Assembly (NCBI RefSeq): GCF_001314225.1
Contig: NZ_CP012698.1
Span: 62,001-126,000, forward strand
Length of the DNA: 64,000 nt
Direction: 5' to 3'
Origin: Microbacterium sp. No. 7
Lineage (GTDB): Bacteria > Actinomycetota > Actinomycetes > Actinomycetales > Microbacteriaceae
The notes under the pieces are model-generated. The model did not search any database. It was given only the letters and a program-made list of their open reading frames with translations, and had not been told where the DNA came from. Made by a program: the position numbers and the translations under genes. Of the stretch, positions 1 to 64,000 are shown piece by piece (position 1 is the stretch's first letter; each line of letters begins with the position of its first letter).

Positions 1-2
1 TC

Positions 3-887
3 GGTCAGAAGGCCGTCACCGGTGCGCTGATTGTCGCGGTCGCGTGTGGCCCGCTCGCGCTGGTCAACGCGACCATCAACGGTCGGCAGCCTCAAGCAGT
101 CGCGCAGGTCGCCGTCGACGCACCGCTGACCGCCAAGGAGCAGTCGGCAGGGGAGTACGGTGCAGCGTTCGTCGCGGCATGGCTGGGAGCAACGCGCGAG
201 AACGAAGGCACCCTCGCCACGTACATCAACCCGGCCGCGGTCGGGCAGCTGTCGGCCACCGAATGGAAGTACCGCGACCTCGCCGTGGTGTCGGTGGAGA
301 AGACGGATGAGTCGGATCTGGTGAGCGTGGTCGTCGCCGCCAACGTCGAGGAGTTCGACATGGAGAGCGAGAGCGGCGCCACCGTCTGGCCGCGCCGCTA
401 CTTCGCAGTCACCGTCCGCGTCACGGACGCAGGCCTGTCGGTGGTGGGCCTGCCCGCTCCGATCGCTGCGCCGGCGAAGGAAGACGACGCCGTGCGTCTG
501 GCGTATGGACAGACGGTGCTGCAGACCTCGAGCGCCCGGCAGACGGTCGAAGCGTTCCTCTCCGCATATCTGGCTGGCTCCGGCGAGATCAGCCGTTACG
601 TCTCGCCCGGCTCGGAGATCTCCGCGATCACCCCGGCTCCGTACATGACCATCACGGTCACCGACGTCAAGAGCGACGTCGAGCCCAGTGACACCCCCAG
701 CACGGGATCGGTGGTGCACGTCCTCGCGACAGCTGAGGTCTCGAGCGCCAGCGACCAGCGGCTGACCACGACCTACGCCCTCACGCTCACTGCGCGCGAC
801 GGGCGCTGGGAGACGACATCTGTCGATCTCGCCCCACTGGAAAGCGTCGAGCCCGGCGCCGACCCCACACCCAACCCGTCTCGATAG
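3..887 (+). CDS. TcpC-like conjugal transfer protein, 5' end outside the window
   Basis: The reading frame is open from the window edge (first full codon at base 3) to a TAG/stop at 887, about 294 residues. A hydrophobic stretch near the visible start (ALIVAVACGPLALVNA) fits a single N-terminal membrane anchor. It is followed by an Ala/Val-rich soluble region with two repeated NTF2-like-looking halves (around AAFVAAWLGA and VEAFLSAYLAG). This matches the TcpC family of VirB8-like scaffold proteins in Gram-positive conjugation machines. It is the first visible gene of a tightly packed plus-strand transfer operon. Family assignment rests on the anchor, the two-domain pattern and the context; the N-terminus is missing. 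Confidence 0.72.
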   Translation, partial: GQKAVTGALIVAVACGPLALVNATINGRQPQAVAQVAVDAPLTAKEQSAGEYGAAFVAAWLGATRENEGTLATYINPAAVGQLSATEWKYRDLAVVSVEKTDESDLVSVVVAANVEEFDMESESGATVWPRRYFAVTVRVTDAGLSVVGLPAPIAAPAKEDDAVRLAYGQTVLQTSSARQTVEAFLSAYLAGSGEISRYVSPGSEISAITPAPYMTITVTDVKSDVEPSDTPSTGSVVHVLATAEVSSASDQRLTTTYALTLTARDGRWETTSVDLAPLESVEPGADPTPNPSR

Positions 888-917
888 CCCGGGACGCACC
901 GAAAGGACAGCACTGCA

Positions 918-1190
918 ATGGCACTCTCCGAATACCTCAACAACCTCTTCTCGACGTGGACCGGCGTCTTCCAGGCGTTCGCGCTCCTGGCCTCGATCGC
1001 ACTGATCATCGCCGTGGCGATCATCAGTCGACTGGCCTGGGGCAAGATCCTCGTCACCACGTTGGTCGCCGGGTTCGTGGTTTGGGCGGTCACGCTGAAC
1101 GGCCTCGGCTGGTTCTCGCAGACCATCAACAACGAGACCAACGCCGCCCCGGCGATCACCGAGATCGTCGACTACAGCCTGGCTGCCTGA
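918..1190 (+). CDS. small two-helix membrane protein of the transfer operon
   Basis: A 90-residue protein with a good ribosome site (GAAAGGA about 9 bases before ATG). It has two hydrophobic segments (residues ~18-38 and ~45-62) separated by a short basic loop. Size, topology and position between the TcpC-like and TcpE-like genes are those of the small membrane or pilin-like subunits of actinobacterial type IV secretion loci. No specific family is recognised. It ends 3 bases before the next start, so it is almost certainly co-transcribed. Confidence 0.7.
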   Translation: MALSEYLNNLFSTWTGVFQAFALLASIALIIAVAIISRLAWGKILVTTLVAGFVVWAVTLNGLGWFSQTINNETNAAPAITEIVDYSLAA

Positions 1191-1193
1191 CCC

Positions 1194-1748
1194 ATGGCTA
1201 ACGAGGAGATCGCCCGCTTCTACACGCGGTCGCGCCGATTCCCGAAGATGATCGGTCGGATGACCGATGGGTCTCGCATCCCGGGTGGGCCGTACACGCT
1301 CACCCAGGTCGGCTTCGGTGGCGTGGCCCTCATGGGGCTGCTGATGACGCGGACCCTGTGGAGCACGGGAGCGACTCTCCTCGATCTGGCTATCACGGTC
1401 GGTGTCGCCTGGGGCGTGACCTGGCTCGTCGGGCTCATCCCGATGACGCGCCGCAACCTCGTCCTCGCCTTCGTCGGCGCGGTCGCGGCGATGTTCAAGC
1501 CGCACGGGGGGAGGTATCAGGCCCGCCCGATTCGCCTTGCGCGTCCGCACCAGGCGATCGGGTCGACCCGGATGCCGCCCCCCGTGACGGACACCCCGGA
1601 CGCCGAGCTCGAGGACGCAGCGCCCGCGCAGCCCTCGACTCTTCCCGAGCGCCGCCCTCAGCGCCCTGTCGCCAACCCCGCAGCCGAGCCGCGCGCCGCG
1701 GTCAGCGCCGTCGAGCGTCTGCTGCAGCAGGCCAAGAACACCAACTAG
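1194..1748 (+). CDS. TcpE/PrgI-like conjugation membrane protein
   Basis: A 184-residue protein. An N-terminal cytoplasmic arm with FYTRSRRFPKMIG is followed by two adjacent transmembrane helices (residues ~40-60 and ~63-80) and a long Pro/Ala/Arg-rich cytoplasmic tail. The basic arm, paired helices and location directly before a VirB4 ATPase fit TcpE/PrgI-type inner membrane components, which contact the ATPase. The tail is low complexity and probably disordered. It is followed by a ribosome site (AGGAGC) for the next gene after 11 bases. Confidence 0.7.
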   Translation: MANEEIARFYTRSRRFPKMIGRMTDGSRIPGGPYTLTQVGFGGVALMGLLMTRTLWSTGATLLDLAITVGVAWGVTWLVGLIPMTRRNLVLAFVGAVAAMFKPHGGRYQARPIRLARPHQAIGSTRMPPPVTDTPDAELEDAAPAQPSTLPERRPQRPVANPAAEPRAAVSAVERLLQQAKNTN

Positions 1749-1759
1749 GAGCACGTCTC

Positions 1760-4279
1760 ATGCGCATTCCCGCAGCCTCTTTCGCCGGACACCTGATGTG
1801 GACCCGCACCGGCACCATCTGGGCCACCTGGCGCCTGCAGGGCCTCCCGCACGGGTATGGCACCGACGAGCTCCGTCAGCTGGTGCTCGGTCAGCACCAG
1901 GCGCTCTTCCAGTCCCTCCGTGGAGAGGCGCTGCTGATCGGGCTGTGCGCGACGAGCGATCCCGTCGACATCGTCGACAAGATGCTCGCCGGCGTCGACA
2001 TCCGCCAGCACCCCGAGTGGGCCGAGGAATGCGCACTCACCCTCGACTCCCTCGAGGAGATCGCACTGGGGGAGCGCGCCTACTGGCTCTCCATCCCTCT
2101 GTCCGCCGGCAACTGGCGCACCCGCTCGCAGGCGACCTGGCGTGCCGGCCTCGAGCAGTTCCGCGAGCAGCTTGCACTTCCTCGCACCGCACCCGCCGAA
2201 TCCGAGATCGCCGCGGCGATGGCCGCCGCGCAGGAGATCGAGAACCGCATCCCCGCCGACTTCTACGCCCGCCCTGCCACCGTCGCGGAATACGTCTGGA
2301 TGGCGCTGCACTCCCAGCACCGCGGCCTGGACATCGACGGCTCCGTCCCCGAGACCGGCGACGTCGGCATCGCGGAAGTCCCCGCGACTCAGCTGCCTAC
2401 CGCGATGCCGAACCCGTGGATCGACGAAGGCGGCCAGTCCGACCTCTCCCCGGCCGAGCTCAAGCGGTTCCTGCCGTTCAACCGCCGCTACCTCAAGGTG
2501 CAGAGCCCGCACGCCGACGCCCCCAGCTACCAGATCATGCAGGCCGTCGTGGGCGGCCCGAAGGGCGGATGGCTGATGCCCGGCGTCGAGTGGATCTCCC
2601 GCGTCGAGCAGTACGAGCTCGACGTCGACTGGGCGATCCGGCTGACCGTCACCAGCGCCGACGCAGTCAAGCGCCGCAACAAGCGCGCCGAGGAGCAGCT
2701 GCTGGATCAGGTCGACCAGCAGTCGGGCACCCTCGCCATCACCGGCAGCGGATCAGATCTCGCGCAGGTCGCTGAGACCCTCTCGGCGTACCACGCCTCT
2801 CTCAACGCCAGCGACAAAGAGGTCGAGGTCCAAGCGACCGTGATCTACGCGGTCGGCGGCCCCGACCCCGCCACAGCGCAGGCTCGCGCCCGCTACATCG
2901 CTGCCGACTACAAGGCCTCCGACTTCCTCCTGGAAGCGCCCCTCGGCGGCCAGGAAGAGCTCTGGTGGGCGATGCAGCCGGGTGTGCCGACCTCCCGCAT
3001 CGTGCGCGACCTGTCCCAGATCACCACCGGCCGCGAGTTCGCGTCCGGGCTGCCCGTCGTCAGCAGCGCCCTCGGCGATGACCGCGGCATCCGTCTCGGC
3101 GACAACATCACCACCGGCCGGCACACCCCGATCCTGGTCGACCTGTTCGGCAACATCCAGGCGGACTCCTCCGGCAGCTTCGGAGTCGTCGCCGAGCTCG
3201 GCGCTGGCAAGAGCGTCCTGCTCAAGAGCGTCGCCGGCGACGTGCTCGATCGCGGCGGGCTGATTGTGGCGCTGGACCGCACCGTGGCCCGTGAGTACGC
3301 CACGTTTGCCGAGTCGCTGCCCGGAACCTCCACCCGCGTCATTGACATGCTCGAGCCGCAGTGGTCGCTGGACCCGCTGCGGGTGCTCGGCCCGCGCAAG
3401 GGCGCCCGCATGGTGCAGTCGCTGTTCTCGCTGATGCTCGGCATCCAGACCATGGACACCCGCGGCGTGCAGCTGTCAGGGCTGCTCGAGGCGGAGTACA
3501 TGGAGACGCACCAGATCACCAGCCTCGGCGCGCTCATCGAGCACCTGCGCCAGCTGGGGCAGCAGAACACGGTGGCGGCGGAACTGCTCGGCCTGATCCG
3601 CGTCGTGGCCACCAAAGACTTCGGCGCGGTTCTCTTCGACGAGTCCCTGCCGCCGCTGGATCTCAAGTCCGTCGACGCCGTCGTGTTCACCACTCACGGG
3701 CTGAGCCTGCCCGACCGCGCCGAGGTCGAGAACGAGCACCTGTTCAAGCAGATGCCCATCGAGAAGATCGTCGGCCGAGCCATGTACGCGATGCTCGCCC
3801 AGCTGACCCGCGAGGTCTGCTTCATGGACCGCCACCGCTTCGCGCTGGCGATCTTCGACGAGACCCACCACATCAGCGCCTCCCGTGACGGCCAGGCCGA
3901 ACTGCAGACGTTCTTCCGAGACGGCCGCAAGCACGCCGCCGCGGCCGCAGTCGGCTCCCACGACCCCCACGACTTCGGCGACGAGGTCACCCGAGGCCTG
4001 ATCCCCATCCGGTTCGTCATGCGCCAGCGCGACGAGACGCTCGCCAAGCGCGCCGTCGACTGGCTGGGCCTGCCCGTCTCCCCCGAGCTCGTCCGCGAGG
4101 TCATGACCAACCTGAGCCCCATCGGCCCCGACCGGAAGGTGCCGATCGAGCGCCGCGGTGAGGGAATCATGCGCGACATCCGCGGCCGCTACGGCAAGTT
4201 CCGCAAGACGCTGCCTGCTCGCCCCGACCGTCGCCAGGCGGTGCTGTCCACTCCCTCCGCCCCCGTGGAGATCTCATGA
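1760..4279 (+). CDS. VirB4-like type IV secretion ATPase
   Basis: An 839-residue protein starting at ATG 1760, which is preceded by AGGAGC. A longer upstream frame is open but would run through the preceding gene and is rejected. A Walker A motif (AELGAGKS) lies near residue 480 and a Walker B motif (ALAIFDE followed by THH) near residue 695. The N-terminal half has the mixed fold typical of VirB4/TraC/TcpF proteins. It would power pilus or channel assembly at the membrane, with the TcpE-like and VirB6-like proteins. Its stop overlaps the next start (ATGA), so translation is coupled. Confidence 0.9.
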   Translation: MRIPAASFAGHLMWTRTGTIWATWRLQGLPHGYGTDELRQLVLGQHQALFQSLRGEALLIGLCATSDPVDIVDKMLAGVDIRQHPEWAEECALTLDSLEEIALGERAYWLSIPLSAGNWRTRSQATWRAGLEQFREQLALPRTAPAESEIAAAMAAAQEIENRIPADFYARPATVAEYVWMALHSQHRGLDIDGSVPETGDVGIAEVPATQLPTAMPNPWIDEGGQSDLSPAELKRFLPFNRRYLKVQSPHADAPSYQIMQAVVGGPKGGWLMPGVEWISRVEQYELDVDWAIRLTVTSADAVKRRNKRAEEQLLDQVDQQSGTLAITGSGSDLAQVAETLSAYHASLNASDKEVEVQATVIYAVGGPDPATAQARARYIAADYKASDFLLEAPLGGQEELWWAMQPGVPTSRIVRDLSQITTGREFASGLPVVSSALGDDRGIRLGDNITTGRHTPILVDLFGNIQADSSGSFGVVAELGAGKSVLLKSVAGDVLDRGGLIVALDRTVAREYATFAESLPGTSTRVIDMLEPQWSLDPLRVLGPRKGARMVQSLFSLMLGIQTMDTRGVQLSGLLEAEYMETHQITSLGALIEHLRQLGQQNTVAAELLGLIRVVATKDFGAVLFDESLPPLDLKSVDAVVFTTHGLSLPDRAEVENEHLFKQMPIEKIVGRAMYAMLAQLTREVCFMDRHRFALAIFDETHHISASRDGQAELQTFFRDGRKHAAAAAVGSHDPHDFGDEVTRGLIPIRFVMRQRDETLAKRAVDWLGLPVSPELVREVMTNLSPIGPDRKVPIERRGEGIMRDIRGRYGKFRKTLPARPDRRQAVLSTPSAPVEIS

Positions 4280-6252
4280 TCACGTTCTACGTCGACGCCT
4301 TCCGCTCGATGAGCGGGTGGGCCTGGCGCGCCCGGGTCTGGGCGCACCAGCACCCTCGGTGGGCGAGAACCATCGCCACCGTCGCGCTCATCGGGTACTT
4401 CACCTTCATCCAGGGCCAGACCGCGCACGCGGTGAGCTTCCTCCCGGACGGCGTCGACTACATCGACAGCCACGGCAACCCGTTCTCCAAGTACGGGGTC
4501 ATCGACATCAACGCCGGCGACGTGTGGACGCCGGGCACGGTCGTCGTCAACTTCATCGTGCAGCTGCTGTGGTCGATGCAGTACTTCGCGACCGGCGTGA
4601 TCCTCTGGCTGTTCGACTTCCTCCTCAGCTTCGAGTGGGTCGCGTGGCTGGCCACCCCGTTCAACACCCTCGCGGTGTGGGTGCAGGAGCAGCTGGGCAC
4701 GGTCAACTGGATTCCGTTCGCGCTGGTGATCAGCGCCCTTGTGGGAGGAATCGCCCTCTACGTCGGGCGCGTGTCCGGCGGGCTCTGGGAAATGCTCGTC
4801 TCCGCCGTCCTGGCCGTGCTGGCCGTGGGGGTGCTCGCCAACCCGGTCGCCACACTCACCGCCAGCGGCGGTGTTCTGGATAACGCGCAGGAGTTCGGCA
4901 GCCAGCTGGCCAACTCGATCGTCGTCGATCCAGACGCGCAGAGCAGCGACGGGACGCTTGCGACCGCGGTCAACGCGACGCTGATGGACATCTTCGTGCG
5001 CATCCCGTACCAGGTGATCTCCTACGCCCAGGTGCTGCCCGACAACTGCCAGGGCATCTTCGACACCTTCATCCAGTCCGGCGAGCCCCAGTCGGCGCTG
5101 CGAGACTGCGCGCCCGAGGCGGCGAGGTTCGCGCACGACAACCCCGGCGGCATGAACATCCTCAACGCCATGGTCGCCGGCGGCGGGGTCTCCGTCATGT
5201 TCGTGTTCGGGATGGTGATCGCGGCGCTGCTGATGGTGTCGGTGGTGTTCTTCCTGGTCGCCGCGGTCAAGTCGATGCTGCTGGTGTACCTGTGCATCCT
5301 CCCGGTCAACCGCGAGCCGCTGTGGAAGGCGATCTCCGACACCTACATGGGAGCGATCAGCCTCGCGGTGATGACCGTCGTGATGGCGCTGTACCTCAAG
5401 ATGACGACCTGGATCATGGGGCAGACCGGCTTCCTCCCGCACCAGCTGCGGATGGTTCTCCTGATCATTTTCCTGATCATCGTCATCGTCCTGGTGTGGC
5501 GTGCACGTCGGGCCACCCTGCGCGCCGGCCGCGGCGTCGCGGGCCACCTGAACAAGCTCGGCCTGGGCATGAAGCCCGGCCCGAAGGACTCCAACGCCCT
5601 GCTCAAGATGAGCGCGATCGCCAGCATGGCCAACACCGCGAAGGACCTGATCAAGCGACGTCCGGCAAAACCGAGCGCCGCGGCACTGCCGGAGAAGCCC
5701 GCTGCCCCCGAGCCCGAGCCTGTGACGCTCACGCAGGTCCGCGACCCCGGCCCCGGCTCCCAGGGAGGCGCAGGAGGCGGCAGAGGCCCCTCTGGTACTC
5801 GCGGGCCCTCGGTCGGTCCCGGTGCGGCTCGTAAGGCCCTCGGCGCAGCATCCACGGCGACCTCCGTCGCGAAGGGAGCCGCCACCGTCGCGAAGGGTGC
5901 CGCCAGCGGCGGAGTCGCAGGCGCGGCCGCAGCCGGCGCCGTGGTCGTCGGCAAGAGCGTCGCCCAGAAGACCGCGAACAAGGCAACGTCGGCCGTCACC
6001 AACGCCGCCGCACGCCGGGTGGCGCCCCAGGTCGTCGACGCCGGCGAGCTCAAGGTCGTGAAGGTCGCCGAAACCCGCGCCAGCCGCATCGAGGTCGACG
6101 CGCAAGGGGTGGCCACCGCGCACCGCAAGTCCGCAACCGGGGTGCAGGACATCTCCTCGCTCCCACCCCGCCCGGCCCAGCGGCCCTCCGCCCGTTCGCT
6201 CGAGCGGCGCCGCCAGCTTGAGGCCTACCGTCCCCGGGAGCTCACGCGCTGA
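4276..6252 (+). CDS. VirB6/TrbL-like polytopic channel protein
   Basis: A 658-residue protein. A hydrophobic helix near residues 30-48 is followed by several long membrane segments (about 105-125, 150-175, 305-345, 365-385, 395-415). A soluble Ala/Pro/Gly-rich tail of about 230 residues follows. This is the VirB6/TrbL layout. Basic runs after the last helix suggest a cytoplasmic tail. The start overlaps the VirB4 stop by 4 bases and the stop overlaps the next start by one base (TGATG). Function is inferred from topology and operon position, not from a sequence motif. Confidence 0.78.
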   Translation: MITFYVDAFRSMSGWAWRARVWAHQHPRWARTIATVALIGYFTFIQGQTAHAVSFLPDGVDYIDSHGNPFSKYGVIDINAGDVWTPGTVVVNFIVQLLWSMQYFATGVILWLFDFLLSFEWVAWLATPFNTLAVWVQEQLGTVNWIPFALVISALVGGIALYVGRVSGGLWEMLVSAVLAVLAVGVLANPVATLTASGGVLDNAQEFGSQLANSIVVDPDAQSSDGTLATAVNATLMDIFVRIPYQVISYAQVLPDNCQGIFDTFIQSGEPQSALRDCAPEAARFAHDNPGGMNILNAMVAGGGVSVMFVFGMVIAALLMVSVVFFLVAAVKSMLLVYLCILPVNREPLWKAISDTYMGAISLAVMTVVMALYLKMTTWIMGQTGFLPHQLRMVLLIIFLIIVIVLVWRARRATLRAGRGVAGHLNKLGLGMKPGPKDSNALLKMSAIASMANTAKDLIKRRPAKPSAAALPEKPAAPEPEPVTLTQVRDPGPGSQGGAGGGRGPSGTRGPSVGPGAARKALGAASTATSVAKGAATVAKGAASGGVAGAAAAGAVVVGKSVAQKTANKATSAVTNAAARRVAPQVVDAGELKVVKVAETRASRIEVDAQGVATAHRKSATGVQDISSLPPRPAQRPSARSLERRRQLEAYRPRELTR

Positions 6253-7616
6253 TGACGGATCTGACAGTGGACGAGGACGAGGCCCGGTCGCCGTGGAAGC
6301 GGATCGTCGCGATCCTCTGCGTCGTCGGCCTGATCTTCGCCATGGTCGTCGGCGGGCTCCTCGCGGTGTTCATGGGCGTCATCGCTTCATCCGCCGGCGC
6401 TGTGGGATCGGATGGCGCCGGGTGCGTCCCTGCGTCGACGGCCTCCTCGGCGTCGTGGGGTGAGGCGACGTCGACGCGGCCGACCCCGCCGGCGTCGTCG
6501 AGCTCGAAGCCGCCCGCCTCGTCGACGGGCTGGGGGAGCTCGTCGGGTGAGGCGGCGCCAGCGGCCGCGGCCGCGCCCCAGTCGATGGAGATCCCCAATG
6601 GCCGCGGCGGCAAGATCACGCTGAACGAGAAGCAGATCGCGATCGCCACCCGCATCATCACGGTCGGGCGTGACCTCGGCGTCTCCGACAAGGGTCTCAA
6701 GATCGCTCTGATGACGGCGTTGCAGGAGTCCGTGCTGCGGATGTACGCGAACTCCTCCGTCCCCGAGTCCCTCAACTACCCCCACGATGCGGTCGGCAGC
6801 GACCACGACAGCGTCAACCCGTTCCAGCAGCGCGTGTCGGGGTGGGGGACCGTCGCGGAGCTCATGAATCTCGACCACTCCATCAAGGCGTTCTTCGGTG
6901 GCCCCACCGGCCCCAACGGGGGCTCCCCGCGCGGCCTGCTCGACATCAGCGGCTGGGAGAACATGGCGCCAGGCGTTGCGGCTCAGCGGGTGCAGGTCAG
7001 CGCCTTCCCCGACGCCTACGACAAGTGGGAGCCCGCGGCCGAGCAGCTGATCACCACCCTTGGCGAGGGCGTCATCGGCGGAGGCTGCAGCGGCAGCATC
7101 GACGGCGAGATCCAGCTGCCCCTGCGCTCCGACTACAACATGACCAGCGGTTACGGACCCCGCAGCGCCGGCGTCCCCGGCGCCTCCACCTGGCACGCCG
7201 CCATCGACCTGCAGCGGTGGCCCAACCCCTGCGGCGACCCTGTCTACGCGATCCTGCCCGGCAAGGTCGTCCTCTCGAGCGCCCTGTGGCTGTCGATCGA
7301 GCACGCAGACGGGTACGTGGTCTCCTACCTGCACATGTACAAGTCGCAGCGCCTGGTCGACGTCGGCGACATCGTCGAAGCCGGCCAGCAGATCGGCGTC
7401 GTGGGCAACGTCCCCCCTTCCGGCGGCTGCCACCTTGATCTGCGGATCAACGTCGCCAACAACACCAACCCCGAGGTCGCGAAGCTGATCCTCTCCCAGA
7501 ACGACACCCGCCTGCCGCGGCCGGCGACGCTTCCCGAGCACCAGAACTTCGTCAACCCGGAGGACTTCTTCGAACTCTGGGGCGTAGACCTCTGCCCGGT
7601 CGGGTCGTGCCAGTAG
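6252..7616 (+). CDS. cell-wall hydrolase of the transfer apparatus: lysozyme-like domain plus M23-like domain
   Basis: A 454-residue bitopic protein. One membrane helix (residues ~17-43) precedes a Ser/Pro/Ala-rich linker. A lysozyme-like domain follows (around ALMTALQES, with the candidate catalytic Glu, to about residue 260), then a C-terminal M23/LytM-like domain. The first M23 zinc motif is present as HAAID (HxxxD). The usual second motif HxH reads HLD, so one zinc ligand is changed to Asp. Such two-domain enzymes open the peptidoglycan locally for the conjugation channel. It is the last gene of the compact operon. The M23 domain may be weakly active or structural. Confidence 0.85.
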   Translation: MTDLTVDEDEARSPWKRIVAILCVVGLIFAMVVGGLLAVFMGVIASSAGAVGSDGAGCVPASTASSASWGEATSTRPTPPASSSSKPPASSTGWGSSSGEAAPAAAAAPQSMEIPNGRGGKITLNEKQIAIATRIITVGRDLGVSDKGLKIALMTALQESVLRMYANSSVPESLNYPHDAVGSDHDSVNPFQQRVSGWGTVAELMNLDHSIKAFFGGPTGPNGGSPRGLLDISGWENMAPGVAAQRVQVSAFPDAYDKWEPAAEQLITTLGEGVIGGGCSGSIDGEIQLPLRSDYNMTSGYGPRSAGVPGASTWHAAIDLQRWPNPCGDPVYAILPGKVVLSSALWLSIEHADGYVVSYLHMYKSQRLVDVGDIVEAGQQIGVVGNVPPSGGCHLDLRINVANNTNPEVAKLILSQNDTRLPRPATLPEHQNFVNPEDFFELWGVDLCPVGSCQ

Positions 7617-7650
7617 CAGGCGGCTGAGGCCCTGACGTCTGGATAACCGG

Positions 7651-7672
7651 CGGGTAGGCTACCGACTACCCG
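7651..7672. promoter_or_regulatory. inverted repeat upstream of the duplicated RHH-like gene
   Basis: CGGGTAG at 7651-7657 is answered by CTACCCG at 7666-7672, a perfect 7-bp inverted repeat with an 8-base spacer that contains a further GGCTACC echo. It lies about 45 bases before the GTG start of the gene at 7715. That is where an autoregulating DNA-binding protein or a centromere-binding protein would sit. The role is inferred from position only. Confidence 0.4.
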
Positions 7673-7714
7673 AACACCCGCGGGCTCTGCCCGACCATTT
7701 CCAGACGGTGATGT

Positions 7715-8296
7715 GTGACCGATCGAGACGCTCCCCACGTCGACGATCAGGCAGTATCCGGTCCCGCTGCGCGCACTACAGCAACCGGATACCGATCTGT
7801 TTCGTACTACCTCCCGGCAGCGCTGCATGCGCGACTCAAGGCCGCCTGGTGGGCTACCCGCGACTGCCCGGACGGAGCGCCGACGCTCTCGGCGCTCGTG
7901 GAGGGGATCTTCCTCGAGTACGTCACGAGGGCTGAGCTCGAGCACAACGACGGCCAGCCGTTCCCGCCAGCACCCCGGGGTGCGCAGGGGCCGCGGGGTA
8001 CCGCGTCGGAGGGGCACAGGCTCGTGGCGTACTACCTCCCTGCTGACCTGCATGCGCGACTCAAGGCCACCTGGTGGGCGCTGCGCGACGCCCGCACGCC
8101 GGCACTGTCATCGGTAGTCGAGACGCTGTTCGTCGACTCGGCCGCGACCCTCGAGCAGCGGCACAACCACGACGCCCCGTTCCCGCTGGCACCGGACTCT
8201 GCGCGTGGCGTCAACCGGGCCGCCGCAGTGCGGCAGGGGGAGTGGATGCGGCGCGAGTGGGAGAACCGTCGCGGCGAGAGCTCCGCTCAGGGCTGA
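7715..8296 (+). CDS. internally duplicated RHH-like (ParB C-terminal-like) DNA-binding protein
   Basis: A 193-residue protein starting with GTG. Two copies of the same ~60-residue unit are visible: residues ~26-82 (YYLPAALHARLKAAWWATRD ... NDGQPFPPAP) and ~101-157 (YYLPADLHARLKATWWALRD ... HDAPFPLAP). The pattern is that of the short ribbon-helix-helix domains at the C-terminus of actinobacterial plasmid ParB-like centromere-binding proteins, which normally occur once per chain and dimerise. A basic tail follows. A candidate operator precedes it. It could act in partition, transfer regulation or oriT binding; the family call is from memory of the motif. Confidence 0.6.
   Translation: MTDRDAPHVDDQAVSGPAARTTATGYRSVSYYLPAALHARLKAAWWATRDCPDGAPTLSALVEGIFLEYVTRAELEHNDGQPFPPAPRGAQGPRGTASEGHRLVAYYLPADLHARLKATWWALRDARTPALSSVVETLFVDSAATLEQRHNHDAPFPLAPDSARGVNRAAAVRQGEWMRREWENRRGESSAQG
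7804..8079 (+). repeat. direct DNA repeat inside the RHH-like gene
   Basis: The two units encoding the YYLP...LHARLKA segments share near-identical DNA. For example CTGCATGCGCGACTCAAGG occurs in both, followed by CC(G/A)CCTGGTGGGC. The units are about 225 bases (75 codons) apart. Such conservation at third positions suggests a fairly recent tandem duplication rather than ancient domain pairing. Confidence 0.75.
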
Positions 8297-8712
8297 GGCG
8301 TCACCCGGCTGTCGATGGCTGCAGCCAGGTCCGCGCGAGCGTATGGCGGGGATGTGCGGCCCGGGTCGCCGCCGAGAGAGTGCAGCTGATGCGGTGATGC
8401 TGCGGGGATATTGCGGGCTGGATATTTCTTACGGCGGTGGGGGTTTGCCCCGCTCCGCTTCCGACTTCGCTTCAGCTACGCGGGGCAAGCCTACCACTGG
8501 TGTCAAGCGCCATGGTGGCGACGTTATTGCGCCGATGTGCGGGAAAGTGCTGCAGAAGTACGCCCGCAATACCTCCGGACACATCCCGAAAGGGTGAGCG
8601 ACGGGGTGGTCGCGGCGAGTAGATCCAGATCCCCGTGTCCGCGAAGCCAGGTTCAGGGGGCCTATATGACGCAGAGGGCCGCGATCGGCGCGGCCTGGTC
8701 AGGAGGCATCCG
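8297..8712. other. 416-bp non-coding stretch with an oriT-like inverted repeat
   Basis: No convincing gene is seen; the open frames here have no ribosome sites and atypical composition. The stretch separates the RHH-like gene from the coupling protein. It holds a long imperfect inverted repeat: GTTTGCCCCGC at 8443-8453 and GCGGGGCAAGC at 8480-8490 (10 of 11 pairs). This extends outward as GTGGGG (from 8437) against CTACCAC (to 8497). Directly repeated CGCTTC motifs lie in the 26-base loop. A strong AGGAGG at 8701-8706 serves the next gene. An origin of transfer would fit this position next to the coupling protein, but no nick site can be proved by eye. Confidence 0.45.
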
Positions 8713-10827
8713 ATGGCGACTCGACTTGCTCGCCCGCCGGCCCGCCCGTCGTCGGCGCCGATCACGCCGCTGGGGGTGTTGCCGCGCCGCCAGGTGACAG
8801 GGATCTTCCCCGCACTGGTGGTGATGGCTGCCGCGGTGGTGTTGACCGGGGTGAACATGCAGGCCCGCTTCACCGACGCGATCGCGTGGGTATGGGTTGC
8901 GGCTGTGGTGATCGCGACCGCGTCGATCGCGTCCGGCATCCGCACCTACCAGAGACAGAGCCGGCTTGATCCGGGCATCGAGGCGGTGCTGCCCTCGCTG
9001 GGCGCGCAGCGTCCGTCGCGCGACCTGGTCCGGGCGGTGAAGTGGACCCGCGGTTGGGTGGGCGTCCCTCGCAAGGTGACGATCCGTTACGCCTCCCACG
9101 TCGACGACCGTGATGTGCGGTTCGTCGACCAGATCGTCACTTCGCTCTCGCGACGCATCGGTGAGGAGTACCGCGTGCTCAAGCACGTCCCCCGCCGCTG
9201 CCTCCTCGTGCTCGAGCTCGCGCCTCCGACCACGCCGGTCTCTCGTGAATACCAGCGCGCCGAGCAGGTGGCGAAGGTGCTGTTGGGGGAGAGCTCCACC
9301 GTCGACATCACCGCGGACCCCGACAGCGGCGAGGTCCAACGGATGAAGGTGAAGTACGACATGGGGCCGCGGCTGGCGATCCCCGCGCGCCGGATGCAGA
9401 TCGAGAAGCTGCTGTCGTCGATGTTGCCCGGTCGGTGGCGGGCGCACTGGGATCTCGAGGGCGATGAGGTCACCTTCGAGATCCGTCCGCCGATGCCGGA
9501 CCTGGTTCTCCACGAGCCAGCCCCGTCGACGAAGCAGCTGACGCACGCCGAATACAAGGCGTTCATGATCCCGATCGGCATCGACGAGGACGGCAAGTGC
9601 CAGTACTGGCAGCCCTCGGTCTCGCCTCACATGCTCGTCATCGGTGGCACCGGCTCGGGTAAGACGTCGTTCCAGCACACGGTGCTCACCCACCTGGCTC
9701 AGGCCCGCTGGCGGGTATGGGTGCTGGACGGGAAGCGGATCGAGTTCGCGGGGTTCCGCACCTGGCCGAACGTCGAGCTCGTCGCGGCTCGTGTCGAGCA
9801 CCAGGTGCGGATGCTGCACGCGGCCCACGAGCTCATGGAGCAGCGGTACACCCAACTCGAGCAGGGCACCGCCCGCCTCGAGGACTTCGAGCCGCTCGCG
9901 CTGATCATCGACGAGTACGCGACATTCAAGGCTCGCGTGCAGCGCTGGTACAAGACGGTCAAGCCGAAGGGCGCGCCCACTCAGGCGCCGGTGCTCGAGC
10001 TCCTGTCGGATCTCGCCCGCCTGGCTCGAAGCGCGAAGATCCACATGCTGCTGGGCATCCAGCGCCCCGATGTCGAGTTCCTCGGCGGTGAGATGCGTGA
10101 CAACTTCGGAGCCCGCCTTTCCCTCGGCCGACTCTCCCCCCAGGGCGCGATGATGATGTGGGACTCCCCGGCGATCGGCGTCGCGCTGCCCCGCAACAAG
10201 CGCGGCCGCGGCGTCACCCTCAGTGCCGAGTCGCTCCCGGTGGAAGTGCAGACCTTCTACACGCCCGACCCGGCAAAGCTCGACAAGTCCGACACGCGGG
10301 ACTGGGAGCACCTGCGCACCCTCACCCCGCTCGAGACGGATCACCCCCGTAAGACGATTGCCGAACCGTCCTCGCTCATCGACGGCGATGAGGAGATCCC
10401 GCCGACCTACAACGACTGGTCGACCACCCGCATCACCCTGTTCGACGGGATCGAGCAGCCGGCGGTCGAGCCTCCTGCAGCGCTGCCCAGCAACGTCGTC
10501 GCGCTCGGCGCCCGCAAGCCCGGCAACGTCCGGTTCGTGCCCGAGCCGGTCGACGTCGAGGACGACGATGCCGCCGCCGCGGCCGCGGACGACGACGAAG
10601 GCTACGGGGAGATCTCCGAGGGCCTGGCCGGCGACCTCGAAGTCGGTGACCTGGTGCTGTCCGATTCCACCCTCGGGGTCTGGGTGGTCGTGGAGTCGGT
10701 GGAACCGGACATCGTCGACGAGGACGCGATGGCGATCGAGTATCGCGAGCTCGACTCAGGTGACGAGGGCCTGATGACCGTGTCGGACAACGAAGTGCTC
10801 ACCTACCGGCGTCCCGCCGCGGCGTGA
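8713..10827 (+). CDS. FtsK/TcpA-like type IV coupling protein
   Basis: A 704-residue protein starting at ATG 8713, chosen because AGGAGG lies 6 bases upstream. Two N-terminal membrane helices (residues ~24-42 and ~55-78) are followed by an FtsK/SpoIIIE-type motor. The Walker A is GGTGSGKT near residue 316, the Walker B is LALIIDE near residue 398, and an IQRPDVEF motif lies near residue 450. The C-terminal ~170 residues form an acidic extension ending in a small domain (GDLVLSDSTLGVWVVVE). It would deliver DNA or relaxosome to the channel as TcpA or VirD4 does. Gene context and the membrane anchor argue against a replication or chromosome segregation role. Confidence 0.85.
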   Translation: MATRLARPPARPSSAPITPLGVLPRRQVTGIFPALVVMAAAVVLTGVNMQARFTDAIAWVWVAAVVIATASIASGIRTYQRQSRLDPGIEAVLPSLGAQRPSRDLVRAVKWTRGWVGVPRKVTIRYASHVDDRDVRFVDQIVTSLSRRIGEEYRVLKHVPRRCLLVLELAPPTTPVSREYQRAEQVAKVLLGESSTVDITADPDSGEVQRMKVKYDMGPRLAIPARRMQIEKLLSSMLPGRWRAHWDLEGDEVTFEIRPPMPDLVLHEPAPSTKQLTHAEYKAFMIPIGIDEDGKCQYWQPSVSPHMLVIGGTGSGKTSFQHTVLTHLAQARWRVWVLDGKRIEFAGFRTWPNVELVAARVEHQVRMLHAAHELMEQRYTQLEQGTARLEDFEPLALIIDEYATFKARVQRWYKTVKPKGAPTQAPVLELLSDLARLARSAKIHMLLGIQRPDVEFLGGEMRDNFGARLSLGRLSPQGAMMMWDSPAIGVALPRNKRGRGVTLSAESLPVEVQTFYTPDPAKLDKSDTRDWEHLRTLTPLETDHPRKTIAEPSSLIDGDEEIPPTYNDWSTTRITLFDGIEQPAVEPPAALPSNVVALGARKPGNVRFVPEPVDVEDDDAAAAAADDDEGYGEISEGLAGDLEVGDLVLSDSTLGVWVVVESVEPDIVDEDAMAIEYRELDSGDEGLMTVSDNEVLTYRRPAAA

Positions 10828-10842
10828 ACGAAAGGAGCAACC

Positions 10843-11034
10843 ATGCAGATCACTCAGAACCGGGCCGAGCTCGCGCATGAGCAGGCCTTCGCGTTCGCAC
10901 TCGCCCAGGGTGCCGAGCGCGAGCGGGCGGAGGAGTTCGCCGGCGAGTACGTCAACGTGCTCGAGGATCGCGCCGGCGAGATCCCATACCCGGACGCGCC
11001 GGCGCCGACGCCGGAGGAGGTGTGGATCTCATGA
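10843..11034 (+). CDS. small acidic hypothetical protein
   Basis: A 63-residue protein with a clear ribosome site (AAAGGAG, 6 bases before ATG). It is rich in Glu and Ala, predicted mostly helical up to residue ~47, with a Pro-rich end. It sits between the coupling protein and a small membrane protein and overlaps the latter's start by ATGA, so the two are translationally coupled. No family recognised. Confidence 0.65.
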   Translation: MQITQNRAELAHEQAFAFALAQGAERERAEEFAGEYVNVLEDRAGEIPYPDAPAPTPEEVWIS

Positions 11035-11312
11035 CGCAGTCGGCTGCCGAGAACGAGGACGACCTGCTGACGCTGATGTTCATGCTGTGCGGCGGCATGG
11101 CCACCGGCATGTTCTCGTTCGGGGTGCTGTTCAACCCGGTGCGTGACTGGATGGTGCAGTACCACCTGCTCGCTCACGGCGCCGAGGTCGTCATCCCGTT
11201 CGTCGACGACATCGGGTTCGGGTGGCCTCAGATCGTCGTGGCCGGCGGCCTGATCATCGCCCTGGTCGCCACCGTCGTCTGGCTGCGCCGCCGCGCGCGC
11301 GAGCGTGTCTGA
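11031..11312 (+). CDS. small two-helix membrane protein
   Basis: A 93-residue protein with hydrophobic segments near residues 14-36 and 66-84 and a short Arg-rich C-terminus. ATG 11031 is preferred over an in-frame GTG at 11022, because the GGAGGAGG ribosome site (11013-11020) is correctly spaced only for the ATG. It overlaps the preceding stop by 4 bases. Function unknown; it probably belongs with the transfer genes. Confidence 0.65.
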   Translation: MTQSAAENEDDLLTLMFMLCGGMATGMFSFGVLFNPVRDWMVQYHLLAHGAEVVIPFVDDIGFGWPQIVVAGGLIIALVATVVWLRRRARERV

Positions 11313-11355
11313 CCCGACCCCCAAACTACGAGACCAAGAGAGGAGGATGAGTCAC

Positions 11356-11589
11356 ATGGCTGTCACGGTGTACACGAAGCCGTCGTGCGTCCAGTGCACG
11401 GCGACCTATCGCGCGCTGGATTCCAAGGGGATCGAATACGAGATCCACGACCTGTCGGAAGACGCGCATGCGCTCGAGCAGGTGAAGTCGCTCGGCTACC
11501 TGCAGGCGCCGGTTGTGATCACGGATCAGGATCACTGGTCCGGGTTCCGGCCCGACAAGATCGACGAGCTCGCCGCACGCCTGGTGTGA
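11356..11589 (+). CDS. nrdH: NrdH-type glutaredoxin-like protein
   Basis: A 77-residue thioredoxin-fold protein. The redox motif CVQC lies at residues ~11-14 after VTVYTKPS. The conserved APVV (cis-Pro) and the GFRPDKID C-terminal signature of NrdH redoxins are present. ATG 11356 is chosen over ATG 11347, because AGGAGG (11341-11346) abuts the earlier codon. NrdH reduces class Ib ribonucleotide reductase. On mobile elements it often appears without nrdEF, as here. A strong terminator follows directly. Confidence 0.85.
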   Translation: MAVTVYTKPSCVQCTATYRALDSKGIEYEIHDLSEDAHALEQVKSLGYLQAPVVITDQDHWSGFRPDKIDELAARLV

Positions 11590-11598
11590 GCGAAAAGT

Positions 11599-11634
11599 GA
11601 CTGAGGGGCGTCCCGGATGGGGCGCCCCTCAGTC
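11599..11634. terminator. strong hairpin after nrdH, probably bidirectional
   Basis: GACTGAGGGGCG (11599-11610) pairs perfectly with CGCCCCTCAGTC (11623-11634) across a 12-base loop. It lies 10 bases after the nrdH stop and 4 bases before the minus-strand stop of the small gene interrupted by the IS21 element. It can therefore end both convergent transcripts. No long T-run follows. Confidence 0.75.
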
Positions 11635-11746
11635 GTGTCAGGTCTGCTGCCGGGTGGCGTAGAGCCGCAGCACCGCGTCGCGCATGTCGGCGGCGCTCGA
11701 ACTCTGGACGCTTTCGGCGCTCGAAAAGTGAACGGTTGCGGGCAGT

Positions 11747-13746
<2,000 letters not shown>

Positions 13747-13998
13747 TCTCCAATCGTTGAGTGTCCACTTTTCGAGCGCCGCTATCGATCAGTTCTCAAG
13801 CGCCGTCGACAGCGCAGATGGGTGTTGTGCTCGAGCGATCGCCGCAGCGCCACCCCATCGGCGGGTCGTGGGTCGGGGCCGGCGCGCACGACGCCGGCAG
13901 AGATCGCCCACCGTGCTAGCTCGTCGAGTTCGACGTCGACGGTTGCGGTGGCGATCGCCTGCTGGGTCCAGGTGACCTTGTAGGCCGGCATGGCGGTC

Positions 13999-14223
13999 TC
14001 AGCTGCTGCGGAAGAAGTCGATCACGCTGATCACGAGCGCCCAGAGCAGCACGATCGCGACCGCGGTCAGCAGGATCTTGCCGATGTGCGGCCCGAGGAT
14101 GATGCCGAGCCAGCCGGCGCCGACCGCGAGGCCGATCGTGAGCAAGCCGATGATGATCCGGCGCAGCCGGGTGAGGATCTCGTCGGGGATGTCCGCGTGC
14201 TTGCGCGGAGTCGCCAGGCTCAT
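13999..14223 (-). CDS. small membrane protein
   Basis: A 74-residue protein with two hydrophobic segments (residues ~23-46 and ~50-70) after a charged N-terminus. Its ATG overlaps the stop of the upstream minus-strand gene (ATGA), and it ends 8 bases before the start of the IS21-interrupted gene. The three form one operon starting near 14777. No family recognised. Confidence 0.65.
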   Translation of the reverse strand: MSLATPRKHADIPDEILTRLRRIIIGLLTIGLAVGAGWLGIILGPHIGKILLTAVAIVLLWALVISVIDFFRSS

Positions 14224-14777
14224 CGGTCACCCACGTCCAGGGCTTTCGCGGCCGCGGCCACGGTCAGCGACGACCGGAACCCGATCTCGCGCGTCCACTC
14301 GTCGACGGCGCGACTGAGGCCGACGTACTCCACGACGCCGGGCTCCTGCGGGGATGCCTCGCGGGGGTGGAAGTACAGGCGCGCCTCGATGCTCTGCTCG
14401 AGGCGGCTCAGCTGCCGGTTCGCTTCGGAGTCGTCCCACCCGGCGTGATGGCAGGAGACCTCCTCCATGTACAGCCGGCTGCGTTCGATCTGCAGGATCT
14501 GTTCGATGTCGACGCGGTCGCCCATGAGCTCCGCGACAGGCCGCCAATCGTAGCGGGGCGCCGGCAGGTTGCAACGGTTCGTGAAGCTGACGCTGGCGTA
14601 GTTCTCGTCCCACAGCTGCTGCCCGAGGTGATCGGCGTCGGCGAGGACTGCGGCGGGGGAGCGGCCGGGGGTGACGATGGGCGCCCGTGCGGGTGACTGG
14701 GTGATGTCGGTGCTGCTGATCAGGATCGCTGTGACCAACAGGTCGACGACGTCCTGGGGAACGGGAAGCGCGCGCAT
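14220..14777 (-). CDS. hypothetical protein, first gene of a small backbone operon
   Basis: A 185-residue protein. ATG 14777 is chosen because GGAGGT (complement of 14785-14790) is 7 bases upstream. The sequence is mostly helical and acidic with no obvious motif, signal peptide or membrane helix; a His pair (CHHAGW) and a C-terminal EWTREIGFR stretch stand out. A 23-bp near-palindrome lies just upstream at 14799-14821. An almost identical site precedes another backbone operon at 62.7 kb, so expression is probably under a shared regulator. Confidence 0.6.
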   Translation of the reverse strand: MRALPVPQDVVDLLVTAILISSTDITQSPARAPIVTPGRSPAAVLADADHLGQQLWDENYASVSFTNRCNLPAPRYDWRPVAELMGDRVDIEQILQIERSRLYMEEVSCHHAGWDDSEANRQLSRLEQSIEARLYFHPREASPQEPGVVEYVGLSRAVDEWTREIGFRSSLTVAAAAKALDVGDR

Positions 14778-14798
14778 GGCAATTACCTCCAACTCTAA

Positions 14799-14821
14799 GT
14801 TGTGTATCTGACATGCACAAC
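14799..14821. promoter_or_regulatory. 23-bp near-palindromic site, copy A
   Basis: The site has GTTGTG and CACAAC arms around TATCTGACATG. An exact 23-base copy occurs at 62724-62746 and a 14-base half-copy at 60058-60071. It lies between the ribosome site and the presumed promoter of the minus-strand gene starting at 14777. Repetition at both ends of the backbone and dyad symmetry suggest an operator, or an operator overlapping a promoter. Confidence 0.65.
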
Positions 14822-14890
14822 AATATTGCGGAGGTTAAGATGTGTCAAGAGGTCGTGTAGGTTCCGTTTGGAGTTGTCCATTTCGCAGAG

Positions 14891-14923
14891 GAAATGTCCA
14901 CGGTGTGTCCGTCTGGACATTTC
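14891..14923. promoter_or_regulatory. perfect 10-bp inverted repeat upstream of the AraC-type gene
   Basis: GAAATGTCCA (14891-14900) and TGGACATTTC (14914-14923) are exact reverse complements with a 13-base spacer holding GTGTGTCCGTC. A partial echo (GTCCATTTCG) lies just upstream at 14876-14885. It sits in the 273-base gap between divergent genes at 14777 and 15051, about 130 bases before the AraC-type start. An operator is the simplest reading. Confidence 0.45.
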
Positions 14924-15050
14924 GGCCGGTTTGGTTTGTCGATAGCGAAACGGGGCACGGGTCGCGTGGAGGGCTCAGTGACCCCCGGCGGGGAAGTCGA
15001 TTCGCAAGAAATGTCGAGACGTCGAGCACCCTCGCTCGTAGATTCGATGC

Positions 15051-16013
15051 GTGTCTGCACCTCTACTCCCGTCGACCACTCGGCGGCATGAGGAGTGCGT
15101 GAGTCGAGCGCTTCAGTGGGTGGAAGAGCGACTCGAGGAGCCGGTGACGCTTGCCGATATCGCGGCGGTCGCCGGTCTCTCCCCGCATCATTTCCATCGG
15201 GTATTTCGTGCTGTTGTGGGCGAGAGCCCGAAGGCGCATCTGCGGAGATTGCGGCTCGAGCGAGCGGTCTATCGACTCAAGGTGAGCAGCGATACGGTGC
15301 TGGACATCGCGTTGGAGTCCGGGTTCGCTACACCCGAGACTTTCACCCGAGCTTTCGTCAGACGCTTCGAGCTCAGCCCCTCGGAGTACCGGGGGATGGT
15401 GCGGGCGTATCGCGAGTATGTGGACGTGGCGCAGCAGAGCAAGACATTTGAGGGTTTCGCGGCGGAAACGCCGCTCACTCTACGTTTCGATCTCGACGCG
15501 GCACCCGTGTGGATGGAGCGCACCCCCGAATGGCACCTGCTCGTGCTGCGGCATCGCGGGTACGGTGGCTTCGGCATCGGACATCCTTCGCTCGAGCCCT
15601 GGAAGCAGCTGCGCGAATTCGCGACCGCGAGCGGCATCCCACACGAATCTGATCGTCTGGTAGGGATCACACGCGACGACCCCTATGTCGTTGATGAAGA
15701 ACAGATCCGTTTCGACGCCGCGCTGTTGATCCCGGCGCCGGTAGACCCGCCTCGCCCCTTTACATACCGCACGATGCCGGCTCAGCTGTGCGTCGTGCAT
15801 CGACATACGGGCGGTGCTGAGGAGATAGCGAAGACCTTCGCCGCTATCGGTGTGCAGTGGATGCCCTCAGAAGGGTGGCGTCTCCGCTGCGCATCATCCT
15901 TCGAGGTTCATCACGTCGACCGACCTGTCGCCGGCGCTGCCCGCATCAGCCACACCCACGCCTATGTCCCTCTTGAGCACCGGCAACATACTCATCCAGA
16001 AGGAGCGCCATGA
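15051..16013 (+). CDS. AraC-family regulator with GyrI-like effector domain
   Basis: A 320-residue protein. An N-terminal pair of AraC helix-turn-helix motifs (LADIAAVAGLSPHHFHRVFR and ALESGFATPETFTRAF with SPSEYR) is followed by a C-terminal ~150-residue GyrI/SOUL-like ligand-binding domain. The start is GTG 15051; an in-frame GTG 15099 preceded by AGGAG is a fair alternative and would still leave the whole DNA-binding domain. It heads a four-gene operon with ATGA overlaps and probably controls it in response to a small molecule. The 10-bp inverted repeat upstream is a candidate site. Confidence 0.88.
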   Translation: MSAPLLPSTTRRHEECVSRALQWVEERLEEPVTLADIAAVAGLSPHHFHRVFRAVVGESPKAHLRRLRLERAVYRLKVSSDTVLDIALESGFATPETFTRAFVRRFELSPSEYRGMVRAYREYVDVAQQSKTFEGFAAETPLTLRFDLDAAPVWMERTPEWHLLVLRHRGYGGFGIGHPSLEPWKQLREFATASGIPHESDRLVGITRDDPYVVDEEQIRFDAALLIPAPVDPPRPFTYRTMPAQLCVVHRHTGGAEEIAKTFAAIGVQWMPSEGWRLRCASSFEVHHVDRPVAGAARISHTHAYVPLEHRQHTHPEGAP

Positions 16014-16465
16014 TCGGATTTCAGTTCACCGAGCACATCGACAGACCCCCGCGGGACGTGTTCGCCGTCCTGGCAGATCCCACTCGATCGGTCGACTACG
16101 TCGAGGGAGTGGTGAGGAGCGTGAAAGTGGCAGACGAGCCCCTTGCCGAGGGATCCATGATCGAGGAAACCCGTCTCGTGAAAGGCAAGGAATCGACAGG
16201 TCGGCTGCGGATCGTCACCCTTGACCCACCGTCGACATTCGCGATCACCAGCGAGGCGGAGGGCATCACTGCTACCTACCGATACCGCCTTCACCCCGAA
16301 GCTGCTGGAACTCGGATCGAGTGGACATGCGAGCTCGAAGCGACGGGATTGCGCCGGGTGATGCTTCCCCTCGTTGCCGCGATCTCGAAGAAAGAAGACG
16401 GCGACCACCTGGTCCGCCTCAAGGCGTACGTCGAGTCGCAGCACAACGCTGGGGCCGCATCGTGA
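16010..16465 (+). CDS. SRPBCC-family (START-like) protein
   Basis: A 151-residue protein with the pattern FTEHIDRPPRDVFAVLADPTRSVDYVEGV at its start and a long C-terminal helix, typical of SRPBCC/polyketide-cyclase-like ligand-binding folds. The ATG overlaps the regulator's stop by 4 bases. Ligand unknown. With the DUF1801 and VOC proteins that follow, it suggests handling or sequestration of a small hydrophobic compound. Confidence 0.82.
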   Translation: MIGFQFTEHIDRPPRDVFAVLADPTRSVDYVEGVVRSVKVADEPLAEGSMIEETRLVKGKESTGRLRIVTLDPPSTFAITSEAEGITATYRYRLHPEAAGTRIEWTCELEATGLRRVMLPLVAAISKKEDGDHLVRLKAYVESQHNAGAAS

Positions 16466-16869
16466 TGCCCTCCGACACCAGGGTCGAAGAGGCGCTTGAC
16501 CGTGCCACGGGGCCGCGACGCGAAGAGGTCACTGAACTCCTCGACCTCTTCGAGGAAGTGGCGCAACGGCCCCCCGTGGTGTGGGCTGATCGGATCGTCG
16601 GCTTCGGCCAATACGAGTACACCTACGACAGCGGGCGCGAGGGCATCGCACCCGAGATCGCCTTCGCGTCCGGCGCTAAGCACACGCTCTACCTGGTGGA
16701 GGGATTCGCCGAGAGGTGGCCCGATCTGCTCGATCGACTCGGTCCCCATCGCACGAGCACCGCCTGCCTCTACCTCACCCGGCTGTCGGCAGTGGATCGG
16801 GATGTGCTGAGGGAGATCCTTGAGCGATCGCTCGCAACCGTCCGCGACGGACGCGAGGCAGACAGATGA
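16465..16869 (+). CDS. DUF1801 domain protein
   Basis: A 134-residue protein. GFGQYEYTYDSGREG and the Phe-rich KHTLYLVEGF region followed by LGPHRTSTACLYLTRLSAVD are the YdhG/DUF1801 pattern. ATG 16465 shares bases with the previous stop (TGATG); an in-frame GTG lies one codon earlier. Biochemical role of the family is not established. Confidence 0.8.
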   Translation: MPSDTRVEEALDRATGPRREEVTELLDLFEEVAQRPPVVWADRIVGFGQYEYTYDSGREGIAPEIAFASGAKHTLYLVEGFAERWPDLLDRLGPHRTSTACLYLTRLSAVDRDVLREILERSLATVRDGREADR

Positions 16870-17243
16870 CCGGATCGGCCCTTGTCCAGGTGGCGCAGAG
16901 AGTCCAAGACCTCGAGCGGGCAGCGGCCTTCTACTCCGCGCTCATCGGTTCGCCCCCTGTGGCCACGTTTGATCCCCCAGGGCTTGTGTTCTTCAATCTG
17001 GCAGGCGTCCGGTTGCTCCTCGAGCGGGAAGCGCCGTCTGCGCTGCTCTATCTCCGTGTCGACGACTTGGAATCCGCGGTCGCGCGCGTCGGCGACGTGG
17101 AGATTCTCTCGACGGCGCACCGTATCTTCACCCACGATACGAATACCCTCGGCCCGATCGGGCAAGAGGAGTGGCAGTCGTTCATACGCGACCCCGAGGG
17201 AAACACGGTAGGGCTTGTCGAGTTTCGAGACCGGAAGCTTTGA
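16866..17243 (+). CDS. VOC-family (glyoxalase/bleomycin-resistance-like) protein
   Basis: A 125-residue protein with the βαβββ pattern of VOC enzymes: VQVAQRVQDLERAAAFYSALIG at the start, LLLEREAPSALLYLRVDDLE in the middle, and FIRDPEGNTVGLVEF at the end. Overlaps the preceding stop (ATGA). It may bind or modify the ligand sensed by the AraC/GyrI regulator. Last gene of the operon. Confidence 0.85.
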   Translation: MTGSALVQVAQRVQDLERAAAFYSALIGSPPVATFDPPGLVFFNLAGVRLLLEREAPSALLYLRVDDLESAVARVGDVEILSTAHRIFTHDTNTLGPIGQEEWQSFIRDPEGNTVGLVEFRDRKL

Positions 17244-17640
17244 AAGGCGAGCCTGGCTATGCGAGTTTTCCGAGGTCGATGGAGCTATGCGCGCATTGGT
17301 CGGACACTTCGAGCTGTGCGCGGTGACGGCAGCCGTGGACATTTCATCCCCTGGCGCCGTGGCTTCTCCGCCCCAACAGGAACAAGTCTGAGCGATCCCT
17401 ACAGGTCGGGCGCGGGCGCCTCAACGATCGGTCTGCCTACGCACCCGACTGTCTAGGGGATACGGTGCTCAGAGGAGCCTGTCTGACCGCATCCGCCTCG
17501 CCCTGTTGCGAGGACGAGAGAACACCCTTCATCGTCAAATCGCGGGTGCGTATGCGCGGGGGAACTATGTGGCCAAGCTGCGCGCTGAGCAGCAGCAGGT
17601 GAGGCAGGCGATACGGCGTCTAGAAGGGCGTTGACGGGTT
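17244..17640. other. gap with a possible gene remnant at 17401-17634
   Basis: Most of this stretch shows no supported gene. From 17401 to a TGA at 17634 (plus strand) a 77-codon frame without a start is open. Its last ~55 codons look like real coding sequence: RSLSDRIRLALLRGRE then a charged helical tail with RAEQQQVRQAIRRLEGR. It resembles the coiled C-terminus of a mobilisation or replication protein, so it may be the tail of a deleted gene, but I cannot name it. Confidence 0.3.
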
Positions 17641-17660
17641 AGGGGGTTGCCATGCCCCCT
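17641..17660 (-). terminator. hairpin after the methyltransferase C-terminal half
   Basis: AGGGGG (17641-17646) pairs with CCCCCT (17655-17660) over an 8-base loop, 41 bases beyond the minus-strand stop at 17702. It would terminate the helicase-methyltransferase transcript. No T-run is evident, so the call is tentative. Confidence 0.35.
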
Positions 17661-17701
17661 CGCAGTACCGTAATCCCGCGGTCCCTCGGTGGGGTGCTGC
17701 C

Positions 17702-19405
17702 TCAGCTGATCGCGAAAGGTAGCCGCCGAAGGGTCGTCGCCGACATGCCGGTGCTCTTGAACATGCGAGCGTGCGCGTACTGGATCTCTGGCAGCAGATC
17801 CATCCGGCCGATCGAGGTCAGAATGATTTCGTCAGCTTCGTCGGTAAGGTGGCGCAACTCGGGGACCGCGTAGCCGCCGACGTACTTGCCGGAGTTGAGA
17901 TCCCATGACCGAACATCGGGCAGCGCCTTCTCGATCCGCTTCCCCAAGTCGATCAGTGCGTCGCGGGTGGTCTGGTCGCAGCTGCGCAGCGAGAACGGGA
18001 TCGCGGACATGGTGCCCTTGGTGACGTTGAAGCAGTCGCCGGTGAAGGTCCACCACAGGAAGGCCAGTCGTGACGCCGCGACGGCGCTGGCAGCCAGCTG
18101 GTCGTCGCGGTGCTGGGTGAACAGCTTCCCTTCGTTCAGTGGCACGGTGGCATGGGTGGACTTTTCGTAGGTCACCGGCGGCACCGTATACGTGCTGAGG
18201 AAGTAGGTTGCGGTCTTCTTGAAGCCGACCGAGAAGTCGCTCACACGAACCAGCGATGCCTGCAGTGATCCCTTCGCCAGCAGTGTGTCCATGAGCTCGT
18301 ACATAGCGTCGCCACTCGATCGCATCCAATTGGGCGTCTTCGTGGTGTTCGGTCGCAATGCATATCGGAGCGTAGCCATCAGGTGGGGGCGGAACGGCTC
18401 GATCCAGCTGTGGGTGATTGTGGTGTGGATCTCTGACGCTTTCCCCTGCCCGGCAGCGGTGATTATGGTGCTGCGGACCTTGACCTGGAACAGTGCAGCA
18501 GGCCGCTCCTGGAAGGTGCTCACCCAGATCGCGCCGAATCGCTCGGTGTAGTACTTCCGCAGCGACTCGTCGCGATCGCCGAACTGGCTGCGGATCGGGA
18601 CGATCAGGCTCAGGCGCCCATCGTGGCGAGTGATCTGCGCGGATCTCTCACAGCACGATGCGTAGATGTCGTCTACGTCGTCGGTCCTGAAGCCGGTGAT
18701 GCGATAGCTGAGCTCGCGACGGTTTACATAGGGCGGGTTCCCGATCACGACGTCAAATCCGCCCTGCTCGAAGACCTCGGGGAACTCGACGAACCAGTGG
18801 AAGGGGTGGTGCGTCTCGACCCACGCCGTAAGCGGCTGGGGCACCATTGTCGCTGAGTGGTAGAGGTCATCGACATCTCGGCGGACCTCGTCGAGGAGAG
18901 CTACGAGCTCGCGCCGAACGTCGACGGATGATTCGTTGGTCTCTTGACGCTCCCGGAACGCGGAGTAGCGCTCCGAGATCCGCGCCGCAGACTTCTTGAC
19001 CTCGATGATTCGGTCGCTGGTAAACAGGGTGCCGCTGTCCTCCTCGAGCGAGTCCAGGGTGAGGGCACCTACGAGGGTGTTTCCCGCCTTGATGTTGAAA
19101 TCGAGGTCGGGGAGCGGTTCGAGATCCTTGCGGTCGTCGATGGATGCTACGAGTTTCAGGAAAAGTCGGAGCCGGGCAACCTCGACCGCTTCGCGCATGA
19201 TGTCGACGCCGTAGAGATTGCTGAGGGTGGCGTGCTTGAGGACGAAGTACTCGGTGTTGGCGTGTTTGGAGACGGTCTCGAGTAGGGCCATGCCCTCGGG
19301 GAATGACGTCGATCGGACGTGACGGTCCAGAGCGTCAAGCGTGGCGTCGTAGAGCGGCTGCAGCACCCGCAACCCGGCGAACAGGAAGGCTCCCGAGCCG
19401 CAGGT
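17702..19405 (-). pseudogene. C-terminal half of an Eco57I-like adenine methyltransferase
   Basis: About 567 residues are open from the left junction of the 35.7 kb element. The frame opens exactly at TCGSGAFLFAGLRVLQ, the S-adenosylmethionine motif I that normally reads DPTCGSGAF. Motif IV (DVVIGNPPY) and a long C-terminal target-recognition-type region follow. The missing N-terminal half, ending ...ALRVIDP, is at 55087-56586 on the same strand. Joined, they give ~1,067 residues, normal for this class. The first in-frame ATG lies at 19372, inside motif I, so this half alone lacks a complete cofactor site. Confidence 0.92.
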
Positions 19406-19437
19406 CGTTATGTGTACGTTCGGTCAGTGTCTCAACC
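19405..19437 (+). repeat. left terminal inverted repeat of the 35.7 kb element
   Basis: Reading inward, CGTTATGTGTACG is followed by TTCGGTCA and GTGTCTCA. Compared with the inward-reading right end, CGTT-ATG-G, TCGG and TGTCTCA line up with small gaps. The match is imperfect, as expected for tyrosine-recombinase elements. Confidence 0.5.
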
Positions 19438-19465
19438 ACTCACCCGATCGCACCCCTGGAGCACG

Positions 19466-20878
19466 ATGCACCTGCGTTTCGTAGACCACCGCCTCACCGC
19501 CACAGCCGACCTCGACGAGCGCATAGGCGACCTCTACTCGCGCGGCCGCCCACTACCCGAGGGGATGCCGATCCTTCTCGACGATGGTTGGCGCCCGGTT
19601 GAGCCGTGGCTGACGTACTTCCGAATCGTCGCAGCGTCGGCAGACCGAGCAACACTTCGCGCCTACGCATACGACGCACGGCGGTTCGCCGCTTTCCTCG
19701 ACGCACGGCGAACGGACGTGATCCATGCAACGAGTGACGACATCGTCGCATATCGCGAATGGCGGCTGAACGGCTCCGAGCGACCGGTTGCGCATACGAC
19801 GTGGCAGCGCGACGTCGTCGTCATTCGTGGGATCTACCAGCTGCTCACGCAAACCGGGCAGATCCAGCGTGAGCCGTGGATCACCATCGGGAAGTCGTCG
19901 CCACTCCGAACGCGTTGGACGAGTGAGCCGGACATACGACCGCTGACGCAATCGCAGTGGCGGACGTTCCGTGAGGTCGGGCTCGGCGGACGAACTGCGA
20001 GCGGCGACCTGGACGAAAGCTGGCGCGGTAGCACCAGCTTGCGCTCACAAGCGGGCGCCCAACTTGCGGTGACAACTGGGATGCGCCTCGGAGAGTTCTC
20101 AACTTTGCTCGATGTCGAAATTCCGTCGTCAATCGACAGCGGAGGCTCCCTCTTGCTCGAGGCATGCGCGAAGTATCAGAAGCGCCGCCGTGTCCATATT
20201 CCCCTCACGACCCTCCGTGCCGTCGACCTGTACCGCCAGACAGAGCGCCGCGCCGTCGTCCGCGCGTCGGCTGCCTCACTCTGGCGTCGTCGCGCGGAAC
20301 TCTTCATCGTTGATGAGATAGACATGTCGGCAGGCGTCGTGCGGGGACGAGTGGATGGCCGACGGTCGAGATGGCGGCTGCACCAGCTCCCTCCGCGCCT
20401 GCGACGAATTGCCGTCACGGAGCGGAACGAGGGACTGGAAGCGCTGGGCCTGTTCGTCGGCCGAGGCGGTTTGCCGATCAGTAGGCGGCAATGGCATGCC
20501 ACGTTCGAGGCAGCGAGCCGTCGCACGCTGGATCTCGCACAGGCAGAGATGGGCGGTCGGCGTGTCCGGATCACCCCGCACGATTTGCGCCACACATTCG
20601 CTGTCGTTCTCTTGAAGTCTCTGACCGAGGTCGCCCTCGCCCGCGAGGCTGAGCGACGAGCCGGCAACGTCGGACCGTCCACGCTCTCCGAGCACATCAG
20701 TATCAACCCGCGACTCACTGTCCAGCGGCTGCTCGGGCACTCGAATCCTGCGACGACGATGGTCTACCTGCGGTATGTGGAGGACACTGATGCGCTCATT
20801 CAGGACGTGTTCGAGAGCTGGAGCGACGAGGCCATGACGTTCGCAGACGCGGTCCTCGCTGATCGGAACGCCGCGTGA
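19466..20878 (+). CDS. tyrosine recombinase 1 of the element (TnpA-like)
   Basis: A 470-residue site-specific recombinase. The start is ATG 19466 with GGAG upstream; a longer frame that overlaps the methyltransferase fragment is rejected. An N-terminal SAM-like core-binding domain (residues ~40-150) precedes the catalytic domain: Arg in TTGMRLGE, HDLRHTF (HxxR), then LGHSNPATTMVYLRY with the His and the nucleophilic Tyr. All catalytic residues are present. Its stop overlaps the next start (GTGA). It probably catalyses excision and integration with its two partners. Confidence 0.88.
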   Translation: MHLRFVDHRLTATADLDERIGDLYSRGRPLPEGMPILLDDGWRPVEPWLTYFRIVAASADRATLRAYAYDARRFAAFLDARRTDVIHATSDDIVAYREWRLNGSERPVAHTTWQRDVVVIRGIYQLLTQTGQIQREPWITIGKSSPLRTRWTSEPDIRPLTQSQWRTFREVGLGGRTASGDLDESWRGSTSLRSQAGAQLAVTTGMRLGEFSTLLDVEIPSSIDSGGSLLLEACAKYQKRRRVHIPLTTLRAVDLYRQTERRAVVRASAASLWRRRAELFIVDEIDMSAGVVRGRVDGRRSRWRLHQLPPRLRRIAVTERNEGLEALGLFVGRGGLPISRRQWHATFEAASRRTLDLAQAEMGGRRVRITPHDLRHTFAVVLLKSLTEVALAREAERRAGNVGPSTLSEHISINPRLTVQRLLGHSNPATTMVYLRYVEDTDALIQDVFESWSDEAMTFADAVLADRNAA

Positions 20879-22683
20879 GCAACGTCGACCTCGCCCCGCG
20901 TCGGATGTCGTTCGTTCTGCCGACCACGAAGCTCGACGGAACGGTTGCCCCGCTCGACTTCGCGCACCCGATACTTGCCGCGGAGCTCTCCGATGCTTTG
21001 ATCGAAATGCGTCGAACGATTGGTCAGTCCGATGGCACCGCGTATCAATACCGGCGGGCTCTCATGAGTCTTCTGCGCGGCATGCCTGATGTGTGTCCGC
21101 GCACTGCGAGTTTGGCGTCGCCAGGTCTCGCCATCACCGACGCGTTCCACTTATGGGAGTCTGCGTTGGCTGGCAGTTACGCGCCCGAGAGCGCGATCCC
21201 GAACAGGTACGGCAGGCAGATCCGCGCTCTCGTCCGCGTCCACGCAGCCAACGGTCATGAGGTTAGCGAGGCCACGCTTCGTTGGGCCCAGGCGCGCGTT
21301 TTACACCAGGGCGGAGACTCCACGCCGCTGGATGAGTTCTCGAACGCGGAGCGCCTCGCCATACGTGACGCCTGCCGTGCCCGAATCCGCGACCTGGAGA
21401 CGCGTCTTGCGGTCGGACGTCGGATCCTTTTCACCGGCGAGGACCCCCGAGTCGCAGGATGGAACCGTGGCGCCGATGTGCTCTGGGGCGTCCGCCATCT
21501 CGGCCGACTTCCGGGTACATCGATAGAGGCTGATCTCGTCCGTGCGTGCGGTGCTGGCGTGCTCAGCGACTTCCACGCGGACTTCGCAGGTGAGAAGTCC
21601 ATGACCCACTCTGATGCTGGTCCGATCACGCGCCACCTGCTGACGCACCTCTATCCGACTAGTGAGGACCTCGTTGCGTTCCGCACGTTGCTGCAGTTAG
21701 AAAGCGGTGCGGCGCCGGAAGAGTGGTCGGGCGTGCGGCTCTCGGATATCGAGCGCACAACCGATTCCCTCGGCGTGAGACTCCGCAAGGCACGGGCGCA
21801 CCGGACTCGAACCGTGCGCTGCACCATCACCGAGTCGGGCAACGGATGGCGAGCTGGGGATCTCATCCTTCGACTGATCGCCGTGACCGAAGCAGCTCGG
21901 GAGGAAGCGAATGAGGTGGGAGCCCCGGACGCAGACTCCTTGTTCCTGACTGTGCACCGAACCACGTCCAGACATCTCGTCGCGCGCCAGGAGTCATTCT
22001 CTCGTCGTCCGTTCACGTCGCTCTTGACGTCGATCTCTCCTGAGATATCCAGGCCATACGACTCCCGTCGGCTGCGCAAGACAGTGAAGAGTGTTCGGGC
22101 AGCAGTGCTCCGCAGCGCAGACGCCGCGGCGGGAAACGACCACAGCATCGCCGTTTACCAACGCCACTACGCGCAGTCGACGACGGTGCACGTTCTGGCA
22201 GGCATCGCCGTCAACGCGGCGCAGCACCAGGTCTTCGATCGAGCACGAGGGCCACTCTTCGTCCATGCGGCAGCCAGCACAGTCGACGATGCTGCGGGCG
22301 ACCTCGCTGCTGCCGCCGCAGCCGAGCTGGCCTCGAGCACCACCGAGCACGGAATCAATGTGACTCAGTGCACGTCACCGTACGAATCACCCTTCACGCC
22401 AGCGGGCCGGCTCTGCGAGCACCGGCCGTCCATGTGCTTTGCGTGCCCGAATGCCATCGTGTTCGCCGACCACCTCCCGCGAGTCCTCGCGTACCGAGAG
22501 ATACTCCGCAATCACGAGAACGAGATGCCTCCAGCCCAGTTCGCGGCGGTACACGGCCAACAGCTGGTCAACGTCGAGCGCATTCTCCACGAGTTCTCCA
22601 CGACGGAGCTCGAGAATGCGCGGGCTGCGCACGAGACCGCCGCGGTCCATGTGCCACTCAGCCAGAGAGGAATCCACTTATGA
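20875..22683 (+). CDS. tyrosine recombinase 2 of the element, degenerate first Arg region
   Basis: A 602-residue protein. The catalytic part shows YDSRRLRKTVKS where HxLRKT is usual, then HSIAVYQRHYAQS with a candidate Tyr. The segment that should hold the first catalytic Arg reads LESGAAPEEWSGVRL, with no TGxRxxE. A Cys-rich tail follows (CTSPYESPFTPAGRLCEHRPSMCFACPN broken over residues ~495-525), a possible zinc site. It overlaps both neighbours by 4 bases. It may be a structural rather than catalytic subunit of a hetero-recombinase. Confidence 0.75.
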   Translation: MSNVDLAPRRMSFVLPTTKLDGTVAPLDFAHPILAAELSDALIEMRRTIGQSDGTAYQYRRALMSLLRGMPDVCPRTASLASPGLAITDAFHLWESALAGSYAPESAIPNRYGRQIRALVRVHAANGHEVSEATLRWAQARVLHQGGDSTPLDEFSNAERLAIRDACRARIRDLETRLAVGRRILFTGEDPRVAGWNRGADVLWGVRHLGRLPGTSIEADLVRACGAGVLSDFHADFAGEKSMTHSDAGPITRHLLTHLYPTSEDLVAFRTLLQLESGAAPEEWSGVRLSDIERTTDSLGVRLRKARAHRTRTVRCTITESGNGWRAGDLILRLIAVTEAAREEANEVGAPDADSLFLTVHRTTSRHLVARQESFSRRPFTSLLTSISPEISRPYDSRRLRKTVKSVRAAVLRSADAAAGNDHSIAVYQRHYAQSTTVHVLAGIAVNAAQHQVFDRARGPLFVHAAASTVDDAAGDLAAAAAAELASSTTEHGINVTQCTSPYESPFTPAGRLCEHRPSMCFACPNAIVFADHLPRVLAYREILRNHENEMPPAQFAAVHGQQLVNVERILHEFSTTELENARAAHETAAVHVPLSQRGIHL

Positions 22684-24788
22684 CCGTCGACCGCGGGCAC
22701 TCCGCCGAACGGTTGTCGCCTTCAGCGAGCGAGTACTGGGCAGGCGATACGGCGGTCGTCTCTGATCGCAAACTCGAACATGACTACCCGATCCCATTGT
22801 TCGGAAATGAGGATCGTTGGGAGCTCGGTGCGCTGGGGTGGAACCCGGCGGCCGGCCGACACTCCTCCGTTCTGCTGTTCGACTCGTTCAGCGGCGCGTG
22901 GAACCTTCGTGCTCGCGAACTCGCGATGGCACTTCTCAACCCTGTACACCCCGTGCTGCGCGATCAGATGATCTACCTGCGAGCAACGCCTGCTCACGTG
23001 AAGACGATTCGCTCGAAGCTCGAAGGCTTGAAAAGGTTCGCCGCGTGGCACGCCGAGAACCTCCCGGGCCATCCACTCCGCGATCTCGACCAGTCGCACC
23101 TCGACAGCTTCCTCACCGATGTCAAGAAGATGGGGATCCATTCGCGGACGAGGCAATCAGTCGATGCGGTCCGCGAACTCCACACATACGCGACAGTCCT
23201 CACCGGCGGCGGCGTTCTGTTTCGCCCGTGGGGTGAGATCACGACGATCGCGCTCAGCGGACGCAAGTCGAGCACCGAGCTGAGCACGCCGGTGATCCCG
23301 CCGCAGGTTTGGTGGCCGTTGCTTCGGGCGTGCTGGCAGTACATCGATGTGTTCTCGCACGACATCTTCGCGGCCGCAGCAGAGTGGTCGGCGCTCGACC
23401 GACCCAGAGGCCAGCGCACGAGAGTTCAACATCCCGAAGAGGCTCTCGCGAGGTGGATCTCGAGGCCAGGGAGTGCAGTGCCGATGCACCGCATGACGTA
23501 TGGGCGATTCCGCGAGGGCGAGATTCATTGGACGCTCTTGTCCCTGCTCGTGTCAGACGGTCACAGCAAGCAGTTCTTCGCCGAACTGGACCGGCCTGAC
23601 ATCGTGCGCCGACGTCAGGACGTCATTGAGGCGATCGCCGCTGGCACGCTCTCGACCGTCCGCGGGGGTCTCACGACACCGGCAACAGCGGTCGAACGCT
23701 CCGATGGATCCGTCGGACCATGGATCGACGGATTCGACCCGGCGACGATTCGCGCTCAGCTGAAGCTCCTCCGCAACGCGTGCTACGTCTTCTGCGCGGC
23801 TCTCACGATGATGCGCGACTCGGAGCTGCTGAGCATCAAGAAGGGGGCGCTCACGACGTCGTACGGCGCACCTGCTGTCACATCCCAGCTCCGAAAAGGT
23901 CGACGCGGAACACAGCGACGCAACTGGTGGATCATCGAACCCGTCGCGCAGGCAATCGTCGTCGCCGAAAAACTCGCTCTCGGTGACGACGTTTTCGGCT
24001 CTGTTCGCCGTGAACACCGAGCGCAAGACGGAGCCGGTAGGTTCGATCGACATAGTGAGCTGAAACAGTTCATCTCGCAACTCAATGGTCAGGACCTCGA
24101 CGCCGGTCTCGACATGATCCCCGCATTTCATCTCGCTCCGCACATGTTCCGGCGGACGATGGCCGTGATCACCGCGCAACAGCCAGACGGCGAGATTGCC
24201 CTCGGCATCCAGCTCAAGCACGCTGCTCGGCGCGCTGTCGCGAACGGCACGACCTCCGGGTACGCGAGCGAGACACCTGAATGGGCCGCGGAGTTCGAGC
24301 ATGAGCTCCAAGAAGCCGTCGCGTCGCGGTTGGTCGGCGCCTGGTCTTCTCACCGTGACCACGAGATGAAGCTCGCGGGCGCGGGCGCTCAGCGGTTCCG
24401 AGACGAACTCAAGAAGATTGATGCAGTCGCGAGCAACGCGGTCAAAGTCGGCGACGAACGCACGCTGCGCACGCTCCTCCGCGATCGGTTCAGCACGCTC
24501 CGGTGGGGAACCGTCAATCACTGCCTCGGCATCCCCGACCAGGCAGCGTGCTTGAAAGGTCTGCCAGCCGACGCAATCGCCGGAGGTGCAGTCATGCCCA
24601 ATCGGTGCCAGCCCACCACGTGTGGCAACTCCGTCGTCACGGAGGAGCACGCGTCGATCTGGATCGCGGAGGAACGCGACCTTGTCGCGAAGCTTCGCGA
24701 CCGAAAGATGGCGGCACACAATCGCGAACAGCTCGAAGCCGAGCTCGAGGATGTTCGCCGAGTCACGAGGAAGTTCACGGATGCCTGA
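22680..24788 (+). CDS. tyrosine recombinase 3 of the element (TnpB-like)
   Basis: A 702-residue protein starting at ATG 22680 (ATGA overlap). The catalytic residues are recognisable: Arg in MMRDSELLSI, HMFRRTM (HxxRR), a later LKHAAR and Tyr in TTSGYASE. A Cys-containing stretch near the C-terminus (CLGIPDQAACLKG ... NRCQPTTCGNS) resembles the zinc-like tail of Tn554 TnpB proteins. The length exceeds Tn554 TnpB (~630 residues). Forms one operon with the other recombinases and overlaps the tnpC-like start by 8 bases. Confidence 0.82.
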   Translation: MTVDRGHSAERLSPSASEYWAGDTAVVSDRKLEHDYPIPLFGNEDRWELGALGWNPAAGRHSSVLLFDSFSGAWNLRARELAMALLNPVHPVLRDQMIYLRATPAHVKTIRSKLEGLKRFAAWHAENLPGHPLRDLDQSHLDSFLTDVKKMGIHSRTRQSVDAVRELHTYATVLTGGGVLFRPWGEITTIALSGRKSSTELSTPVIPPQVWWPLLRACWQYIDVFSHDIFAAAAEWSALDRPRGQRTRVQHPEEALARWISRPGSAVPMHRMTYGRFREGEIHWTLLSLLVSDGHSKQFFAELDRPDIVRRRQDVIEAIAAGTLSTVRGGLTTPATAVERSDGSVGPWIDGFDPATIRAQLKLLRNACYVFCAALTMMRDSELLSIKKGALTTSYGAPAVTSQLRKGRRGTQRRNWWIIEPVAQAIVVAEKLALGDDVFGSVRREHRAQDGAGRFDRHSELKQFISQLNGQDLDAGLDMIPAFHLAPHMFRRTMAVITAQQPDGEIALGIQLKHAARRAVANGTTSGYASETPEWAAEFEHELQEAVASRLVGAWSSHRDHEMKLAGAGAQRFRDELKKIDAVASNAVKVGDERTLRTLLRDRFSTLRWGTVNHCLGIPDQAACLKGLPADAIAGGAVMPNRCQPTTCGNSVVTEEHASIWIAEERDLVAKLRDRKMAAHNREQLEAELEDVRRVTRKFTDA

Positions 24789-25197
24789 GATCACTGCCGG
24801 GACAGAACGCAAGCTACGCGACGCGATGGAGCGGCTGCTCAGTGGGGTGGCAGTCCGAACCGACGGCCGCATCAACAAGGAGAACCTTTATCGCGAAGCC
24901 GGCGTCAGCCGCGCCACCATGAACCGTGCGACCGCAGTCATGGACGAGTGGGCTCGGCGCGTCGACGGGACCCAGCCCCGTGATCGCGAGATCGAGTCGT
25001 TGCGAAGTTCGCTTGCTGCCCGTACCGCCGAGATCAAGAAGCTCCGTGAGCGACTGAGCGACCTCGAAGCACATCTGACGATCGCCGCCACCACCGTCGC
25101 CGAGCTGCACGTAGAGAATCAACTCCTGCGGGGCGACGACCCGACCCGTAACGTCACCCCGATGAAGCGCCCGGCGGGTTCAGTCGGCAGCCGGTGA
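24781..25197 (+). CDS. TnpC-like small DNA-binding protein (DUF6262-like)
   Basis: A 138-residue protein with an N-terminal helix-turn-helix (NKENLYREAGVSRATMNRA) and a long coiled coil (residues ~62-110, ending HVENQLLRG). This is the pattern of the small third protein of Tn554-type elements, which sets orientation and frequency of transposition. It starts inside the end of recombinase 3. ATG 24781 is taken; earlier frames lie within that gene. Confidence 0.75.
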   Translation: MPEITAGTERKLRDAMERLLSGVAVRTDGRINKENLYREAGVSRATMNRATAVMDEWARRVDGTQPRDREIESLRSSLAARTAEIKKLRERLSDLEAHLTIAATTVAELHVENQLLRGDDPTRNVTPMKRPAGSVGSR

Positions 25198-25205
25198 TTC
25201 CTGCT

Positions 25206-25847
25206 TCAGCACCATTTCGGAGGGCGCGTATAGGTGCTCGCTGCGACGCTGAAGGTCTCGGGAAGGAGTGCCTGGCGGATCTTGTCACGCCCGATCTGTG
25301 ACGACGCAGGCATCAGCTGCTTGAGCTCGCTCGAGAATCGCTTGGGCGGGAAAGCAGCGCCGATGAACATGTGCGGGCGGAACTGCTTGGCCGCTCTGAC
25401 TGCGGGAGCAAGATCGCTGTCGGCGCTGATGATCAGCGCCGAGTCCATAGCGCTCGAGGCAGCGTCGCCGACGAGGGCAACCGCGATGTTGACGTCGGTT
25501 TCTTTCTCCTCGTGCGCAATACGCGTAGCGCGACAGTTGAAGCACGTCACCGTCTTCGCCTGGTACCTGCCCTGCGTGACGCTGAATACGTTGGGGTGAC
25601 GCGCGGCGACCGCAGCCTGATGGTAGGCCTGGCGACTCGCCGCCCCCGCATCGCCCAACACAGGCGCGGTGAAGTATTTCACCGCGACAATGTGGCTGCG
25701 CGGGCGGAGGCTCTGCGCGAGTGCGACGAAGTCTATCCAGAGCGTCGAGCGGCCGAACTTGTCGTGCATGCCGTGATAGAAGTTGAAGCCGTCGATGTAG
25801 ACGATGAGGCGCTCGTGCGGTGGTCCAGGTACGGGTAAAGCTGGCAA
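25206..25847 (-). CDS. NYN-domain (PIN-like) ribonuclease
   Basis: A 213-residue protein. Conserved acidic positions of NYN/LabA nucleases are present: VYIDGFNFYHG near residue 18, KETDVNIAVAL near residue 117, and ISADSDLAPAV near residue 138. A CFNC motif at ~102 precedes them. It starts with a TTG with GGAG 7 bases upstream. It is convergent with the recombinase operon and divergent from a small-RNA-like transcript. In a defence-rich element it may act as an RNase effector or antitoxin-linked toxin; no partner gene is obvious. Confidence 0.82.
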   Translation of the reverse strand: MPALPVPGPPHERLIVYIDGFNFYHGMHDKFGRSTLWIDFVALAQSLRPRSHIVAVKYFTAPVLGDAGAASRQAYHQAAVAARHPNVFSVTQGRYQAKTVTCFNCRATRIAHEEKETDVNIAVALVGDAASSAMDSALIISADSDLAPAVRAAKQFRPHMFIGAAFPPKRFSSELKQLMPASSQIGRDKIRQALLPETFSVAASTYTRPPKWC

Positions 25848-25894
25848 CAGACGACTCCAAATCGATACGCGAGGTGCTCACCTTCCTACCAGCG

Positions 25895-25980
25895 ATCGTG
25901 TGTATAGTGTGGATACACCCCGCCCGGTTGTTCATCCCAACCGTGGCCCGACGCCCTCCCTCGGGAGGGCGTCTTTGTTT
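25895..25980 (+). ncRNA. candidate small RNA with promoter-like box and terminator
   Basis: TATAGT at 25903-25908 sits inside a short inverted repeat (GTGTAT...ATACAC, 25899-25917). About 10 bases on, GGTTG and CAACC form a small hairpin (25926-25942). A perfect rho-independent-type stem follows: GACGCCCTCC (25950-25959) with GGAGGGCGTC (25964-25973) and TTTGTTT. Together this predicts a ~65-base transcript without a reading frame. No clear -35 box is visible, so it may instead be a leader for the HTH gene or a terminator for the NYN region. Confidence 0.4.
25950..25980 (+). terminator. rho-independent-type terminator
   Basis: A perfect 10-bp G+C-rich stem with a 4-base loop (CTCG) is followed by TTTGTTT. 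It is oriented to stop plus-strand transcription just upstream of the HTH regulator gene. Confidence 0.8.
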
Positions 25981-26057
25981 CCAGATTCCTCATCGATGAC
26001 GAAGAAAGCCATACGGATTAGGCCTTTCCGTGGAGGCCAGATCGCGACTCTGGATGA

Positions 26058-26339
26058 GTGCCCTCCCATGCAGCTTCGTCCGACACATGGGATAGCTATG
26101 CCCGCGAACTCGGTCAGAATATCCAGCGGGAGCGAGCGCGCGTTGGCTACAGCCAGGACCGTGTTGCGTACGAGTCCAACCTGAGCCGTTATACGTACCA
26201 GAAGCTTGAGAAGGGCGAATCGCGGCCGGGCACTCCCGCGAACCCAACAGTCAAGACACTCTTGGCCGTGGCTCAGGTGCTCGATGTGCAGATCACCGAC
26301 CTGTTGCCGGCCGCGCCTCCCGACCTCACCTTCCGCTGA
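26058..26339 (+). CDS. XRE-family helix-turn-helix regulator
   Basis: A 93-residue protein. The HTH spans residues ~16-75 (LGQNIQRERARVGYSQDRVAYESN with LSRYTYQKLEKGES, then a helix ending LDVQITDLLP). The GTG start is chosen by fit to the family; no strong ribosome site is seen. First of a run of small plus-strand genes preceding the defence operon, for which it may be the regulator. Confidence 0.82.
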   Translation: MPSHAASSDTWDSYARELGQNIQRERARVGYSQDRVAYESNLSRYTYQKLEKGESRPGTPANPTVKTLLAVAQVLDVQITDLLPAAPPDLTFR

Positions 26340-26412
26340 CCAGGTCGCCTACTTCAAATGACTGGCCGCGATCTACCAGTTGAGGCCTAGTGCGTATGGC
26401 ATTGTGCACTGT

Positions 26413-26808
26413 ATGGGCACTGCGGAGCTGAACCAAGAGTCATTCGTCTTGGCGGTGGAAGACCCGTACCTCGACGCCCTGATAGGAACGATCGAGGAGC
26501 CCGCTGGGTCTCGCAACGCGGCGGAGGCGGGACGACTGACGATCGCGTGGTGGGATCGACACGGGACAGGTCCCTCGTGCGCCGAGCTACTGGATGCGAT
26601 GTTCGCGGGCATCGCGTGGGACGAGGTTATCGAGGACCCGGCTCGCACGCTCCCCGAACGCCGCGCGCAGGTCGAGCTGTTGCAGCGCTGGCTGATCAGC
26701 TACTGGGCGCGGATCGGTGCGATCGCCTTCATTCCCGGCCACGACGATGTTGTTCGGCCCGGACGGATTCATCGCGAACCCGAGACTGAACGAAACGCCG
26801 ACACCTGA
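26413..26808 (+). CDS. hypothetical protein
   Basis: A 131-residue soluble acidic protein starting at ATG 26413. It is Trp-rich (AWWDRH, ISYWARIG) and ends in a charged tail. No family recognised. It lies in the cluster of small genes between the XRE regulator and the metallophosphoesterase. There is no obvious ribosome site, so confidence in expression is moderate. Confidence 0.5.
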   Translation: MGTAELNQESFVLAVEDPYLDALIGTIEEPAGSRNAAEAGRLTIAWWDRHGTGPSCAELLDAMFAGIAWDEVIEDPARTLPERRAQVELLQRWLISYWARIGAIAFIPGHDDVVRPGRIHREPETERNADT

Positions 26809-26839
26809 TGCGTTGTCCGGTTGTGATCGAGGAGGAAAG

Positions 26840-27247
26840 ATGCGCGAGATCTCCATCGCCGGCCGCACGATCACGGTCTCGCACGTGAAGACGACTCATA
26901 GCGACTACGGCGATATTCAGCGCTACCTCGCGGAGGTGTCGGACTCAGATGCCACGACGTACCTCACCATTCTGAGATCTAGCAGCACAGTTGATGCCCG
27001 CGTGGTGGGATCTGTCGTCGACACCGAACTCCTCCGCGGGCACGACGGCAGCGCAGATTCAGGACTACTGCGAGATCCTGCGATCCGCGCGTGGCGCGAC
27101 GAAAACCGGCACTCGATTGACACCGCTATGCAGACCCTCGCTGACGAGATCGCCGGGCTGCCACCAGAGCCCGTGACCGACATCGAGCGAACGCTGCTCA
27201 GCGCGTTCGGCATCGATGCCGGAGCGGAGGAATCTCCCCGTGCGTGA
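26840..27247 (+). CDS. hypothetical protein
   Basis: A 135-residue protein with a strong ribosome site (AGGAGG, 4-6 bases before ATG 26840). The N-terminal half looks like β-strands (ISIAGRTITVSHVK), the C-terminal half helical. It overlaps the next gene's start, indicating translational coupling with the metallophosphoesterase. Family not recognised. Confidence 0.6.
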   Translation: MREISIAGRTITVSHVKTTHSDYGDIQRYLAEVSDSDATTYLTILRSSSTVDARVVGSVVDTELLRGHDGSADSGLLRDPAIRAWRDENRHSIDTAMQTLADEIAGLPPEPVTDIERTLLSAFGIDAGAEESPRA

Positions 27248-28049
27248 GTACCCGTGGTTCGACTTCGATCAAGTCGACTTCGTGACTTCCGACACCCACT
27301 TCAGCCACGCCCGCATCAGCGAACTCGCCGATCGTCCGTACTCCACCGTCGACGAGATGAACGACGACCTTGTGCGCCGGTGGAACGACATAGTCGCGCC
27401 CGCCAGCGTCGTCCTCCACCTTGGTGACTTGGCGCTCGGCCCGATCGAAGAATCTATCGCGCTCACCGCGCAGCTCAACGGGCGCCGGCTGCTCGTACCC
27501 GGCAACCACGATCGCGTCTCACCCGCGACTCAGTCGAAGCGGGCAATCGAACGATTCCTGCCCGTGTACGAAGCGGCGGGCTGGGAGATCCTCCCAGAGG
27601 TCATCGAGGGAACCCGCCACGGGTACAGGATCATTGCCTCGCACTATCCCTACGGCGGCGATAGCCAGGAACAGGATCGACACACGTCGCATCGCCCGCG
27701 CTGGGACGACGGCATCCCACTGCTCCACGGACACACGCATGCTCGCGACCGCGGCCCCAACGGCCACCAGTTCCATGTCGGCGTCGACGCCCATGACTTC
27801 GCACCGATCCCGTTCAGCGTGATCGACACCTGGATCCAGAGCCTGCCGGGGATCGAAACCCGGCTCCAGACAGCGATACGCGAAGCTCGAGGAGTCCTCG
27901 CCGACCTGGACAACACATCTCCATCCCAAATGGACTCGATGTTCTACATGCAGGCGTACGACGATCTCCACATGCACCTCGAGGAACTGCTGACGGCCGT
28001 TGACGAGACAGGGCACGCCAAGGGCGACGCGGACGCAGGGTCCCGATAG
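27240..28049 (+). CDS. calcineurin-like metallophosphoesterase
   Basis: About 269 residues from GTG 27240 (GGAGCGGAGG lies 9 bases upstream); ATG 27216 is an alternative. The metal-binding motifs are in order: DTHFSH, HLGDLALG, LVPGNHDR, ASHYPY, LLHGHTHAR. It belongs to the short MPE_2-like phosphoesterases that are frequent on phages and mobile elements. Substrate unknown; a nucleic acid or cyclic nucleotide is plausible. Confidence 0.87.
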   Translation: MREYPWFDFDQVDFVTSDTHFSHARISELADRPYSTVDEMNDDLVRRWNDIVAPASVVLHLGDLALGPIEESIALTAQLNGRRLLVPGNHDRVSPATQSKRAIERFLPVYEAAGWEILPEVIEGTRHGYRIIASHYPYGGDSQEQDRHTSHRPRWDDGIPLLHGHTHARDRGPNGHQFHVGVDAHDFAPIPFSVIDTWIQSLPGIETRLQTAIREARGVLADLDNTSPSQMDSMFYMQAYDDLHMHLEELLTAVDETGHAKGDADAGSR

Positions 28050-28097
28050 GATCGGCCATACCCGGATAAATCCGACTCAATCCGCATGGGGGCGTGA

Positions 28098-28280
28098 ATG
28101 TCCGAGCCATGGCTTTCTGCCGACGACATCGCCGAGCACCTGGGCGTCACCAAAGACACGATCTACGCCTGGATAGCCGAGAAGGGGATGCCGGCCCACA
28201 AGGTCGGACGTCTGTGGAAGTTCCAGGCGAGCGAGGTTGATGCCTGGGTGCGTAGAGGGGACGCTGGATCACCGGACTGA
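28098..28280 (+). CDS. excisionase/MerR-like helix-turn-helix protein
   Basis: A 60-residue protein with the typical pattern WLSADDIAEHLGVTKDTIYAWI ... GMPAHKVGRLWKF (winged helix; written here in two parts) ending DAWVRRG. Such HTH_17 proteins are excisionases or small regulators. It starts 49 bases after the phosphoesterase stop and lies ~70 bases before the helicase, so it could regulate the defence operon or assist excision of the element. Confidence 0.85.
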   Translation: MSEPWLSADDIAEHLGVTKDTIYAWIAEKGMPAHKVGRLWKFQASEVDAWVRRGDAGSPD

Positions 28281-28348
28281 CTCAGCCAGCCGCGATGTCG
28301 ACGGCCCGACGTATCCTGATCGACTTGCCATTTTCCGGGAGGAACCAC

Positions 28349-31300
28349 GTGCAAACAACCACAGTGACGCTCGCTTCACTGCGCGCCGGGCAGCGCCTGC
28401 GCGGCGTCTTGCCCGGGCAGCCGGTGACGCTTGTCGGCGTGACCACGCTGGATGATGCGCTTGTCGAGATCTTCTTCCGCGACGACTCTGGCCGCACTGG
28501 CGAACGCATGATCACCGACGCGGATGCCGGCAAGCTCGAACTGGTCACCGAGCTCGGCAACGCCCCCGCGTTCGACGGCGACCCTGACGAGTTTCGGCTC
28601 GCGGCCGAGGCGCTCCGCATCAAATACGCCGCGCTCTACGACCCGATGGCTGCCGTCAACAGCTCCGACGTCGACCCACTGCCACACCAGATCCGCGCGG
28701 TGTACGAGGAGCTCCTTCCGCGGATCCCGCTGCGTTTCCTGCTCGCTGACGATCCCGGTGCCGGCAAGACGATCATGGCGGGCTTGTACCTAAAGGAGCT
28801 CGTCCTCCGCGCCGACTGCGAACGAGCACTGATCGTTGCGCCCGGCGGACTGGTAGAGCAGTGGCGGGAAGAGCTCTCCCAGAAGTTCGACCTCTCGTTC
28901 GAGATCTTCAACCGCCTGATGGTCGACGACGCGCAAGGTCGAAATGTGTTCGCCGAGCACCCATTCCTCATCGCGCGGATGGACCAGCTCTCGCGCAGCG
29001 ACGACCTGATCGAGCAGCTCTCCGACGTCACCTGGGATGCTGTCGTCGTTGATGAGGCGCACCGCATGTCGGCGCACTACTCGTCGTGGGCGGGTCAGGT
29101 CGACGAGACAAAGCGTTTCCGTCTGGGTCGACTGCTCGCCGAGACCGCGCATAACTTCCTCCTCATGACAGCGACACCGCACGCGGGCAAGGAAGAGGAC
29201 TTTCAGCTGTTCATGTCACTGCTGGACCGCGACCGCTTCGAGGGCCAGTTCCGGGCCGGCGTGCACCGCACAGACACGCGCGGTCTGATGCGGCGCATGG
29301 TGAAAGAGGATCTCCTCACCTTTGAAGGCAAGCCGCTTTTCCCGGAACGTCGCGCTTACACAGTCGAATACGACCTCAGTGACCCGGAGCGCGAACTTTA
29401 CGAGCTCGTCACCAGCTATGTACGCACAGAGATGGGCCGCGCCGAACGCCTCGCGCAAGCTGGCGACAAGAAGCGCGGCAATAACGTCGGCTTCGCTCTC
29501 ACCGTGTTGCAGCGACGCCTCGCCTCGAGCCCCGAAGCCATCCTCCGATCGCTTGAGCGCCGCCAAGCGCGACTTGAGACACGACTCCGCGAGTGGCAGC
29601 GCGCGACTGACGCTGCGCGCTACACCAGCTCGATGACGGCGACGATTGACGAGTGGTCGACCGGCCGAGTGGCTCTCGACTTTGAGGACTCGACCGGCTC
29701 GACACCGAGCTTCGATCCAGACCTATTCGACGACCTCGACGAAGAGGTCGCGGAAGAAGAACGCGCCCAGTTCGAGGCGCGCGTCGACGAAGTCGTCGAT
29801 CTCGCCACAGCTGCGGCGTCGATTGGCGAGCTCCGCGCAGAGATCGCGATCCTCGAAGACCTCATCAGAGTCGCCCGCCGGGTCCGAATCCTCGACGACG
29901 ACAAGAAGTGGGTGCAACTCCGCACCATCCTCGACGAACAGCTCCTGGTCCACGATGACTCGGGTGAACCGCGCAAGATCATCATCTTCACCGAGCACAA
30001 AGACACCCTCGACTACCTCCGCCAGAAGATAACAACGCAACTGGGCCGCCCGGAGTCGGTCATCACAATCCATGGCGGGACGCGCCGCGAAGACCGCAAA
30101 GCAGCGCGCGAGAAGTTCACCTACGATCACACCACCGTCGTCCTCCTGGCGACGGACGCGGCCGGCGAAGGCCTCAACCTGCAGCGCGCACACCTGATGG
30201 TCAATTACGACCTGCCGTGGAACCCGAACCGAATCGAGCAGCGATTCGGACGCATCCACCGCATCGGTCAACGCGAAGTGTGCCACCTGTGGAACATGGT
30301 CGCGAAGGACACGCGTGAGGGCGATGTGTTCACGCGACTCCTCTCGAAGATCGATCAGATGTCGATCGCATACAACGGCAACCTCTTCAACGTCCTCGGC
30401 GACGCGGACGCCTTCCAGGAGAAGTCGCTTCGCGAACTACTGATCGAAGCGATCCGCTATGGCGACGAGCCTGAACGCAAAGCCGAACTCGACCGCGTTA
30501 TCGATGCGAGCGTCTCCCACGGTCTTGACGCGATGGTCGCCGAGCGCGCGCTCCACCCAGAGATGTACTCCTCGCTGAATCTTGAGGAGATCCGTGGACG
30601 CATGGAGAAAGCCCGCGAGCGACGGCTACAACCGGGGTACATCGCGGCGTTCTTCATCCCGGCCTTCGAGCGCCTCGGCGGCCGCATTCGTCGGCGCGAG
30701 AAGGGTCGCTATGAGATCACTCGCGTGCCCCAGCGAATCATTGACACCGCCCGCAGGCTCAACCGCTGGGCACCCGTATCCGAACGATACGAACGGGTCA
30801 CCTTCGAGACCGCGCACGTTCGCCCCGAGCATCAGACGCAGGCCGCGCTTCTCGCGCCCGGTCATGCCCTGCTGCAAGCAGTCATCGAACTCACCATCGA
30901 GGACCTTGGCCCCGTGCTCAAACGTGGAACCGTGTTCGTCGACCGTCGTGAGCAGCAATCCGACCAGACCGCTCTGCTGTACGCGGTTGAGCAGCGCATC
31001 CAGAACGCCACCCCTGACGCCGACACTGTCTCTCACCACTTCGATTACCCCGTCCTCGACACGGCTGGCACAGTAACGCTTGCCTCGGCTCCTCCCTACC
31101 TCGACTACGACGCCCCGCAGGCGGACGAAGCCGCGGCGATCGCCACCGTGCTCGCGGACGAGTGGGTTAAGAGCGATCACGAACGTTCCATCCGCGCGTG
31201 GGCCTACCGAGACGGACTTGCACCCCGCATGGACGAACTCGGCGCTCGGATCGCGGTGGAGGTCAACCGTACGCGCGTGCAGGTCAAGGATCGGCTCCTC

Positions 31301-31948
31301 GCTGAGATCAACCACTGGGATCGCGAGCACAATCGCCTCGAAGCTCTCGAACGCGGCGGAACGATCGGACGAGTCCGCGCCGAGACTGCGCTCCAGCGGT
31401 CAAGGCAGCTCGACGAGAGACTGGATCGGCGGCTCCGTGCGCTCGACGAGAGCACACAACTCGTCGCGCTACCGGCGGTCGTCCGTGGATCAGCGCTCGT
31501 CGTGCCGAGTCAGCAGCTCTCATCGGAGGGCAAGGATGCCGCTCCTCACACTTTCGCGCGCGAGACCGAGATGGTCGAACGTCGAGCGGTCGAGGCTGCC
31601 CTTGCTGCTGAGCGCGCGCTCGGGCGCAGTCCCCGCGAGATGCCTCGGAACAATCCCGGCTACGACATCCAGTCGTTCGACCCCGAGGGCCGCATCCACT
31701 ACATCGAAGTGAAAGGCCGGATCGCGGGATCGGACACCTTCACCATCACAACGAATGAAGTCACCTTCGCCCAGACCCAGGGTGACCGCCACCGACTCGC
31801 ACTCGTGCGCGTGTCGCCAGAGGGCGCCGAGCATGACACGTTGCGCTACGTGCTCGACGCGTTTACTCATATCGAGCCCTCGGTAACCACGCGCTCGTAC
31901 AACGAGGATTGGCGCGACTACTGGGATCGCGGAGATGTCCCCCGGTGA
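28349..31948 (+). CDS. SNF2-type helicase with C-terminal DUF3883
   Basis: A 1,199-residue protein. GTG 28349 is chosen because GGGAGGA precedes it by 4 bases; ATG 28295 has no ribosome site. After a β-rich N-terminus, the SNF2 motor shows Walker A DDPGAGKT (~residue 140) and DEAH (VVVDEAHRM, ~235). Helicase C motifs follow (TDAAGEGLNLQ, QRFGRIHRIGQ, ~600-650). The C-terminal DUF3883 domain is marked by NPGYDIQSFD and YIEVKGR (~1105-1135), a nuclease-like fold found in defence helicases. It is the first gene of the helicase-methylase-ATPase operon; DISARM DrmD has a similar build. Confidence 0.9.
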   Translation: MQTTTVTLASLRAGQRLRGVLPGQPVTLVGVTTLDDALVEIFFRDDSGRTGERMITDADAGKLELVTELGNAPAFDGDPDEFRLAAEALRIKYAALYDPMAAVNSSDVDPLPHQIRAVYEELLPRIPLRFLLADDPGAGKTIMAGLYLKELVLRADCERALIVAPGGLVEQWREELSQKFDLSFEIFNRLMVDDAQGRNVFAEHPFLIARMDQLSRSDDLIEQLSDVTWDAVVVDEAHRMSAHYSSWAGQVDETKRFRLGRLLAETAHNFLLMTATPHAGKEEDFQLFMSLLDRDRFEGQFRAGVHRTDTRGLMRRMVKEDLLTFEGKPLFPERRAYTVEYDLSDPERELYELVTSYVRTEMGRAERLAQAGDKKRGNNVGFALTVLQRRLASSPEAILRSLERRQARLETRLREWQRATDAARYTSSMTATIDEWSTGRVALDFEDSTGSTPSFDPDLFDDLDEEVAEEERAQFEARVDEVVDLATAAASIGELRAEIAILEDLIRVARRVRILDDDKKWVQLRTILDEQLLVHDDSGEPRKIIIFTEHKDTLDYLRQKITTQLGRPESVITIHGGTRREDRKAAREKFTYDHTTVVLLATDAAGEGLNLQRAHLMVNYDLPWNPNRIEQRFGRIHRIGQREVCHLWNMVAKDTREGDVFTRLLSKIDQMSIAYNGNLFNVLGDADAFQEKSLRELLIEAIRYGDEPERKAELDRVIDASVSHGLDAMVAERALHPEMYSSLNLEEIRGRMEKARERRLQPGYIAAFFIPAFERLGGRIRRREKGRYEITRVPQRIIDTARRLNRWAPVSERYERVTFETAHVRPEHQTQAALLAPGHALLQAVIELTIEDLGPVLKRGTVFVDRREQQSDQTALLYAVEQRIQNATPDADTVSHHFDYPVLDTAGTVTLASAPPYLDYDAPQADEAAAIATVLADEWVKSDHERSIRAWAYRDGLAPRMDELGARIAVEVNRTRVQVKDRLLAEINHWDREHNRLEALERGGTIGRVRAETALQRSRQLDERLDRRLRALDESTQLVALPAVVRGSALVVPSQQLSSEGKDAAPHTFARETEMVERRAVEAALAAERALGRSPREMPRNNPGYDIQSFDPEGRIHYIEVKGRIAGSDTFTITTNEVTFAQTQGDRHRLALVRVSPEGAEHDTLRYVLDAFTHIEPSVTTRSYNEDWRDYWDRGDVPR

Positions 31949-34329
31949 GTGGACTTGCACGAACTCGAGGCAGGAACGGAAACGACACAATGTCACCAGC
32001 ACCAAAGCGAAAGCTCATCGAGGTCTCGTTGCCCCTAAAGGCGATCAACGATGCAGCTCAACATGAGAAGTCTGTACCTCGGCGGGGACACCCGTCGACG
32101 ATGCACCTCTATTGGGCTCCCCGACCCCTCGCGACGGCTCGAGCGGTGCTCTTCTCGCAACTCGTTGACGATCCGTCCTCTCATCCGGAGGAGTTCCCCA
32201 CCGAGCAAGCCCAGAATGCCGAACGTGCTCGACTACACGCCCTGCTCGCAGAACTCGTTCGGTGGGAGAACTCGAACAACCGTGAGTTACTGGCGCAGGC
32301 GAAGGAGGAGATTCAGCGGTCCAACCCTGGCAGTCCGCTATCCTTTCTCGACCCTTTCTCCGGCGGTGGTGCGATCCCGCTGGAAGCACAGCGGCTCGGA
32401 CTGAATGCCTCCGCGTCGGATTTGAACCCGGTGGCCGTTCTCCGAACCAAAGGGCTCATCGAGATCCCTCCCAGATTCGAGGGACTCGCGCCCGTAAGCC
32501 CGAACGCAGAAGGCCGCGCCACACCATGGGAACGCGCCGAAGGGTTAGCTGAAGACGTCCGCGCATACGGCAGAGTCGTTCGCGACGAAGCGAAGCGGCG
32601 GCTGGCGGACACTTATCCCACCGTTACAGCACCCGGTGGGACGGAGCACAAGGTAATTGCCTGGATCTGGGCTCGCACCGTCCAGAACCCCAACCCTGCG
32701 AACCCTATCGAGGTGCCGATCGTAGCTACGTGGTGGCTTAGCAAGAAGAAGGGGAAAGAAGCGTACATTGTCCCCTCAATCCGGGATGGCCGTGTGGTGT
32801 ATGACATCCGACGGGATGCACATGGGCCGACTGGTTCGGACGACGGCACACGCGTCGGACGCGGTGCCGTCAGCATCGCAGATGGCACCCCCATCTCCGC
32901 CGACTACATCAAGTCCGAAGGGTCCGCTGGCCGGCTCGGTGCGCATTTGATCGCGATCGTCGCCGACGGCACGAGGGGACGCCTCTATCTGCCCCCCACC
33001 ACCGAGCATGTCCTGGCCGCGAATGTAGCGAGGCCCGCCGACGTGCCCGACCAGGAACTTCCGTACGACCCGAGAAACATTTGGACGCCGCCCTACGGCC
33101 TCACCCGCTTCTCAGATCTATTCACGAACAGACAGTTGACGATTCTCACGACCCTCAGCGACCTCATCACTGAGGCTCGCTCATCTGCCATCGGAGATGC
33201 AGTGGCGTCTGGGTTGGAGCGCGGGGATCGCTTGGAAGACGGCGGACGCGGCGCAATTGCATATGGGGATGCAGTTGCAACCTATCTGTCGTTTGCGATA
33301 AGCAAGTTGGCCGACTGGTCATCCACTTCCTGTAGTTGGATCAACACCATAGAAGGTGTCCGCGACACTTTCGCTCGGCAGTCGATCCCGATGGCCTGGG
33401 ACTACGCAGAGATTAATCCTTTTTCGGACTCTGTCGGCAATTTCCTCTCTCATGTGATGTGGGTGGCAGCTGGCGTTGCGGCGATGCCGGCCTCCGCTAA
33501 CCTTCCCGGAACCTCGCTTCAGGCCGACGCGTCGACAAGGTCTTATGAGGGTCTCGTCGTGTCCACCGATCCGCCCTACTACGACAACATCTCCTACGCC
33601 GATCTCTCGGACTTCTTCTATGTTTGGCTCAGGCGTTCGATCGGTGACATTCATCGCAAGACGCTCGGCACCGTTCTCACGCCGAAGTCAGAAGAATTGG
33701 TCGCGAGCCAATATCGTCATGATGGTAAGAGCAACGCAGCGGCGTTCTTCGTTGATGGCTTTAACCGCGTGTTCTCGCGAATTCGACACGGAGCGAACCC
33801 AGACGTGCCGATGACCGTGTACTACGCATACAAGCAGCAGGACACGCGTGGTGCCGGGACATCGTCGACCGGCTGGCACACCCTGCTGGATGGTCTGATC
33901 GGCGCGGGTTGGGAAATCTCGGCAACGTGGCCGATGCGGAGCGAGCGCAGCGGACGCATGCTGAGTGTAGGTACTAACGCGCTTGCATCCTCGATTGTCC
34001 TCGCGTGTCGGCCCCGTCCGCTCGACGCGCAGGCGACGACACGCCGCGCATTCGTCGCTGCTCTCAAGTCCGAGCTCCCGGGCGCCCTCCGAGACCTTCT
34101 GTCAGGGGACATTGCCCCCGTTGACCTCGCACAAGCCGCGATCGGACCCGGAATAGCGGTGTTTTCTCGTTACTCGCGAGTTCGCGAGTCGGACGGCTCA
34201 GACATGAGTGTTCGCGACGCGCTGCTCTTGATCAACGCGACGCTGGTGGGCTGACCCCGTTTCGTAGGTCCGGTTGTTATGTGAGTCGTCCTGTCGTCCG
34301 CGGTCGCGGGCAGGGAGACTGGTCAGATC

Positions 34330-34614
34330 ATGACGAACAGCAGGAAGCGGCACACCCCGGAGCAGGTCGTCCGCAAGCTCGGGCAGGCCGACAGGATGCT
34401 CGCCGACGGCGCCGACATCGCGGCGGTGTGCCGGGACCTCGGAGTCTCCGAGCAGACGTATTACCGGTGGCGGAACCAGTACGGCGGGCTCAAGGCCGAC
34501 GACGCGAAACGGCTCAAGGAGCTCGAGAAGCAGAACGCAACCTTGAAGCGGCTGCTCGCGGAGGCGGAGCTGGAGAAGGCGGCGCTCAAGGAGCTGGCTG
34601 AGGGAAACTTCTAA
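34330..34614 (+). CDS. IS copy 1 OrfA (IS3-type HTH protein)
   Basis: A 94-residue protein. A helix-turn-helix of the HTH_8 transposase type (TPEQVVRKLGQADRMLADG, AVCRDLGVSEQTYYRW) is followed by a leucine-zipper coiled coil (LKELEKQNATLKRLLAEAEL). It ends AEGNF then TAA. Directly before the end is the heptamer GGGAAAC, a classical -1 slippery site, so OrfAB transposase can be made by frameshifting. Confidence 0.92.
   Translation: MTNSRKRHTPEQVVRKLGQADRMLADGADIAAVCRDLGVSEQTYYRWRNQYGGLKADDAKRLKELEKQNATLKRLLAEAELEKAALKELAEGNF
34602..34608 (+). promoter_or_regulatory. -1 frameshift slippery heptamer of the IS
   Basis: GGGAAAC is placed in the zero frame as G GGA AAC. After a -1 slip, reading continues CTT CTA AGC CCG into the orfB frame (LLSPDRRRAAVAHLK...), bypassing the OrfA stop. 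The same heptamer is present in copies 2 and 3. Confidence 0.75.
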
Positions 34615-34664
34615 GCCCGGACAGACGCCGCGCCGCCGTCGCTCACCTCAAGCGCAAGCTGCAG

Positions 34665-35477
34665 GTGAGCGAACGGATGGCGTGCCGTCTGGTCGGGCTC
34701 TCACGCTCCGCCTACCGGCGCCCGCGCAAGGGCGACACCGTCGCGGACCCGGACCGGGCGCTCAGGGACTGGCTGCGCGCCTGGGCGAAGAGCCACCCCC
34801 GCTACGGGTACCGACGCGCGTACCACGACGCCCGCGCCGAGGGCTGGGCCGTGAACCACAAGAAGATCCAACGCCTCTGGCGCGACGAAGGGCTCCGGGT
34901 CCCGCAACGCCGTCGCCGCAAACGCGTCGGGTCCTCCACCGTCGGCCCGCCTACAGCAGACGCACCGAACGTGGTGTGGGCCGTCGACTTCCAGTTCGAC
35001 GCGGACGAGCAGGGCCGCCCGATCAAGATCTGCTCGATCGTCGACGAGCACACCCGTGAGTGCATCGGCGGGCTCACCGAACGGTCGATCACCGCCGACC
35101 GCCTCACCGCCCACCTCGAGGACCTCGTCGCCGTGCGCGGCGCCCCGGCTGTGCTCAGATCGGACAACGGACCGGAGTTCATCAGCGAAGCGATGGCCGA
35201 CTGGGCCGGCACCCGCACCGGGCTGTCCTACATCCCGCCCGGCTCTCCGTGGCGCAACGGGTACGTCGAGTCGTTCAACAGCCGGATCCGCGACGAGTGC
35301 CTCAACATCAACAGCTTCTACTCACTCCTGCACGCCCAGGTCGTGATCGGCGACTGGAAGAACGAGTACAACCATCACCGCCGGCACTCCTCGCTCGGCT
35401 ATATCGCCCCCGCCGACTACGCTCGGGAGTGCACCCATCGAATGGAAACCGACGACTCACAGATCGCCTGGACCTAA
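34665..35477 (+). CDS. IS copy 1 OrfB (IS3-type DDE transposase)
   Basis: A 270-residue catalytic subunit. HTH_21-type HPRYGYRR precedes the rve core with WAVDFQFDADEQG (Asp), VLRSDNGPEF (Asp) and NGYVESFNSRIRDECLN (Glu), then HHRRHSSLGY. All DDE residues are intact. The frame continues upstream to the slippery site, so the functional protein is probably the OrfAB fusion. Confidence 0.93.
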   Translation: MSERMACRLVGLSRSAYRRPRKGDTVADPDRALRDWLRAWAKSHPRYGYRRAYHDARAEGWAVNHKKIQRLWRDEGLRVPQRRRRKRVGSSTVGPPTADAPNVVWAVDFQFDADEQGRPIKICSIVDEHTRECIGGLTERSITADRLTAHLEDLVAVRGAPAVLRSDNGPEFISEAMADWAGTRTGLSYIPPGSPWRNGYVESFNSRIRDECLNINSFYSLLHAQVVIGDWKNEYNHHRRHSSLGYIAPADYARECTHRMETDDSQIAWT

Positions 35478-36035
35478 CGAAGGGGGCGGCCCACTGGACG
35501 AGGTCCTAGGCGAGCAAGAGAGTGACTTTGACCCCGACACGCGCTTCGCGGTGAAGTGGTATCGCCAGTATGGCTGGGATCGGGAAAGCTCAGGCATCGC
35601 TGATCAGTTGGCGCGCGCCTCAGACACTTCGATTGGAACCCTCGAGCGCGGCGGAATATTCGAAACCAAAGGCGGAAAGGCACGACTACTTGCGCCCGGC
35701 CAACTGGAGGACTCGTGGGATATTGAAACCGACGAGCGCGTCAGCGTCTGGGAGGCCACCATACGTCTGGCTGCGGTGATGGCCAAGCACGGCGCTGACC
35801 AGGTCGCTTCGTTGCTCCCGGCAGTGCAGGCTCGGTTGAATCTCGACGCAGTGAAGGAGCTCGGCTTTCTCCTTTTCCATGAGGCGGAGAAGAAGCACGA
35901 CGCCAAGGACGCCATTCTCTTCAACGGCCTCGTGAGCGCATGGGGTGACGTGAACGAGCAGGCGCGCAAGCACGGGGGGGCGCCGCGTGCAGTGCAGCAA
36001 GCGTTTGACTTCGATGAGGATGGGGACTGAGCTCG

Positions 36036-39000
36036 ATGGCGATGAACAACCGTGACCGCGTGGGCAAGGCTTTCGACCTGTTGTCGGAAGGACTACTCGA
36101 CTCCGTTGATGAAGTGATGACCGCGGCCTATGGCACACAGGACTGGCCAGCCGCCTGGGCTCAAGAGGATGCCCAACGTCGGGGTGGGCCGGCGCGAACG
36201 CTGACGAAGCACGACGTTCAGGTACAGCTTCGCGCGATTACGGAGCAGGGCTATCGGTTTAAGGACGTGCTGTCCCGCGCGCAGCAGGGGTTCGGTTCCG
36301 AGCTCCGTGAGACGCGCAATCTGTGGGCTCACAACGAACCGTTCGGTTCAGATGATGCCGCGCGGGCACTCGACACGATCGAGCGCCTGCTTCACGCGGT
36401 CGGCGCGGTTGACTCCGCCGAGGACGTCCGCAAGCTCCGCATCGATCTTCAGCGCACGGTCTTCGAGGACCAAACTCGTAAACAGGTCAAGCGCACTATC
36501 GTCTCCCTCGACCCAGGCTCGGGGTTGCGGCCCTGGCGTGAGGTCATTCGCCCTCACGACGACGTCGCGCGAGGCGAGTTCACCGCATCCGAGTTCGCCG
36601 CCGACCTGCACTTGGTCCGAACCGGTCAGGCGACGAGCCCCGAGTACGGCGACCCCGTCGAGTTCTTCACCCGCACCTACCTCACTTCGGGTCTGCGAGA
36701 TTTGCTGTCCCGCGCGCTACGGCGCGTTAGCGGTGACGGCAACGCGAGCCCCGTCGTCAACCTGCAGACAAACTTCGGTGGCGGCAAGACACACTCGATG
36801 CTTGCGCTATACCACCTCTTCAGTGACACCCCCGCGAAGGACTTCCCGCAGGAGCTCCAAGAACTCATCGCAGAGAACGGCAACCCCGATCTCGTAGCGC
36901 TGGGGGCCAAGCGGGTGGCGCTTGTCGGAACGTACCTGAAAGCAGGCTCGCCGCTCATCAAGGATGACGGGACCGAAGTGCGCACGCTCTGGGGTGAGCT
37001 CGCCTGGCAGCTAGGCGGACGCGAGGCGCACGACCTGATTGCGGCAGATGACCGTGCCGGCACGAACCCGGGCGAAGCGCTGCACACGCTGATCGCAAAG
37101 TACTCGCCCGCGCTGATCCTGATCGACGAGTGGGTCGCATACGCCCGGCAGCTTGTGACGGACAAGGAGCTTCCGGCCGGATCGTTCGAAACGCAGTTCA
37201 CGTTCGCTCAGTCGCTGACCGAGGTGGTCCGGTCAGTGCCGGGAGCGATGCTGGTCGTTTCGATTCCGGCATCCGATACCGGCGAGGCGGGGAGCGGAAG
37301 CGACATCGAGATCGGTGGCGCCAACGGTCAGCTTGCGTTGGAGCGTCTGCAGAACGTGATCCGCCGTGTCGCCGATCAGTGGCGTCCGTCGAGCAAAGAC
37401 GAATCCTTTGAGATCGTTCGACGCCGTCTCTTCCAGGCACCCAACGCTGAAGGCCTCACCACGATCTCCGCTGTTGCCCGAAGCTTCGTCACGCTCTATC
37501 GGAGCAATACGGCGCTTTTCCCGCGGGATGCCGCGGCTCCGAGTGATGACTACGAGCAGCGCATCCGTGCGTCCTATCCGTTGCATCCCGAGTTGCTCGA
37601 CCGTCTGTACGAGGACTGGTCAACGCTCGAGCGCTTCCAGCGCACACGAGGCGTGCTCAAGCTTGTGTCGTCGATCGTGCACGAACTCTGGGCATCCAAC
37701 GACACCTCACCGCTGATCCTCCCCGGCAACGTGCCACTCGAGGCCACGACCGTCAACACGGATCTGACCCAGTACCTCGAGGATCAATGGAAGCCAATCA
37801 TCGACTCCGACATCGACGGGCCTGGATCGATGGCGCAGCAGATCGACCTGGATCGTCCGAACCTTGGTCAGCGATTCGTCACACAGCGCATCGCTCGCAC
37901 GATCTTCATGGGCGCGGCACCTCGAATCAAGGCGTCGCGAAAAGGCCTCGACAAGCAGTACGTCTGGTTGGGCACGGCCGCACCCGGTGACACGCTGGGT
38001 AACTTCGGCAGCGCGATCGAACAGCTCGCGCAACGTTCGACGTACTTCTACGAGGAGCAGGGTCACTACTGGTTCGACACCCAGCCGTCGGTGACGAAAA
38101 CCGCGAACGACTATGCCGAGCGGCTCCGTGAAGACGTCGAGACTGTCTGGAACGAAATCACGGAGCGCCTCCGCATCGAGGAACGCGCGCGCGGTGTATT
38201 CGACCGAGTGCACGTCGCCCCGGCATCCAGCGCTGACATCCCCGACCTCGAAGACGCGCGACTGGTCATCGTCCACCCGCGCCACTCGCGGCGCAAGTCG
38301 GACGGTGCCGACTCATCGGCCCACCAGTGGGTGCGTGACGCGGTCGAAGCCAAGGGTGGCAGCCAGCGCGTGTACCGCAACACGCTCGTTTTCCTCGTCG
38401 CCGACAAGAGCGAACTGGAGAGCCTCGAGGCCGCTGCTCGTAGCTTCCTCGCGTGGAGACGTGTGCAGGCGACCAGCGAGAGCCTCAACCTATCGGTGCA
38501 ACAGCGCAGGCAGACAGACGACTGGGTCACGCGTCTCGACCGGACCGTCTCAGATCGGATCCGCGACACCTTCGTGTGGGCGGTCTACCCCGAGCAATTT
38601 GACGCCACCAAGCCGTTCGAGTTGATCACGGACAAAGTGCCCGACTCGAGCGGCCGCTCCCTCGCGGAGCGCGTCGCCGCGAAGCTCTCCCGTGACGATC
38701 AGCTCGTGACCGAGTTCGGCGCACCAATTCTCGGCGCGACACTGCATCAGGAACTCGGTCAGCTGTGGCGCGACAAGGGAGAGATCACCGTCGGCGAACT
38801 TTGGGGCTACTTCGCACGGTACGTGTACCTGCCACGTCTCGTGCGGCGAGAGACTCTGGACGCCGCCATCGAACGCTCAGTGAACTCCGTGCTCGTCGAC
38901 GGCGAGAAGTTCGCAATCGCGGCAACGAAGGACACTGACGCAAGACGCTATCGCGGACTGATCGTGCCCCCGGCTCACAACGTGGCGATCCAGGTCACCG

Positions 39001-39425
39001 ATAGCACGCTCCTCGTGGACTGGAACATTGCAGACGAGCAGGCATCTGCAGACCGCGCAGCCGCCGCTCGGGAAGCCGCCCGGCGCGCATCTGAGGAGGG
39101 TGCCGCAGAGCTGGGCCCGATCGACATTGTCATGGTCGATGATGAAGCGGAGGAGTCGACAACGGCGGTCGAAGACATCGCCGCACAGCGAAGCCCGAGC
39201 CGCTACTTCGGGTCGGTGAAGGTCGACCCCGATCGCTATTCACGGGATATCGGAAACGTGACCCGCGAGATCATCGATCGCCTTGCGGGCGCCGGCGCGA
39301 AGCTCGAGATCACCATCGACATCCAGGCGAGCAAGGGCGATGGCTTCGACGAGGGCGAGGTGCGCACGATCTCCGAGAACGCGCGCGTCCTCAAGTTCGA
39401 CCCGAGCTCCGGCTTTGAAAACTAG
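36036..39425 (+). CDS. Swt1-type HEPN plus DUF499 AAA+ ATPase
   Basis: A 1,129-residue protein. The N-terminal ~120 residues contain RETRNLWAHNEPF, the Rx4H signature of HEPN (Swt1-like) domains. The DUF499 ATPase follows, with Walker A TNFGGGKTHSM near residue 250 and LILIDEWVAYAR near residue 360. The C-terminal half has the Lys/Asp-rich regions usual for the family. It starts 6 bases after the methylase stop. DUF499 ATPases occur next to DUF1156 methylases and SNF2 helicases in defence islands; the HEPN part could be an RNase effector or dimerisation unit. Confidence 0.88.
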   Translation: MAMNNRDRVGKAFDLLSEGLLDSVDEVMTAAYGTQDWPAAWAQEDAQRRGGPARTLTKHDVQVQLRAITEQGYRFKDVLSRAQQGFGSELRETRNLWAHNEPFGSDDAARALDTIERLLHAVGAVDSAEDVRKLRIDLQRTVFEDQTRKQVKRTIVSLDPGSGLRPWREVIRPHDDVARGEFTASEFAADLHLVRTGQATSPEYGDPVEFFTRTYLTSGLRDLLSRALRRVSGDGNASPVVNLQTNFGGGKTHSMLALYHLFSDTPAKDFPQELQELIAENGNPDLVALGAKRVALVGTYLKAGSPLIKDDGTEVRTLWGELAWQLGGREAHDLIAADDRAGTNPGEALHTLIAKYSPALILIDEWVAYARQLVTDKELPAGSFETQFTFAQSLTEVVRSVPGAMLVVSIPASDTGEAGSGSDIEIGGANGQLALERLQNVIRRVADQWRPSSKDESFEIVRRRLFQAPNAEGLTTISAVARSFVTLYRSNTALFPRDAAAPSDDYEQRIRASYPLHPELLDRLYEDWSTLERFQRTRGVLKLVSSIVHELWASNDTSPLILPGNVPLEATTVNTDLTQYLEDQWKPIIDSDIDGPGSMAQQIDLDRPNLGQRFVTQRIARTIFMGAAPRIKASRKGLDKQYVWLGTAAPGDTLGNFGSAIEQLAQRSTYFYEEQGHYWFDTQPSVTKTANDYAERLREDVETVWNEITERLRIEERARGVFDRVHVAPASSADIPDLEDARLVIVHPRHSRRKSDGADSSAHQWVRDAVEAKGGSQRVYRNTLVFLVADKSELESLEAAARSFLAWRRVQATSESLNLSVQQRRQTDDWVTRLDRTVSDRIRDTFVWAVYPEQFDATKPFELITDKVPDSSGRSLAERVAAKLSRDDQLVTEFGAPILGATLHQELGQLWRDKGEITVGELWGYFARYVYLPRLVRRETLDAAIERSVNSVLVDGEKFAIAATKDTDARRYRGLIVPPAHNVAIQVTDSTLLVDWNIADEQASADRAAAAREAARRASEEGAAELGPIDIVMVDDEAEESTTAVEDIAAQRSPSRYFGSVKVDPDRYSRDIGNVTREIIDRLAGAGAKLEITIDIQASKGDGFDEGEVRTISENARVLKFDPSSGFEN

Positions 39426-39493
39426 CGAGGGGCAAGCGGCGACTGCGCCGAGCGTGCGCAGACCAAGAAATCAAATCGGAAGGAGCCTCAGGG

Positions 39494-41512
39494 ATGAGGA
39501 TCGAATCAGCAGTTGTGACCAACTATCGCTGCATCGTCGATAGTGGAGAGTTCGGCGTTGAAGCTGACAAGACGATCCTGGTTGGGATCAACGAAGCAGG
39601 AAAGACAGCGCTGCTGAAGGCGATCCAGCTCGTTAGTCCGACGCCCGACACGCCCAAGATTGACTGGCTTTTTGACGCGCCCGCGCCGATGGTTGATGAC
39701 ATCCGTCGCGGGAATCTGGATCGCGAGCGGATGGCCGTTGCGAAGGTCGTCCTGACGCCCGACGCAAATGATGTTGAGGGACTTGGTCTCGCGAACGACT
39801 CTGACATCCGGCTTGAGATGACGGCTTGGCTCAGTGGCAAGCGCACCTACCGCGTTACGGGACTGCAACCTTCGGTCTCGCTCGGAGACGTCGATAAGAG
39901 CATCGTTCGCCTCACGAGTGCGATGTCGAAGCAGTCGAGCGAAGACGCGAAGGCCGCCGCTCAGGGGCTGACTGCCTGGAGGGCAAGCCGCGGCCAAAGT
40001 GATCCGATCAGTGGCGAAACCGCGGATGAACTTCGCGACCACCTGGATTCGCTATTGCCGCTGTTCGCCGACGGTTCTGCCGCCGAAGGCTATTGGGATG
40101 CGCTGGATTCCGTCGTCAAAGAGGCGAAGGGACAAGACGAGGTTGGCAAGCACCTCCTGTCGAAATTGCCACCGTTCGTCTACTTCTCCTCTTACTTCTC
40201 GGTGCGCCCACGAATCCACCTGAACCGCCTCGCGGAACGGGAGGAATCAGGCGAGATTGACCTGGACTACGATTTCGGCAACCTGCAGTTGCTGAAGTTT
40301 CTCGGATTCACGGCCCGCGAGCTGTCGAATATGGACTCGGAGGCTCCTACAAAGGGCGTCAACTATGACACCGATGTCCAGGAGCAGGAACGATACAAGG
40401 CTGCTCTTGCCGCGCACGAACGCAGGCTCACAGAACGCAAGCGCGCGCTGCAGACGGCTGGTGCGCGCTTGACGGCTGAGATTCGTCGCGTATGGAACGA
40501 TGACTCCCTCACGCTTCGGCTCGATGTCGACGGACAATACCTTCAGACGCTCGTCGAGGATGAACTCGGGATTCCAGTCGAACTCGACCAACGAAGCGAG
40601 GGCTTCCGCTGGCTCGTCTCATTTTTCGTCGTTTTCCATGCGCAGGCAAAGGATGATCTCCGAAACGCAGTCTTGCTACTCGATGAGCCCGGTCTCAGCC
40701 TCCACGCGCTCAAACAGCAAGAGTTCCGCAAGACTGTGTCCGCCCTGGCGGAGGGGAATCAGATCATCTACACGACGCATTCCCCCTTCATGGTGGGAGC
40801 GGACGAGCTGGATCTCGTTCGGGTGGTCGAGATGGTGGACCGCAAGGTCGGGACGAAAGTCCATACTCGCCTGGCCGTCGACGATCCAAAGTCGATCTAC
40901 CCGCTCCAGGCGGCGCTCGGGTACGACCTCGCGCAGAGCATGTTCACTCACCAGCGGAACCTGGTGGTTGAGGGCATCACCGACCTCCTCATCATCGAGG
41001 CACTGAACGCCGCCTTCTCCTCGGACGGCGGACCAGCGCTGGATGGCGACATCGCAATTGTTCCCGCCGGAAGTGCAAGCAAGGTCGTCTACTACAGCAC
41101 GATTCTCACCAGCCAGAGCCTCAAAGTGGCGGCTCTTCTGGACTCGGATTCTGCCGGCGATCTGGCCGCCGAACAGGAGGCGCTGTGGCAACTTCTGAGC
41201 ACGAAGAGGATCCTCCGAACTGGTGATCACATCAGCGTCGTGCAACATGCCGAAATCGAGGATCTCCTGCGTCAGACACTTGCTCAGATTGCTCGAGACG
41301 AGCTCGGGTGGGACAGCGTCGAGACCGTGCAGAGCCAGCCCACTCGACCTCTCATGGAGGTTCTCGTCGCCGAGCATCCTGGAGCGTCCAAGTGGAAGCT
41401 GTCTCGCGCCTTCGCAAAGTGGTTGAGCGCGAACGGGACGGCAGCGCTCGATGATTCGGAGCGTGAGGCGTGGCGTTCGCTGTCAACGGCGGTCAACAAG
41501 GCGCTCGCCTAA
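39494..41512 (+). CDS. OLD-type ATPase with TOPRIM nuclease domain
   Basis: A 672-residue protein. The N-terminal ABC-like ATPase has VGINEAGKTALLKAI (Walker A, ~residue 36), LLLDEPGLSLH (Walker B/D-loop, ~residue 398) and YTTHSPFM. The C-terminal TOPRIM has LVVEGITD (Glu, ~residue 494) and ALLDSDSAGD (DxD, ~residue 550). This is the OLD/GajA architecture of DNA-nicking defence nucleases. GGAAGGAG is the ribosome site. Its stop overlaps the HNH start (TAATG), so the pair is coupled, possibly as an effector module appended to the helicase-methylase-ATPase genes. Confidence 0.88.
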   Translation: MRIESAVVTNYRCIVDSGEFGVEADKTILVGINEAGKTALLKAIQLVSPTPDTPKIDWLFDAPAPMVDDIRRGNLDRERMAVAKVVLTPDANDVEGLGLANDSDIRLEMTAWLSGKRTYRVTGLQPSVSLGDVDKSIVRLTSAMSKQSSEDAKAAAQGLTAWRASRGQSDPISGETADELRDHLDSLLPLFADGSAAEGYWDALDSVVKEAKGQDEVGKHLLSKLPPFVYFSSYFSVRPRIHLNRLAEREESGEIDLDYDFGNLQLLKFLGFTARELSNMDSEAPTKGVNYDTDVQEQERYKAALAAHERRLTERKRALQTAGARLTAEIRRVWNDDSLTLRLDVDGQYLQTLVEDELGIPVELDQRSEGFRWLVSFFVVFHAQAKDDLRNAVLLLDEPGLSLHALKQQEFRKTVSALAEGNQIIYTTHSPFMVGADELDLVRVVEMVDRKVGTKVHTRLAVDDPKSIYPLQAALGYDLAQSMFTHQRNLVVEGITDLLIIEALNAAFSSDGGPALDGDIAIVPAGSASKVVYYSTILTSQSLKVAALLDSDSAGDLAAEQEALWQLLSTKRILRTGDHISVVQHAEIEDLLRQTLAQIARDELGWDSVETVQSQPTRPLMEVLVAEHPGASKWKLSRAFAKWLSANGTAALDDSEREAWRSLSTAVNKALA

Positions 41513-41801
41513 TGTCCGACAGTGCGGACGGTTCCGAAGATGATGCGACCGATGGCGCACTCGATCCTGCGGCGGTGCCCATGGGTAGGCGTGGAAACGT
41601 CGGCTTCGATGGACGAGTCTTTCTCACAGATGCGGAGCATCAGACGTACCTGCGCCGACGGCCAGTTCGCTACGTTCGAAAGGTGATCGCCGCCTCCAAT
41701 TCGTGCTCTGTCTGCGGCGAAGACGGATCGGCCGAGAATCCGTTGCAGGTGGCGCACATCGTTCCGTTCGGACTCGGTGTCGTGCTGGGCCGCCCCCTTC
41801 G

Positions 41802-42614
41802 TTAGGTCCAGGCGATCTGTGAGTCGTCGGTTTCCATTCGATGGGTGCACTCCCGAGCGTAGTCGGCGGGGGCGATATAGCCGAGCGAGGAGTGCCGGCG
41901 GTGATGGTTGTACTCGTTCTTCCAGTCGCCGATCACGACCTGGGCGTGCAGGAGTGAGTAGAAGCTGTTGATGTTGAGGCACTCGTCGCGGATCCGGCTG
42001 TTGAACGACTCGACGTACCCGTTGCGCCACGGAGAGCCGGGCGGGATGTAGGACAGCCCGGTGCGGGTGCCGGCCCAGTCGGCCATCGCTTCGCTGATGA
42101 ACTCCGGTCCGTTGTCCGATCTGAGCACAGCCGGGGCGCCGCGCACGGCGACGAGGTCCTCGAGGTGGGCGGTGAGGCGGTCGGCGGTGATCGACCGTTC
42201 GGTGAGCCCGCCGATGCACTCACGGGTGTGCTCGTCGACGATCGAGCAGATCTTGATCGGGCGGCCCTGCTCGTCCGCGTCGAACTGGAAGTCGACGGCC
42301 CACACCACGTTCGGTGCGTCTGCTGTAGGCGGGCCGACGGTGGAGGACCCGACGCGTTTGCGGCGACGGCGTTGCGGGACCCGGAGCCCTTCGTCGCGCC
42401 AGAGGCGTTGGATCTTCTTGTGGTTCACGGCCCAGCCCTCGGCGCGGGCGTCGTGGTACGCGCGTCGGTACCCGTAGCGGGGGTGGCTCTTCGCCCAGGC
42501 GCGCAGCCAGTCCCTGAGCGCCCGGTCCGGGTCCGCGACGGTGTCGCCCTTGCGCGGGCGCCGGTAGGCGGAGCGTGAGAGCCCGACCAGACGGCACGCC
42601 ATCCGTTCGCTCAC
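41802..42614 (-). CDS. IS copy 2 OrfB transposase
   Basis: 270 residues, identical in translation to the OrfB of copies 1 and 3, with complete DDE residues. The orfA part and its promoter-side terminus are lost, so production of the OrfAB fusion from this copy is unlikely. Confidence 0.9.
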   Translation of the reverse strand: MSERMACRLVGLSRSAYRRPRKGDTVADPDRALRDWLRAWAKSHPRYGYRRAYHDARAEGWAVNHKKIQRLWRDEGLRVPQRRRRKRVGSSTVGPPTADAPNVVWAVDFQFDADEQGRPIKICSIVDEHTRECIGGLTERSITADRLTAHLEDLVAVRGAPAVLRSDNGPEFISEAMADWAGTRTGLSYIPPGSPWRNGYVESFNSRIRDECLNINSFYSLLHAQVVIGDWKNEYNHHRRHSSLGYIAPADYARECTHRMETDDSQIAWT

Positions 42615-42664
42615 CTGCAGCTTGCGCTTGAGGTGAGCGACGGCGGCGCGGCGTCTGTCCGGGC

Positions 42665-42883
42665 TTAGAAGTTTCCCTCAGCCAGCTCCTTGAGCGCCGC
42701 CTTCTCCAGCTCCGCCTCCGCGAGCAGCCGCTTCAAGGTTGCGTTCTGCTTCTCGAGCTCCTTGAGCCGTTTCGCGTCGTCGGCCTTGAGCCCGCCGTAC
42801 TGGTTCCGCCACCGGTAATACGTCTGCTCGGAGACTCCGAGGTCCCGGCACACCGCCGCGATGTCGGCGCCGTCGGCGAGCAT
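42665..42883 (-). pseudogene. IS copy 2 OrfA, N-terminally truncated
   Basis: Only the last ~72 codons remain (from MLADGADIAAVCRDLG). The first ~22 codons and the inverted repeat are replaced at 42884 by the reading frame of a Mu-type transposase. The slippery heptamer is retained. Confidence 0.88.
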
Positions 42884-43818
42884 ACCGAGTAGGCGGCGTC
42901 GCAGCCCTCGACCCTCATGCGCGCACAGACAAGGGTGTCCGCCGAACCTCGGCCGAGACGGTCGCTTTCGTCGAGCGGTTGGCGCTCACTCGGCCACGGC
43001 CCAGTGTCGCCACGCTGCATCGTCTTGCCATCGCGGATGCGCAAGCGCACGAGCTGCCGTCACCGACCTATGCGACCGTACGGCAAATTGTCCAAGCACT
43101 CGATCCTGCCCTTGTCACCCTGGCACTTGAAGGGCCGGTCTCGTATCGGGACAAGCACGAGCTCGTCTTCCGCCGCCGCGCGGGACAGCCCAACCAAACC
43201 TGGCAATCCGATCACACCGAACTCGACATCCTCATCGTCGGCGCCGACGGAAAACCCGACCGCCCCTGGCTGACCACGGTGATGGACGACTACTCCCGCG
43301 CCATCTGCGGATACATGGTCTTCACCGGCGCCCCCTCAGCCATCAACACTGCCCTCGCTCTTCGGCAGGCGATCTGGCGAAAGACAGACCCAGCGTGGGC
43401 GATGTGCGGCATCCCCGACATCCTGCACGTCGATCACGGCTCCGACTTCATCAGCCACCACCTCGAGCGGACCGCTCTCGCCCTGCACACCCGGATCATC
43501 CACTCGACCGTCGGTCGACCCCAAGGGCGAGGAAAGATCGAGAGGTTCTTCGGCACCATCAACACCGAACTCCTGGCCACGCTACCCGGCCACCTCGGAC
43601 CCGGCAGCCGGACACCAACGCCTGTCCTCGACCTCGCAGGGCTCGATCGTGCGATCGGCGAATTCATCGGCACCTACAACGACCGGACCCACAGCGAGTT
43701 AGGGACCTCGCCGCGGAACGCATGGGTCGCCGACGGGTGGCTGCCCCGTATGCCCGACAGCCTTCAAGAACTCGACGGGCTGCTCGCCTCGTCGTCGCCC
43801 TCGCGGTCGTTGTCTTGA
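42884..43818 (+). pseudogene. Mu/TnsB-type DDE transposase, truncated at both ends
   Basis: The frame is open from the junction with IS copy 2: GGVAALDPHARTDKGVRR, the usual region before the catalytic core. The core shows WQSDHTELDILIV (Asp), VDHGSDF (Asp) and GRGKIERFFGTINTE (Glu). After the core, PRNAWVADGWLPRMPDSLQELDGLL is normal, but the sequence then runs into a foreign frame (SSSPSRSLS stop). The Mu-type C-terminal domain is missing. No TniB/TnsC-like ATPase partner is present. Confidence 0.82.
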
Positions 43819-44207
43819 TCGACGGCGCCATCATCGGCATCGCCTTGTCCGCCGGCGGGGCGGCAGCCCTCTTGATCGCGATCGCGCTGTCGATCGAGCT
43901 TCTGTTCGTCGCCGCCTCCACAGCGGGATCCGCGCGCGCGGGCGGCGGCTCCCTCGGCACCGCGATCGGTGTCGGCGCCTTCGTTGCGGTCATGATGCCT
44001 ATCGGCGCGGTGCTCGGCGCTGTCGTCTTCGCCGGTGTCTCAGCCCCCGTGCTGATCGCAGGCCTCGGCTTTGGTGCCGCCGCCCTGCTTTTCACCGCCG
44101 TCGCAGAGCTGTTGGTCGAAGCCTACGAAATCAAAGAGAGCACCGGCACCATCGCGATGGCAGCCGGCGGCTTCCTGCTATTTCTCATCCTCATGATGCT
44201 GATGTGA
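43786..44207 (+). pseudogene. C-terminal fragment of a ZIP-like metal transporter
   Basis: About 139 codons with no start: four to five membrane helices with LIDGAIIGIALSAGG, ELLFVAAS, PIGAVLGAVVF and a final AELLVEAYEI ... FLLFLILMMLM. The helix pattern, LIDG(A)xIG and the ExxxEA motif resemble the second half of ZIP/GufA-type divalent metal transporters. The N-terminal half is lost at the junction with the truncated transposase. It fits the metal theme of the region, but the family call is tentative. Confidence 0.5.
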
Positions 44208-44291
44208 CCATGCTTACGCACCCGAGGACGGGGCAAGCCGCATACGGGCCCGGTCGCACGCCACCTTTAGCCAAGCCATGGCGATACCGGT

Positions 44292-44975
44292 CTATCGAGG
44301 TGTGGCTACGCGTTCGAGCCCATCAATGTCGAGAATCGTGACATCACGACGCCCGTGGAGTTCGATGACACCGGAGGCGGAGAGCGCGGCAAGGCGTCGG
44401 CTCAGAGTTTCTGGCGTGGTGCCCAGATAGGAGGCGATTTCGTACTTCGCCAACGGCAGCCACACTGTGGGCACGCCATCTCGGATGCTGCCGGGCAGAT
44501 CCAGCAAGTAGGCCGCGATGCGGGCACTGACATCGCTGGAGGTGATGGCGGCCAGCAATCGCTCGACGGAGGCGAGCCTGTCGGACAGAGTCCGCAGCAT
44601 CCGCAGACCGACATCAGGGTAGTCGCGCAGCAGGGCCGAGAGGTCGGTGTGGTCGAAGACGCACATCCGGCTGTCTTCCAGCGCGACGACGAGGTCATTG
44701 GGCAGGTGGCCGGTCAGGAAGGCCCGTTCGCCCACGACATCACCGTCGGTCACCGTGCGCAGGATTTGTTCCTGGCCATTGGCCGCCGCATGGCTGACCT
44801 TGAGCTGTCCGCTGTGCATCACCAACAGACGCGACACCGACTGTCCTGGCGAATAGACCGTCTCTCCCTTGGCAACATGCACCGGGCGGACGAACTCCGC
44901 GACCCGCAACTGCTCCTCGCGGGTGAGTCCTTGGAAGATCGGCACGCGGCTGACGCACAAATCATCCACAGGCAT
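44292..44975 (-). CDS. Crp/Fnr-family transcription regulator
   Basis: A 227-residue protein. A cyclic-nucleotide-binding-like β-roll (residues ~10-125, GETVYSPGQSV, GDVVGERAFL) is followed by the dimer helix and an HTH_Crp domain (KYEIASYLGTTPETLSRRLAALSASG, residues ~175-200, quoted in part). Only one Cys is in the N-terminal region, so an Fnr-type iron-sulfur cluster is unlikely. It is divergent from the HMA chaperone gene, and an FNR-like box lies in between; it probably controls the metal-resistance operon. Confidence 0.88.
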   Translation of the reverse strand: MPVDDLCVSRVPIFQGLTREEQLRVAEFVRPVHVAKGETVYSPGQSVSRLLVMHSGQLKVSHAAANGQEQILRTVTDGDVVGERAFLTGHLPNDLVVALEDSRMCVFDHTDLSALLRDYPDVGLRMLRTLSDRLASVERLLAAITSSDVSARIAAYLLDLPGSIRDGVPTVWLPLAKYEIASYLGTTPETLSRRLAALSASGVIELHGRRDVTILDIDGLERVATPR

Positions 44976-45018
44976 GTGGCAAGTCTACCGGAGTCGGCAT
45001 CGGCGCCGCGGGACCGGA

Positions 45019-45047
45019 CAGCGGCAGCGGCAGCGGCAGCGGCAGCG
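45019..45047. repeat. hexanucleotide tandem repeat (CAGCGG, about 4.8 units)
   Basis: Four perfect CAGCGG units and a partial fifth lie in the leader of the Crp/Fnr-type gene, 44-72 bases before its start on the minus strand. Slippage here could vary promoter or leader spacing. Confidence 0.8.
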
Positions 45048-45075
45048 ACGCCTCGGTAGCAGGCGCGCACCGAAC

Positions 45076-45089
45076 ATGATCTATGTCAA
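45076..45089. promoter_or_regulatory. FNR/CRP-like box upstream of the metal operon
   Basis: ATGATCTATGTCAA matches the TTGAT-N4-ATCAA consensus at 8 of 10 defined positions. It lies in the 182-base gap between the divergent Crp/Fnr gene and the HMA chaperone gene, about 70 bases before the latter's start. Confidence 0.5.
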
Positions 45090-45157
45090 GGAGTTCCGGG
45101 CGCCGCAAACCTATCGTGAAGGTACCAATAAGGAACACATCACGAAAGGGGTCCACA

Positions 45158-45403
45158 ATGGCCACCTCCACCTCCACCCCCACCACCACTCACACCGTCC
45201 TGAGAGCGGAGGGATTCTCCTGCCCGTCGTGCGTGGCGAAGATCGAGAAGCAGGTCGGGCGACTCAAGGGTGTCGAGAACGTGAAGGTCCACTTCGCCTC
45301 CGCCCGCATCGAGGTCGACCATGACGCCGAGCGCATCTCCGTGGATGACCTCGTCGCCGCTATCGCCAAAGCCGGCTACAGGGCCGCACCGTCTGCCTTC
45401 TGA
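45158..45403 (+). CDS. HMA-domain metallochaperone (CopZ-like)
   Basis: An 81-residue ferredoxin-fold HMA protein. The metal-binding motif FSCPSCVAKIE (CxxC) lies at residues ~20-30 after a Thr-rich leader, with VEVKVHFASARIEVDHD-like β strands following. ATG 45158 is preceded by GAAAGGGG. It lies 95 bases before a P-type ATPase that has no N-terminal HMA domain of its own, so it probably delivers metal to that pump. Confidence 0.88.
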   Translation: MATSTSTPTTTHTVLRAEGFSCPSCVAKIEKQVGRLKGVENVKVHFASARIEVDHDAERISVDDLVAAIAKAGYRAAPSAF

Positions 45404-45497
45404 GGCCAACGGCCCCCGCGGGCCGCCTGCGGACATCCTTCCGACATTCCACTCTGCCGGTCTGCTGGCACGAGACCCAGAAAGGTCGTACCCGAAA

Positions 45498-47501
45498 GTG
45501 AACAGGCTCCAAAAATGGGTCTATGGGAACTGGTCAGTCCCCGTCGTGTCCGGCGTGCTCATCATCATCTCCTTCGCCATCCAGTGGCTGGCCGGGGGTG
45601 TCGCCAACCTCACCGTCAGCCCCCAGTGGTGGCTCGACGCCGGGGCCCACGCCACCCACGCCAGCGCGGCTTTCACCCTCGGGGATGTCTTCATGATCGC
45701 CGCGGCCGTGGTTGCCGGCTACGGGATCGTGGTGAAGGCGGTGCGCGCGCTGATCGCCAAGGTCGTCGGCATCGACCTGCTCGTGTCGGTTGCGGCTATC
45801 GGTGCGGTCATCATCGGCAACTTCTGGGAGGCCGCGGCGGTCACGTTCCTGTTCGCGATCGGCCACGCGCTGGAAGCTGCGACCCTGAACAAGACCCGCT
45901 CGGCACTGGCCGAACTCGTCGCCGTCGCCCCGGATTCCGCGATCGTTGTGCGCGATGGCGAGCAACAGGAGATCCCTGCCGGGCAAGTGAGAATGGGCGA
46001 GATCGTCCTGGTCAAGAACGGTGCGAAGGTCCCCGTGGACGGCCAGGTCGTCTCCGGCACCGGTGCCATCGACGAGGCCTCCATCACCGGCGAGTCCATC
46101 CCGGTGGAGAAAACTAAAGGCGGGCAGGTCTTCGCCGGCACCGTCTCCCGCGGCGGCTTCCTACAGGTCCTGGCCACTGGCATCGGCGCAGATACCACCT
46201 TGGCCCGCATCATCCACCGTGTGGAAGAGGCTCAGGACGCCAAGGCCAAGACCCAGGCCTTCATCGACCGGTTCTCCACGTGGTACACCCCCGCCGTCAT
46301 GGTCCTGGCCCTGGTGGCCGGACTTATCAGCGGAGACGTGGTGCTGGCCCTGACCCTGTTGGTCATCGGCTGCCCGGGCGCCCTGGTGATCTCCATCCCG
46401 GTCGCCATCGTGGCGGGCATCGGCCGCGCCGCGCGCAACGGCATCCTCATCAAGGGCGGCGAGTTCCTGGAGACCTCCGCGAAGATCACGGCGGTCGCCG
46501 TGGACAAGACCGGCACCCTCACCGAGGGCAAACCGCAGCTGACCGACGTCATCATCCTGGATTCCACGCTCGACCGTACGGAGGTGTTGCGCTGGGCCGC
46601 GGCAGCTGAGGCCGGCTCCGAACACCCACTGGCCCGCCCCATCCTGGAGACCGCCCGCGAGGAGGGCGTTGCCCCGCAGGGCATCCCCGGCGCCGTCACC
46701 CCGGTCCCCGGCAAGGGCATCGTGGCGAACGTCAATGGCCGCCAGGTGCTGATCGGCAACCCGCCGCTACTGGAGCAGTACGGCATTGCCTCGGGCATCG
46801 CCGAGGCTGCGCAGGCCGCCCAGGACCTGGCCGCCGCCGGGAAAACACCTATGATCGTCGCTGTTGACGGGAGGGTGATCGGCGTCGTCGCCGTCGCGGA
46901 CCAGATCCGCCAGGACGCACCGGAGATGGTCGCGCGACTGCACCGGGCCGGCGTCGAGAAGGTCGTCATGCTCACCGGTGACACCCGACTGGTGGCCGAG
47001 GCCGTCGGCAAAGCCACCGGGATCGACGAGATCCACGCCTCCCTGCTCCCTGAGGACAAGCTGGACGCTGTCACCGAGCTACAGCGCCAGGGCCACACGA
47101 TCGCGATGGTCGGTGACGGCGTCAATGACGCTCCGGCTCTCGCCACCGCGAACATCGGCGTGGCGATGGGTGCGGCAGGCTCGGCCGTGGCCGTGGAGAC
47201 CGCGGACATCGCCCTGATGGGCGACAACCTGCTCAAGCTGCCCGAGGCCATCGGCCTGGCCAAGCGAACCGTGAACGTGATGAAGCAGAACATCGCGATC
47301 GCCCTGATCACCGTGGTGCTGCTACTGGCCGGAGTCTTCGCCGGCGGAGTGACCATGTCGATCGGCATGCTCGTCCACGAAGCCTCCGTGCTCGTGGTGA
47401 TCGCCAACGCGATGCGGCTGCTGCGAAACACCCGAGACTCCACGACGATGCCAAAGAGTGAACGCACCATCGGGACAGCTGCGGAGCAGGTGGCCGCCTG
47501 A
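45498..47501 (+). CDS. P1B-type metal ATPase with CPG transmembrane motif
   Basis: A 667-residue pump starting at GTG 45498; the longer frame overlapping the chaperone is rejected. The phosphorylation site is DKTGTLTEG (~residue 333), TGES lies at ~195, and GDGVNDAP at ~540. The membrane metal site that usually reads CPC, CPH or SPC reads IGCPGALVIS. There is no N-terminal metal-binding domain; the separate HMA protein may substitute. The metal is uncertain; the second ATPase downstream has CPH, so the two pumps probably differ in specificity. Confidence 0.88.
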   Translation: MNRLQKWVYGNWSVPVVSGVLIIISFAIQWLAGGVANLTVSPQWWLDAGAHATHASAAFTLGDVFMIAAAVVAGYGIVVKAVRALIAKVVGIDLLVSVAAIGAVIIGNFWEAAAVTFLFAIGHALEAATLNKTRSALAELVAVAPDSAIVVRDGEQQEIPAGQVRMGEIVLVKNGAKVPVDGQVVSGTGAIDEASITGESIPVEKTKGGQVFAGTVSRGGFLQVLATGIGADTTLARIIHRVEEAQDAKAKTQAFIDRFSTWYTPAVMVLALVAGLISGDVVLALTLLVIGCPGALVISIPVAIVAGIGRAARNGILIKGGEFLETSAKITAVAVDKTGTLTEGKPQLTDVIILDSTLDRTEVLRWAAAAEAGSEHPLARPILETAREEGVAPQGIPGAVTPVPGKGIVANVNGRQVLIGNPPLLEQYGIASGIAEAAQAAQDLAAAGKTPMIVAVDGRVIGVVAVADQIRQDAPEMVARLHRAGVEKVVMLTGDTRLVAEAVGKATGIDEIHASLLPEDKLDAVTELQRQGHTIAMVGDGVNDAPALATANIGVAMGAAGSAVAVETADIALMGDNLLKLPEAIGLAKRTVNVMKQNIAIALITVVLLLAGVFAGGVTMSIGMLVHEASVLVVIANAMRLLRNTRDSTTMPKSERTIGTAAEQVAA

Positions 47502-47606
47502 CGCCCATCCCGGGGCAATGGACCCACCCCGGACACCGGGCACCTCCAAGACTCAAAACAACGACGCGAACACCAAAATCAACACACGAAACAGAGGAGA
47601 CCGACC

Positions 47607-48032
47607 ATGAGCGAAAAGAACTTCACCCTTGGCGACAACGTCGAGCATTTCACCATCGAGGACGTGGCCAGGGACAATCCTGACTTCCGGAAGGTGCTGT
47701 GGACCGGAGAACACACCCAGATCGTGGTGATGACCATTCCGCCCGGTGGCGAGATCGGAGACGAGGTCCACGAACACACCGATCAGATCCTGACCTTCGT
47801 CTCCGGAACCGGCGAAGCCGACCTCAATGGCCACACCCACCCCATCGATGCCGGTGACCAGTGCGCGGTACCCGCCGGTGCCCAGCACAACTTCCGCAAC
47901 ACCGGCGACGAGCCGCTGGTGCTGTACACCATCTACAGCCCACCCGAGCACGCTACCGGCGCCGTATTCGCCACCCGGGAAGAGGCTGACGCCGCCGAAG
48001 CCGCCGGTGAGGACGAACCGCCCCGGTCCTGA
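47607..48032 (+). CDS. cupin-domain protein
   Basis: A 141-residue single-domain cupin. GGEIGDEVHEHTDQILTFVSG (quoted: GDEVHEHTDQILTF) gives the first metal motif, with HEH and a later Gln, and VPAGAQHNFRN the second His motif. GAGGA precedes the ATG. A metal-dependent binding protein or enzyme of unknown substrate. It lies between the two ATPases and is probably co-transcribed. Confidence 0.85.
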   Translation: MSEKNFTLGDNVEHFTIEDVARDNPDFRKVLWTGEHTQIVVMTIPPGGEIGDEVHEHTDQILTFVSGTGEADLNGHTHPIDAGDQCAVPAGAQHNFRNTGDEPLVLYTIYSPPEHATGAVFATREEADAAEAAGEDEPPRS

Positions 48033-48108
48033 CCGCCACCGCCACGAAAGACCCACCCGGGACGTCGACGACGCGCCACCCAGTCCAGATCAGAAGGAGA
48101 TTCGATTC

Positions 48109-49014
48109 ATGTCCAAGGTTTATGTCTTCACCGGCTACGGCGGACCCGAGACCCAGCAACTGATCGAGGGGCCTGTTCCAACGCCCGGGCCCGGGGAACT
48201 GGCCATCGAAGTCCGAGCCGCCGGTGTAAATCCGGCGGACTGGAAGATCCGGGAAGGCCAGCTGGGCCGTCACTGGAGCCTGCCGGCGCCGATGGGCCGT
48301 GAAGCCGCCGGCGTAGTCACTGAGGTCGGCGACGGGGTCGAGGACTTCGCCGTGGGCGACGAGGTGCTCGGCCTGGTGGCGCCCGGGCAGGGTGGAATGG
48401 CCGAGCACACACTGCTGCGCGCCTCCACGACTGTGGCCAAGCCCGAGGAGATCTCCTTCGCCGACGCGGCCACCATCCCGGTGGCCGCAGCCACGGCCTA
48501 CGACGCCACCCACCAGATTGAACTCAAACCTGGCCAGACCCTGCTACTGCTCGGCGCCGGCGGCGGAGTGGGACTGATGGCGACCCAGATTGGTCGCGTG
48601 CACGAGTTCACGGTCATCGGCGTGGCCAGCGCAACCAAGCGGGAACTCGTCGAGTCAACTGGTGCCACCTTCATCGAATCCGGTCCAGGGGTGGCCGATC
48701 GGGTGCGGCAGGTGAGTGCCGACGGCCCCGACCTGATTGTTGATCTCGTCGGTGGCGATGCGCTGCGTGCTGTTGCGGACCTGGTGCCCGACCGAACCCG
48801 GATCATCTCCGCAGCGGACCCAGACACCGCCGCCGAGCTGGGCGGCCTGGCCCTGGCACGCACGGATGAGGCCATGGCCAAGATCACCGAGGTCATCCAA
48901 TACGGACTGGTCGATCCCCACGTGGACGCTCAGTTCGCCCTTGATCAAGCAGATCAGGCGATTGCCGCAGTGGAGACCGGACACGCCGCTGGAAAGATCA
49001 TCGTGGTGCCCTAA
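48109..49014 (+). CDS. zinc-less MDR/quinone-oxidoreductase-type NADPH reductase
   Basis: A 301-residue protein starting at ATG 48109 (AAGGAG 9 bases upstream). It has the medium-chain GroES-like N-terminal domain (VRAAGVNPADWKIREG) and a Rossmann segment GAGGGVGLMATQIG (~residue 148). The catalytic-zinc cysteines are absent, as in quinone oxidoreductases. It may detoxify quinones or aldehydes formed under metal stress. Confidence 0.88.
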   Translation: MSKVYVFTGYGGPETQQLIEGPVPTPGPGELAIEVRAAGVNPADWKIREGQLGRHWSLPAPMGREAAGVVTEVGDGVEDFAVGDEVLGLVAPGQGGMAEHTLLRASTTVAKPEEISFADAATIPVAAATAYDATHQIELKPGQTLLLLGAGGGVGLMATQIGRVHEFTVIGVASATKRELVESTGATFIESGPGVADRVRQVSADGPDLIVDLVGGDALRAVADLVPDRTRIISAADPDTAAELGGLALARTDEAMAKITEVIQYGLVDPHVDAQFALDQADQAIAAVETGHAAGKIIVVP

Positions 49015-49198
49015 GGCTGGCTCCACCGACACCACCGGGGGCGTGGGTGATTAACCGGCAAATCCGAAGACGAACACATGACAACAGATAACCACCATGG
49101 GAACGACCACCGGCACTGGGCCGCTTCCATTGGCTGACGAGCCGGGTGTCCTTAAGCCCGCCCGCCGCATACCCACACCGGGTAAAGAAAGGAGCATG

Positions 49199-51457
49199 AT
49201 GACGCGACCCGATCATCACCGAACGCCAGAATCACCCACACCTGAGCAGCACGGAGACCATCCCGACACGCACTCGGGCGCCACGGATCACGGCGACAAG
49301 CACTCCGATGGCGGCGGTCACGACCATCATCACGCGCCTTTCCATTACGGCAGTCCAGATCATGACCCAGCACACCGTGACGAGCACGCCGGCCACCATG
49401 GCGATCACGGTCAGGCCGGCCAGCACCACGCCGGGCACGAGGACCACGGCGGTCATGCAGGCCACGGCGACCACGTCGGGCAGTTCAGGCGGCTGTTCTG
49501 GATCATGCTGGTTCTGGCGGTGCCAGTGGTGGGCTTCAACGACATGTTCGCCGACCTCCTGGGCTACCAGCTCCCCGATGCCGGATGGGTGTGGTGGGTC
49601 TCCCCAATTCTGGGCACCGTGATGTATGTCTGGGGCGGCCGGCCGTTCTTGACCGGCGCGGTTTCCGAGCTCCGCGCCCGCCAACCCGGCATGATGCTTC
49701 TCATCGGCCTGGCGATCACCGTGGCGTTCATCGCCTCCTGGGGCGCGAGTCTGCGAATTCTGGATCACGAGTTGAACTTCTGGTGGGAACTGGCCTTGCT
49801 GGTGGTCATCATGCTGCTGGGCCACTGGATCGAGATGCGTTCCCTGGCGCAGACCACCTCCGCACTCGATTCCTTGGCTGCCCTGCTGCCCGACGAGGCC
49901 GAGAAGATCGACGGCGACGACGTGGTCACAGTCGCTCCGGCCGACCTCGCGGTCGGTGACATCGTCATCGTGCGCCCCGGCGCCTCCGTGCCCGCCGACG
50001 GCAGAATCACCGACGGCTCGGCGAGCATGGACGAATCCATGGTCACCGGCGAATCCAAGTCCGTCCGACGCGAGACCGGCGAGCAGGTGGTCGCCGGCAC
50101 GGTGGCCACCGATTCAGGCTTGCGCATCGAGGTCACCGCGATCGGCGAGGACACCGCCCTGGCCGGTATCCAGAAGCTGGTGACCGACGCGCAGACATCA
50201 TCCTCGCGCGCTCAGCGCATCGCCGACACGGCGGCGGCCTGGTTGTTCTGGTTCGCACTCGGTGCGGCCGCGATCACCGCCGTCATCTGGAGCTTCCTAG
50301 GGATGCCGGATACGGCGGTGGTACGGACGATCACCGTGCTGGTGATCGCCTGCCCGCACGCACTGGGGTTGGCGATCCCGCTGGTGGTCTCGATCGCCAC
50401 CGAACGCGCCGCCCGCGGCGGAGTGCTGGTCAAGGACCGCCTCGCGCTGGAGTCGATGCGAACGGTGGACACCGTCCTGTTCGACAAGACCGGAACCCTG
50501 ACCAAGGGCGAGCCCAACGTCACCGGGATCGAACCGATCGAAGGGCACACCGAAGACGAGGTGCTGGCTCTGGCCGCAGCAGCCGAGAGCGACAGCGAGC
50601 ACCCGCTGGCAAGGGCCGTGGTCGGGGCGGCGCGCGCCCGTGAGCTGGCCGTGGCCGAGGCGACCGACTTCTCCTCCTCGCCCGCTGTGGGTGTGAGGGC
50701 CAGGGTGGACGGCACCGTAGTCGAGGTCGGCGGCCCCCACCTCCTGGACCAGCATGGCCTCGACGAACTCGCCGTCGCCGATGAGTGGCGCACCGAGGGC
50801 GCGATCATCCTGCACATCCTTGCCGACAGCCAGGTGATCGGCGCGCTGCGGTTGGCCGATGAGGTCCGGTCCGAGTCCCGCGACGCCATCGATGCGCTCC
50901 ACGCTGCCGGTGCGCAGGTCGTGATGATCACCGGCGACGCCCAGGCCGTGGCCGACACCGTCGCCGCCGAGCTGGGCATCGACCGAGTCTTCGCCGGGGT
51001 CCGGCCGGAGGACAAGGCCGCCATGGTCGCCGAACTTCAGGGCGAGGGCCGCAAGGTGGCCATGGTCGGCGATGGAGTCAACGATGCCCCGGCACTGGCC
51101 CAAGCCGATGTCGGCATCGCCATCGGCGCAGGCACCGACGTGGCCATCGCCTCCGCCGGTGTCATCCTGGCCAGCTCGGACCCGCGCTCGGTGCTGTCGG
51201 TCATCGACCTCTCTCGGGCCTCGTACCGGAAGATGAAGCAGAACCTCTGGTGGGCCGCCGGCTACAACCTCATCTCCGTACCGCTGGCCGCCGGAGTGCT
51301 CGCACCGATCGGATTCGTACTGCCGATGAGCGTTGGCGCGATCCTCATGTCCGCCTCGACCGTGGTGGTCGCGCTCAACGCCCAGTTGCTGCGTCGGCTA
51401 GATCTGACTCCAGCCCACAGCACCTCCAGGTTCCTCGACCGCGATACGTCCGGGTGA
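49199..51457 (+). CDS. CopB-type copper P1B ATPase with His-rich N-terminus
   Basis: A 752-residue pump. The start is ATG 49199, with ATG 49196 equally possible (GAAAGGAG upstream); earlier codons are rejected. The first ~95 residues are rich in His (GGHDHHHAPFHYG, HAGHHGDHG), a likely metal-buffering domain. Motifs: TGES (~285), the membrane motif ACPHALGLAIP (CPH, ~385), DKTGTLTKG (~427) and GDGVNDAP (~625). CPH plus His-rich start is the P1B-3/CopB signature of copper or silver exporters. Confidence 0.9.
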   Translation: MTRPDHHRTPESPTPEQHGDHPDTHSGATDHGDKHSDGGGHDHHHAPFHYGSPDHDPAHRDEHAGHHGDHGQAGQHHAGHEDHGGHAGHGDHVGQFRRLFWIMLVLAVPVVGFNDMFADLLGYQLPDAGWVWWVSPILGTVMYVWGGRPFLTGAVSELRARQPGMMLLIGLAITVAFIASWGASLRILDHELNFWWELALLVVIMLLGHWIEMRSLAQTTSALDSLAALLPDEAEKIDGDDVVTVAPADLAVGDIVIVRPGASVPADGRITDGSASMDESMVTGESKSVRRETGEQVVAGTVATDSGLRIEVTAIGEDTALAGIQKLVTDAQTSSSRAQRIADTAAAWLFWFALGAAAITAVIWSFLGMPDTAVVRTITVLVIACPHALGLAIPLVVSIATERAARGGVLVKDRLALESMRTVDTVLFDKTGTLTKGEPNVTGIEPIEGHTEDEVLALAAAAESDSEHPLARAVVGAARARELAVAEATDFSSSPAVGVRARVDGTVVEVGGPHLLDQHGLDELAVADEWRTEGAIILHILADSQVIGALRLADEVRSESRDAIDALHAAGAQVVMITGDAQAVADTVAAELGIDRVFAGVRPEDKAAMVAELQGEGRKVAMVGDGVNDAPALAQADVGIAIGAGTDVAIASAGVILASSDPRSVLSVIDLSRASYRKMKQNLWWAAGYNLISVPLAAGVLAPIGFVLPMSVGAILMSASTVVVALNAQLLRRLDLTPAHSTSRFLDRDTSG

Positions 51458-51512
51458 ATACCCGACCGGACCGACATCAGATTCGCCAAGCCACGAAACA
51501 GGAGCAGACAGG

Positions 51513-51597
51513 ATGGCCACCGAGACCAAAACACCGCTTGGTCAAGTTATGAACGGCCGTGGTTGGATGCGCCCCGCATGCACCTGTCTCAAACCTC
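51513..51597 (+). pseudogene. start of an unidentified gene cut by an IS3 remnant
   Basis: AGGAG precedes ATG 51513, and MATETKTPLGQVMNGRGWMRP reads in two short parts before the frame meets the TGAAGCGCCCCGGG tip of an IS3-type remnant at 51598. Probably the beginning of the next gene of the metal operon, too short to name. Confidence 0.35.
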
Positions 51598-51901
51598 TGA
51601 AGCGCCCCGGGTTTCGTGGAGGCTCGGTTATCTGGAACCGGCTCCGACGGGAACCTGTTCTCCAACGTAGCTGACGGGCTTGTGGGATGCCCAGTGGGCG
51701 GCCTCGAACTCGGCGGGCGGGACGTGTCCGATCTCGCCGTGCAGGCGCCGGTTGTACCAGTCGACGTATTCGGCGACCGCGATCTCGACGTCGCGGACCG
51801 ACGCCCACCCGCCCTTGGGGCGCATGACCGGGTTGCGGATGCACTCGGCCTTGAACCGCGAGTTCAGCGCCTCGGCCATCGCGTTGAAGCTCCTATATTT
51901 G

Positions 51902-52972
51902 TCAACTCCCGATTTCGCCGGTCGTGGGGTGCGCTTTGACGAGGTGGTAGACCTCGCGGATCACATAGCGCTTGAGGCAGCGGATGATGTCTCGCTTGCT
52001 TCGGCCCTCAGCGGTGCGTCGGGCGACGTACGCGATGGTCGGCTCATGAAACCGCATCCTCACGATCACTGTCCGATAGATCGCGGCGTTGAGCTGGCGG
52101 TGGCCTCCGTGGTTGATGCGATGCTTCCCGCTGCTCATGCCCGAGCCTGTTGGGACGGGGGCGATGCCAGCGAGCTTGGCGAATGCGGCTTCGGAGTGGA
52201 TCCGTTCCGGGTTGTCTCCGGCGACTATGAGGATTTCTGCGGCGGTGTCGACTCCGATCCCGAACTGCTCGAGCAGCTGCGGGGCGGTGCTGCGCACGAG
52301 GGCCTCGATGAGTTCTTCGAGTTCCTTGGCTTCCGCGTCCAGGGCAAGCCAGCGTCGCGCCAAAGTGCGGACCGAGTGGCGCAGCGCGTCGTCGGGAGTG
52401 TCCAGGTTCCGCGGTCGTGAGGCAGCGAGGTGTCGGGCGAGCTTCGGGCGTGACATTCTGTTCGTCTCGCGGCGCATCTCGTCCGTGCCGTGGACGAGCA
52501 TCGCTTTCATCATGATCATCGTCGAGGAGCGGTTCACGACCGCGGAATCATGCACAACTTTCAACTGGCGGATCATCTCGACGGCGCCGTCGGCGGTTTT
52601 CGGAATCGCGGTCGCGAATCCGGCGAGCACGCTTCGCGCGGCGTTCTCTGCGTCGAGAGTGTCGGACTTGCCGTTCGCTCGCCGAAGCCGACGGTCAGGC
52701 CTGCCCGCTTCGACCACCTTGATGTCGTGCCGACGGAGGAACGATGTCAGGGTGGCCCCGTAGGACCCGGTGCCTTCGATCCCGAACGCGAGGATCCGAC
52801 CGAACCCTTCCGCCCAAGCGAGTAGCTGCCGAAACCCACCGGTGTCGGTGGGGATCGTGAGCGTCGAGAGGATGCCACCGACCGTGTCCATCACGGCTGC
52901 GACGTGGATGTGTTTGTGCGTGTCGACGCCGACCACAATATGGCCCGATCGCGTCGAGGTGAGATCTGTCAT
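51902..52972 (-). CDS. IS110-family DEDD transposase
   Basis: A 356-residue recombinase. The N-terminal RuvC-like DEDD domain has VVGVDTHKHIHV (Asp), FGIEGTGSYG (Glu) and KSDTLDAENAAR (Asp-Asp). The C-terminal Tnp20 domain has LIVAGDNPERIHSEAAFAKLAG and SGKHRINHGGHRQLN with its catalytic-type Ser. It appears full length. Confidence 0.92.
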   Translation of the reverse strand: MTDLTSTRSGHIVVGVDTHKHIHVAAVMDTVGGILSTLTIPTDTGGFRQLLAWAEGFGRILAFGIEGTGSYGATLTSFLRRHDIKVVEAGRPDRRLRRANGKSDTLDAENAARSVLAGFATAIPKTADGAVEMIRQLKVVHDSAVVNRSSTMIMMKAMLVHGTDEMRRETNRMSRPKLARHLAASRPRNLDTPDDALRHSVRTLARRWLALDAEAKELEELIEALVRSTAPQLLEQFGIGVDTAAEILIVAGDNPERIHSEAAFAKLAGIAPVPTGSGMSSGKHRINHGGHRQLNAAIYRTVIVRMRFHEPTIAYVARRTAEGRSKRDIIRCLKRYVIREVYHLVKAHPTTGEIGS

Positions 52973-53230
52973 CGTGTCCTGTCCTTCTGCCGGTTAGCGT
53001 GGAATCACGTTGTCGCCGGCGGGTGGACAGGACTGTCACGGGGACGCTCTCAAAGTCTGCTCCAGGCTCCTATCAGGTCACGCCCGACCGGCGGCAGCGC
53101 TCACTGCAAGCCCGGCCGGACGGTCGACAGATCAACGCAAAGGCACCATTCGGGCCGATCGTAAGCAAGGGTCAGACCGCGCCGGCCGGGACTACCGAAT
53201 CAGTCTCGACCCGGCAGAAACAAACTGACA
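52973..53230 (-). ncRNA. IS110 non-coding end, expected to encode the bridge RNA
   Basis: 258 bases upstream of the transposase and inside the element have no reading frame of their own. They contain several GC-rich inverted segments (for example GTCCTGTCC near 52976 with GGACAGGAC near 53021). In IS110-group elements this left-end region is transcribed as the structured bridge RNA that pairs with target and donor. The assignment rests on that established arrangement. Confidence 0.5.
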
Positions 53231-53357
53231 GTCGTAGCTGTCGCCGACCGTTCCGACGGACGCGACCGCGTCGGCTTCGGCGAGTCGCTCGGTGTAGCGA
53301 ATCGCACGGTATTGACTGGGCTCAACCGGTGGAAGCAACACCTGATCGGAGGGTGTT

Positions 53358-53571
53358 GTGGGAAGACCATCGAACTGGATGAAGGAAGTGACCGGGCGAG
53401 CGCCGATGCGGTCACCCGGCGCACCATCGCACCCGCGAGTGAAGGAGCGTGAGTTCTGGACGAAGATCAGCACCGGCTTGCTCCCGACGGAGGCGGGCGT
53501 CGCGATCGGCGTGGCTCCAGTCTTGGGGTCGCGGTGGTTCCGACAATCAGGCGGTATGTCACCGTATTCAT
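53358..53571 (+). pseudogene. N-terminal fragment of an IS30-family transposase
   Basis: GTG 53358 with GGAGGG upstream begins GRPSNWMKEVTGRAPMRSPG, and VLGSRWFRQSGGM follows, the start pattern of actinobacterial IS30 transposases. The frame is cut at 53572 by the end of IS copy 3 and its remainder is not in the window. An adjacent deletion is therefore likely. Confidence 0.7.
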
Positions 53572-53587
53572 TGGGCCGCCCCCTTCG

Positions 53588-54400
53588 TTAGGTCCAGGCG
53601 ATCTGTGAGTCGTCGGTTTCCATTCGATGGGTGCACTCCCGAGCGTAGTCGGCGGGGGCGATATAGCCGAGCGAGGAGTGCCGGCGGTGATGGTTGTACT
53701 CGTTCTTCCAGTCGCCGATCACGACCTGGGCGTGCAGGAGTGAGTAGAAGCTGTTGATGTTGAGGCACTCGTCGCGGATCCGGCTGTTGAACGACTCGAC
53801 GTACCCGTTGCGCCACGGAGAGCCGGGCGGGATGTAGGACAGCCCGGTGCGGGTGCCGGCCCAGTCGGCCATCGCTTCGCTGATGAACTCCGGTCCGTTG
53901 TCCGATCTGAGCACAGCCGGGGCGCCGCGCACGGCGACGAGGTCCTCGAGGTGGGCGGTGAGGCGGTCGGCGGTGATCGACCGTTCGGTGAGCCCGCCGA
54001 TGCACTCACGGGTGTGCTCGTCGACGATCGAGCAGATCTTGATCGGGCGGCCCTGCTCGTCCGCGTCGAACTGGAAGTCGACGGCCCACACCACGTTCGG
54101 TGCGTCTGCTGTAGGCGGGCCGACGGTGGAGGACCCGACGCGTTTGCGGCGACGGCGTTGCGGGACCCGGAGCCCTTCGTCGCGCCAGAGGCGTTGGATC
54201 TTCTTGTGGTTCACGGCCCAGCCCTCGGCGCGGGCGTCGTGGTACGCGCGTCGGTACCCGTAGCGGGGGTGGCTCTTCGCCCAGGCGCGCAGCCAGTCCC
54301 TGAGCGCCCGGTCCGGGTCCGCGACGGTGTCGCCCTTGCGCGGGCGCCGGTAGGCGGAGCGTGAGAGCCCGACCAGACGGCACGCCATCCGTTCGCTCAC
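53588..54400 (-). CDS. IS copy 3 OrfB transposase
   Basis: 270 residues, same translation as copies 1 and 2, with DDE residues intact. With the complete orfA and both ends present, this copy could supply transposase for the composite transposon. Confidence 0.92.
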   Translation of the reverse strand: MSERMACRLVGLSRSAYRRPRKGDTVADPDRALRDWLRAWAKSHPRYGYRRAYHDARAEGWAVNHKKIQRLWRDEGLRVPQRRRRKRVGSSTVGPPTADAPNVVWAVDFQFDADEQGRPIKICSIVDEHTRECIGGLTERSITADRLTAHLEDLVAVRGAPAVLRSDNGPEFISEAMADWAGTRTGLSYIPPGSPWRNGYVESFNSRIRDECLNINSFYSLLHAQVVIGDWKNEYNHHRRHSSLGYIAPADYARECTHRMETDDSQIAWT

Positions 54401-54450
54401 CTGCAGCTTGCGCTTGAGGTGAGCGACGGCGGCGCGGCGTCTGTCCGGGC

Positions 54451-54735
54451 TTAGAAGTTTCCCTCAGCCAGCTCCTTGAGCGCCGCCTTCTCCAGCTCCG
54501 CCTCCGCGAGCAGCCGCTTCAAGGTTGCGTTCTGCTTCTCGAGCTCCTTGAGCCGTTTCGCGTCGTCGGCCTTGAGCCCGCCGTACTGGTTCCGCCACCG
54601 GTAATACGTCTGCTCGGAGACTCCGAGGTCCCGGCACACCGCCGCGATGTCGGCGCCGTCGGCGAGCATCCTGTCGGCCTGCCCGAGCTTGCGGACGACC
54701 TGCTCCGGGGTGTGCCGCTTCCTGCTGTTCGTCAT
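54451..54735 (-). CDS. IS copy 3 OrfA
   Basis: 94 residues, identical in translation to copy 1 OrfA, with helix-turn-helix and leucine zipper. The GGGAAAC slippery heptamer precedes its stop. Confidence 0.92.
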   Translation of the reverse strand: MTNSRKRHTPEQVVRKLGQADRMLADGADIAAVCRDLGVSEQTYYRWRNQYGGLKADDAKRLKELEKQNATLKRLLAEAELEKAALKELAEGNF

Positions 54736-55011
54736 GATCTGACCAGTCTCCCTGCCCGCGACCGCGGACGACAGGACGACTCACATAACAACCGGACCTA
54801 CGAAACGGGGTCAGCCCAGTGCACTTCAAGCTCACGCCCGAATGGCTAGATAGCCCAGAGAATCTGCGCTGGGCGCACCGCCGTGTTTGCAATAAGGCTG
54901 CTGAGCTGAGTCTCGATCAGACACGGTTGCACCTAATCGAACGCGGCATCCTGACCGCAGACGTCCCCTGACACTGAACCGCCGATAGGTTGAGAACGAA
55001 TCAGGCGATGT

Positions 55012-56586
55012 CTACGCGGCCAGGCCATCTTGCTCCAGCGCGTTCCGACCGTTGTCTCGTGAGACATCCGACTTGCGCATAAACGCGGGGTCGATGACGC
55101 GCAGGGCAGTGAGGATCTGCCACGCGGCCAGTGCCTGCTCCGGGGCGTTCAGCTGGTCGATCGTGTCGACCGCGAGCTGCTCGAGGTCGATGTTCTCGGT
55201 GACGGCTCGGTCGACGGAGTCGATGTGCCCGGACTTGGCGGCGGCGAGCAGCTTGGCGTGTTCGTTGCGCCGCCGGTCGGTTTCCCACCAGGTCTCTCCC
55301 GGGAGGCCGAGATTCTCGCTGGCGGGACCGTCCCACAGGGGGCGGCGCCGAGCCATGCGCTGTGCCTCAATCTCGGTCGGCAGCGGCTGGTCGATACCCC
55401 AGGCCAGGCTGGACCAGATGTATCGTTCGGGAGCTTCACGGACGTAGCGCCACGGATTGACGCCGGTGCGGGCGATCAGCCGTTCGAGGAACACGGGCAC
55501 GATGGCATTGCTGGCCATGAAGTGCGTGACGTCTTCCTTGGTGTAGTACGCGCCCTTGTCGGAGCCGCGGTTGTCGAGGCTTTCCTTCTCGTTGACGAAC
55601 TGCTCGAAGATGTAGCCGAGCACGTCGGGGTTGATCTCGTTCTGGGACGCGGTTGGACGATCATCGAGGTGCCACTGGAAGCGGTCGAACAGGTCGAAGA
55701 TTGAGGTGAAGATCTCGTCGGGGATCTCGATGGTGTTGTCGTGCTCGAGCTTGTGCTCGGCGAAGATTCCGCCGTTGATGTAGGGCACGTCGCCGACCAG
55801 GCCGGCGACGACGTCGTTGGGATACTGGCGCGACTCCACCTTTTGGCCCAGCCCCTCGTGGAACATCGGGAGCAGGAAGTCGCGATAGAACCCGTAGAAC
55901 TGGCCCTCGCCAACCAGATCACGCAGCTGGTTGAGGCGATTCCGCAGATAGTCGGTGTCCTGATCCATGAACGACTTCTTCTGCATGAAGTAGATGAACA
56001 TCAGCCGGTTCATCATCAGCGAGGAGTACCACTCCCGCTCGCTGTCGTCGGGGATGCCCTGGATGGCGACGGTGAGAGCGCGCTGTCTGCGGACGAACTG
56101 GTCGTAGAACCGTTTGGTGACGATGTCGGCGTCGAAAGCCGCGCGCATCTTGCGCAGTACATCGATGAGGGTGGGGCTCTCGTTGATCTTGATCTCGATG
56201 GTGCCGAGCCGCTGATTGAGGGCCTCATTGGTGGTGCCAACGGTGTGCCGATGCAGTGCCAAACGAGGTTGGCCGACACCCTCGGCATCTGCCGATTGCA
56301 GCCACCGCCACTCCTGGCGGGTGTGGTCGGAGAAGATGAGCAGTCGTGCGTCGGAGACTTTGCGCACGTGCTGGTCGATCAGTCGCTGTGTGCGCGCATC
56401 TGGAAGGTCGTTGCAGAGCCAGACCCGCAGACCCGAGTAGCCGGCGACCTGCTGCAGCGTGTACGTCTGCTCGTCGACGGTGACGCGCAGCGGTGCGAGG
56501 TCTGGTTTGTCCCAGCCGAGTTCCTCGAGAAACAGCGTCTGAAAATCACCCGAGTTGACGAGCTTCATCCGGGTTGATGCACTCAT
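55012..56586 (-). pseudogene. N-terminal half of the Eco57I-like adenine methyltransferase
   Basis: Starts at ATG 56586 overlapping the helicase stop (ATGA). About 500 codons are native: an N-terminal region with GYSGLRVWLCNDLPDA and LLIFSDHTRQEWRW, a helical middle, and DKGAYYTKEDVTHFM (~residue 350), typical just before the methylase core. ALRVIDP ends the native part at 55087. The next 25 codons (AFMRKSDVSRDNG...) come from the right end of the 35.7 kb element. The C-terminal half with motifs I and IV is at 17702-19405. The fragment lacks every catalytic methylase motif. Confidence 0.92.
55055..55087 (-). repeat. right terminal inverted repeat of the 35.7 kb element
   Basis: Reading inward on the minus strand, CGCGTTTATGCGCAAG is followed by TCGGATGTCTCA. 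A short palindrome, TCTCGTGAGA, lies just inside. These bases also extend the truncated methyltransferase frame by a few dozen foreign codons up to a stop at 55012. Confidence 0.5.
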
Positions 56587-59500
56587 GACACCACCCCCAT
56601 GGAGCACACGATGTGGATCGGATCGGCTGCCGCGATGTCGATCACAAGCCGCTTGTCGCGATGGAGCAGCACGAGTAGGTCGGCCAGGTCGTCGACGTCG
56701 CTGCGCGCGGCCAGCGCGGTCGTGAATCGCTTTTCGGCCTCCTTGGTGAGAGGACGTGTGAAGATCGCTTCGAGCGCGTCGGCGACGTCGCCCTTCCCGG
56801 CTACCAGGGCGCCGTTGAGACGGTTCCATACCCGCTTGCGGACGCCGCTGAGGCGGCCCTCGATATTGCCGCTCTGGATGAGGTTTCCCTGCGCCATCTG
56901 CACCAGGAGCGGAAAGTGGTCCGCGCGGGCGGCCAGCGCCGTGGTGTCGATGTCACAGCGGAACCGGCTGAGCGCCTCCTGCCCGGTGAGCAGACGGATG
57001 CCCTCTGCCGACCCGAACCCGAACCCGTCGTTGTCGTTCTCGGTGCGGACGTAACACACCACGCCGTCGACGTCCCGGTCGGACAGTGACGGCCTGGTCG
57101 CGTAAACGAGATCCGGCAGTGCTTTGACGCGGTCAGCGAGTTCGGGGTGCTCCTGCTCGGCGGAGCTCCACACTTCGTAAGCGAGGCTCGATGCGTCGAC
57201 CTCGTTGTCGATCTCGTTGTCGTCGAGCTTGCCCTTATAAAGATCCTCGATGATCTTGACTTCGTCCTCGGAGCCGAAGAACTGTTCGTCTGATCCGAAT
57301 ACCTCGGCGTTGGCATGGAGGCGGTCTGCGATGCGCTGGCGGAGATTCAGGACCTGCTCCACGCCGTCGTGCCACAGCGAGTAGATGATGACCTCGTCGG
57401 ATTTCTGGCCGACGCGGTCGACGCGGCCTGCCCGCTGGATCAGCCGGATGATCGCCCACGGCAGGTCGTAGTTGACCACAATGTGCGCGTCCTGCAGGTT
57501 CTGTCCTTCTGAGAGCACGTCGGTCGCGACGAGCACTCGGTACTCGGCTGAGGGGTCGATGATCTTGTTGAGCTCGATGTCGGTGAGCGTCGCGGAGCCA
57601 AGCATGTTGGACAGCGGGGCGAATCTGCGGGCGACGTCGGTCGGGTTGTTGGTGTCGCCGCTGGCGATCCCCACCCGGTCGATGCCCGCGGCTTTGAGCG
57701 CCTCGGCGACGTAGTTCGCCGTGTCCTTGTACTCGGTGAAGATCAGCACCTTCTCGTCGGGGTGTGTCTCGGTCAGCAACTTGAGGATCTCGGCCAGCTT
57801 TGAGTCCGCGTTCGTCGTCCACGCGCCGAACTCATTCAGCAAACCGGTGAGCGTCGTCGTGTCGGCCTTGAGGTCGTCGAGCAGCTTCGGGGTGAAGACG
57901 GAGGGGCGGATCCACCGCACCGACTTCGGTGTCGATGCACGCAGCGCCTCATACTCGCTCTGGCCGTCGCCGGATGCCGGAGGTTCGATGCCCTCGTAAT
58001 CTTCCTCGGCGTCGTCGTCGCTTTCGGACGAGGTGAGCATGACATCCAGCAGCGTGCCCAGCGGGAGGTCGAGGTCGTTCTGGACGGCGTAGATGTACAG
58101 CTGGTTGCGGGCGATGTGGCGCTGCAGGGACACCATGAACGAGTACCCGCAGCTGGACAGCCGCTTATACAGCCCGCTGCGGACGAACCCGATCAGGTGG
58201 CCGCTACCGCGCTCGAAGCGCTCGACGATCACCTTCTCCTCGGGGGTGAGGTCGAGCGATTTCCGGAGATACGCGGACAGGTTGTAGCGCGGCAGGTTCA
58301 GGTTGTCGATCGCGTCGAGGGTCTCGACGGACTCCATCTTGGCTGCTGGGTCGTGCTCGCCGAACGAGTGCACCAGCGGTTTGGGTACGCGGGCCGGGAA
58401 TGTGAACCTCGTACCGTTCGCAAAGGTGAGGTACTCCTTGCCGTGCTCGTCGACCAGTGCGTAGTTCTTGCGGACGAACGAGCGGGTGCGGCGGATGAGG
58501 TGCTCGCTCATCAGCCGCTTCCAGTCATCGGGCTCCTCGCTGCGCTTGAACGCCTCGAGCGTGCTTGTCTTGCCGTCGAGCTTCTCGGCGAAGCGGTCGT
58601 CCAGCGACATCGCGACCACGGGTTGCAGTCCGAGATCGTCGTCGGGGTCGATGTACAGCCCCAGCTGATTCCCGACGTCCTTGAAGCGGATGTTGTACGG
58701 CGTCGCGGTGAGCAGCAGCACTCGGCAGTCGTAGTTGCGGATGTAGTCGTAGAGCGCCCGATAGTCCTGACGGGTGTCGTTGCGCAGCGTGTGCGATTCG
58801 TCGACGATCACGAACTGGTAGCGGCCGAGGTTGGGCAGGCGCTTCGCCGCCATGCTGTACGGGACGACGGTGGCATTCAGGGCGTAGCGCTCTTTGTACT
58901 CCTCCCACATCTTCACAAGGTTGACGGGGCACACGATGAGCGTGCGGTAGCCCTCGGCCTCGTTGAGCATCATCGCGGTGGCTGTTGCGGTGATCGTCTT
59001 GCCGAGGCCGACAACGTCGCCGAGCATGGCGCCGCCCTTGGTCATGATGCGACGGGACAGCGTCTTCACGGCGCTCTCCTGGTACTCGAGCAGCTGGTCG
59101 CGCATCGACGGCGGCAGGGTGTACTCGATGAGCCCCTCGCGCACATCGCGGGAGAGATGCCAGCAGACCTTGAGGTAGACCTCGTAGGGGGTCAGCGGCG
59201 TCTCGCTCGCCCAGGACTCGTCGATGATCTCAATGAGATCGGCGGTGACGTCGATGGAAAACTTGTCGTTCCACCGATCCTCGAACCAGCTGTCAAGTTT
59301 TGCGGCTCCGTCCGAGTCGACGACGTCGACGTTGAGCTCGTAGTTGTTCGCGAGGCCGGCGATCGTGAGATTGGATGAGCCGACGTAGGCGACGATCGGT
59401 GTGATCTTGTCGTCCCGGTGGCAAATGTACGTCTTGCCGTGGAGGGGCCGGCGAGTGAACAGCTTGATCGCGACTCGGCCGTCCGCCAGCTGCGCGCGAA

Positions 59501-59870
59501 GTTCCCGAATGGTGGCCTCGTCCTGCGCGGTGGGGGCGCCGCGCATTAGCTGCTGTCGGAATTTGAGCTTTGCCTGCTGCTGACGCGCCTGCGCGGTCTT
59601 GCGGTCGATCACGTCCTCAAGTGGTCCACCCTCGAGTGTGCGCTGCAGGTGGTCGAGCACCTGTTCCTCTGGCTCGCCATGAACCATGCCGATCAGCACT
59701 CGAGCGATGGGTGAGCCGCCAGAATCGCGTCCTTGGACGACGTCACCAAACAGTTTCCAGCCGCGAATGTTGAAGTACCCAACAGCGGCGTCGATGCGGT
59801 TGGACTCGGAAAGCGTCTCGACGAGGTGACCACCGAGGTTGAGCTCGATGTTGTCGAAGATACGGGTCAC
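56583..59870 (-). CDS. PLD-nuclease/SNF2-helicase fusion protein
   Basis: A 1,095-residue protein starting at GTG 59870 (AGGAGC 3 bases before). The N-terminal phospholipase-D-like domain has RRPLHGKTYICHRD (HxK, ~residue 145) and VAYVGSSNLTIAGL. The SNF2 motor shows GDVVGLGKTITA (~residue 285), VDESHTLR (~residue 360), then VLVATDVLSEGQNLQ and IQRAGRVDRVGQ (~residues 755-790). Such helicases pair with Eco57I-like methyltransferases as restriction-type systems; here the partner follows with an ATGA overlap but is split by the 35.7 kb element. Restriction activity without its methylase would be harmful, so this gene may be silent or inactive. Confidence 0.9.
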   Translation of the reverse strand: MTRIFDNIELNLGGHLVETLSESNRIDAAVGYFNIRGWKLFGDVVQGRDSGGSPIARVLIGMVHGEPEEQVLDHLQRTLEGGPLEDVIDRKTAQARQQQAKLKFRQQLMRGAPTAQDEATIRELRAQLADGRVAIKLFTRRPLHGKTYICHRDDKITPIVAYVGSSNLTIAGLANNYELNVDVVDSDGAAKLDSWFEDRWNDKFSIDVTADLIEIIDESWASETPLTPYEVYLKVCWHLSRDVREGLIEYTLPPSMRDQLLEYQESAVKTLSRRIMTKGGAMLGDVVGLGKTITATATAMMLNEAEGYRTLIVCPVNLVKMWEEYKERYALNATVVPYSMAAKRLPNLGRYQFVIVDESHTLRNDTRQDYRALYDYIRNYDCRVLLLTATPYNIRFKDVGNQLGLYIDPDDDLGLQPVVAMSLDDRFAEKLDGKTSTLEAFKRSEEPDDWKRLMSEHLIRRTRSFVRKNYALVDEHGKEYLTFANGTRFTFPARVPKPLVHSFGEHDPAAKMESVETLDAIDNLNLPRYNLSAYLRKSLDLTPEEKVIVERFERGSGHLIGFVRSGLYKRLSSCGYSFMVSLQRHIARNQLYIYAVQNDLDLPLGTLLDVMLTSSESDDDAEEDYEGIEPPASGDGQSEYEALRASTPKSVRWIRPSVFTPKLLDDLKADTTTLTGLLNEFGAWTTNADSKLAEILKLLTETHPDEKVLIFTEYKDTANYVAEALKAAGIDRVGIASGDTNNPTDVARRFAPLSNMLGSATLTDIELNKIIDPSAEYRVLVATDVLSEGQNLQDAHIVVNYDLPWAIIRLIQRAGRVDRVGQKSDEVIIYSLWHDGVEQVLNLRQRIADRLHANAEVFGSDEQFFGSEDEVKIIEDLYKGKLDDNEIDNEVDASSLAYEVWSSAEQEHPELADRVKALPDLVYATRPSLSDRDVDGVVCYVRTENDNDGFGFGSAEGIRLLTGQEALSRFRCDIDTTALAARADHFPLLVQMAQGNLIQSGNIEGRLSGVRKRVWNRLNGALVAGKGDVADALEAIFTRPLTKEAEKRFTTALAARSDVDDLADLLVLLHRDKRLVIDIAAADPIHIVCSMGVVS

Positions 59871-60023
59871 GGTGCTCCTTGCGCGTCGTCGAGGGCCGCC
59901 CAACGGAGTTCCCTGCGCCCCTCAGAGTATCGGCGGATAACCGCTGAGCCCCGAAAGTCGGCGCCTCAGGAAAAGCCGCGGGCGGTGCTATGGAGTGAAC
60001 GCCGTGTGTGCGCGCGCGTAAAA

Positions 60024-60121
60024 GGGCACCCGTCCGGAGCCAACTCAGATGCGGATTGTCAGATACACAACTGGGAGGGCGGCACCACTGCGAACAGAGG
60101 ATGCTCTACGGACGGGTGCCC
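60024..60121. repeat. 98-bp structure bounded by a perfect 13-bp inverted repeat
   Basis: GGGCACCCGTCCG (60024-60036) and CGGACGGGTGCCC (60109-60121) are exact complements 72 bases apart. The interior has the half-site GTCAGATACACAAC and no gene. It could be a small structured RNA, a miniature inverted-repeat element, or a DNA cruciform used by a plasmid protein. Confidence 0.55.
60058..60071. promoter_or_regulatory. half copy of the backbone near-palindrome
   Basis: GTCAGATACACAAC is identical to one half (opposite strand) of the 23-bp sites at 14799 and 62724. The other arm is degenerate (GATGCGGATT). It may be a weak site of the same regulator. Confidence 0.45.
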
Positions 60122-60193
60122 AGATCAGATGCTACCTGGTGAGCGTCGGAGCCCCTAGGTCGAACGGTCGCCGAGGGGGTCGTTTTCGAGGGG

Positions 60194-61444
60194 TCACGCG
60201 GAGATTGCCAGGGTCATGCCGGTGGGCTGCAGCGCGAGGATGCGCTGCGCCTTGGACTCTTCGATCTCCCGGGGGAGCTCGCCCTTACGCGCGCCGGAGC
60301 GTCCGTAGAGAAGGATCTTCACCCCGGTCTTGGAGACGTCTGCTTTCTCGGCGATGCCCAGGACGGTCATGCCGCCGGCCATCAGCTGTCGAACGTGCTC
60401 CCGGACGGGCTCGGCGGGCACACGAGCGGCCTGCTCGGTGATGCCGGCTTCACGACGCCGGCGCCGCTCCTCGGCGAGAGAGGCGTCAGCGCAGGAGATC
60501 TCCGCCGGGCAGGTCTCGCGGTCCTTGCACCCCAGCTGATACCCGTAGGCGGTGCCGTGGTGCTCGAGCGGGATGCCCTCGGCCCGGCGCTGCTGCATCC
60601 AGCGGCGGTGATACTCACGGCCTGCCTCGACGCACTCGGGGCGATCGCAGCCGCGTGCTCGGCAAGCGTTGGTGCCGTGCGGCTGCAGCTGGCGAGGCTG
60701 GGTGACGCGCGGGGCGCGACGGGGACGCGGGGAGCGAGGCTTGGCGGGTGCTCCCGGCCGCTCCTGGTCGATGCTCGCGAGCGCCGCGGCGGCAGCTTGG
60801 TGCTGGTTGGTCGCGGCGCTCAGCGCGTTCTCGATCGCGCCGTTGACGGACAGTCCTGTGCCGGATGCGATGGTGGCGGTCTTGAGCGCTGCGGCCGCTG
60901 CGGTCAGCTGGGCGCGGGCGACGGCTCGCTTCTGTCGCCACTGCTCGAGCTCGCCGACGTGCTGATCGAGCTCGCGGCGGTACTGCGCGAGATCTTCGCG
61001 GCGCCGGGTCTGCAGGTCTGCAGGCAGCTGCGGGATCGCCTCGGTGGCCTGGGTGAGCCACTTGTACCCGGGGTGGGGTCGCTGCGGCCGCGCCGGCGGC
61101 GTCTGGCGCTGCGGGGCGGTCGTGGCGCGGGGTGGCGTGGTCTTGGCGACGGCGCGTGCCCGCGGCCGTGCGGCCTTCGGGTGTGCAGCTGCGCGGCGCT
61201 CTTCGCGGGCGGCGATCTTGTCGCGCTGGCGGATGCCCTCTTTCGCGGCTGCGTCCCGCTCGAGGATCTCGGTCAGCGGTACGCCGGCGTCGATGAGTTT
61301 GGCGAAGGTGAAGTCGCCGCAATAGCGAGTGTGCACTGCGCGGCAGGGGAGGACGGCGGGGCATGCCGCGGTGCGGCAGCCGAGACGGTAGCCGTCCGGG
61401 GTTCCGTGCGGGAAGGTGTCGGTGAGGAGATCGAGGGTCGACAT
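60194..61444 (-). CDS. Cys-motif repeat protein with C-terminal helix-turn-helix
   Basis: A 416-residue protein starting at ATG 61444 (GAGGA upstream). Three Cys-containing modules recur: HGTPDGYRLGCRTAACPA (~residue 13), HGTNACRARGCDRPEC (~residue 255) and HGTAYGYQLGCKDRETCPA (~residue 295). They share HGT, a GC and CP/EC pairs and could bind zinc. Between modules 1 and 2 are basic Pro/Ala-rich linkers and a helical coiled-coil-like stretch (residues ~140-190). Near the end, MTVLGIAEKADVSKTGVKILLYG is an HTH. A nucleic-acid-binding role is likely; exact function unknown. Confidence 0.6.
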   Translation of the reverse strand: MSTLDLLTDTFPHGTPDGYRLGCRTAACPAVLPCRAVHTRYCGDFTFAKLIDAGVPLTEILERDAAAKEGIRQRDKIAAREERRAAAHPKAARPRARAVAKTTPPRATTAPQRQTPPARPQRPHPGYKWLTQATEAIPQLPADLQTRRREDLAQYRRELDQHVGELEQWRQKRAVARAQLTAAAAALKTATIASGTGLSVNGAIENALSAATNQHQAAAAALASIDQERPGAPAKPRSPRPRRAPRVTQPRQLQPHGTNACRARGCDRPECVEAGREYHRRWMQQRRAEGIPLEHHGTAYGYQLGCKDRETCPAEISCADASLAEERRRRREAGITEQAARVPAEPVREHVRQLMAGGMTVLGIAEKADVSKTGVKILLYGRSGARKGELPREIEESKAQRILALQPTGMTLAISA

Positions 61445-61457
61445 CGGTGGTGTCCTC

Positions 61458-61871
61458 TCAGTGCAGGTCGTACTCGATGAGCAGGCCGAGGGCGTCGGCG
61501 ATGGCGCGCAGCCGGTAGCCGCGGCGGCCGTGCTCGACATGGCCGAAGATGTTGATGAACTCGAGCTCGCCGGGGGCGTCGTCGAGGTAGGCGATGGTGT
61601 GGATGTCCGCGGCGTCGAGGTACTGCCAGCCGTAGCGGTCGGCCGGCGTGTCGACGCGCGACTGAATCCATCGGACGATGACCGCGCCGAGCGGGCCGTC
61701 TGCGTTGGCGCGCGGCGAGTGTGGCGCGTTGGGGACCATGGCGTCGATGCCTCGAGGGCCGGCCGCGCTGGCGAGCAGATCGAAGCTGTCCAGGTCGAGA
61801 TCGGCGAACAGGTCGGTGTAGTTGGTGCCGGTCTCGTCGCTGATGCGGATGTGGTGGAGGGCAAAGTTCAT
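61458..61871 (-). CDS. hypothetical protein
   Basis: A 137-residue acidic protein from ATG 61871 (AGGAG 8 bases upstream); longer upstream frames overlap the HNH gene and are rejected. Features: DLFADLDLDSFDLL, IVRWIQSRVDTPADRYGW and GELEFINIFGHVEHGRRGYRLRA in order (last quoted only partly conserved-looking). No membrane segment. It lies between the Cys-rich gene and the HNH gene in one minus-strand operon. Family not recognised. Confidence 0.55.
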   Translation of the reverse strand: MNFALHHIRISDETGTNYTDLFADLDLDSFDLLASAAGPRGIDAMVPNAPHSPRANADGPLGAVIVRWIQSRVDTPADRYGWQYLDAADIHTIAYLDDAPGELEFINIFGHVEHGRRGYRLRAIADALGLLIEYDLH

Positions 61872-61891
61872 GGCGGGTCTCCTGGGGCGGG

Positions 61892-62560
61892 TCATCGAGT
61901 GCTCGGGCAGCGGGTGATTGCGCGATCGAGGGCGCTGCGATCGGCTGCGGAGATCTCGAGGGCGTAGTCGACGGCGACCTCGAGGTAACGGGTGGAGTAG
62001 GTGCAGGCGGCGGCGTCGCCGGCGGGCAGCCATTGGCTCGGGGTGCTGTCTCCCTTGCTCTGGTTGGCCGTGGTGGCTTGCAGGTTGGCCGGGTCGTTGG
62101 CGAACCGCTCGCGCTGCTCGGCGGTCCAGGAGTCGGCTCCCGATGACCAGGCGACGGCGAGGGGGATGATGTGGTCGATCTGCACGGGCTGGTAGCCCTC
62201 GCTGGTTCGGGTGAAGGTGACTGTCTCGCCGGTGAGCGGGTCGTGCAGGATGCCGGTCAGTGCGACGCAGTCGTTGGTGCCCGGCTTGTAGACGACGTCG
62301 ACGAGATCGCGGCTGAGGATGTCGTTGCGGGTGTCGCACCCGTTGCGGTCGACGTCGGCCCAGCGGGGGCCGAACAGGTCGCGGGAGTAGCCCTCGGCCG
62401 CGGTGGCTGCCGGTGACGGCTGCGAGCTCGTCGACGTGGACGCGGGGAGCGGTGCGGGGGATGCGCCGGCGTCGACGCCGAGGTTCGTCAGCAGCAGCGC
62501 GGCGGCTGCTACGACGCCGACGACGCCGGCTGCGGCGCCTGCGGTGCGGGTGAGCTTCAT
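61892..62560 (-). CDS. secreted HNH nuclease (DUF1524/GmrSD C-terminal-like)
   Basis: A 222-residue protein starting at ATG 62560 with GGAGGT upstream. A signal-peptide-like N-terminus (MKLTRTAGAAAGVVGVVAAA) and a Ser/Pro/Thr linker are followed by the nuclease domain: YSRDLFGPRWADVDRNGCDTRND (paired Cys regions), VQIDHIIPLAVAW (HNH His), ANLQATTANQSKGD (Asn) and QWLPAGDAAACTYSTRYLEV. Extracellular nucleases of this type are common on actinobacterial plasmids and may act on the recipient envelope or on DNA. First gene of an operon preceded by the 23-bp near-palindrome. Confidence 0.85.
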   Translation of the reverse strand: MKLTRTAGAAAGVVGVVAAAALLLTNLGVDAGASPAPLPASTSTSSQPSPAATAAEGYSRDLFGPRWADVDRNGCDTRNDILSRDLVDVVYKPGTNDCVALTGILHDPLTGETVTFTRTSEGYQPVQIDHIIPLAVAWSSGADSWTAEQRERFANDPANLQATTANQSKGDSTPSQWLPAGDAAACTYSTRYLEVAVDYALEISAADRSALDRAITRCPSTR

Positions 62561-62723
62561 TGGGTGACCTCCCGGGGTCTCACTGCATATAGGCCGGTCT
62601 CCCGGCCGTTCGCGGACGGCGAGTTGGAGCGGCCACGAGTCGGGGCCACTGCTGGCCGGCTCGCGGTCGCGTGTCACTCGGGGGAGTGCTCGCCGTGTCG
62701 ACGAGATCTCCCCGACGACTTAT
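62561..62723. other. leader and promoter region of the HNH operon
   Basis: No gene is seen. It contains GC-rich short inverted segments (GGCCGGTCTCCCGGCC near 62591-62606) and ends at the 23-bp near-palindrome. The ~160-base distance from palindrome to start implies an untranslated leader. Confidence 0.4.
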
Positions 62724-62746
62724 GTTGTGTATCTGACATGCACAAC
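62724..62746. promoter_or_regulatory. 23-bp near-palindromic site, copy B
   Basis: Identical over 23 bases to 14799-14821 (GTTGTG...CACAAC arms). It lies between the minus-strand HNH operon and the stop of the Mom-like gene. In both copies the flanking genes run on the minus strand and are element backbone genes. Confidence 0.65.
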
Positions 62747-62769
62747 ACTAGTCGCGCGGGAGAGGGTCG

Positions 62770-63690
62770 TCAAGCCCCGATTGGAATGCGCTGCATTAGG
62801 AGATCTCGCGCGGCTTTGGGGTAGGGCGTCTGCTCGAGCGCGATCAGCTGCCGGCGCCGTTGGCGGGCGGTGCCGAGCGCCCAGGCGTAGCGGTGGTTGC
62901 CGGGGTGGCGGATCTTCTGCGTCCCGATCTCCTCGAGCGCTGTGCGCAGCCAGCTGCGGGCGTCCTCGTGTACTCGGCGTGCTCGCGCGCCGAGGGTCAC
63001 CAGGTGTCGCTCTGCGGCGTCGGAGCCCTGCTCGCCGGTTCGGATCTTCGAGAGCGTGCGTTCCGAGAGCACGAGCCCTGCGGAGGGAACGTAGTTGATC
63101 GTGCGGGCGGTGGACCGGCCGAGGCTCACGGCGTTGGTGGCTTGGTAGATCACGCCGACGTGGCCGGGGGTGATCGTCTCGATGCGGGTGATCGGTTGGC
63201 CGTCCTCGTTGACGTCAGCGACCGTGCGCTGCCGTTGCAGAGGGTCGGCGAAGGTGACGATCCCCCGGAGGCCGGCCGCGGCGGCCTGGCGCCAGACCTG
63301 TGCGAGGAACCACGATTCGGCGTTCGCCGGCACGGCGTCGGTGAGCACGAAGCGGCCGAGCTCGAGCGATTCGGTGAACGGCTCGAGCTCGGGGAAGACG
63401 TTGGTGAGGACGGCTGCTCGCATGGGCACCGACAGGACGGCGACGCCGACCAGGGGGCCGTCGTCGAAGAGGGTCTCGTCATCGGTAAACAGGCCCCACG
63501 CGAGGCGGGAGGCGGGGTAGGACGCGCTGTAGTGATGGCGGCATACGAATGCGCGCGCGACTGCCTCGGGGATCGCCGCGACGGTGAACCGCCGGCGATC
63601 GAACCCGCCTTCGGAGGCATGGCGCCAGGAGTGTCGGCCGAGCGTCCACCGCTGGCAGGCGGTGGACGTCGGCGAGGCCGGCTGGGGCAT
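62770..63690 (-). CDS. Mom-like (GNAT-fold) protein, putative DNA-modification enzyme
   Basis: About 306 residues from ATG 63690 (GTG 63693 possible), overlapping the stop of the gene before. FVCRHHYSASYPASRLAWGLF, LVGVAVLSVPM, SLELGRFVLTD and ESWFLAQVWRQAAAAGLRGIVTFADP follow the order of Mom-family acyltransferase-like proteins (here quoted in parts). These make adenine methylcarbamoylation in phage Mu and have many actinobacterial and phage relatives. The C-terminal ~100 residues (LSKIRTGEQGSDAAERHLV) are extra. The assignment is from remembered family features; a generic GNAT is the alternative. If right, it would protect the element from restriction. Confidence 0.5.
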   Translation of the reverse strand: MPQPASPTSTACQRWTLGRHSWRHASEGGFDRRRFTVAAIPEAVARAFVCRHHYSASYPASRLAWGLFTDDETLFDDGPLVGVAVLSVPMRAAVLTNVFPELEPFTESLELGRFVLTDAVPANAESWFLAQVWRQAAAAGLRGIVTFADPLQRQRTVADVNEDGQPITRIETITPGHVGVIYQATNAVSLGRSTARTINYVPSAGLVLSERTLSKIRTGEQGSDAAERHLVTLGARARRVHEDARSWLRTALEEIGTQKIRHPGNHRYAWALGTARQRRRQLIALEQTPYPKAARDLLMQRIPIGA

Positions 63691-64000
63691 CACGCGCTGA
63701 GTGTGCGGCGGATGCTGTCGACCATCGAGTCGTCGACGTCGACGAAGTCGCCCGAGGCGTCATCGAACCCGACGATCACGACGTCGCCGACGAGCGGGCG
63801 CTTCGCGATCGCGCTGGCAAGGAGGTTCATCGGGAGGCGCTGGATCAGCCCCTCCTCGTTGGCGATGAGGTCGTGGCGGTCGTCGAGGCTGACGGTCTCG
63901 ATGTAGCCGCCGACCGCGCGCTGGTAGTCCTCGAGCTCGGCGAACGCTGCGATCGCGAGCTCGCCGGTCGTCGTGATCAGCAGGCCCTTGGTGCCGGGCG
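63690..64000 (-). CDS. DUF3846 domain protein, N-terminus outside the window
   Basis: The frame is open on the minus strand from the window edge to a TGA at 63690, about 102 residues visible. ITTTGELAIAAFAELEDYQ, IANEEGLIQRLPMNLLAS and LVGDVVIVGFDDASGDF are the pattern of DUF3846 (product of many actinobacterial plasmid and phage genomes). Its stop overlaps the start of the Mom-like gene, so both belong to one operon. Confidence 0.7.
   Translation of the reverse strand, partial: PGTKGLLITTTGELAIAAFAELEDYQRAVGGYIETVSLDDRHDLIANEEGLIQRLPMNLLASAIAKRPLVGDVVIVGFDDASGDFVDVDDSMVDSIRRTLSA

Follow-up and report, generated by a model that had tools for sequence, protein, structure and literature searches.

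Two minus-strand reading frames within the window, the 64,000-nucleotide stretch of Microbacterium sp. No. 7 DNA analysed here, represent the two parts of a single type IIG-like restriction-methylase gene, and an inserted element lies between them. The N-terminal half (55087..56586, 500 residues) ends in ALRVIDP, with its proline codon at 55087-55089, and the C-terminal half (17702..19405, 567 residues, Eco57I family PF07669) opens with TCGSGAFLF, with its threonine codon at 19403-19405. The halves give adjoining matches to the PADLOC profile PDLC03628 (9-501, E 1.2e-104, and 500-1026, E 9.6e-61), together covering 9-1026 of its 1100 positions. In addition, an intact full-length homologue (L068, with 1,080 residues of its frame inside the locus and 1,097 by a second count) aligns end to end across both, with residues 3-499 corresponding to the N-half at 37% identity and residues 501-1073 to the C-half at 41%; the single residue between the aligned parts is a proline that had been trimmed from the N-half query. 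This supports the first-pass annotation, which had read the two frames, from their strand and order, as the two sides of a DPTCGSGAF motif that rejoin to about 1,067 residues; the failure to align at DPTCGSG that it had named as a refutation did not arise. Strand and order are as read from the open reading frames, and the length is exact (500 + 567) when translation is taken from position 56586, where an ATG overlaps the end of the upstream gene at its stop codon. That neighbour (56583..59903, minus strand) encodes an SNF2-type helicase with a PLD domain (PF13091, PF00176, PF00271; PADLOC C3a139 HKD+Snf2). As a long single chain with a methylase core over motif I and the IIG profile throughout, the target gene resembles a type IIG enzyme, with a predicted nuclease activity. 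An uninterrupted copy is represented by L068, at 37-41% identity. A search of plasmids for a near-identical empty site of the window's own gene returned no match for the N-half and, for the C-side query, 80.7% over 42% of the query in two records.

The element body spans 19407..55086 (35,680 bp), and the inserted DNA amounts to 35,681 bp, since a further base, which could belong to either end, came in with the body. The in silico deletion of 19406-55087 proposed earlier is therefore one base too long. At the left end lies an operon of four plus-strand genes, with the cargo behind it. The first encodes a GinA-like tyrosine recombinase (19424..20878, start codon not fixed; PF00589, E 1.3e-11) whose open frame begins about 20 bases or less from the left end and which contains the catalytic residues R-K-H-R-H-Y. 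It is followed by a GinB-like protein (20875..22683), a degenerate tyrosine recombinase in which the first arginine is missing, a GinC-like tyrosine recombinase (22680..24788) with R-K-H-R-H-Y present, and a GinD-like small protein of 138 aa (24781..25197) that matches no Pfam family. This gene order and its overlaps were read in the window and in two relatives (L042 and L043). Neither the GinB-like nor the GinC-like protein itself matched a Pfam or NCBIfam family, and a few GinC homologues carry PF00589 or PF02899. Foldseek gave weak fold matches for both, the best being Cre, XerH and lambda Int for GinB (E 0.018-0.035, prob 0.98-0.99) and XerH and Tn1549 Int for GinC (E 0.006-0.007, prob 1.00 and 0.91); no E-value for either protein was as low as 0.001. 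The three leading tyrosine recombinase genes named in the first-pass annotation thus stand for GinA and GinC, whereas the middle gene is recognisable only from a weak structural hit and an incomplete catalytic set.

Behind the operon, a minus-strand frame of 213 aa from the open reading frame list (25206..25847) occupies the place of a gene that matches PADLOC HEC-09 in a related element (G855). The plus-strand genes that follow encode HmaA, an SNF2-type helicase (28295..31948; PDLC00659, 1293.7 bits), HmaB, a DNA-adenine methylase (31909..34254), HmaC, an AAA+ ATPase with DUF499 and HEPN_Swt1 domains (36036..39425; PDLC00662, E 1.4e-262), and an OLD-like ATPase (39494..41512; PADLOC Old, E 6.8e-26; PF13175). 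HmaB has been shortened by an insertion sequence (IS) copy and matches profile positions 8-805 of 967, compared to 8-957 in the G855 element. PDLC00659, PDLC00660 and PDLC00662 stand side by side in both the window and the G855 element, so each contains the gene set of an Hma system. The inserted DNA of what had been described as a defence region therefore holds a second defence system that the first-pass annotation lacked. Among the relatives, Hma was recognised by profile in G855, from synteny and similar DNA in G932, G1065, G1081 and L041, and by annotation in L042; HmaA is interrupted in G1081. The first of three IS copies (34247..35496, plus strand), apparently IS3-type on a reading of its two frames, forms a 1,250 bp inverted repeat with the third (53569..54818, minus strand), from which it differs by one mismatch and which ends 268 bp from the right end. 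The second copy (41786..42883, minus strand) was matched over 1,098 bp. Between copies 2 and 3 lies extra cargo, all on the plus strand, comprising two P-type ATPases (45321-47501 and 49097-51457) and an alcohol-dehydrogenase-like gene (47827-49014).

The element is present a second time in this host, base-for-base identical, on the 4.6 Mb contig, where it splits another methylase at motif I between LEP and ACGSGNF. The two copies align at 99.972% over 35,719 bp including the target edges, with 19407-55089 identical and all mismatches at or below 19406 or at or above 55090. For this second copy the empty site was found in a congeneric genome (G820), with flanks 99.86% (702 bp) and 99.61% (516 bp) identical. 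These results confirm that the DNA between the methylase halves is one insertion. Because both copies carry the IS identically, the IS insertions are older than the copying between plasmid and chromosome; the dated series of events proposed for the region thus survives as a relative order only. One could suppose that two unrelated methylase fragments flank the region by chance or through IS-mediated rearrangement, the motif I edges being coincidental. Three IS copies do lie inside the element, one of them close to the right end, and IS can rearrange DNA. However, the two halves adjoin each other within a single profile and a single intact homologue, and the identical element sits in another split methylase with a known empty site; together PDLC03628, L068 and the second copy with its empty site rule out a chance pairing, as the exact second copy at another motif I and the further insertions described below also indicate. 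In addition, the elements of G855, G932 and G1065 (20.7-21.4 kb), which are without the window's extra right-hand part, share the same junctions at the same codon boundary, so the split cannot be put down to the IS copies. We give this explanation practically no credence.

In order to compare insertions, 366 congeneric genomes were surveyed for GinA-like recombinases at least 70% identical, yielding 11 places, 10 of them with a readable left end. All 10 readable left junctions fall at the same motif I codon boundary, and in all 10 the other half of the methylase is found at the opposite end (nine on the same contig; in G938 the ends lie on two contigs). The targets are of four kinds, namely IIG, HsdM, MmeI and a small N6 methylase, and a Mycolicibacterium relative, for which a right end was searched and not found, adds a type ISP enzyme as a fifth. 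As in the window, the split halves abut in their profiles, at 3-192 and 191-489 of 491 for an HsdM (L040) and at 3-368 and 368-909 of 912 for an MmeI (L042); on the plasmid pYJNG, an intact MmeI occupies the place where relatives are split. The G855 operon, in a small N6 methylase, is 99.1% identical to three operons in HsdM genes. The operons of L084, L086 and L087 are at least 99.9% identical to one another beside HsdM flanks only 88-95% identical, which is most simply explained by separate insertions. In a tree with long branches among its distant rows, the elements at motif I group together as a single clade (support 96/93). The proposal that motif I of adenine methylases serves as an attachment site is thus borne out by the second copy, by all 10 junctions and by the empty site in G820.

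At the left junction (19398..19412, minus strand) the element end CATAAC (19412-19407) is followed by a variable base (19406) and by target ACC TGC plus the GG of the next codon. At the right junction (55078..55092, minus strand; ten insertions compared) target GAC CC is followed by a variable base (55087) and the element end GCGTTTATG. The left layout is identical in all ten readable junctions of the near relatives, and L091 reads CATAAG; one of the ten right junctions, that of G938, reads GAC AC, not CC. In five of ten insertions the variable base is unequal between the two ends, so the crossover point is not fixed. The ten pairs neither bore out nor excluded an assignment of the left base to the third position of the target's proline codon and of the right base to the element; in the near-identical empty site this base is C, as it is at both element ends, and the site cannot discriminate. 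Comparison of the junctions and the empty site revealed no target duplication beyond the one base of uncertain side. The bases common to the ten targets are expected by chance 0.16 times per 64 kb, or about 12 times in this genome, and so cannot be the whole recognition signal. That few bases are shared might favor broad or weakly specific targeting, in which methylase insertions merely survive or get noticed, restriction genes being dispensable. Dispensability does not account for the fact that all ten readable junctions share a single codon boundary within motif I, although the methylases they interrupt are dissimilar, and we consider this reading very improbable.

The published system closest in layout is GInt/Tn6571, described as a four-gene operon, ginABCD, of three integrases and a small protein at one end of a site-specifically inserted element with 2.5 to 70 kb of cargo, of which a genome may hold several (PMC5385486). 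The operon is its defining feature, and excision and integration are reported to need all four genes and to proceed through a circular intermediate (PMC5385486). The window's element shares the operon of three tyrosine-recombinase-like genes and a small gene, at one end beside the attachment site with cargo behind. It differs in its catalytic residues, as the reported pattern has RHRHY in GinA and GinB with the first arginine missing in GinC (PMC5385486), whereas here that arginine is missing in GinB. Its target, a single catalytic motif found in several dissimilar methylase genes, also contrasts with the described GInt targets, which are the start of an ABC transporter gene, the ends of ssb genes and the end of a ribonucleotide reductase gene, and which the authors thought probably not wholly inactivated (PMC5385486). 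GInts are described as flanked by imperfect direct repeats of 10-17 nt (PMC5385486); inspection of the motif I junctions revealed no clear repeat of that size, and the G509 island has a 12-nt imperfect one by eye. The main text of that paper contains no word beginning "methyl" or "Actinobacteria". In E. coli, GInts likewise carry defence genes at several hotspots, which are defined by flanking core genes, with no methylase motif target in the relevant passages (PMC10121019). Strand-biased circularizing integrative elements (SE) also combine several integrase-like genes with a small recombination protein, but are described from Gammaproteobacteria only and as distinct protein clusters, and neither "methyl" nor "hsdM" occurs in the main text (PMC10214605). 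Streptococcal ICEs with triplets of recombinases site-specifically disrupt hsdM as well; their integrases, however, are of the serine type, they also use targets unrelated to hsdM (mutT, traG), and the relevant passages give no motif common to methylase families (PMC4701971). Searches of open-licence PMC papers on methylase targets, GInts and Tn554 gave no description of a motif I target rule. Members of the Tn554 family carry two tyrosine recombinases and a TnpC-type helper and target radA. Tyrosine recombinases and a small helper are common to both, but with three recombinase-like genes and one small gene the present element falls outside that family; GinD has been described as similar to TnpC (PMC5385486).

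Taken together, this evidence leaves us highly confident that the locus contains a GInt (Tn6571)-type site-specific island with Hma cargo, inserted in a plasmid-borne restriction-methylase gene and using motif I DNA as its target across methylase kinds. The element has the GInt layout, and it is by this operon layout, not by likeness to published Gin sequences, that it is putatively assigned. In the mechanism we propose, the four-gene operon at one end, followed by the Hma cargo, would supply recombinases that recognise the DNA coding for motif I of amino-methyltransferases (D/E-P-x-x-G-x-G/A-x-F), with the DNA itself probably being what is read there. Strands would be exchanged close to the proline codon, within the seven-base interval from CC to GG, presumably via a circular intermediate. 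As motif I DNA is conserved across unlike methylases, many genes would be usable as targets, and the element could move among IIG, HsdM, MmeI and small N6-methylase genes (type ISP in a distant relative), splitting each at its SAM-binding motif, with probable loss of methylase activity.

As a rule, an integrase keeps to a single gene or tRNA for attachment. Here, what is nearly one recombinase operon inserts at the same catalytic motif in four kinds of methylase, or five with the Mycolicibacterium relative. Such a rule predicts insertion sites, accounts for some "broken" restriction genes and allows direct tests of how a machine of three recombinases chooses its target. It would also couple, in one step, the loss of a defence gene to the gain of another defence system.

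This coupling raises the question of whether the insertion is an adaptation against resident restriction, in which the element disables a restriction enzyme that would otherwise cleave its DNA, and substitutes its own Hma, a benefit that may exist but that we regard as rather unlikely to explain the targets. Hma genes do accompany the elements of the window, G855, G932, G1065, G1081, L041 and L042. In IIG, MmeI and ISP enzymes methylation and restriction reside in one chain, and type I restriction needs HsdM; since restriction would be lost together with methylation, four of the five target kinds (IIG, MmeI, ISP and HsdM) should leave surviving cells. The same targets would nevertheless be expected if the element simply recognised a conserved sequence that is widely available, and the system is damaged both in this host, where HmaB is cut by IS, and in G1081. 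The split might instead be regulatory, with the pieces still forming a working two-part methylase or excision restoring the gene. Neither half contains a stop or a frameshift, and circular excision has been reported for GInts, one of them carrying an outward promoter (PMC5385486). Against this, the gene is broken within its SAM-binding motif, the earliest start codon of the C-half frame is a TTG at residue 12, behind motif I, and the N-half frame continues for 24 foreign codons into the element. We find a regulatory split doubtful, and favor a destructive one.

Motif I was rejected as the target of the whole GinA family, since the distant relatives examined showed no motif I at the left junction. 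This comparison was confined to the left flank, where roughly 1 kb was scanned for a methylase motif pattern. No methylase motif was found at the left junction in any of 12 distant relatives from the genus search (L092-L103), 11 from the class search (L104-L114) or three from the order search (L005-L007), and no motif I frame was found in L005-L012. In L093, L094 and L112 the pattern matched away from the junction, and these matches were judged spurious by eye. In two of the seven family-search relatives (L048-L054) the left junction does fall at a methylase motif, in both cases motif IV. These two correspond to a GInt-like island of 11.46 kb that occurs twice, in near-identical form, in a single genome, once in an HsdM gene and once in a gene for a methyltransferase with a DUF7059/MTS domain, with NPPF/Y at the junctions, which we take to be motif IV of amino-methyltransferases. 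It is conceivable, at somewhat less than even chance, that islands evolved at least twice recombinases attaching at the DNA imprint of an amino-methyltransferase catalytic motif (motif I for the clade with Hma cargo, motif IV for the other island). As such a motif is indispensable, it would offer many interchangeable targets that are hard to mutate away, with resident restriction removed and the island's own defence installed. Beyond the genome surveys, 158 plasmid records contain a GinA match, and among the ten examined (H1-H9 and H13) motif I was identified by the end pattern in two, H1 and H2.

The minus strand of the window holds two frames, one (55087-56586) ending in ALRVIDP and the other (17702-19405) opening with TCGSGAFLF, which the first-pass annotation had read as a single split methylase gene. 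Adjoining profile matches and alignment with an intact homologue bear this out. Against PADLOC profile PDLC03628 (type IIG restriction-methylase, 1100 positions), the N-terminal half (500 residues, counted with the ATG at 56586) covers positions 9-501 and the C-terminal half (567 residues) positions 500-1026. In the intact homologue L068, from genome G946 of the same genus, residues 3-499 align with the N-terminal half at 37% identity and residues 501-1073 with the C-terminal half at 41%; the one residue between them is the proline that had been trimmed off the N-half query, and the DNA at the break position reads GAC CCG ACC TGC GGC. A PLD-domain SNF2-type helicase gene (56583-59903) lies upstream. 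The last bases of contig 307 of genome G995 (L058) encode a 94% identical C-terminal half and stop exactly at motif I, as if a copy of the island had broken that assembly; the right-end pattern of the island was looked for in G995 and not found, and GinA was absent among the matches listed for this genome. In nine further genomes of the genus (L059-L067), a 476-codon open frame is 83% identical to C-half residues 213-566 only, so the rear of the window methylase is also found joined to a different front part.

The host genome (G000) comprises 4.83 Mb in three contigs. Size and gene content suggest that contig C2 (135 kb), which contains the window, is a plasmid and contig C1 the chromosome; conjugation-type genes (AAA_10, M23 peptidase and FtsK/SpoIIIE) at 1361-10824 of the window fit a plasmid backbone. 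The recombinase gene is present twice in this genome, and the C1 copy of the island matches window positions 19383 to 55101 at 99.972%, with every mismatch at or outside 19406 and 55090 and 19407-55089 identical. The C1 copy is flanked by GTG CTT GAG CC-C before and C-GCT TGT GGC TCG GGA AAC TTC after, and thereby splits another, small methylase at motif I (LEP|ACGSGNF). Genome G820 has this gene uninterrupted. Its DNA there aligns to one C1 flank over 702 bp (99.86% identity) and to the other over 516 bp (99.61%), and a single base separates the two alignments. The insertion thus added 35,681 bp and duplicated at most one ambiguous target base.

A survey of 366 congeneric genomes gave 11 places with a recombinase of 70% identity or more, both host copies counted. 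L085 was left out of the junction count: its contig starts with the first base of the element, which makes the junction unreadable. All ten readable places lie at motif I, upholding the earlier suggestion that motif I of adenine methylases serves as an attachment site, and in all ten the break falls directly after the proline codon of the motif (a threonine codon in L091). The targets are the IIG enzyme (window copy), small N6 methylases (the C1 copy and, 64% identical, L089 in G855), HsdM (L084, L086, L087 and L088) and MmeI (L083, L090 and L091). By position, L040 is the same insertion as L084 (Microbacterium schleiferi), L041 the same as L083 (Microbacteriaceae bacterium PS02066) and L042 the same as L090 (plasmid of M. 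paraoxydans). The opposite element end was found with the remaining methylase half in every case, on the same contig in nine; in G938, the ends lie on two contigs and are presumed to pair. The HsdM halves of L040 match 3-192 and 191-489 of PDLC03021, the MmeI halves of L042 match 3-368 and 368-909 of PDLC03598, and the Pfam HsdM_N, N6_Mtase and MmeI domains support the tested halves; the target kinds of L086-L088 and L091 were assigned by DNA identity (82-95%) to the profile-tested ones. Plasmid pYJNG carries an intact MmeI with DPACGCGNF at the break position, the C-terminal part of which is 96.3% identical in DNA to split L083 and 91.6% to split L090. On a plasmid of Mycolicibacterium vanbaalenii, a more distant relative (43-44% identity) has split a type ISP enzyme at FTGTGTF; the right end of this element was looked for and not found.

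The bases common to ten target sites are only.T.GA..C..C....GG....G.....TT., which are the fixed codon bases for a hydrophobic residue followed by [DE]-P-x-x-G-x-[GA]-x-F (with Thr for Pro in G938). This pattern is expected by chance 0.16 times per 64 kb and occurred twice in 585,000 strand-bases from 18 loci, both times as FEPAAGDGNF, a methylase-like sequence in the two copies of an island in genome G509. About 12 such sites would be expected by chance in the host genome, so the recombinases probably read more than the shared bases. The CC and GG of the target stand seven bases apart, similar to the staggered cuts of 6-7 bases proposed for GInts in PMC5385486, and strand exchange may take place within this spacing. 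The single variable base beside each element end agrees between the two sides in five of the ten insertions, a comparison that does not decide which side's base belongs to the target. Beside the right end, two MmeI insertions (L074 and L119) carry TGC or GCC in place of GCG, and each triplet repeats the second codon past the break of its own target; this may reflect strand exchange or chance.

Over the 5.8 kb operon region, G855, whose target is a small N6 methylase, shows 99.1% identity to G1065, G1081 and L040, all inserted in HsdM, and G932 (HsdM) and L041 (MmeI) share 95.9%. The operons of L084, L086 and L087 are at least 99.9% identical with HsdM flanks 88-95% identical. Such near-identical operons in unlike targets or diverged HsdM flanks are most simply explained by separate insertions. 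In a recombinase tree of 31 rows (29 different, several distant ones long-branched), built without the C1 copy, which is identical to the window, and without L045, which had too few residues, all ten motif I rows group together with support 96/93, and within this clade the Mycolicibacterium row branches outside the other nine.

Four genes make up the left end of the element. The GinA-like protein matches PF00589, and both it and the GinC-like protein retain all catalytic residues (R, K, H, R, H, Y); the GinB-like protein is missing the first arginine, which PMC5385486 reports as missing from another Gin gene. GinB and GinC matched no Pfam or NCBIfam model, and a few GinC homologues match PF00589 or PF02899. 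Their predicted folds (pLDDT 80 for GinC, 81 for GinB) best resemble XerH, the Tn1549 integrase, Cre and lambda integrase, the lowest E-values being 0.006 (GinC) and 0.018 (GinB) and none reaching 0.001. The product of the fourth gene has 138 residues and no Pfam family. The layout is that of the GInts described in PMC5385486, to which the element is assigned by this layout.

Genome G509, from another genus of the family, encodes a 29% identical recombinase in two GInt-like islands of 11.46 kb (L136:3825-15286 and a matching copy in L138/L139), alike over 11,462 bp at 99.98%. One splits HsdM at NPPF/PPY (N6_Mtase 2-138 and 133-299 of 311) and the second island interrupts a DUF7059/MTS-domain methyltransferase at NPPF. 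The site is motif IV, from the superfamily that also supplies the motif I targets, and it shares its strand with the recombinase. These two copies in one genome, a thin basis, suggest that catalytic motifs have been used as targets more than once.

In the most likely mechanism, the recombinases would bring the island circle to the motif I site, and strand exchange near the proline codon would leave the methylase in two pieces. Because the enzyme works only with the motif kept, targets would remain available, and because motif I is common to many methylases, one recombinase set could serve many genes. In four of the five kinds of target, loss of the methylase should abolish restriction as well, so the cell should survive; the fifth kind is the small N6 methylase, whose neighbours show matches to HEC-05 and to parts of a IIG profile. 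The element could hypothetically gain from removal of the resident restriction system. Insertion into hsdM is already known for streptococcal ICEs with serine-integrase triplets (PMC4701971) and GInts with defence cargo are known from E. coli (PMC10121019); one catalytic motif as an attachment site across several methylase families is apparently undescribed, no such account having been found in open-licence PMC literature.

The smallest elements (G855, G932 and G1065; 20.7-21.4 kb) carry, besides the operon, four large genes and a few small ones. In G855, the large genes are HmaA, HmaB, HmaC and an OLD-like ATPase, and one of the small ones matches HEC-09. Gene order and DNA similarity point to Hma cargo in G932, G1065, G1081 and L041 as well. 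The window cargo follows the gene order of G855, with 13.5 kb extra at the right containing two P-type ATPases, an alcohol-dehydrogenase-like gene, an IS110-type transposase and two more IS copies. An IS copy at 34247-35496 truncates HmaB, and the interruption is present in both host copies of the island, so the Hma system there may be non-working. G1081 has a further insertion of about 20 kb in HmaA (element positions 10560-30820), outside of which its element is 99.96-99.98% identical to that of G1065. In L042, the annotation includes a helicase, DUF1156 and DUF499, the HmaB part being two annotated genes. Between G855 (element positions 13381-14129) and G1065, similarity is lost in a middle stretch of HmaB with the rest 88-93% identical, as would result from exchange of a recognition part.

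A 21-bp near-palindrome, TTGTGTATCTGACATGCACAA, was absent from the other host contigs and from the island. Allowing up to two mismatches, it occurs 11 times on C2 (76800 to 134150), all in one orientation, including 14800-14820 and 62725-62745 of the window, with a partial copy in the opposite direction at 60057-60077; it is perhaps a plasmid operator or a replication/partition repeat.
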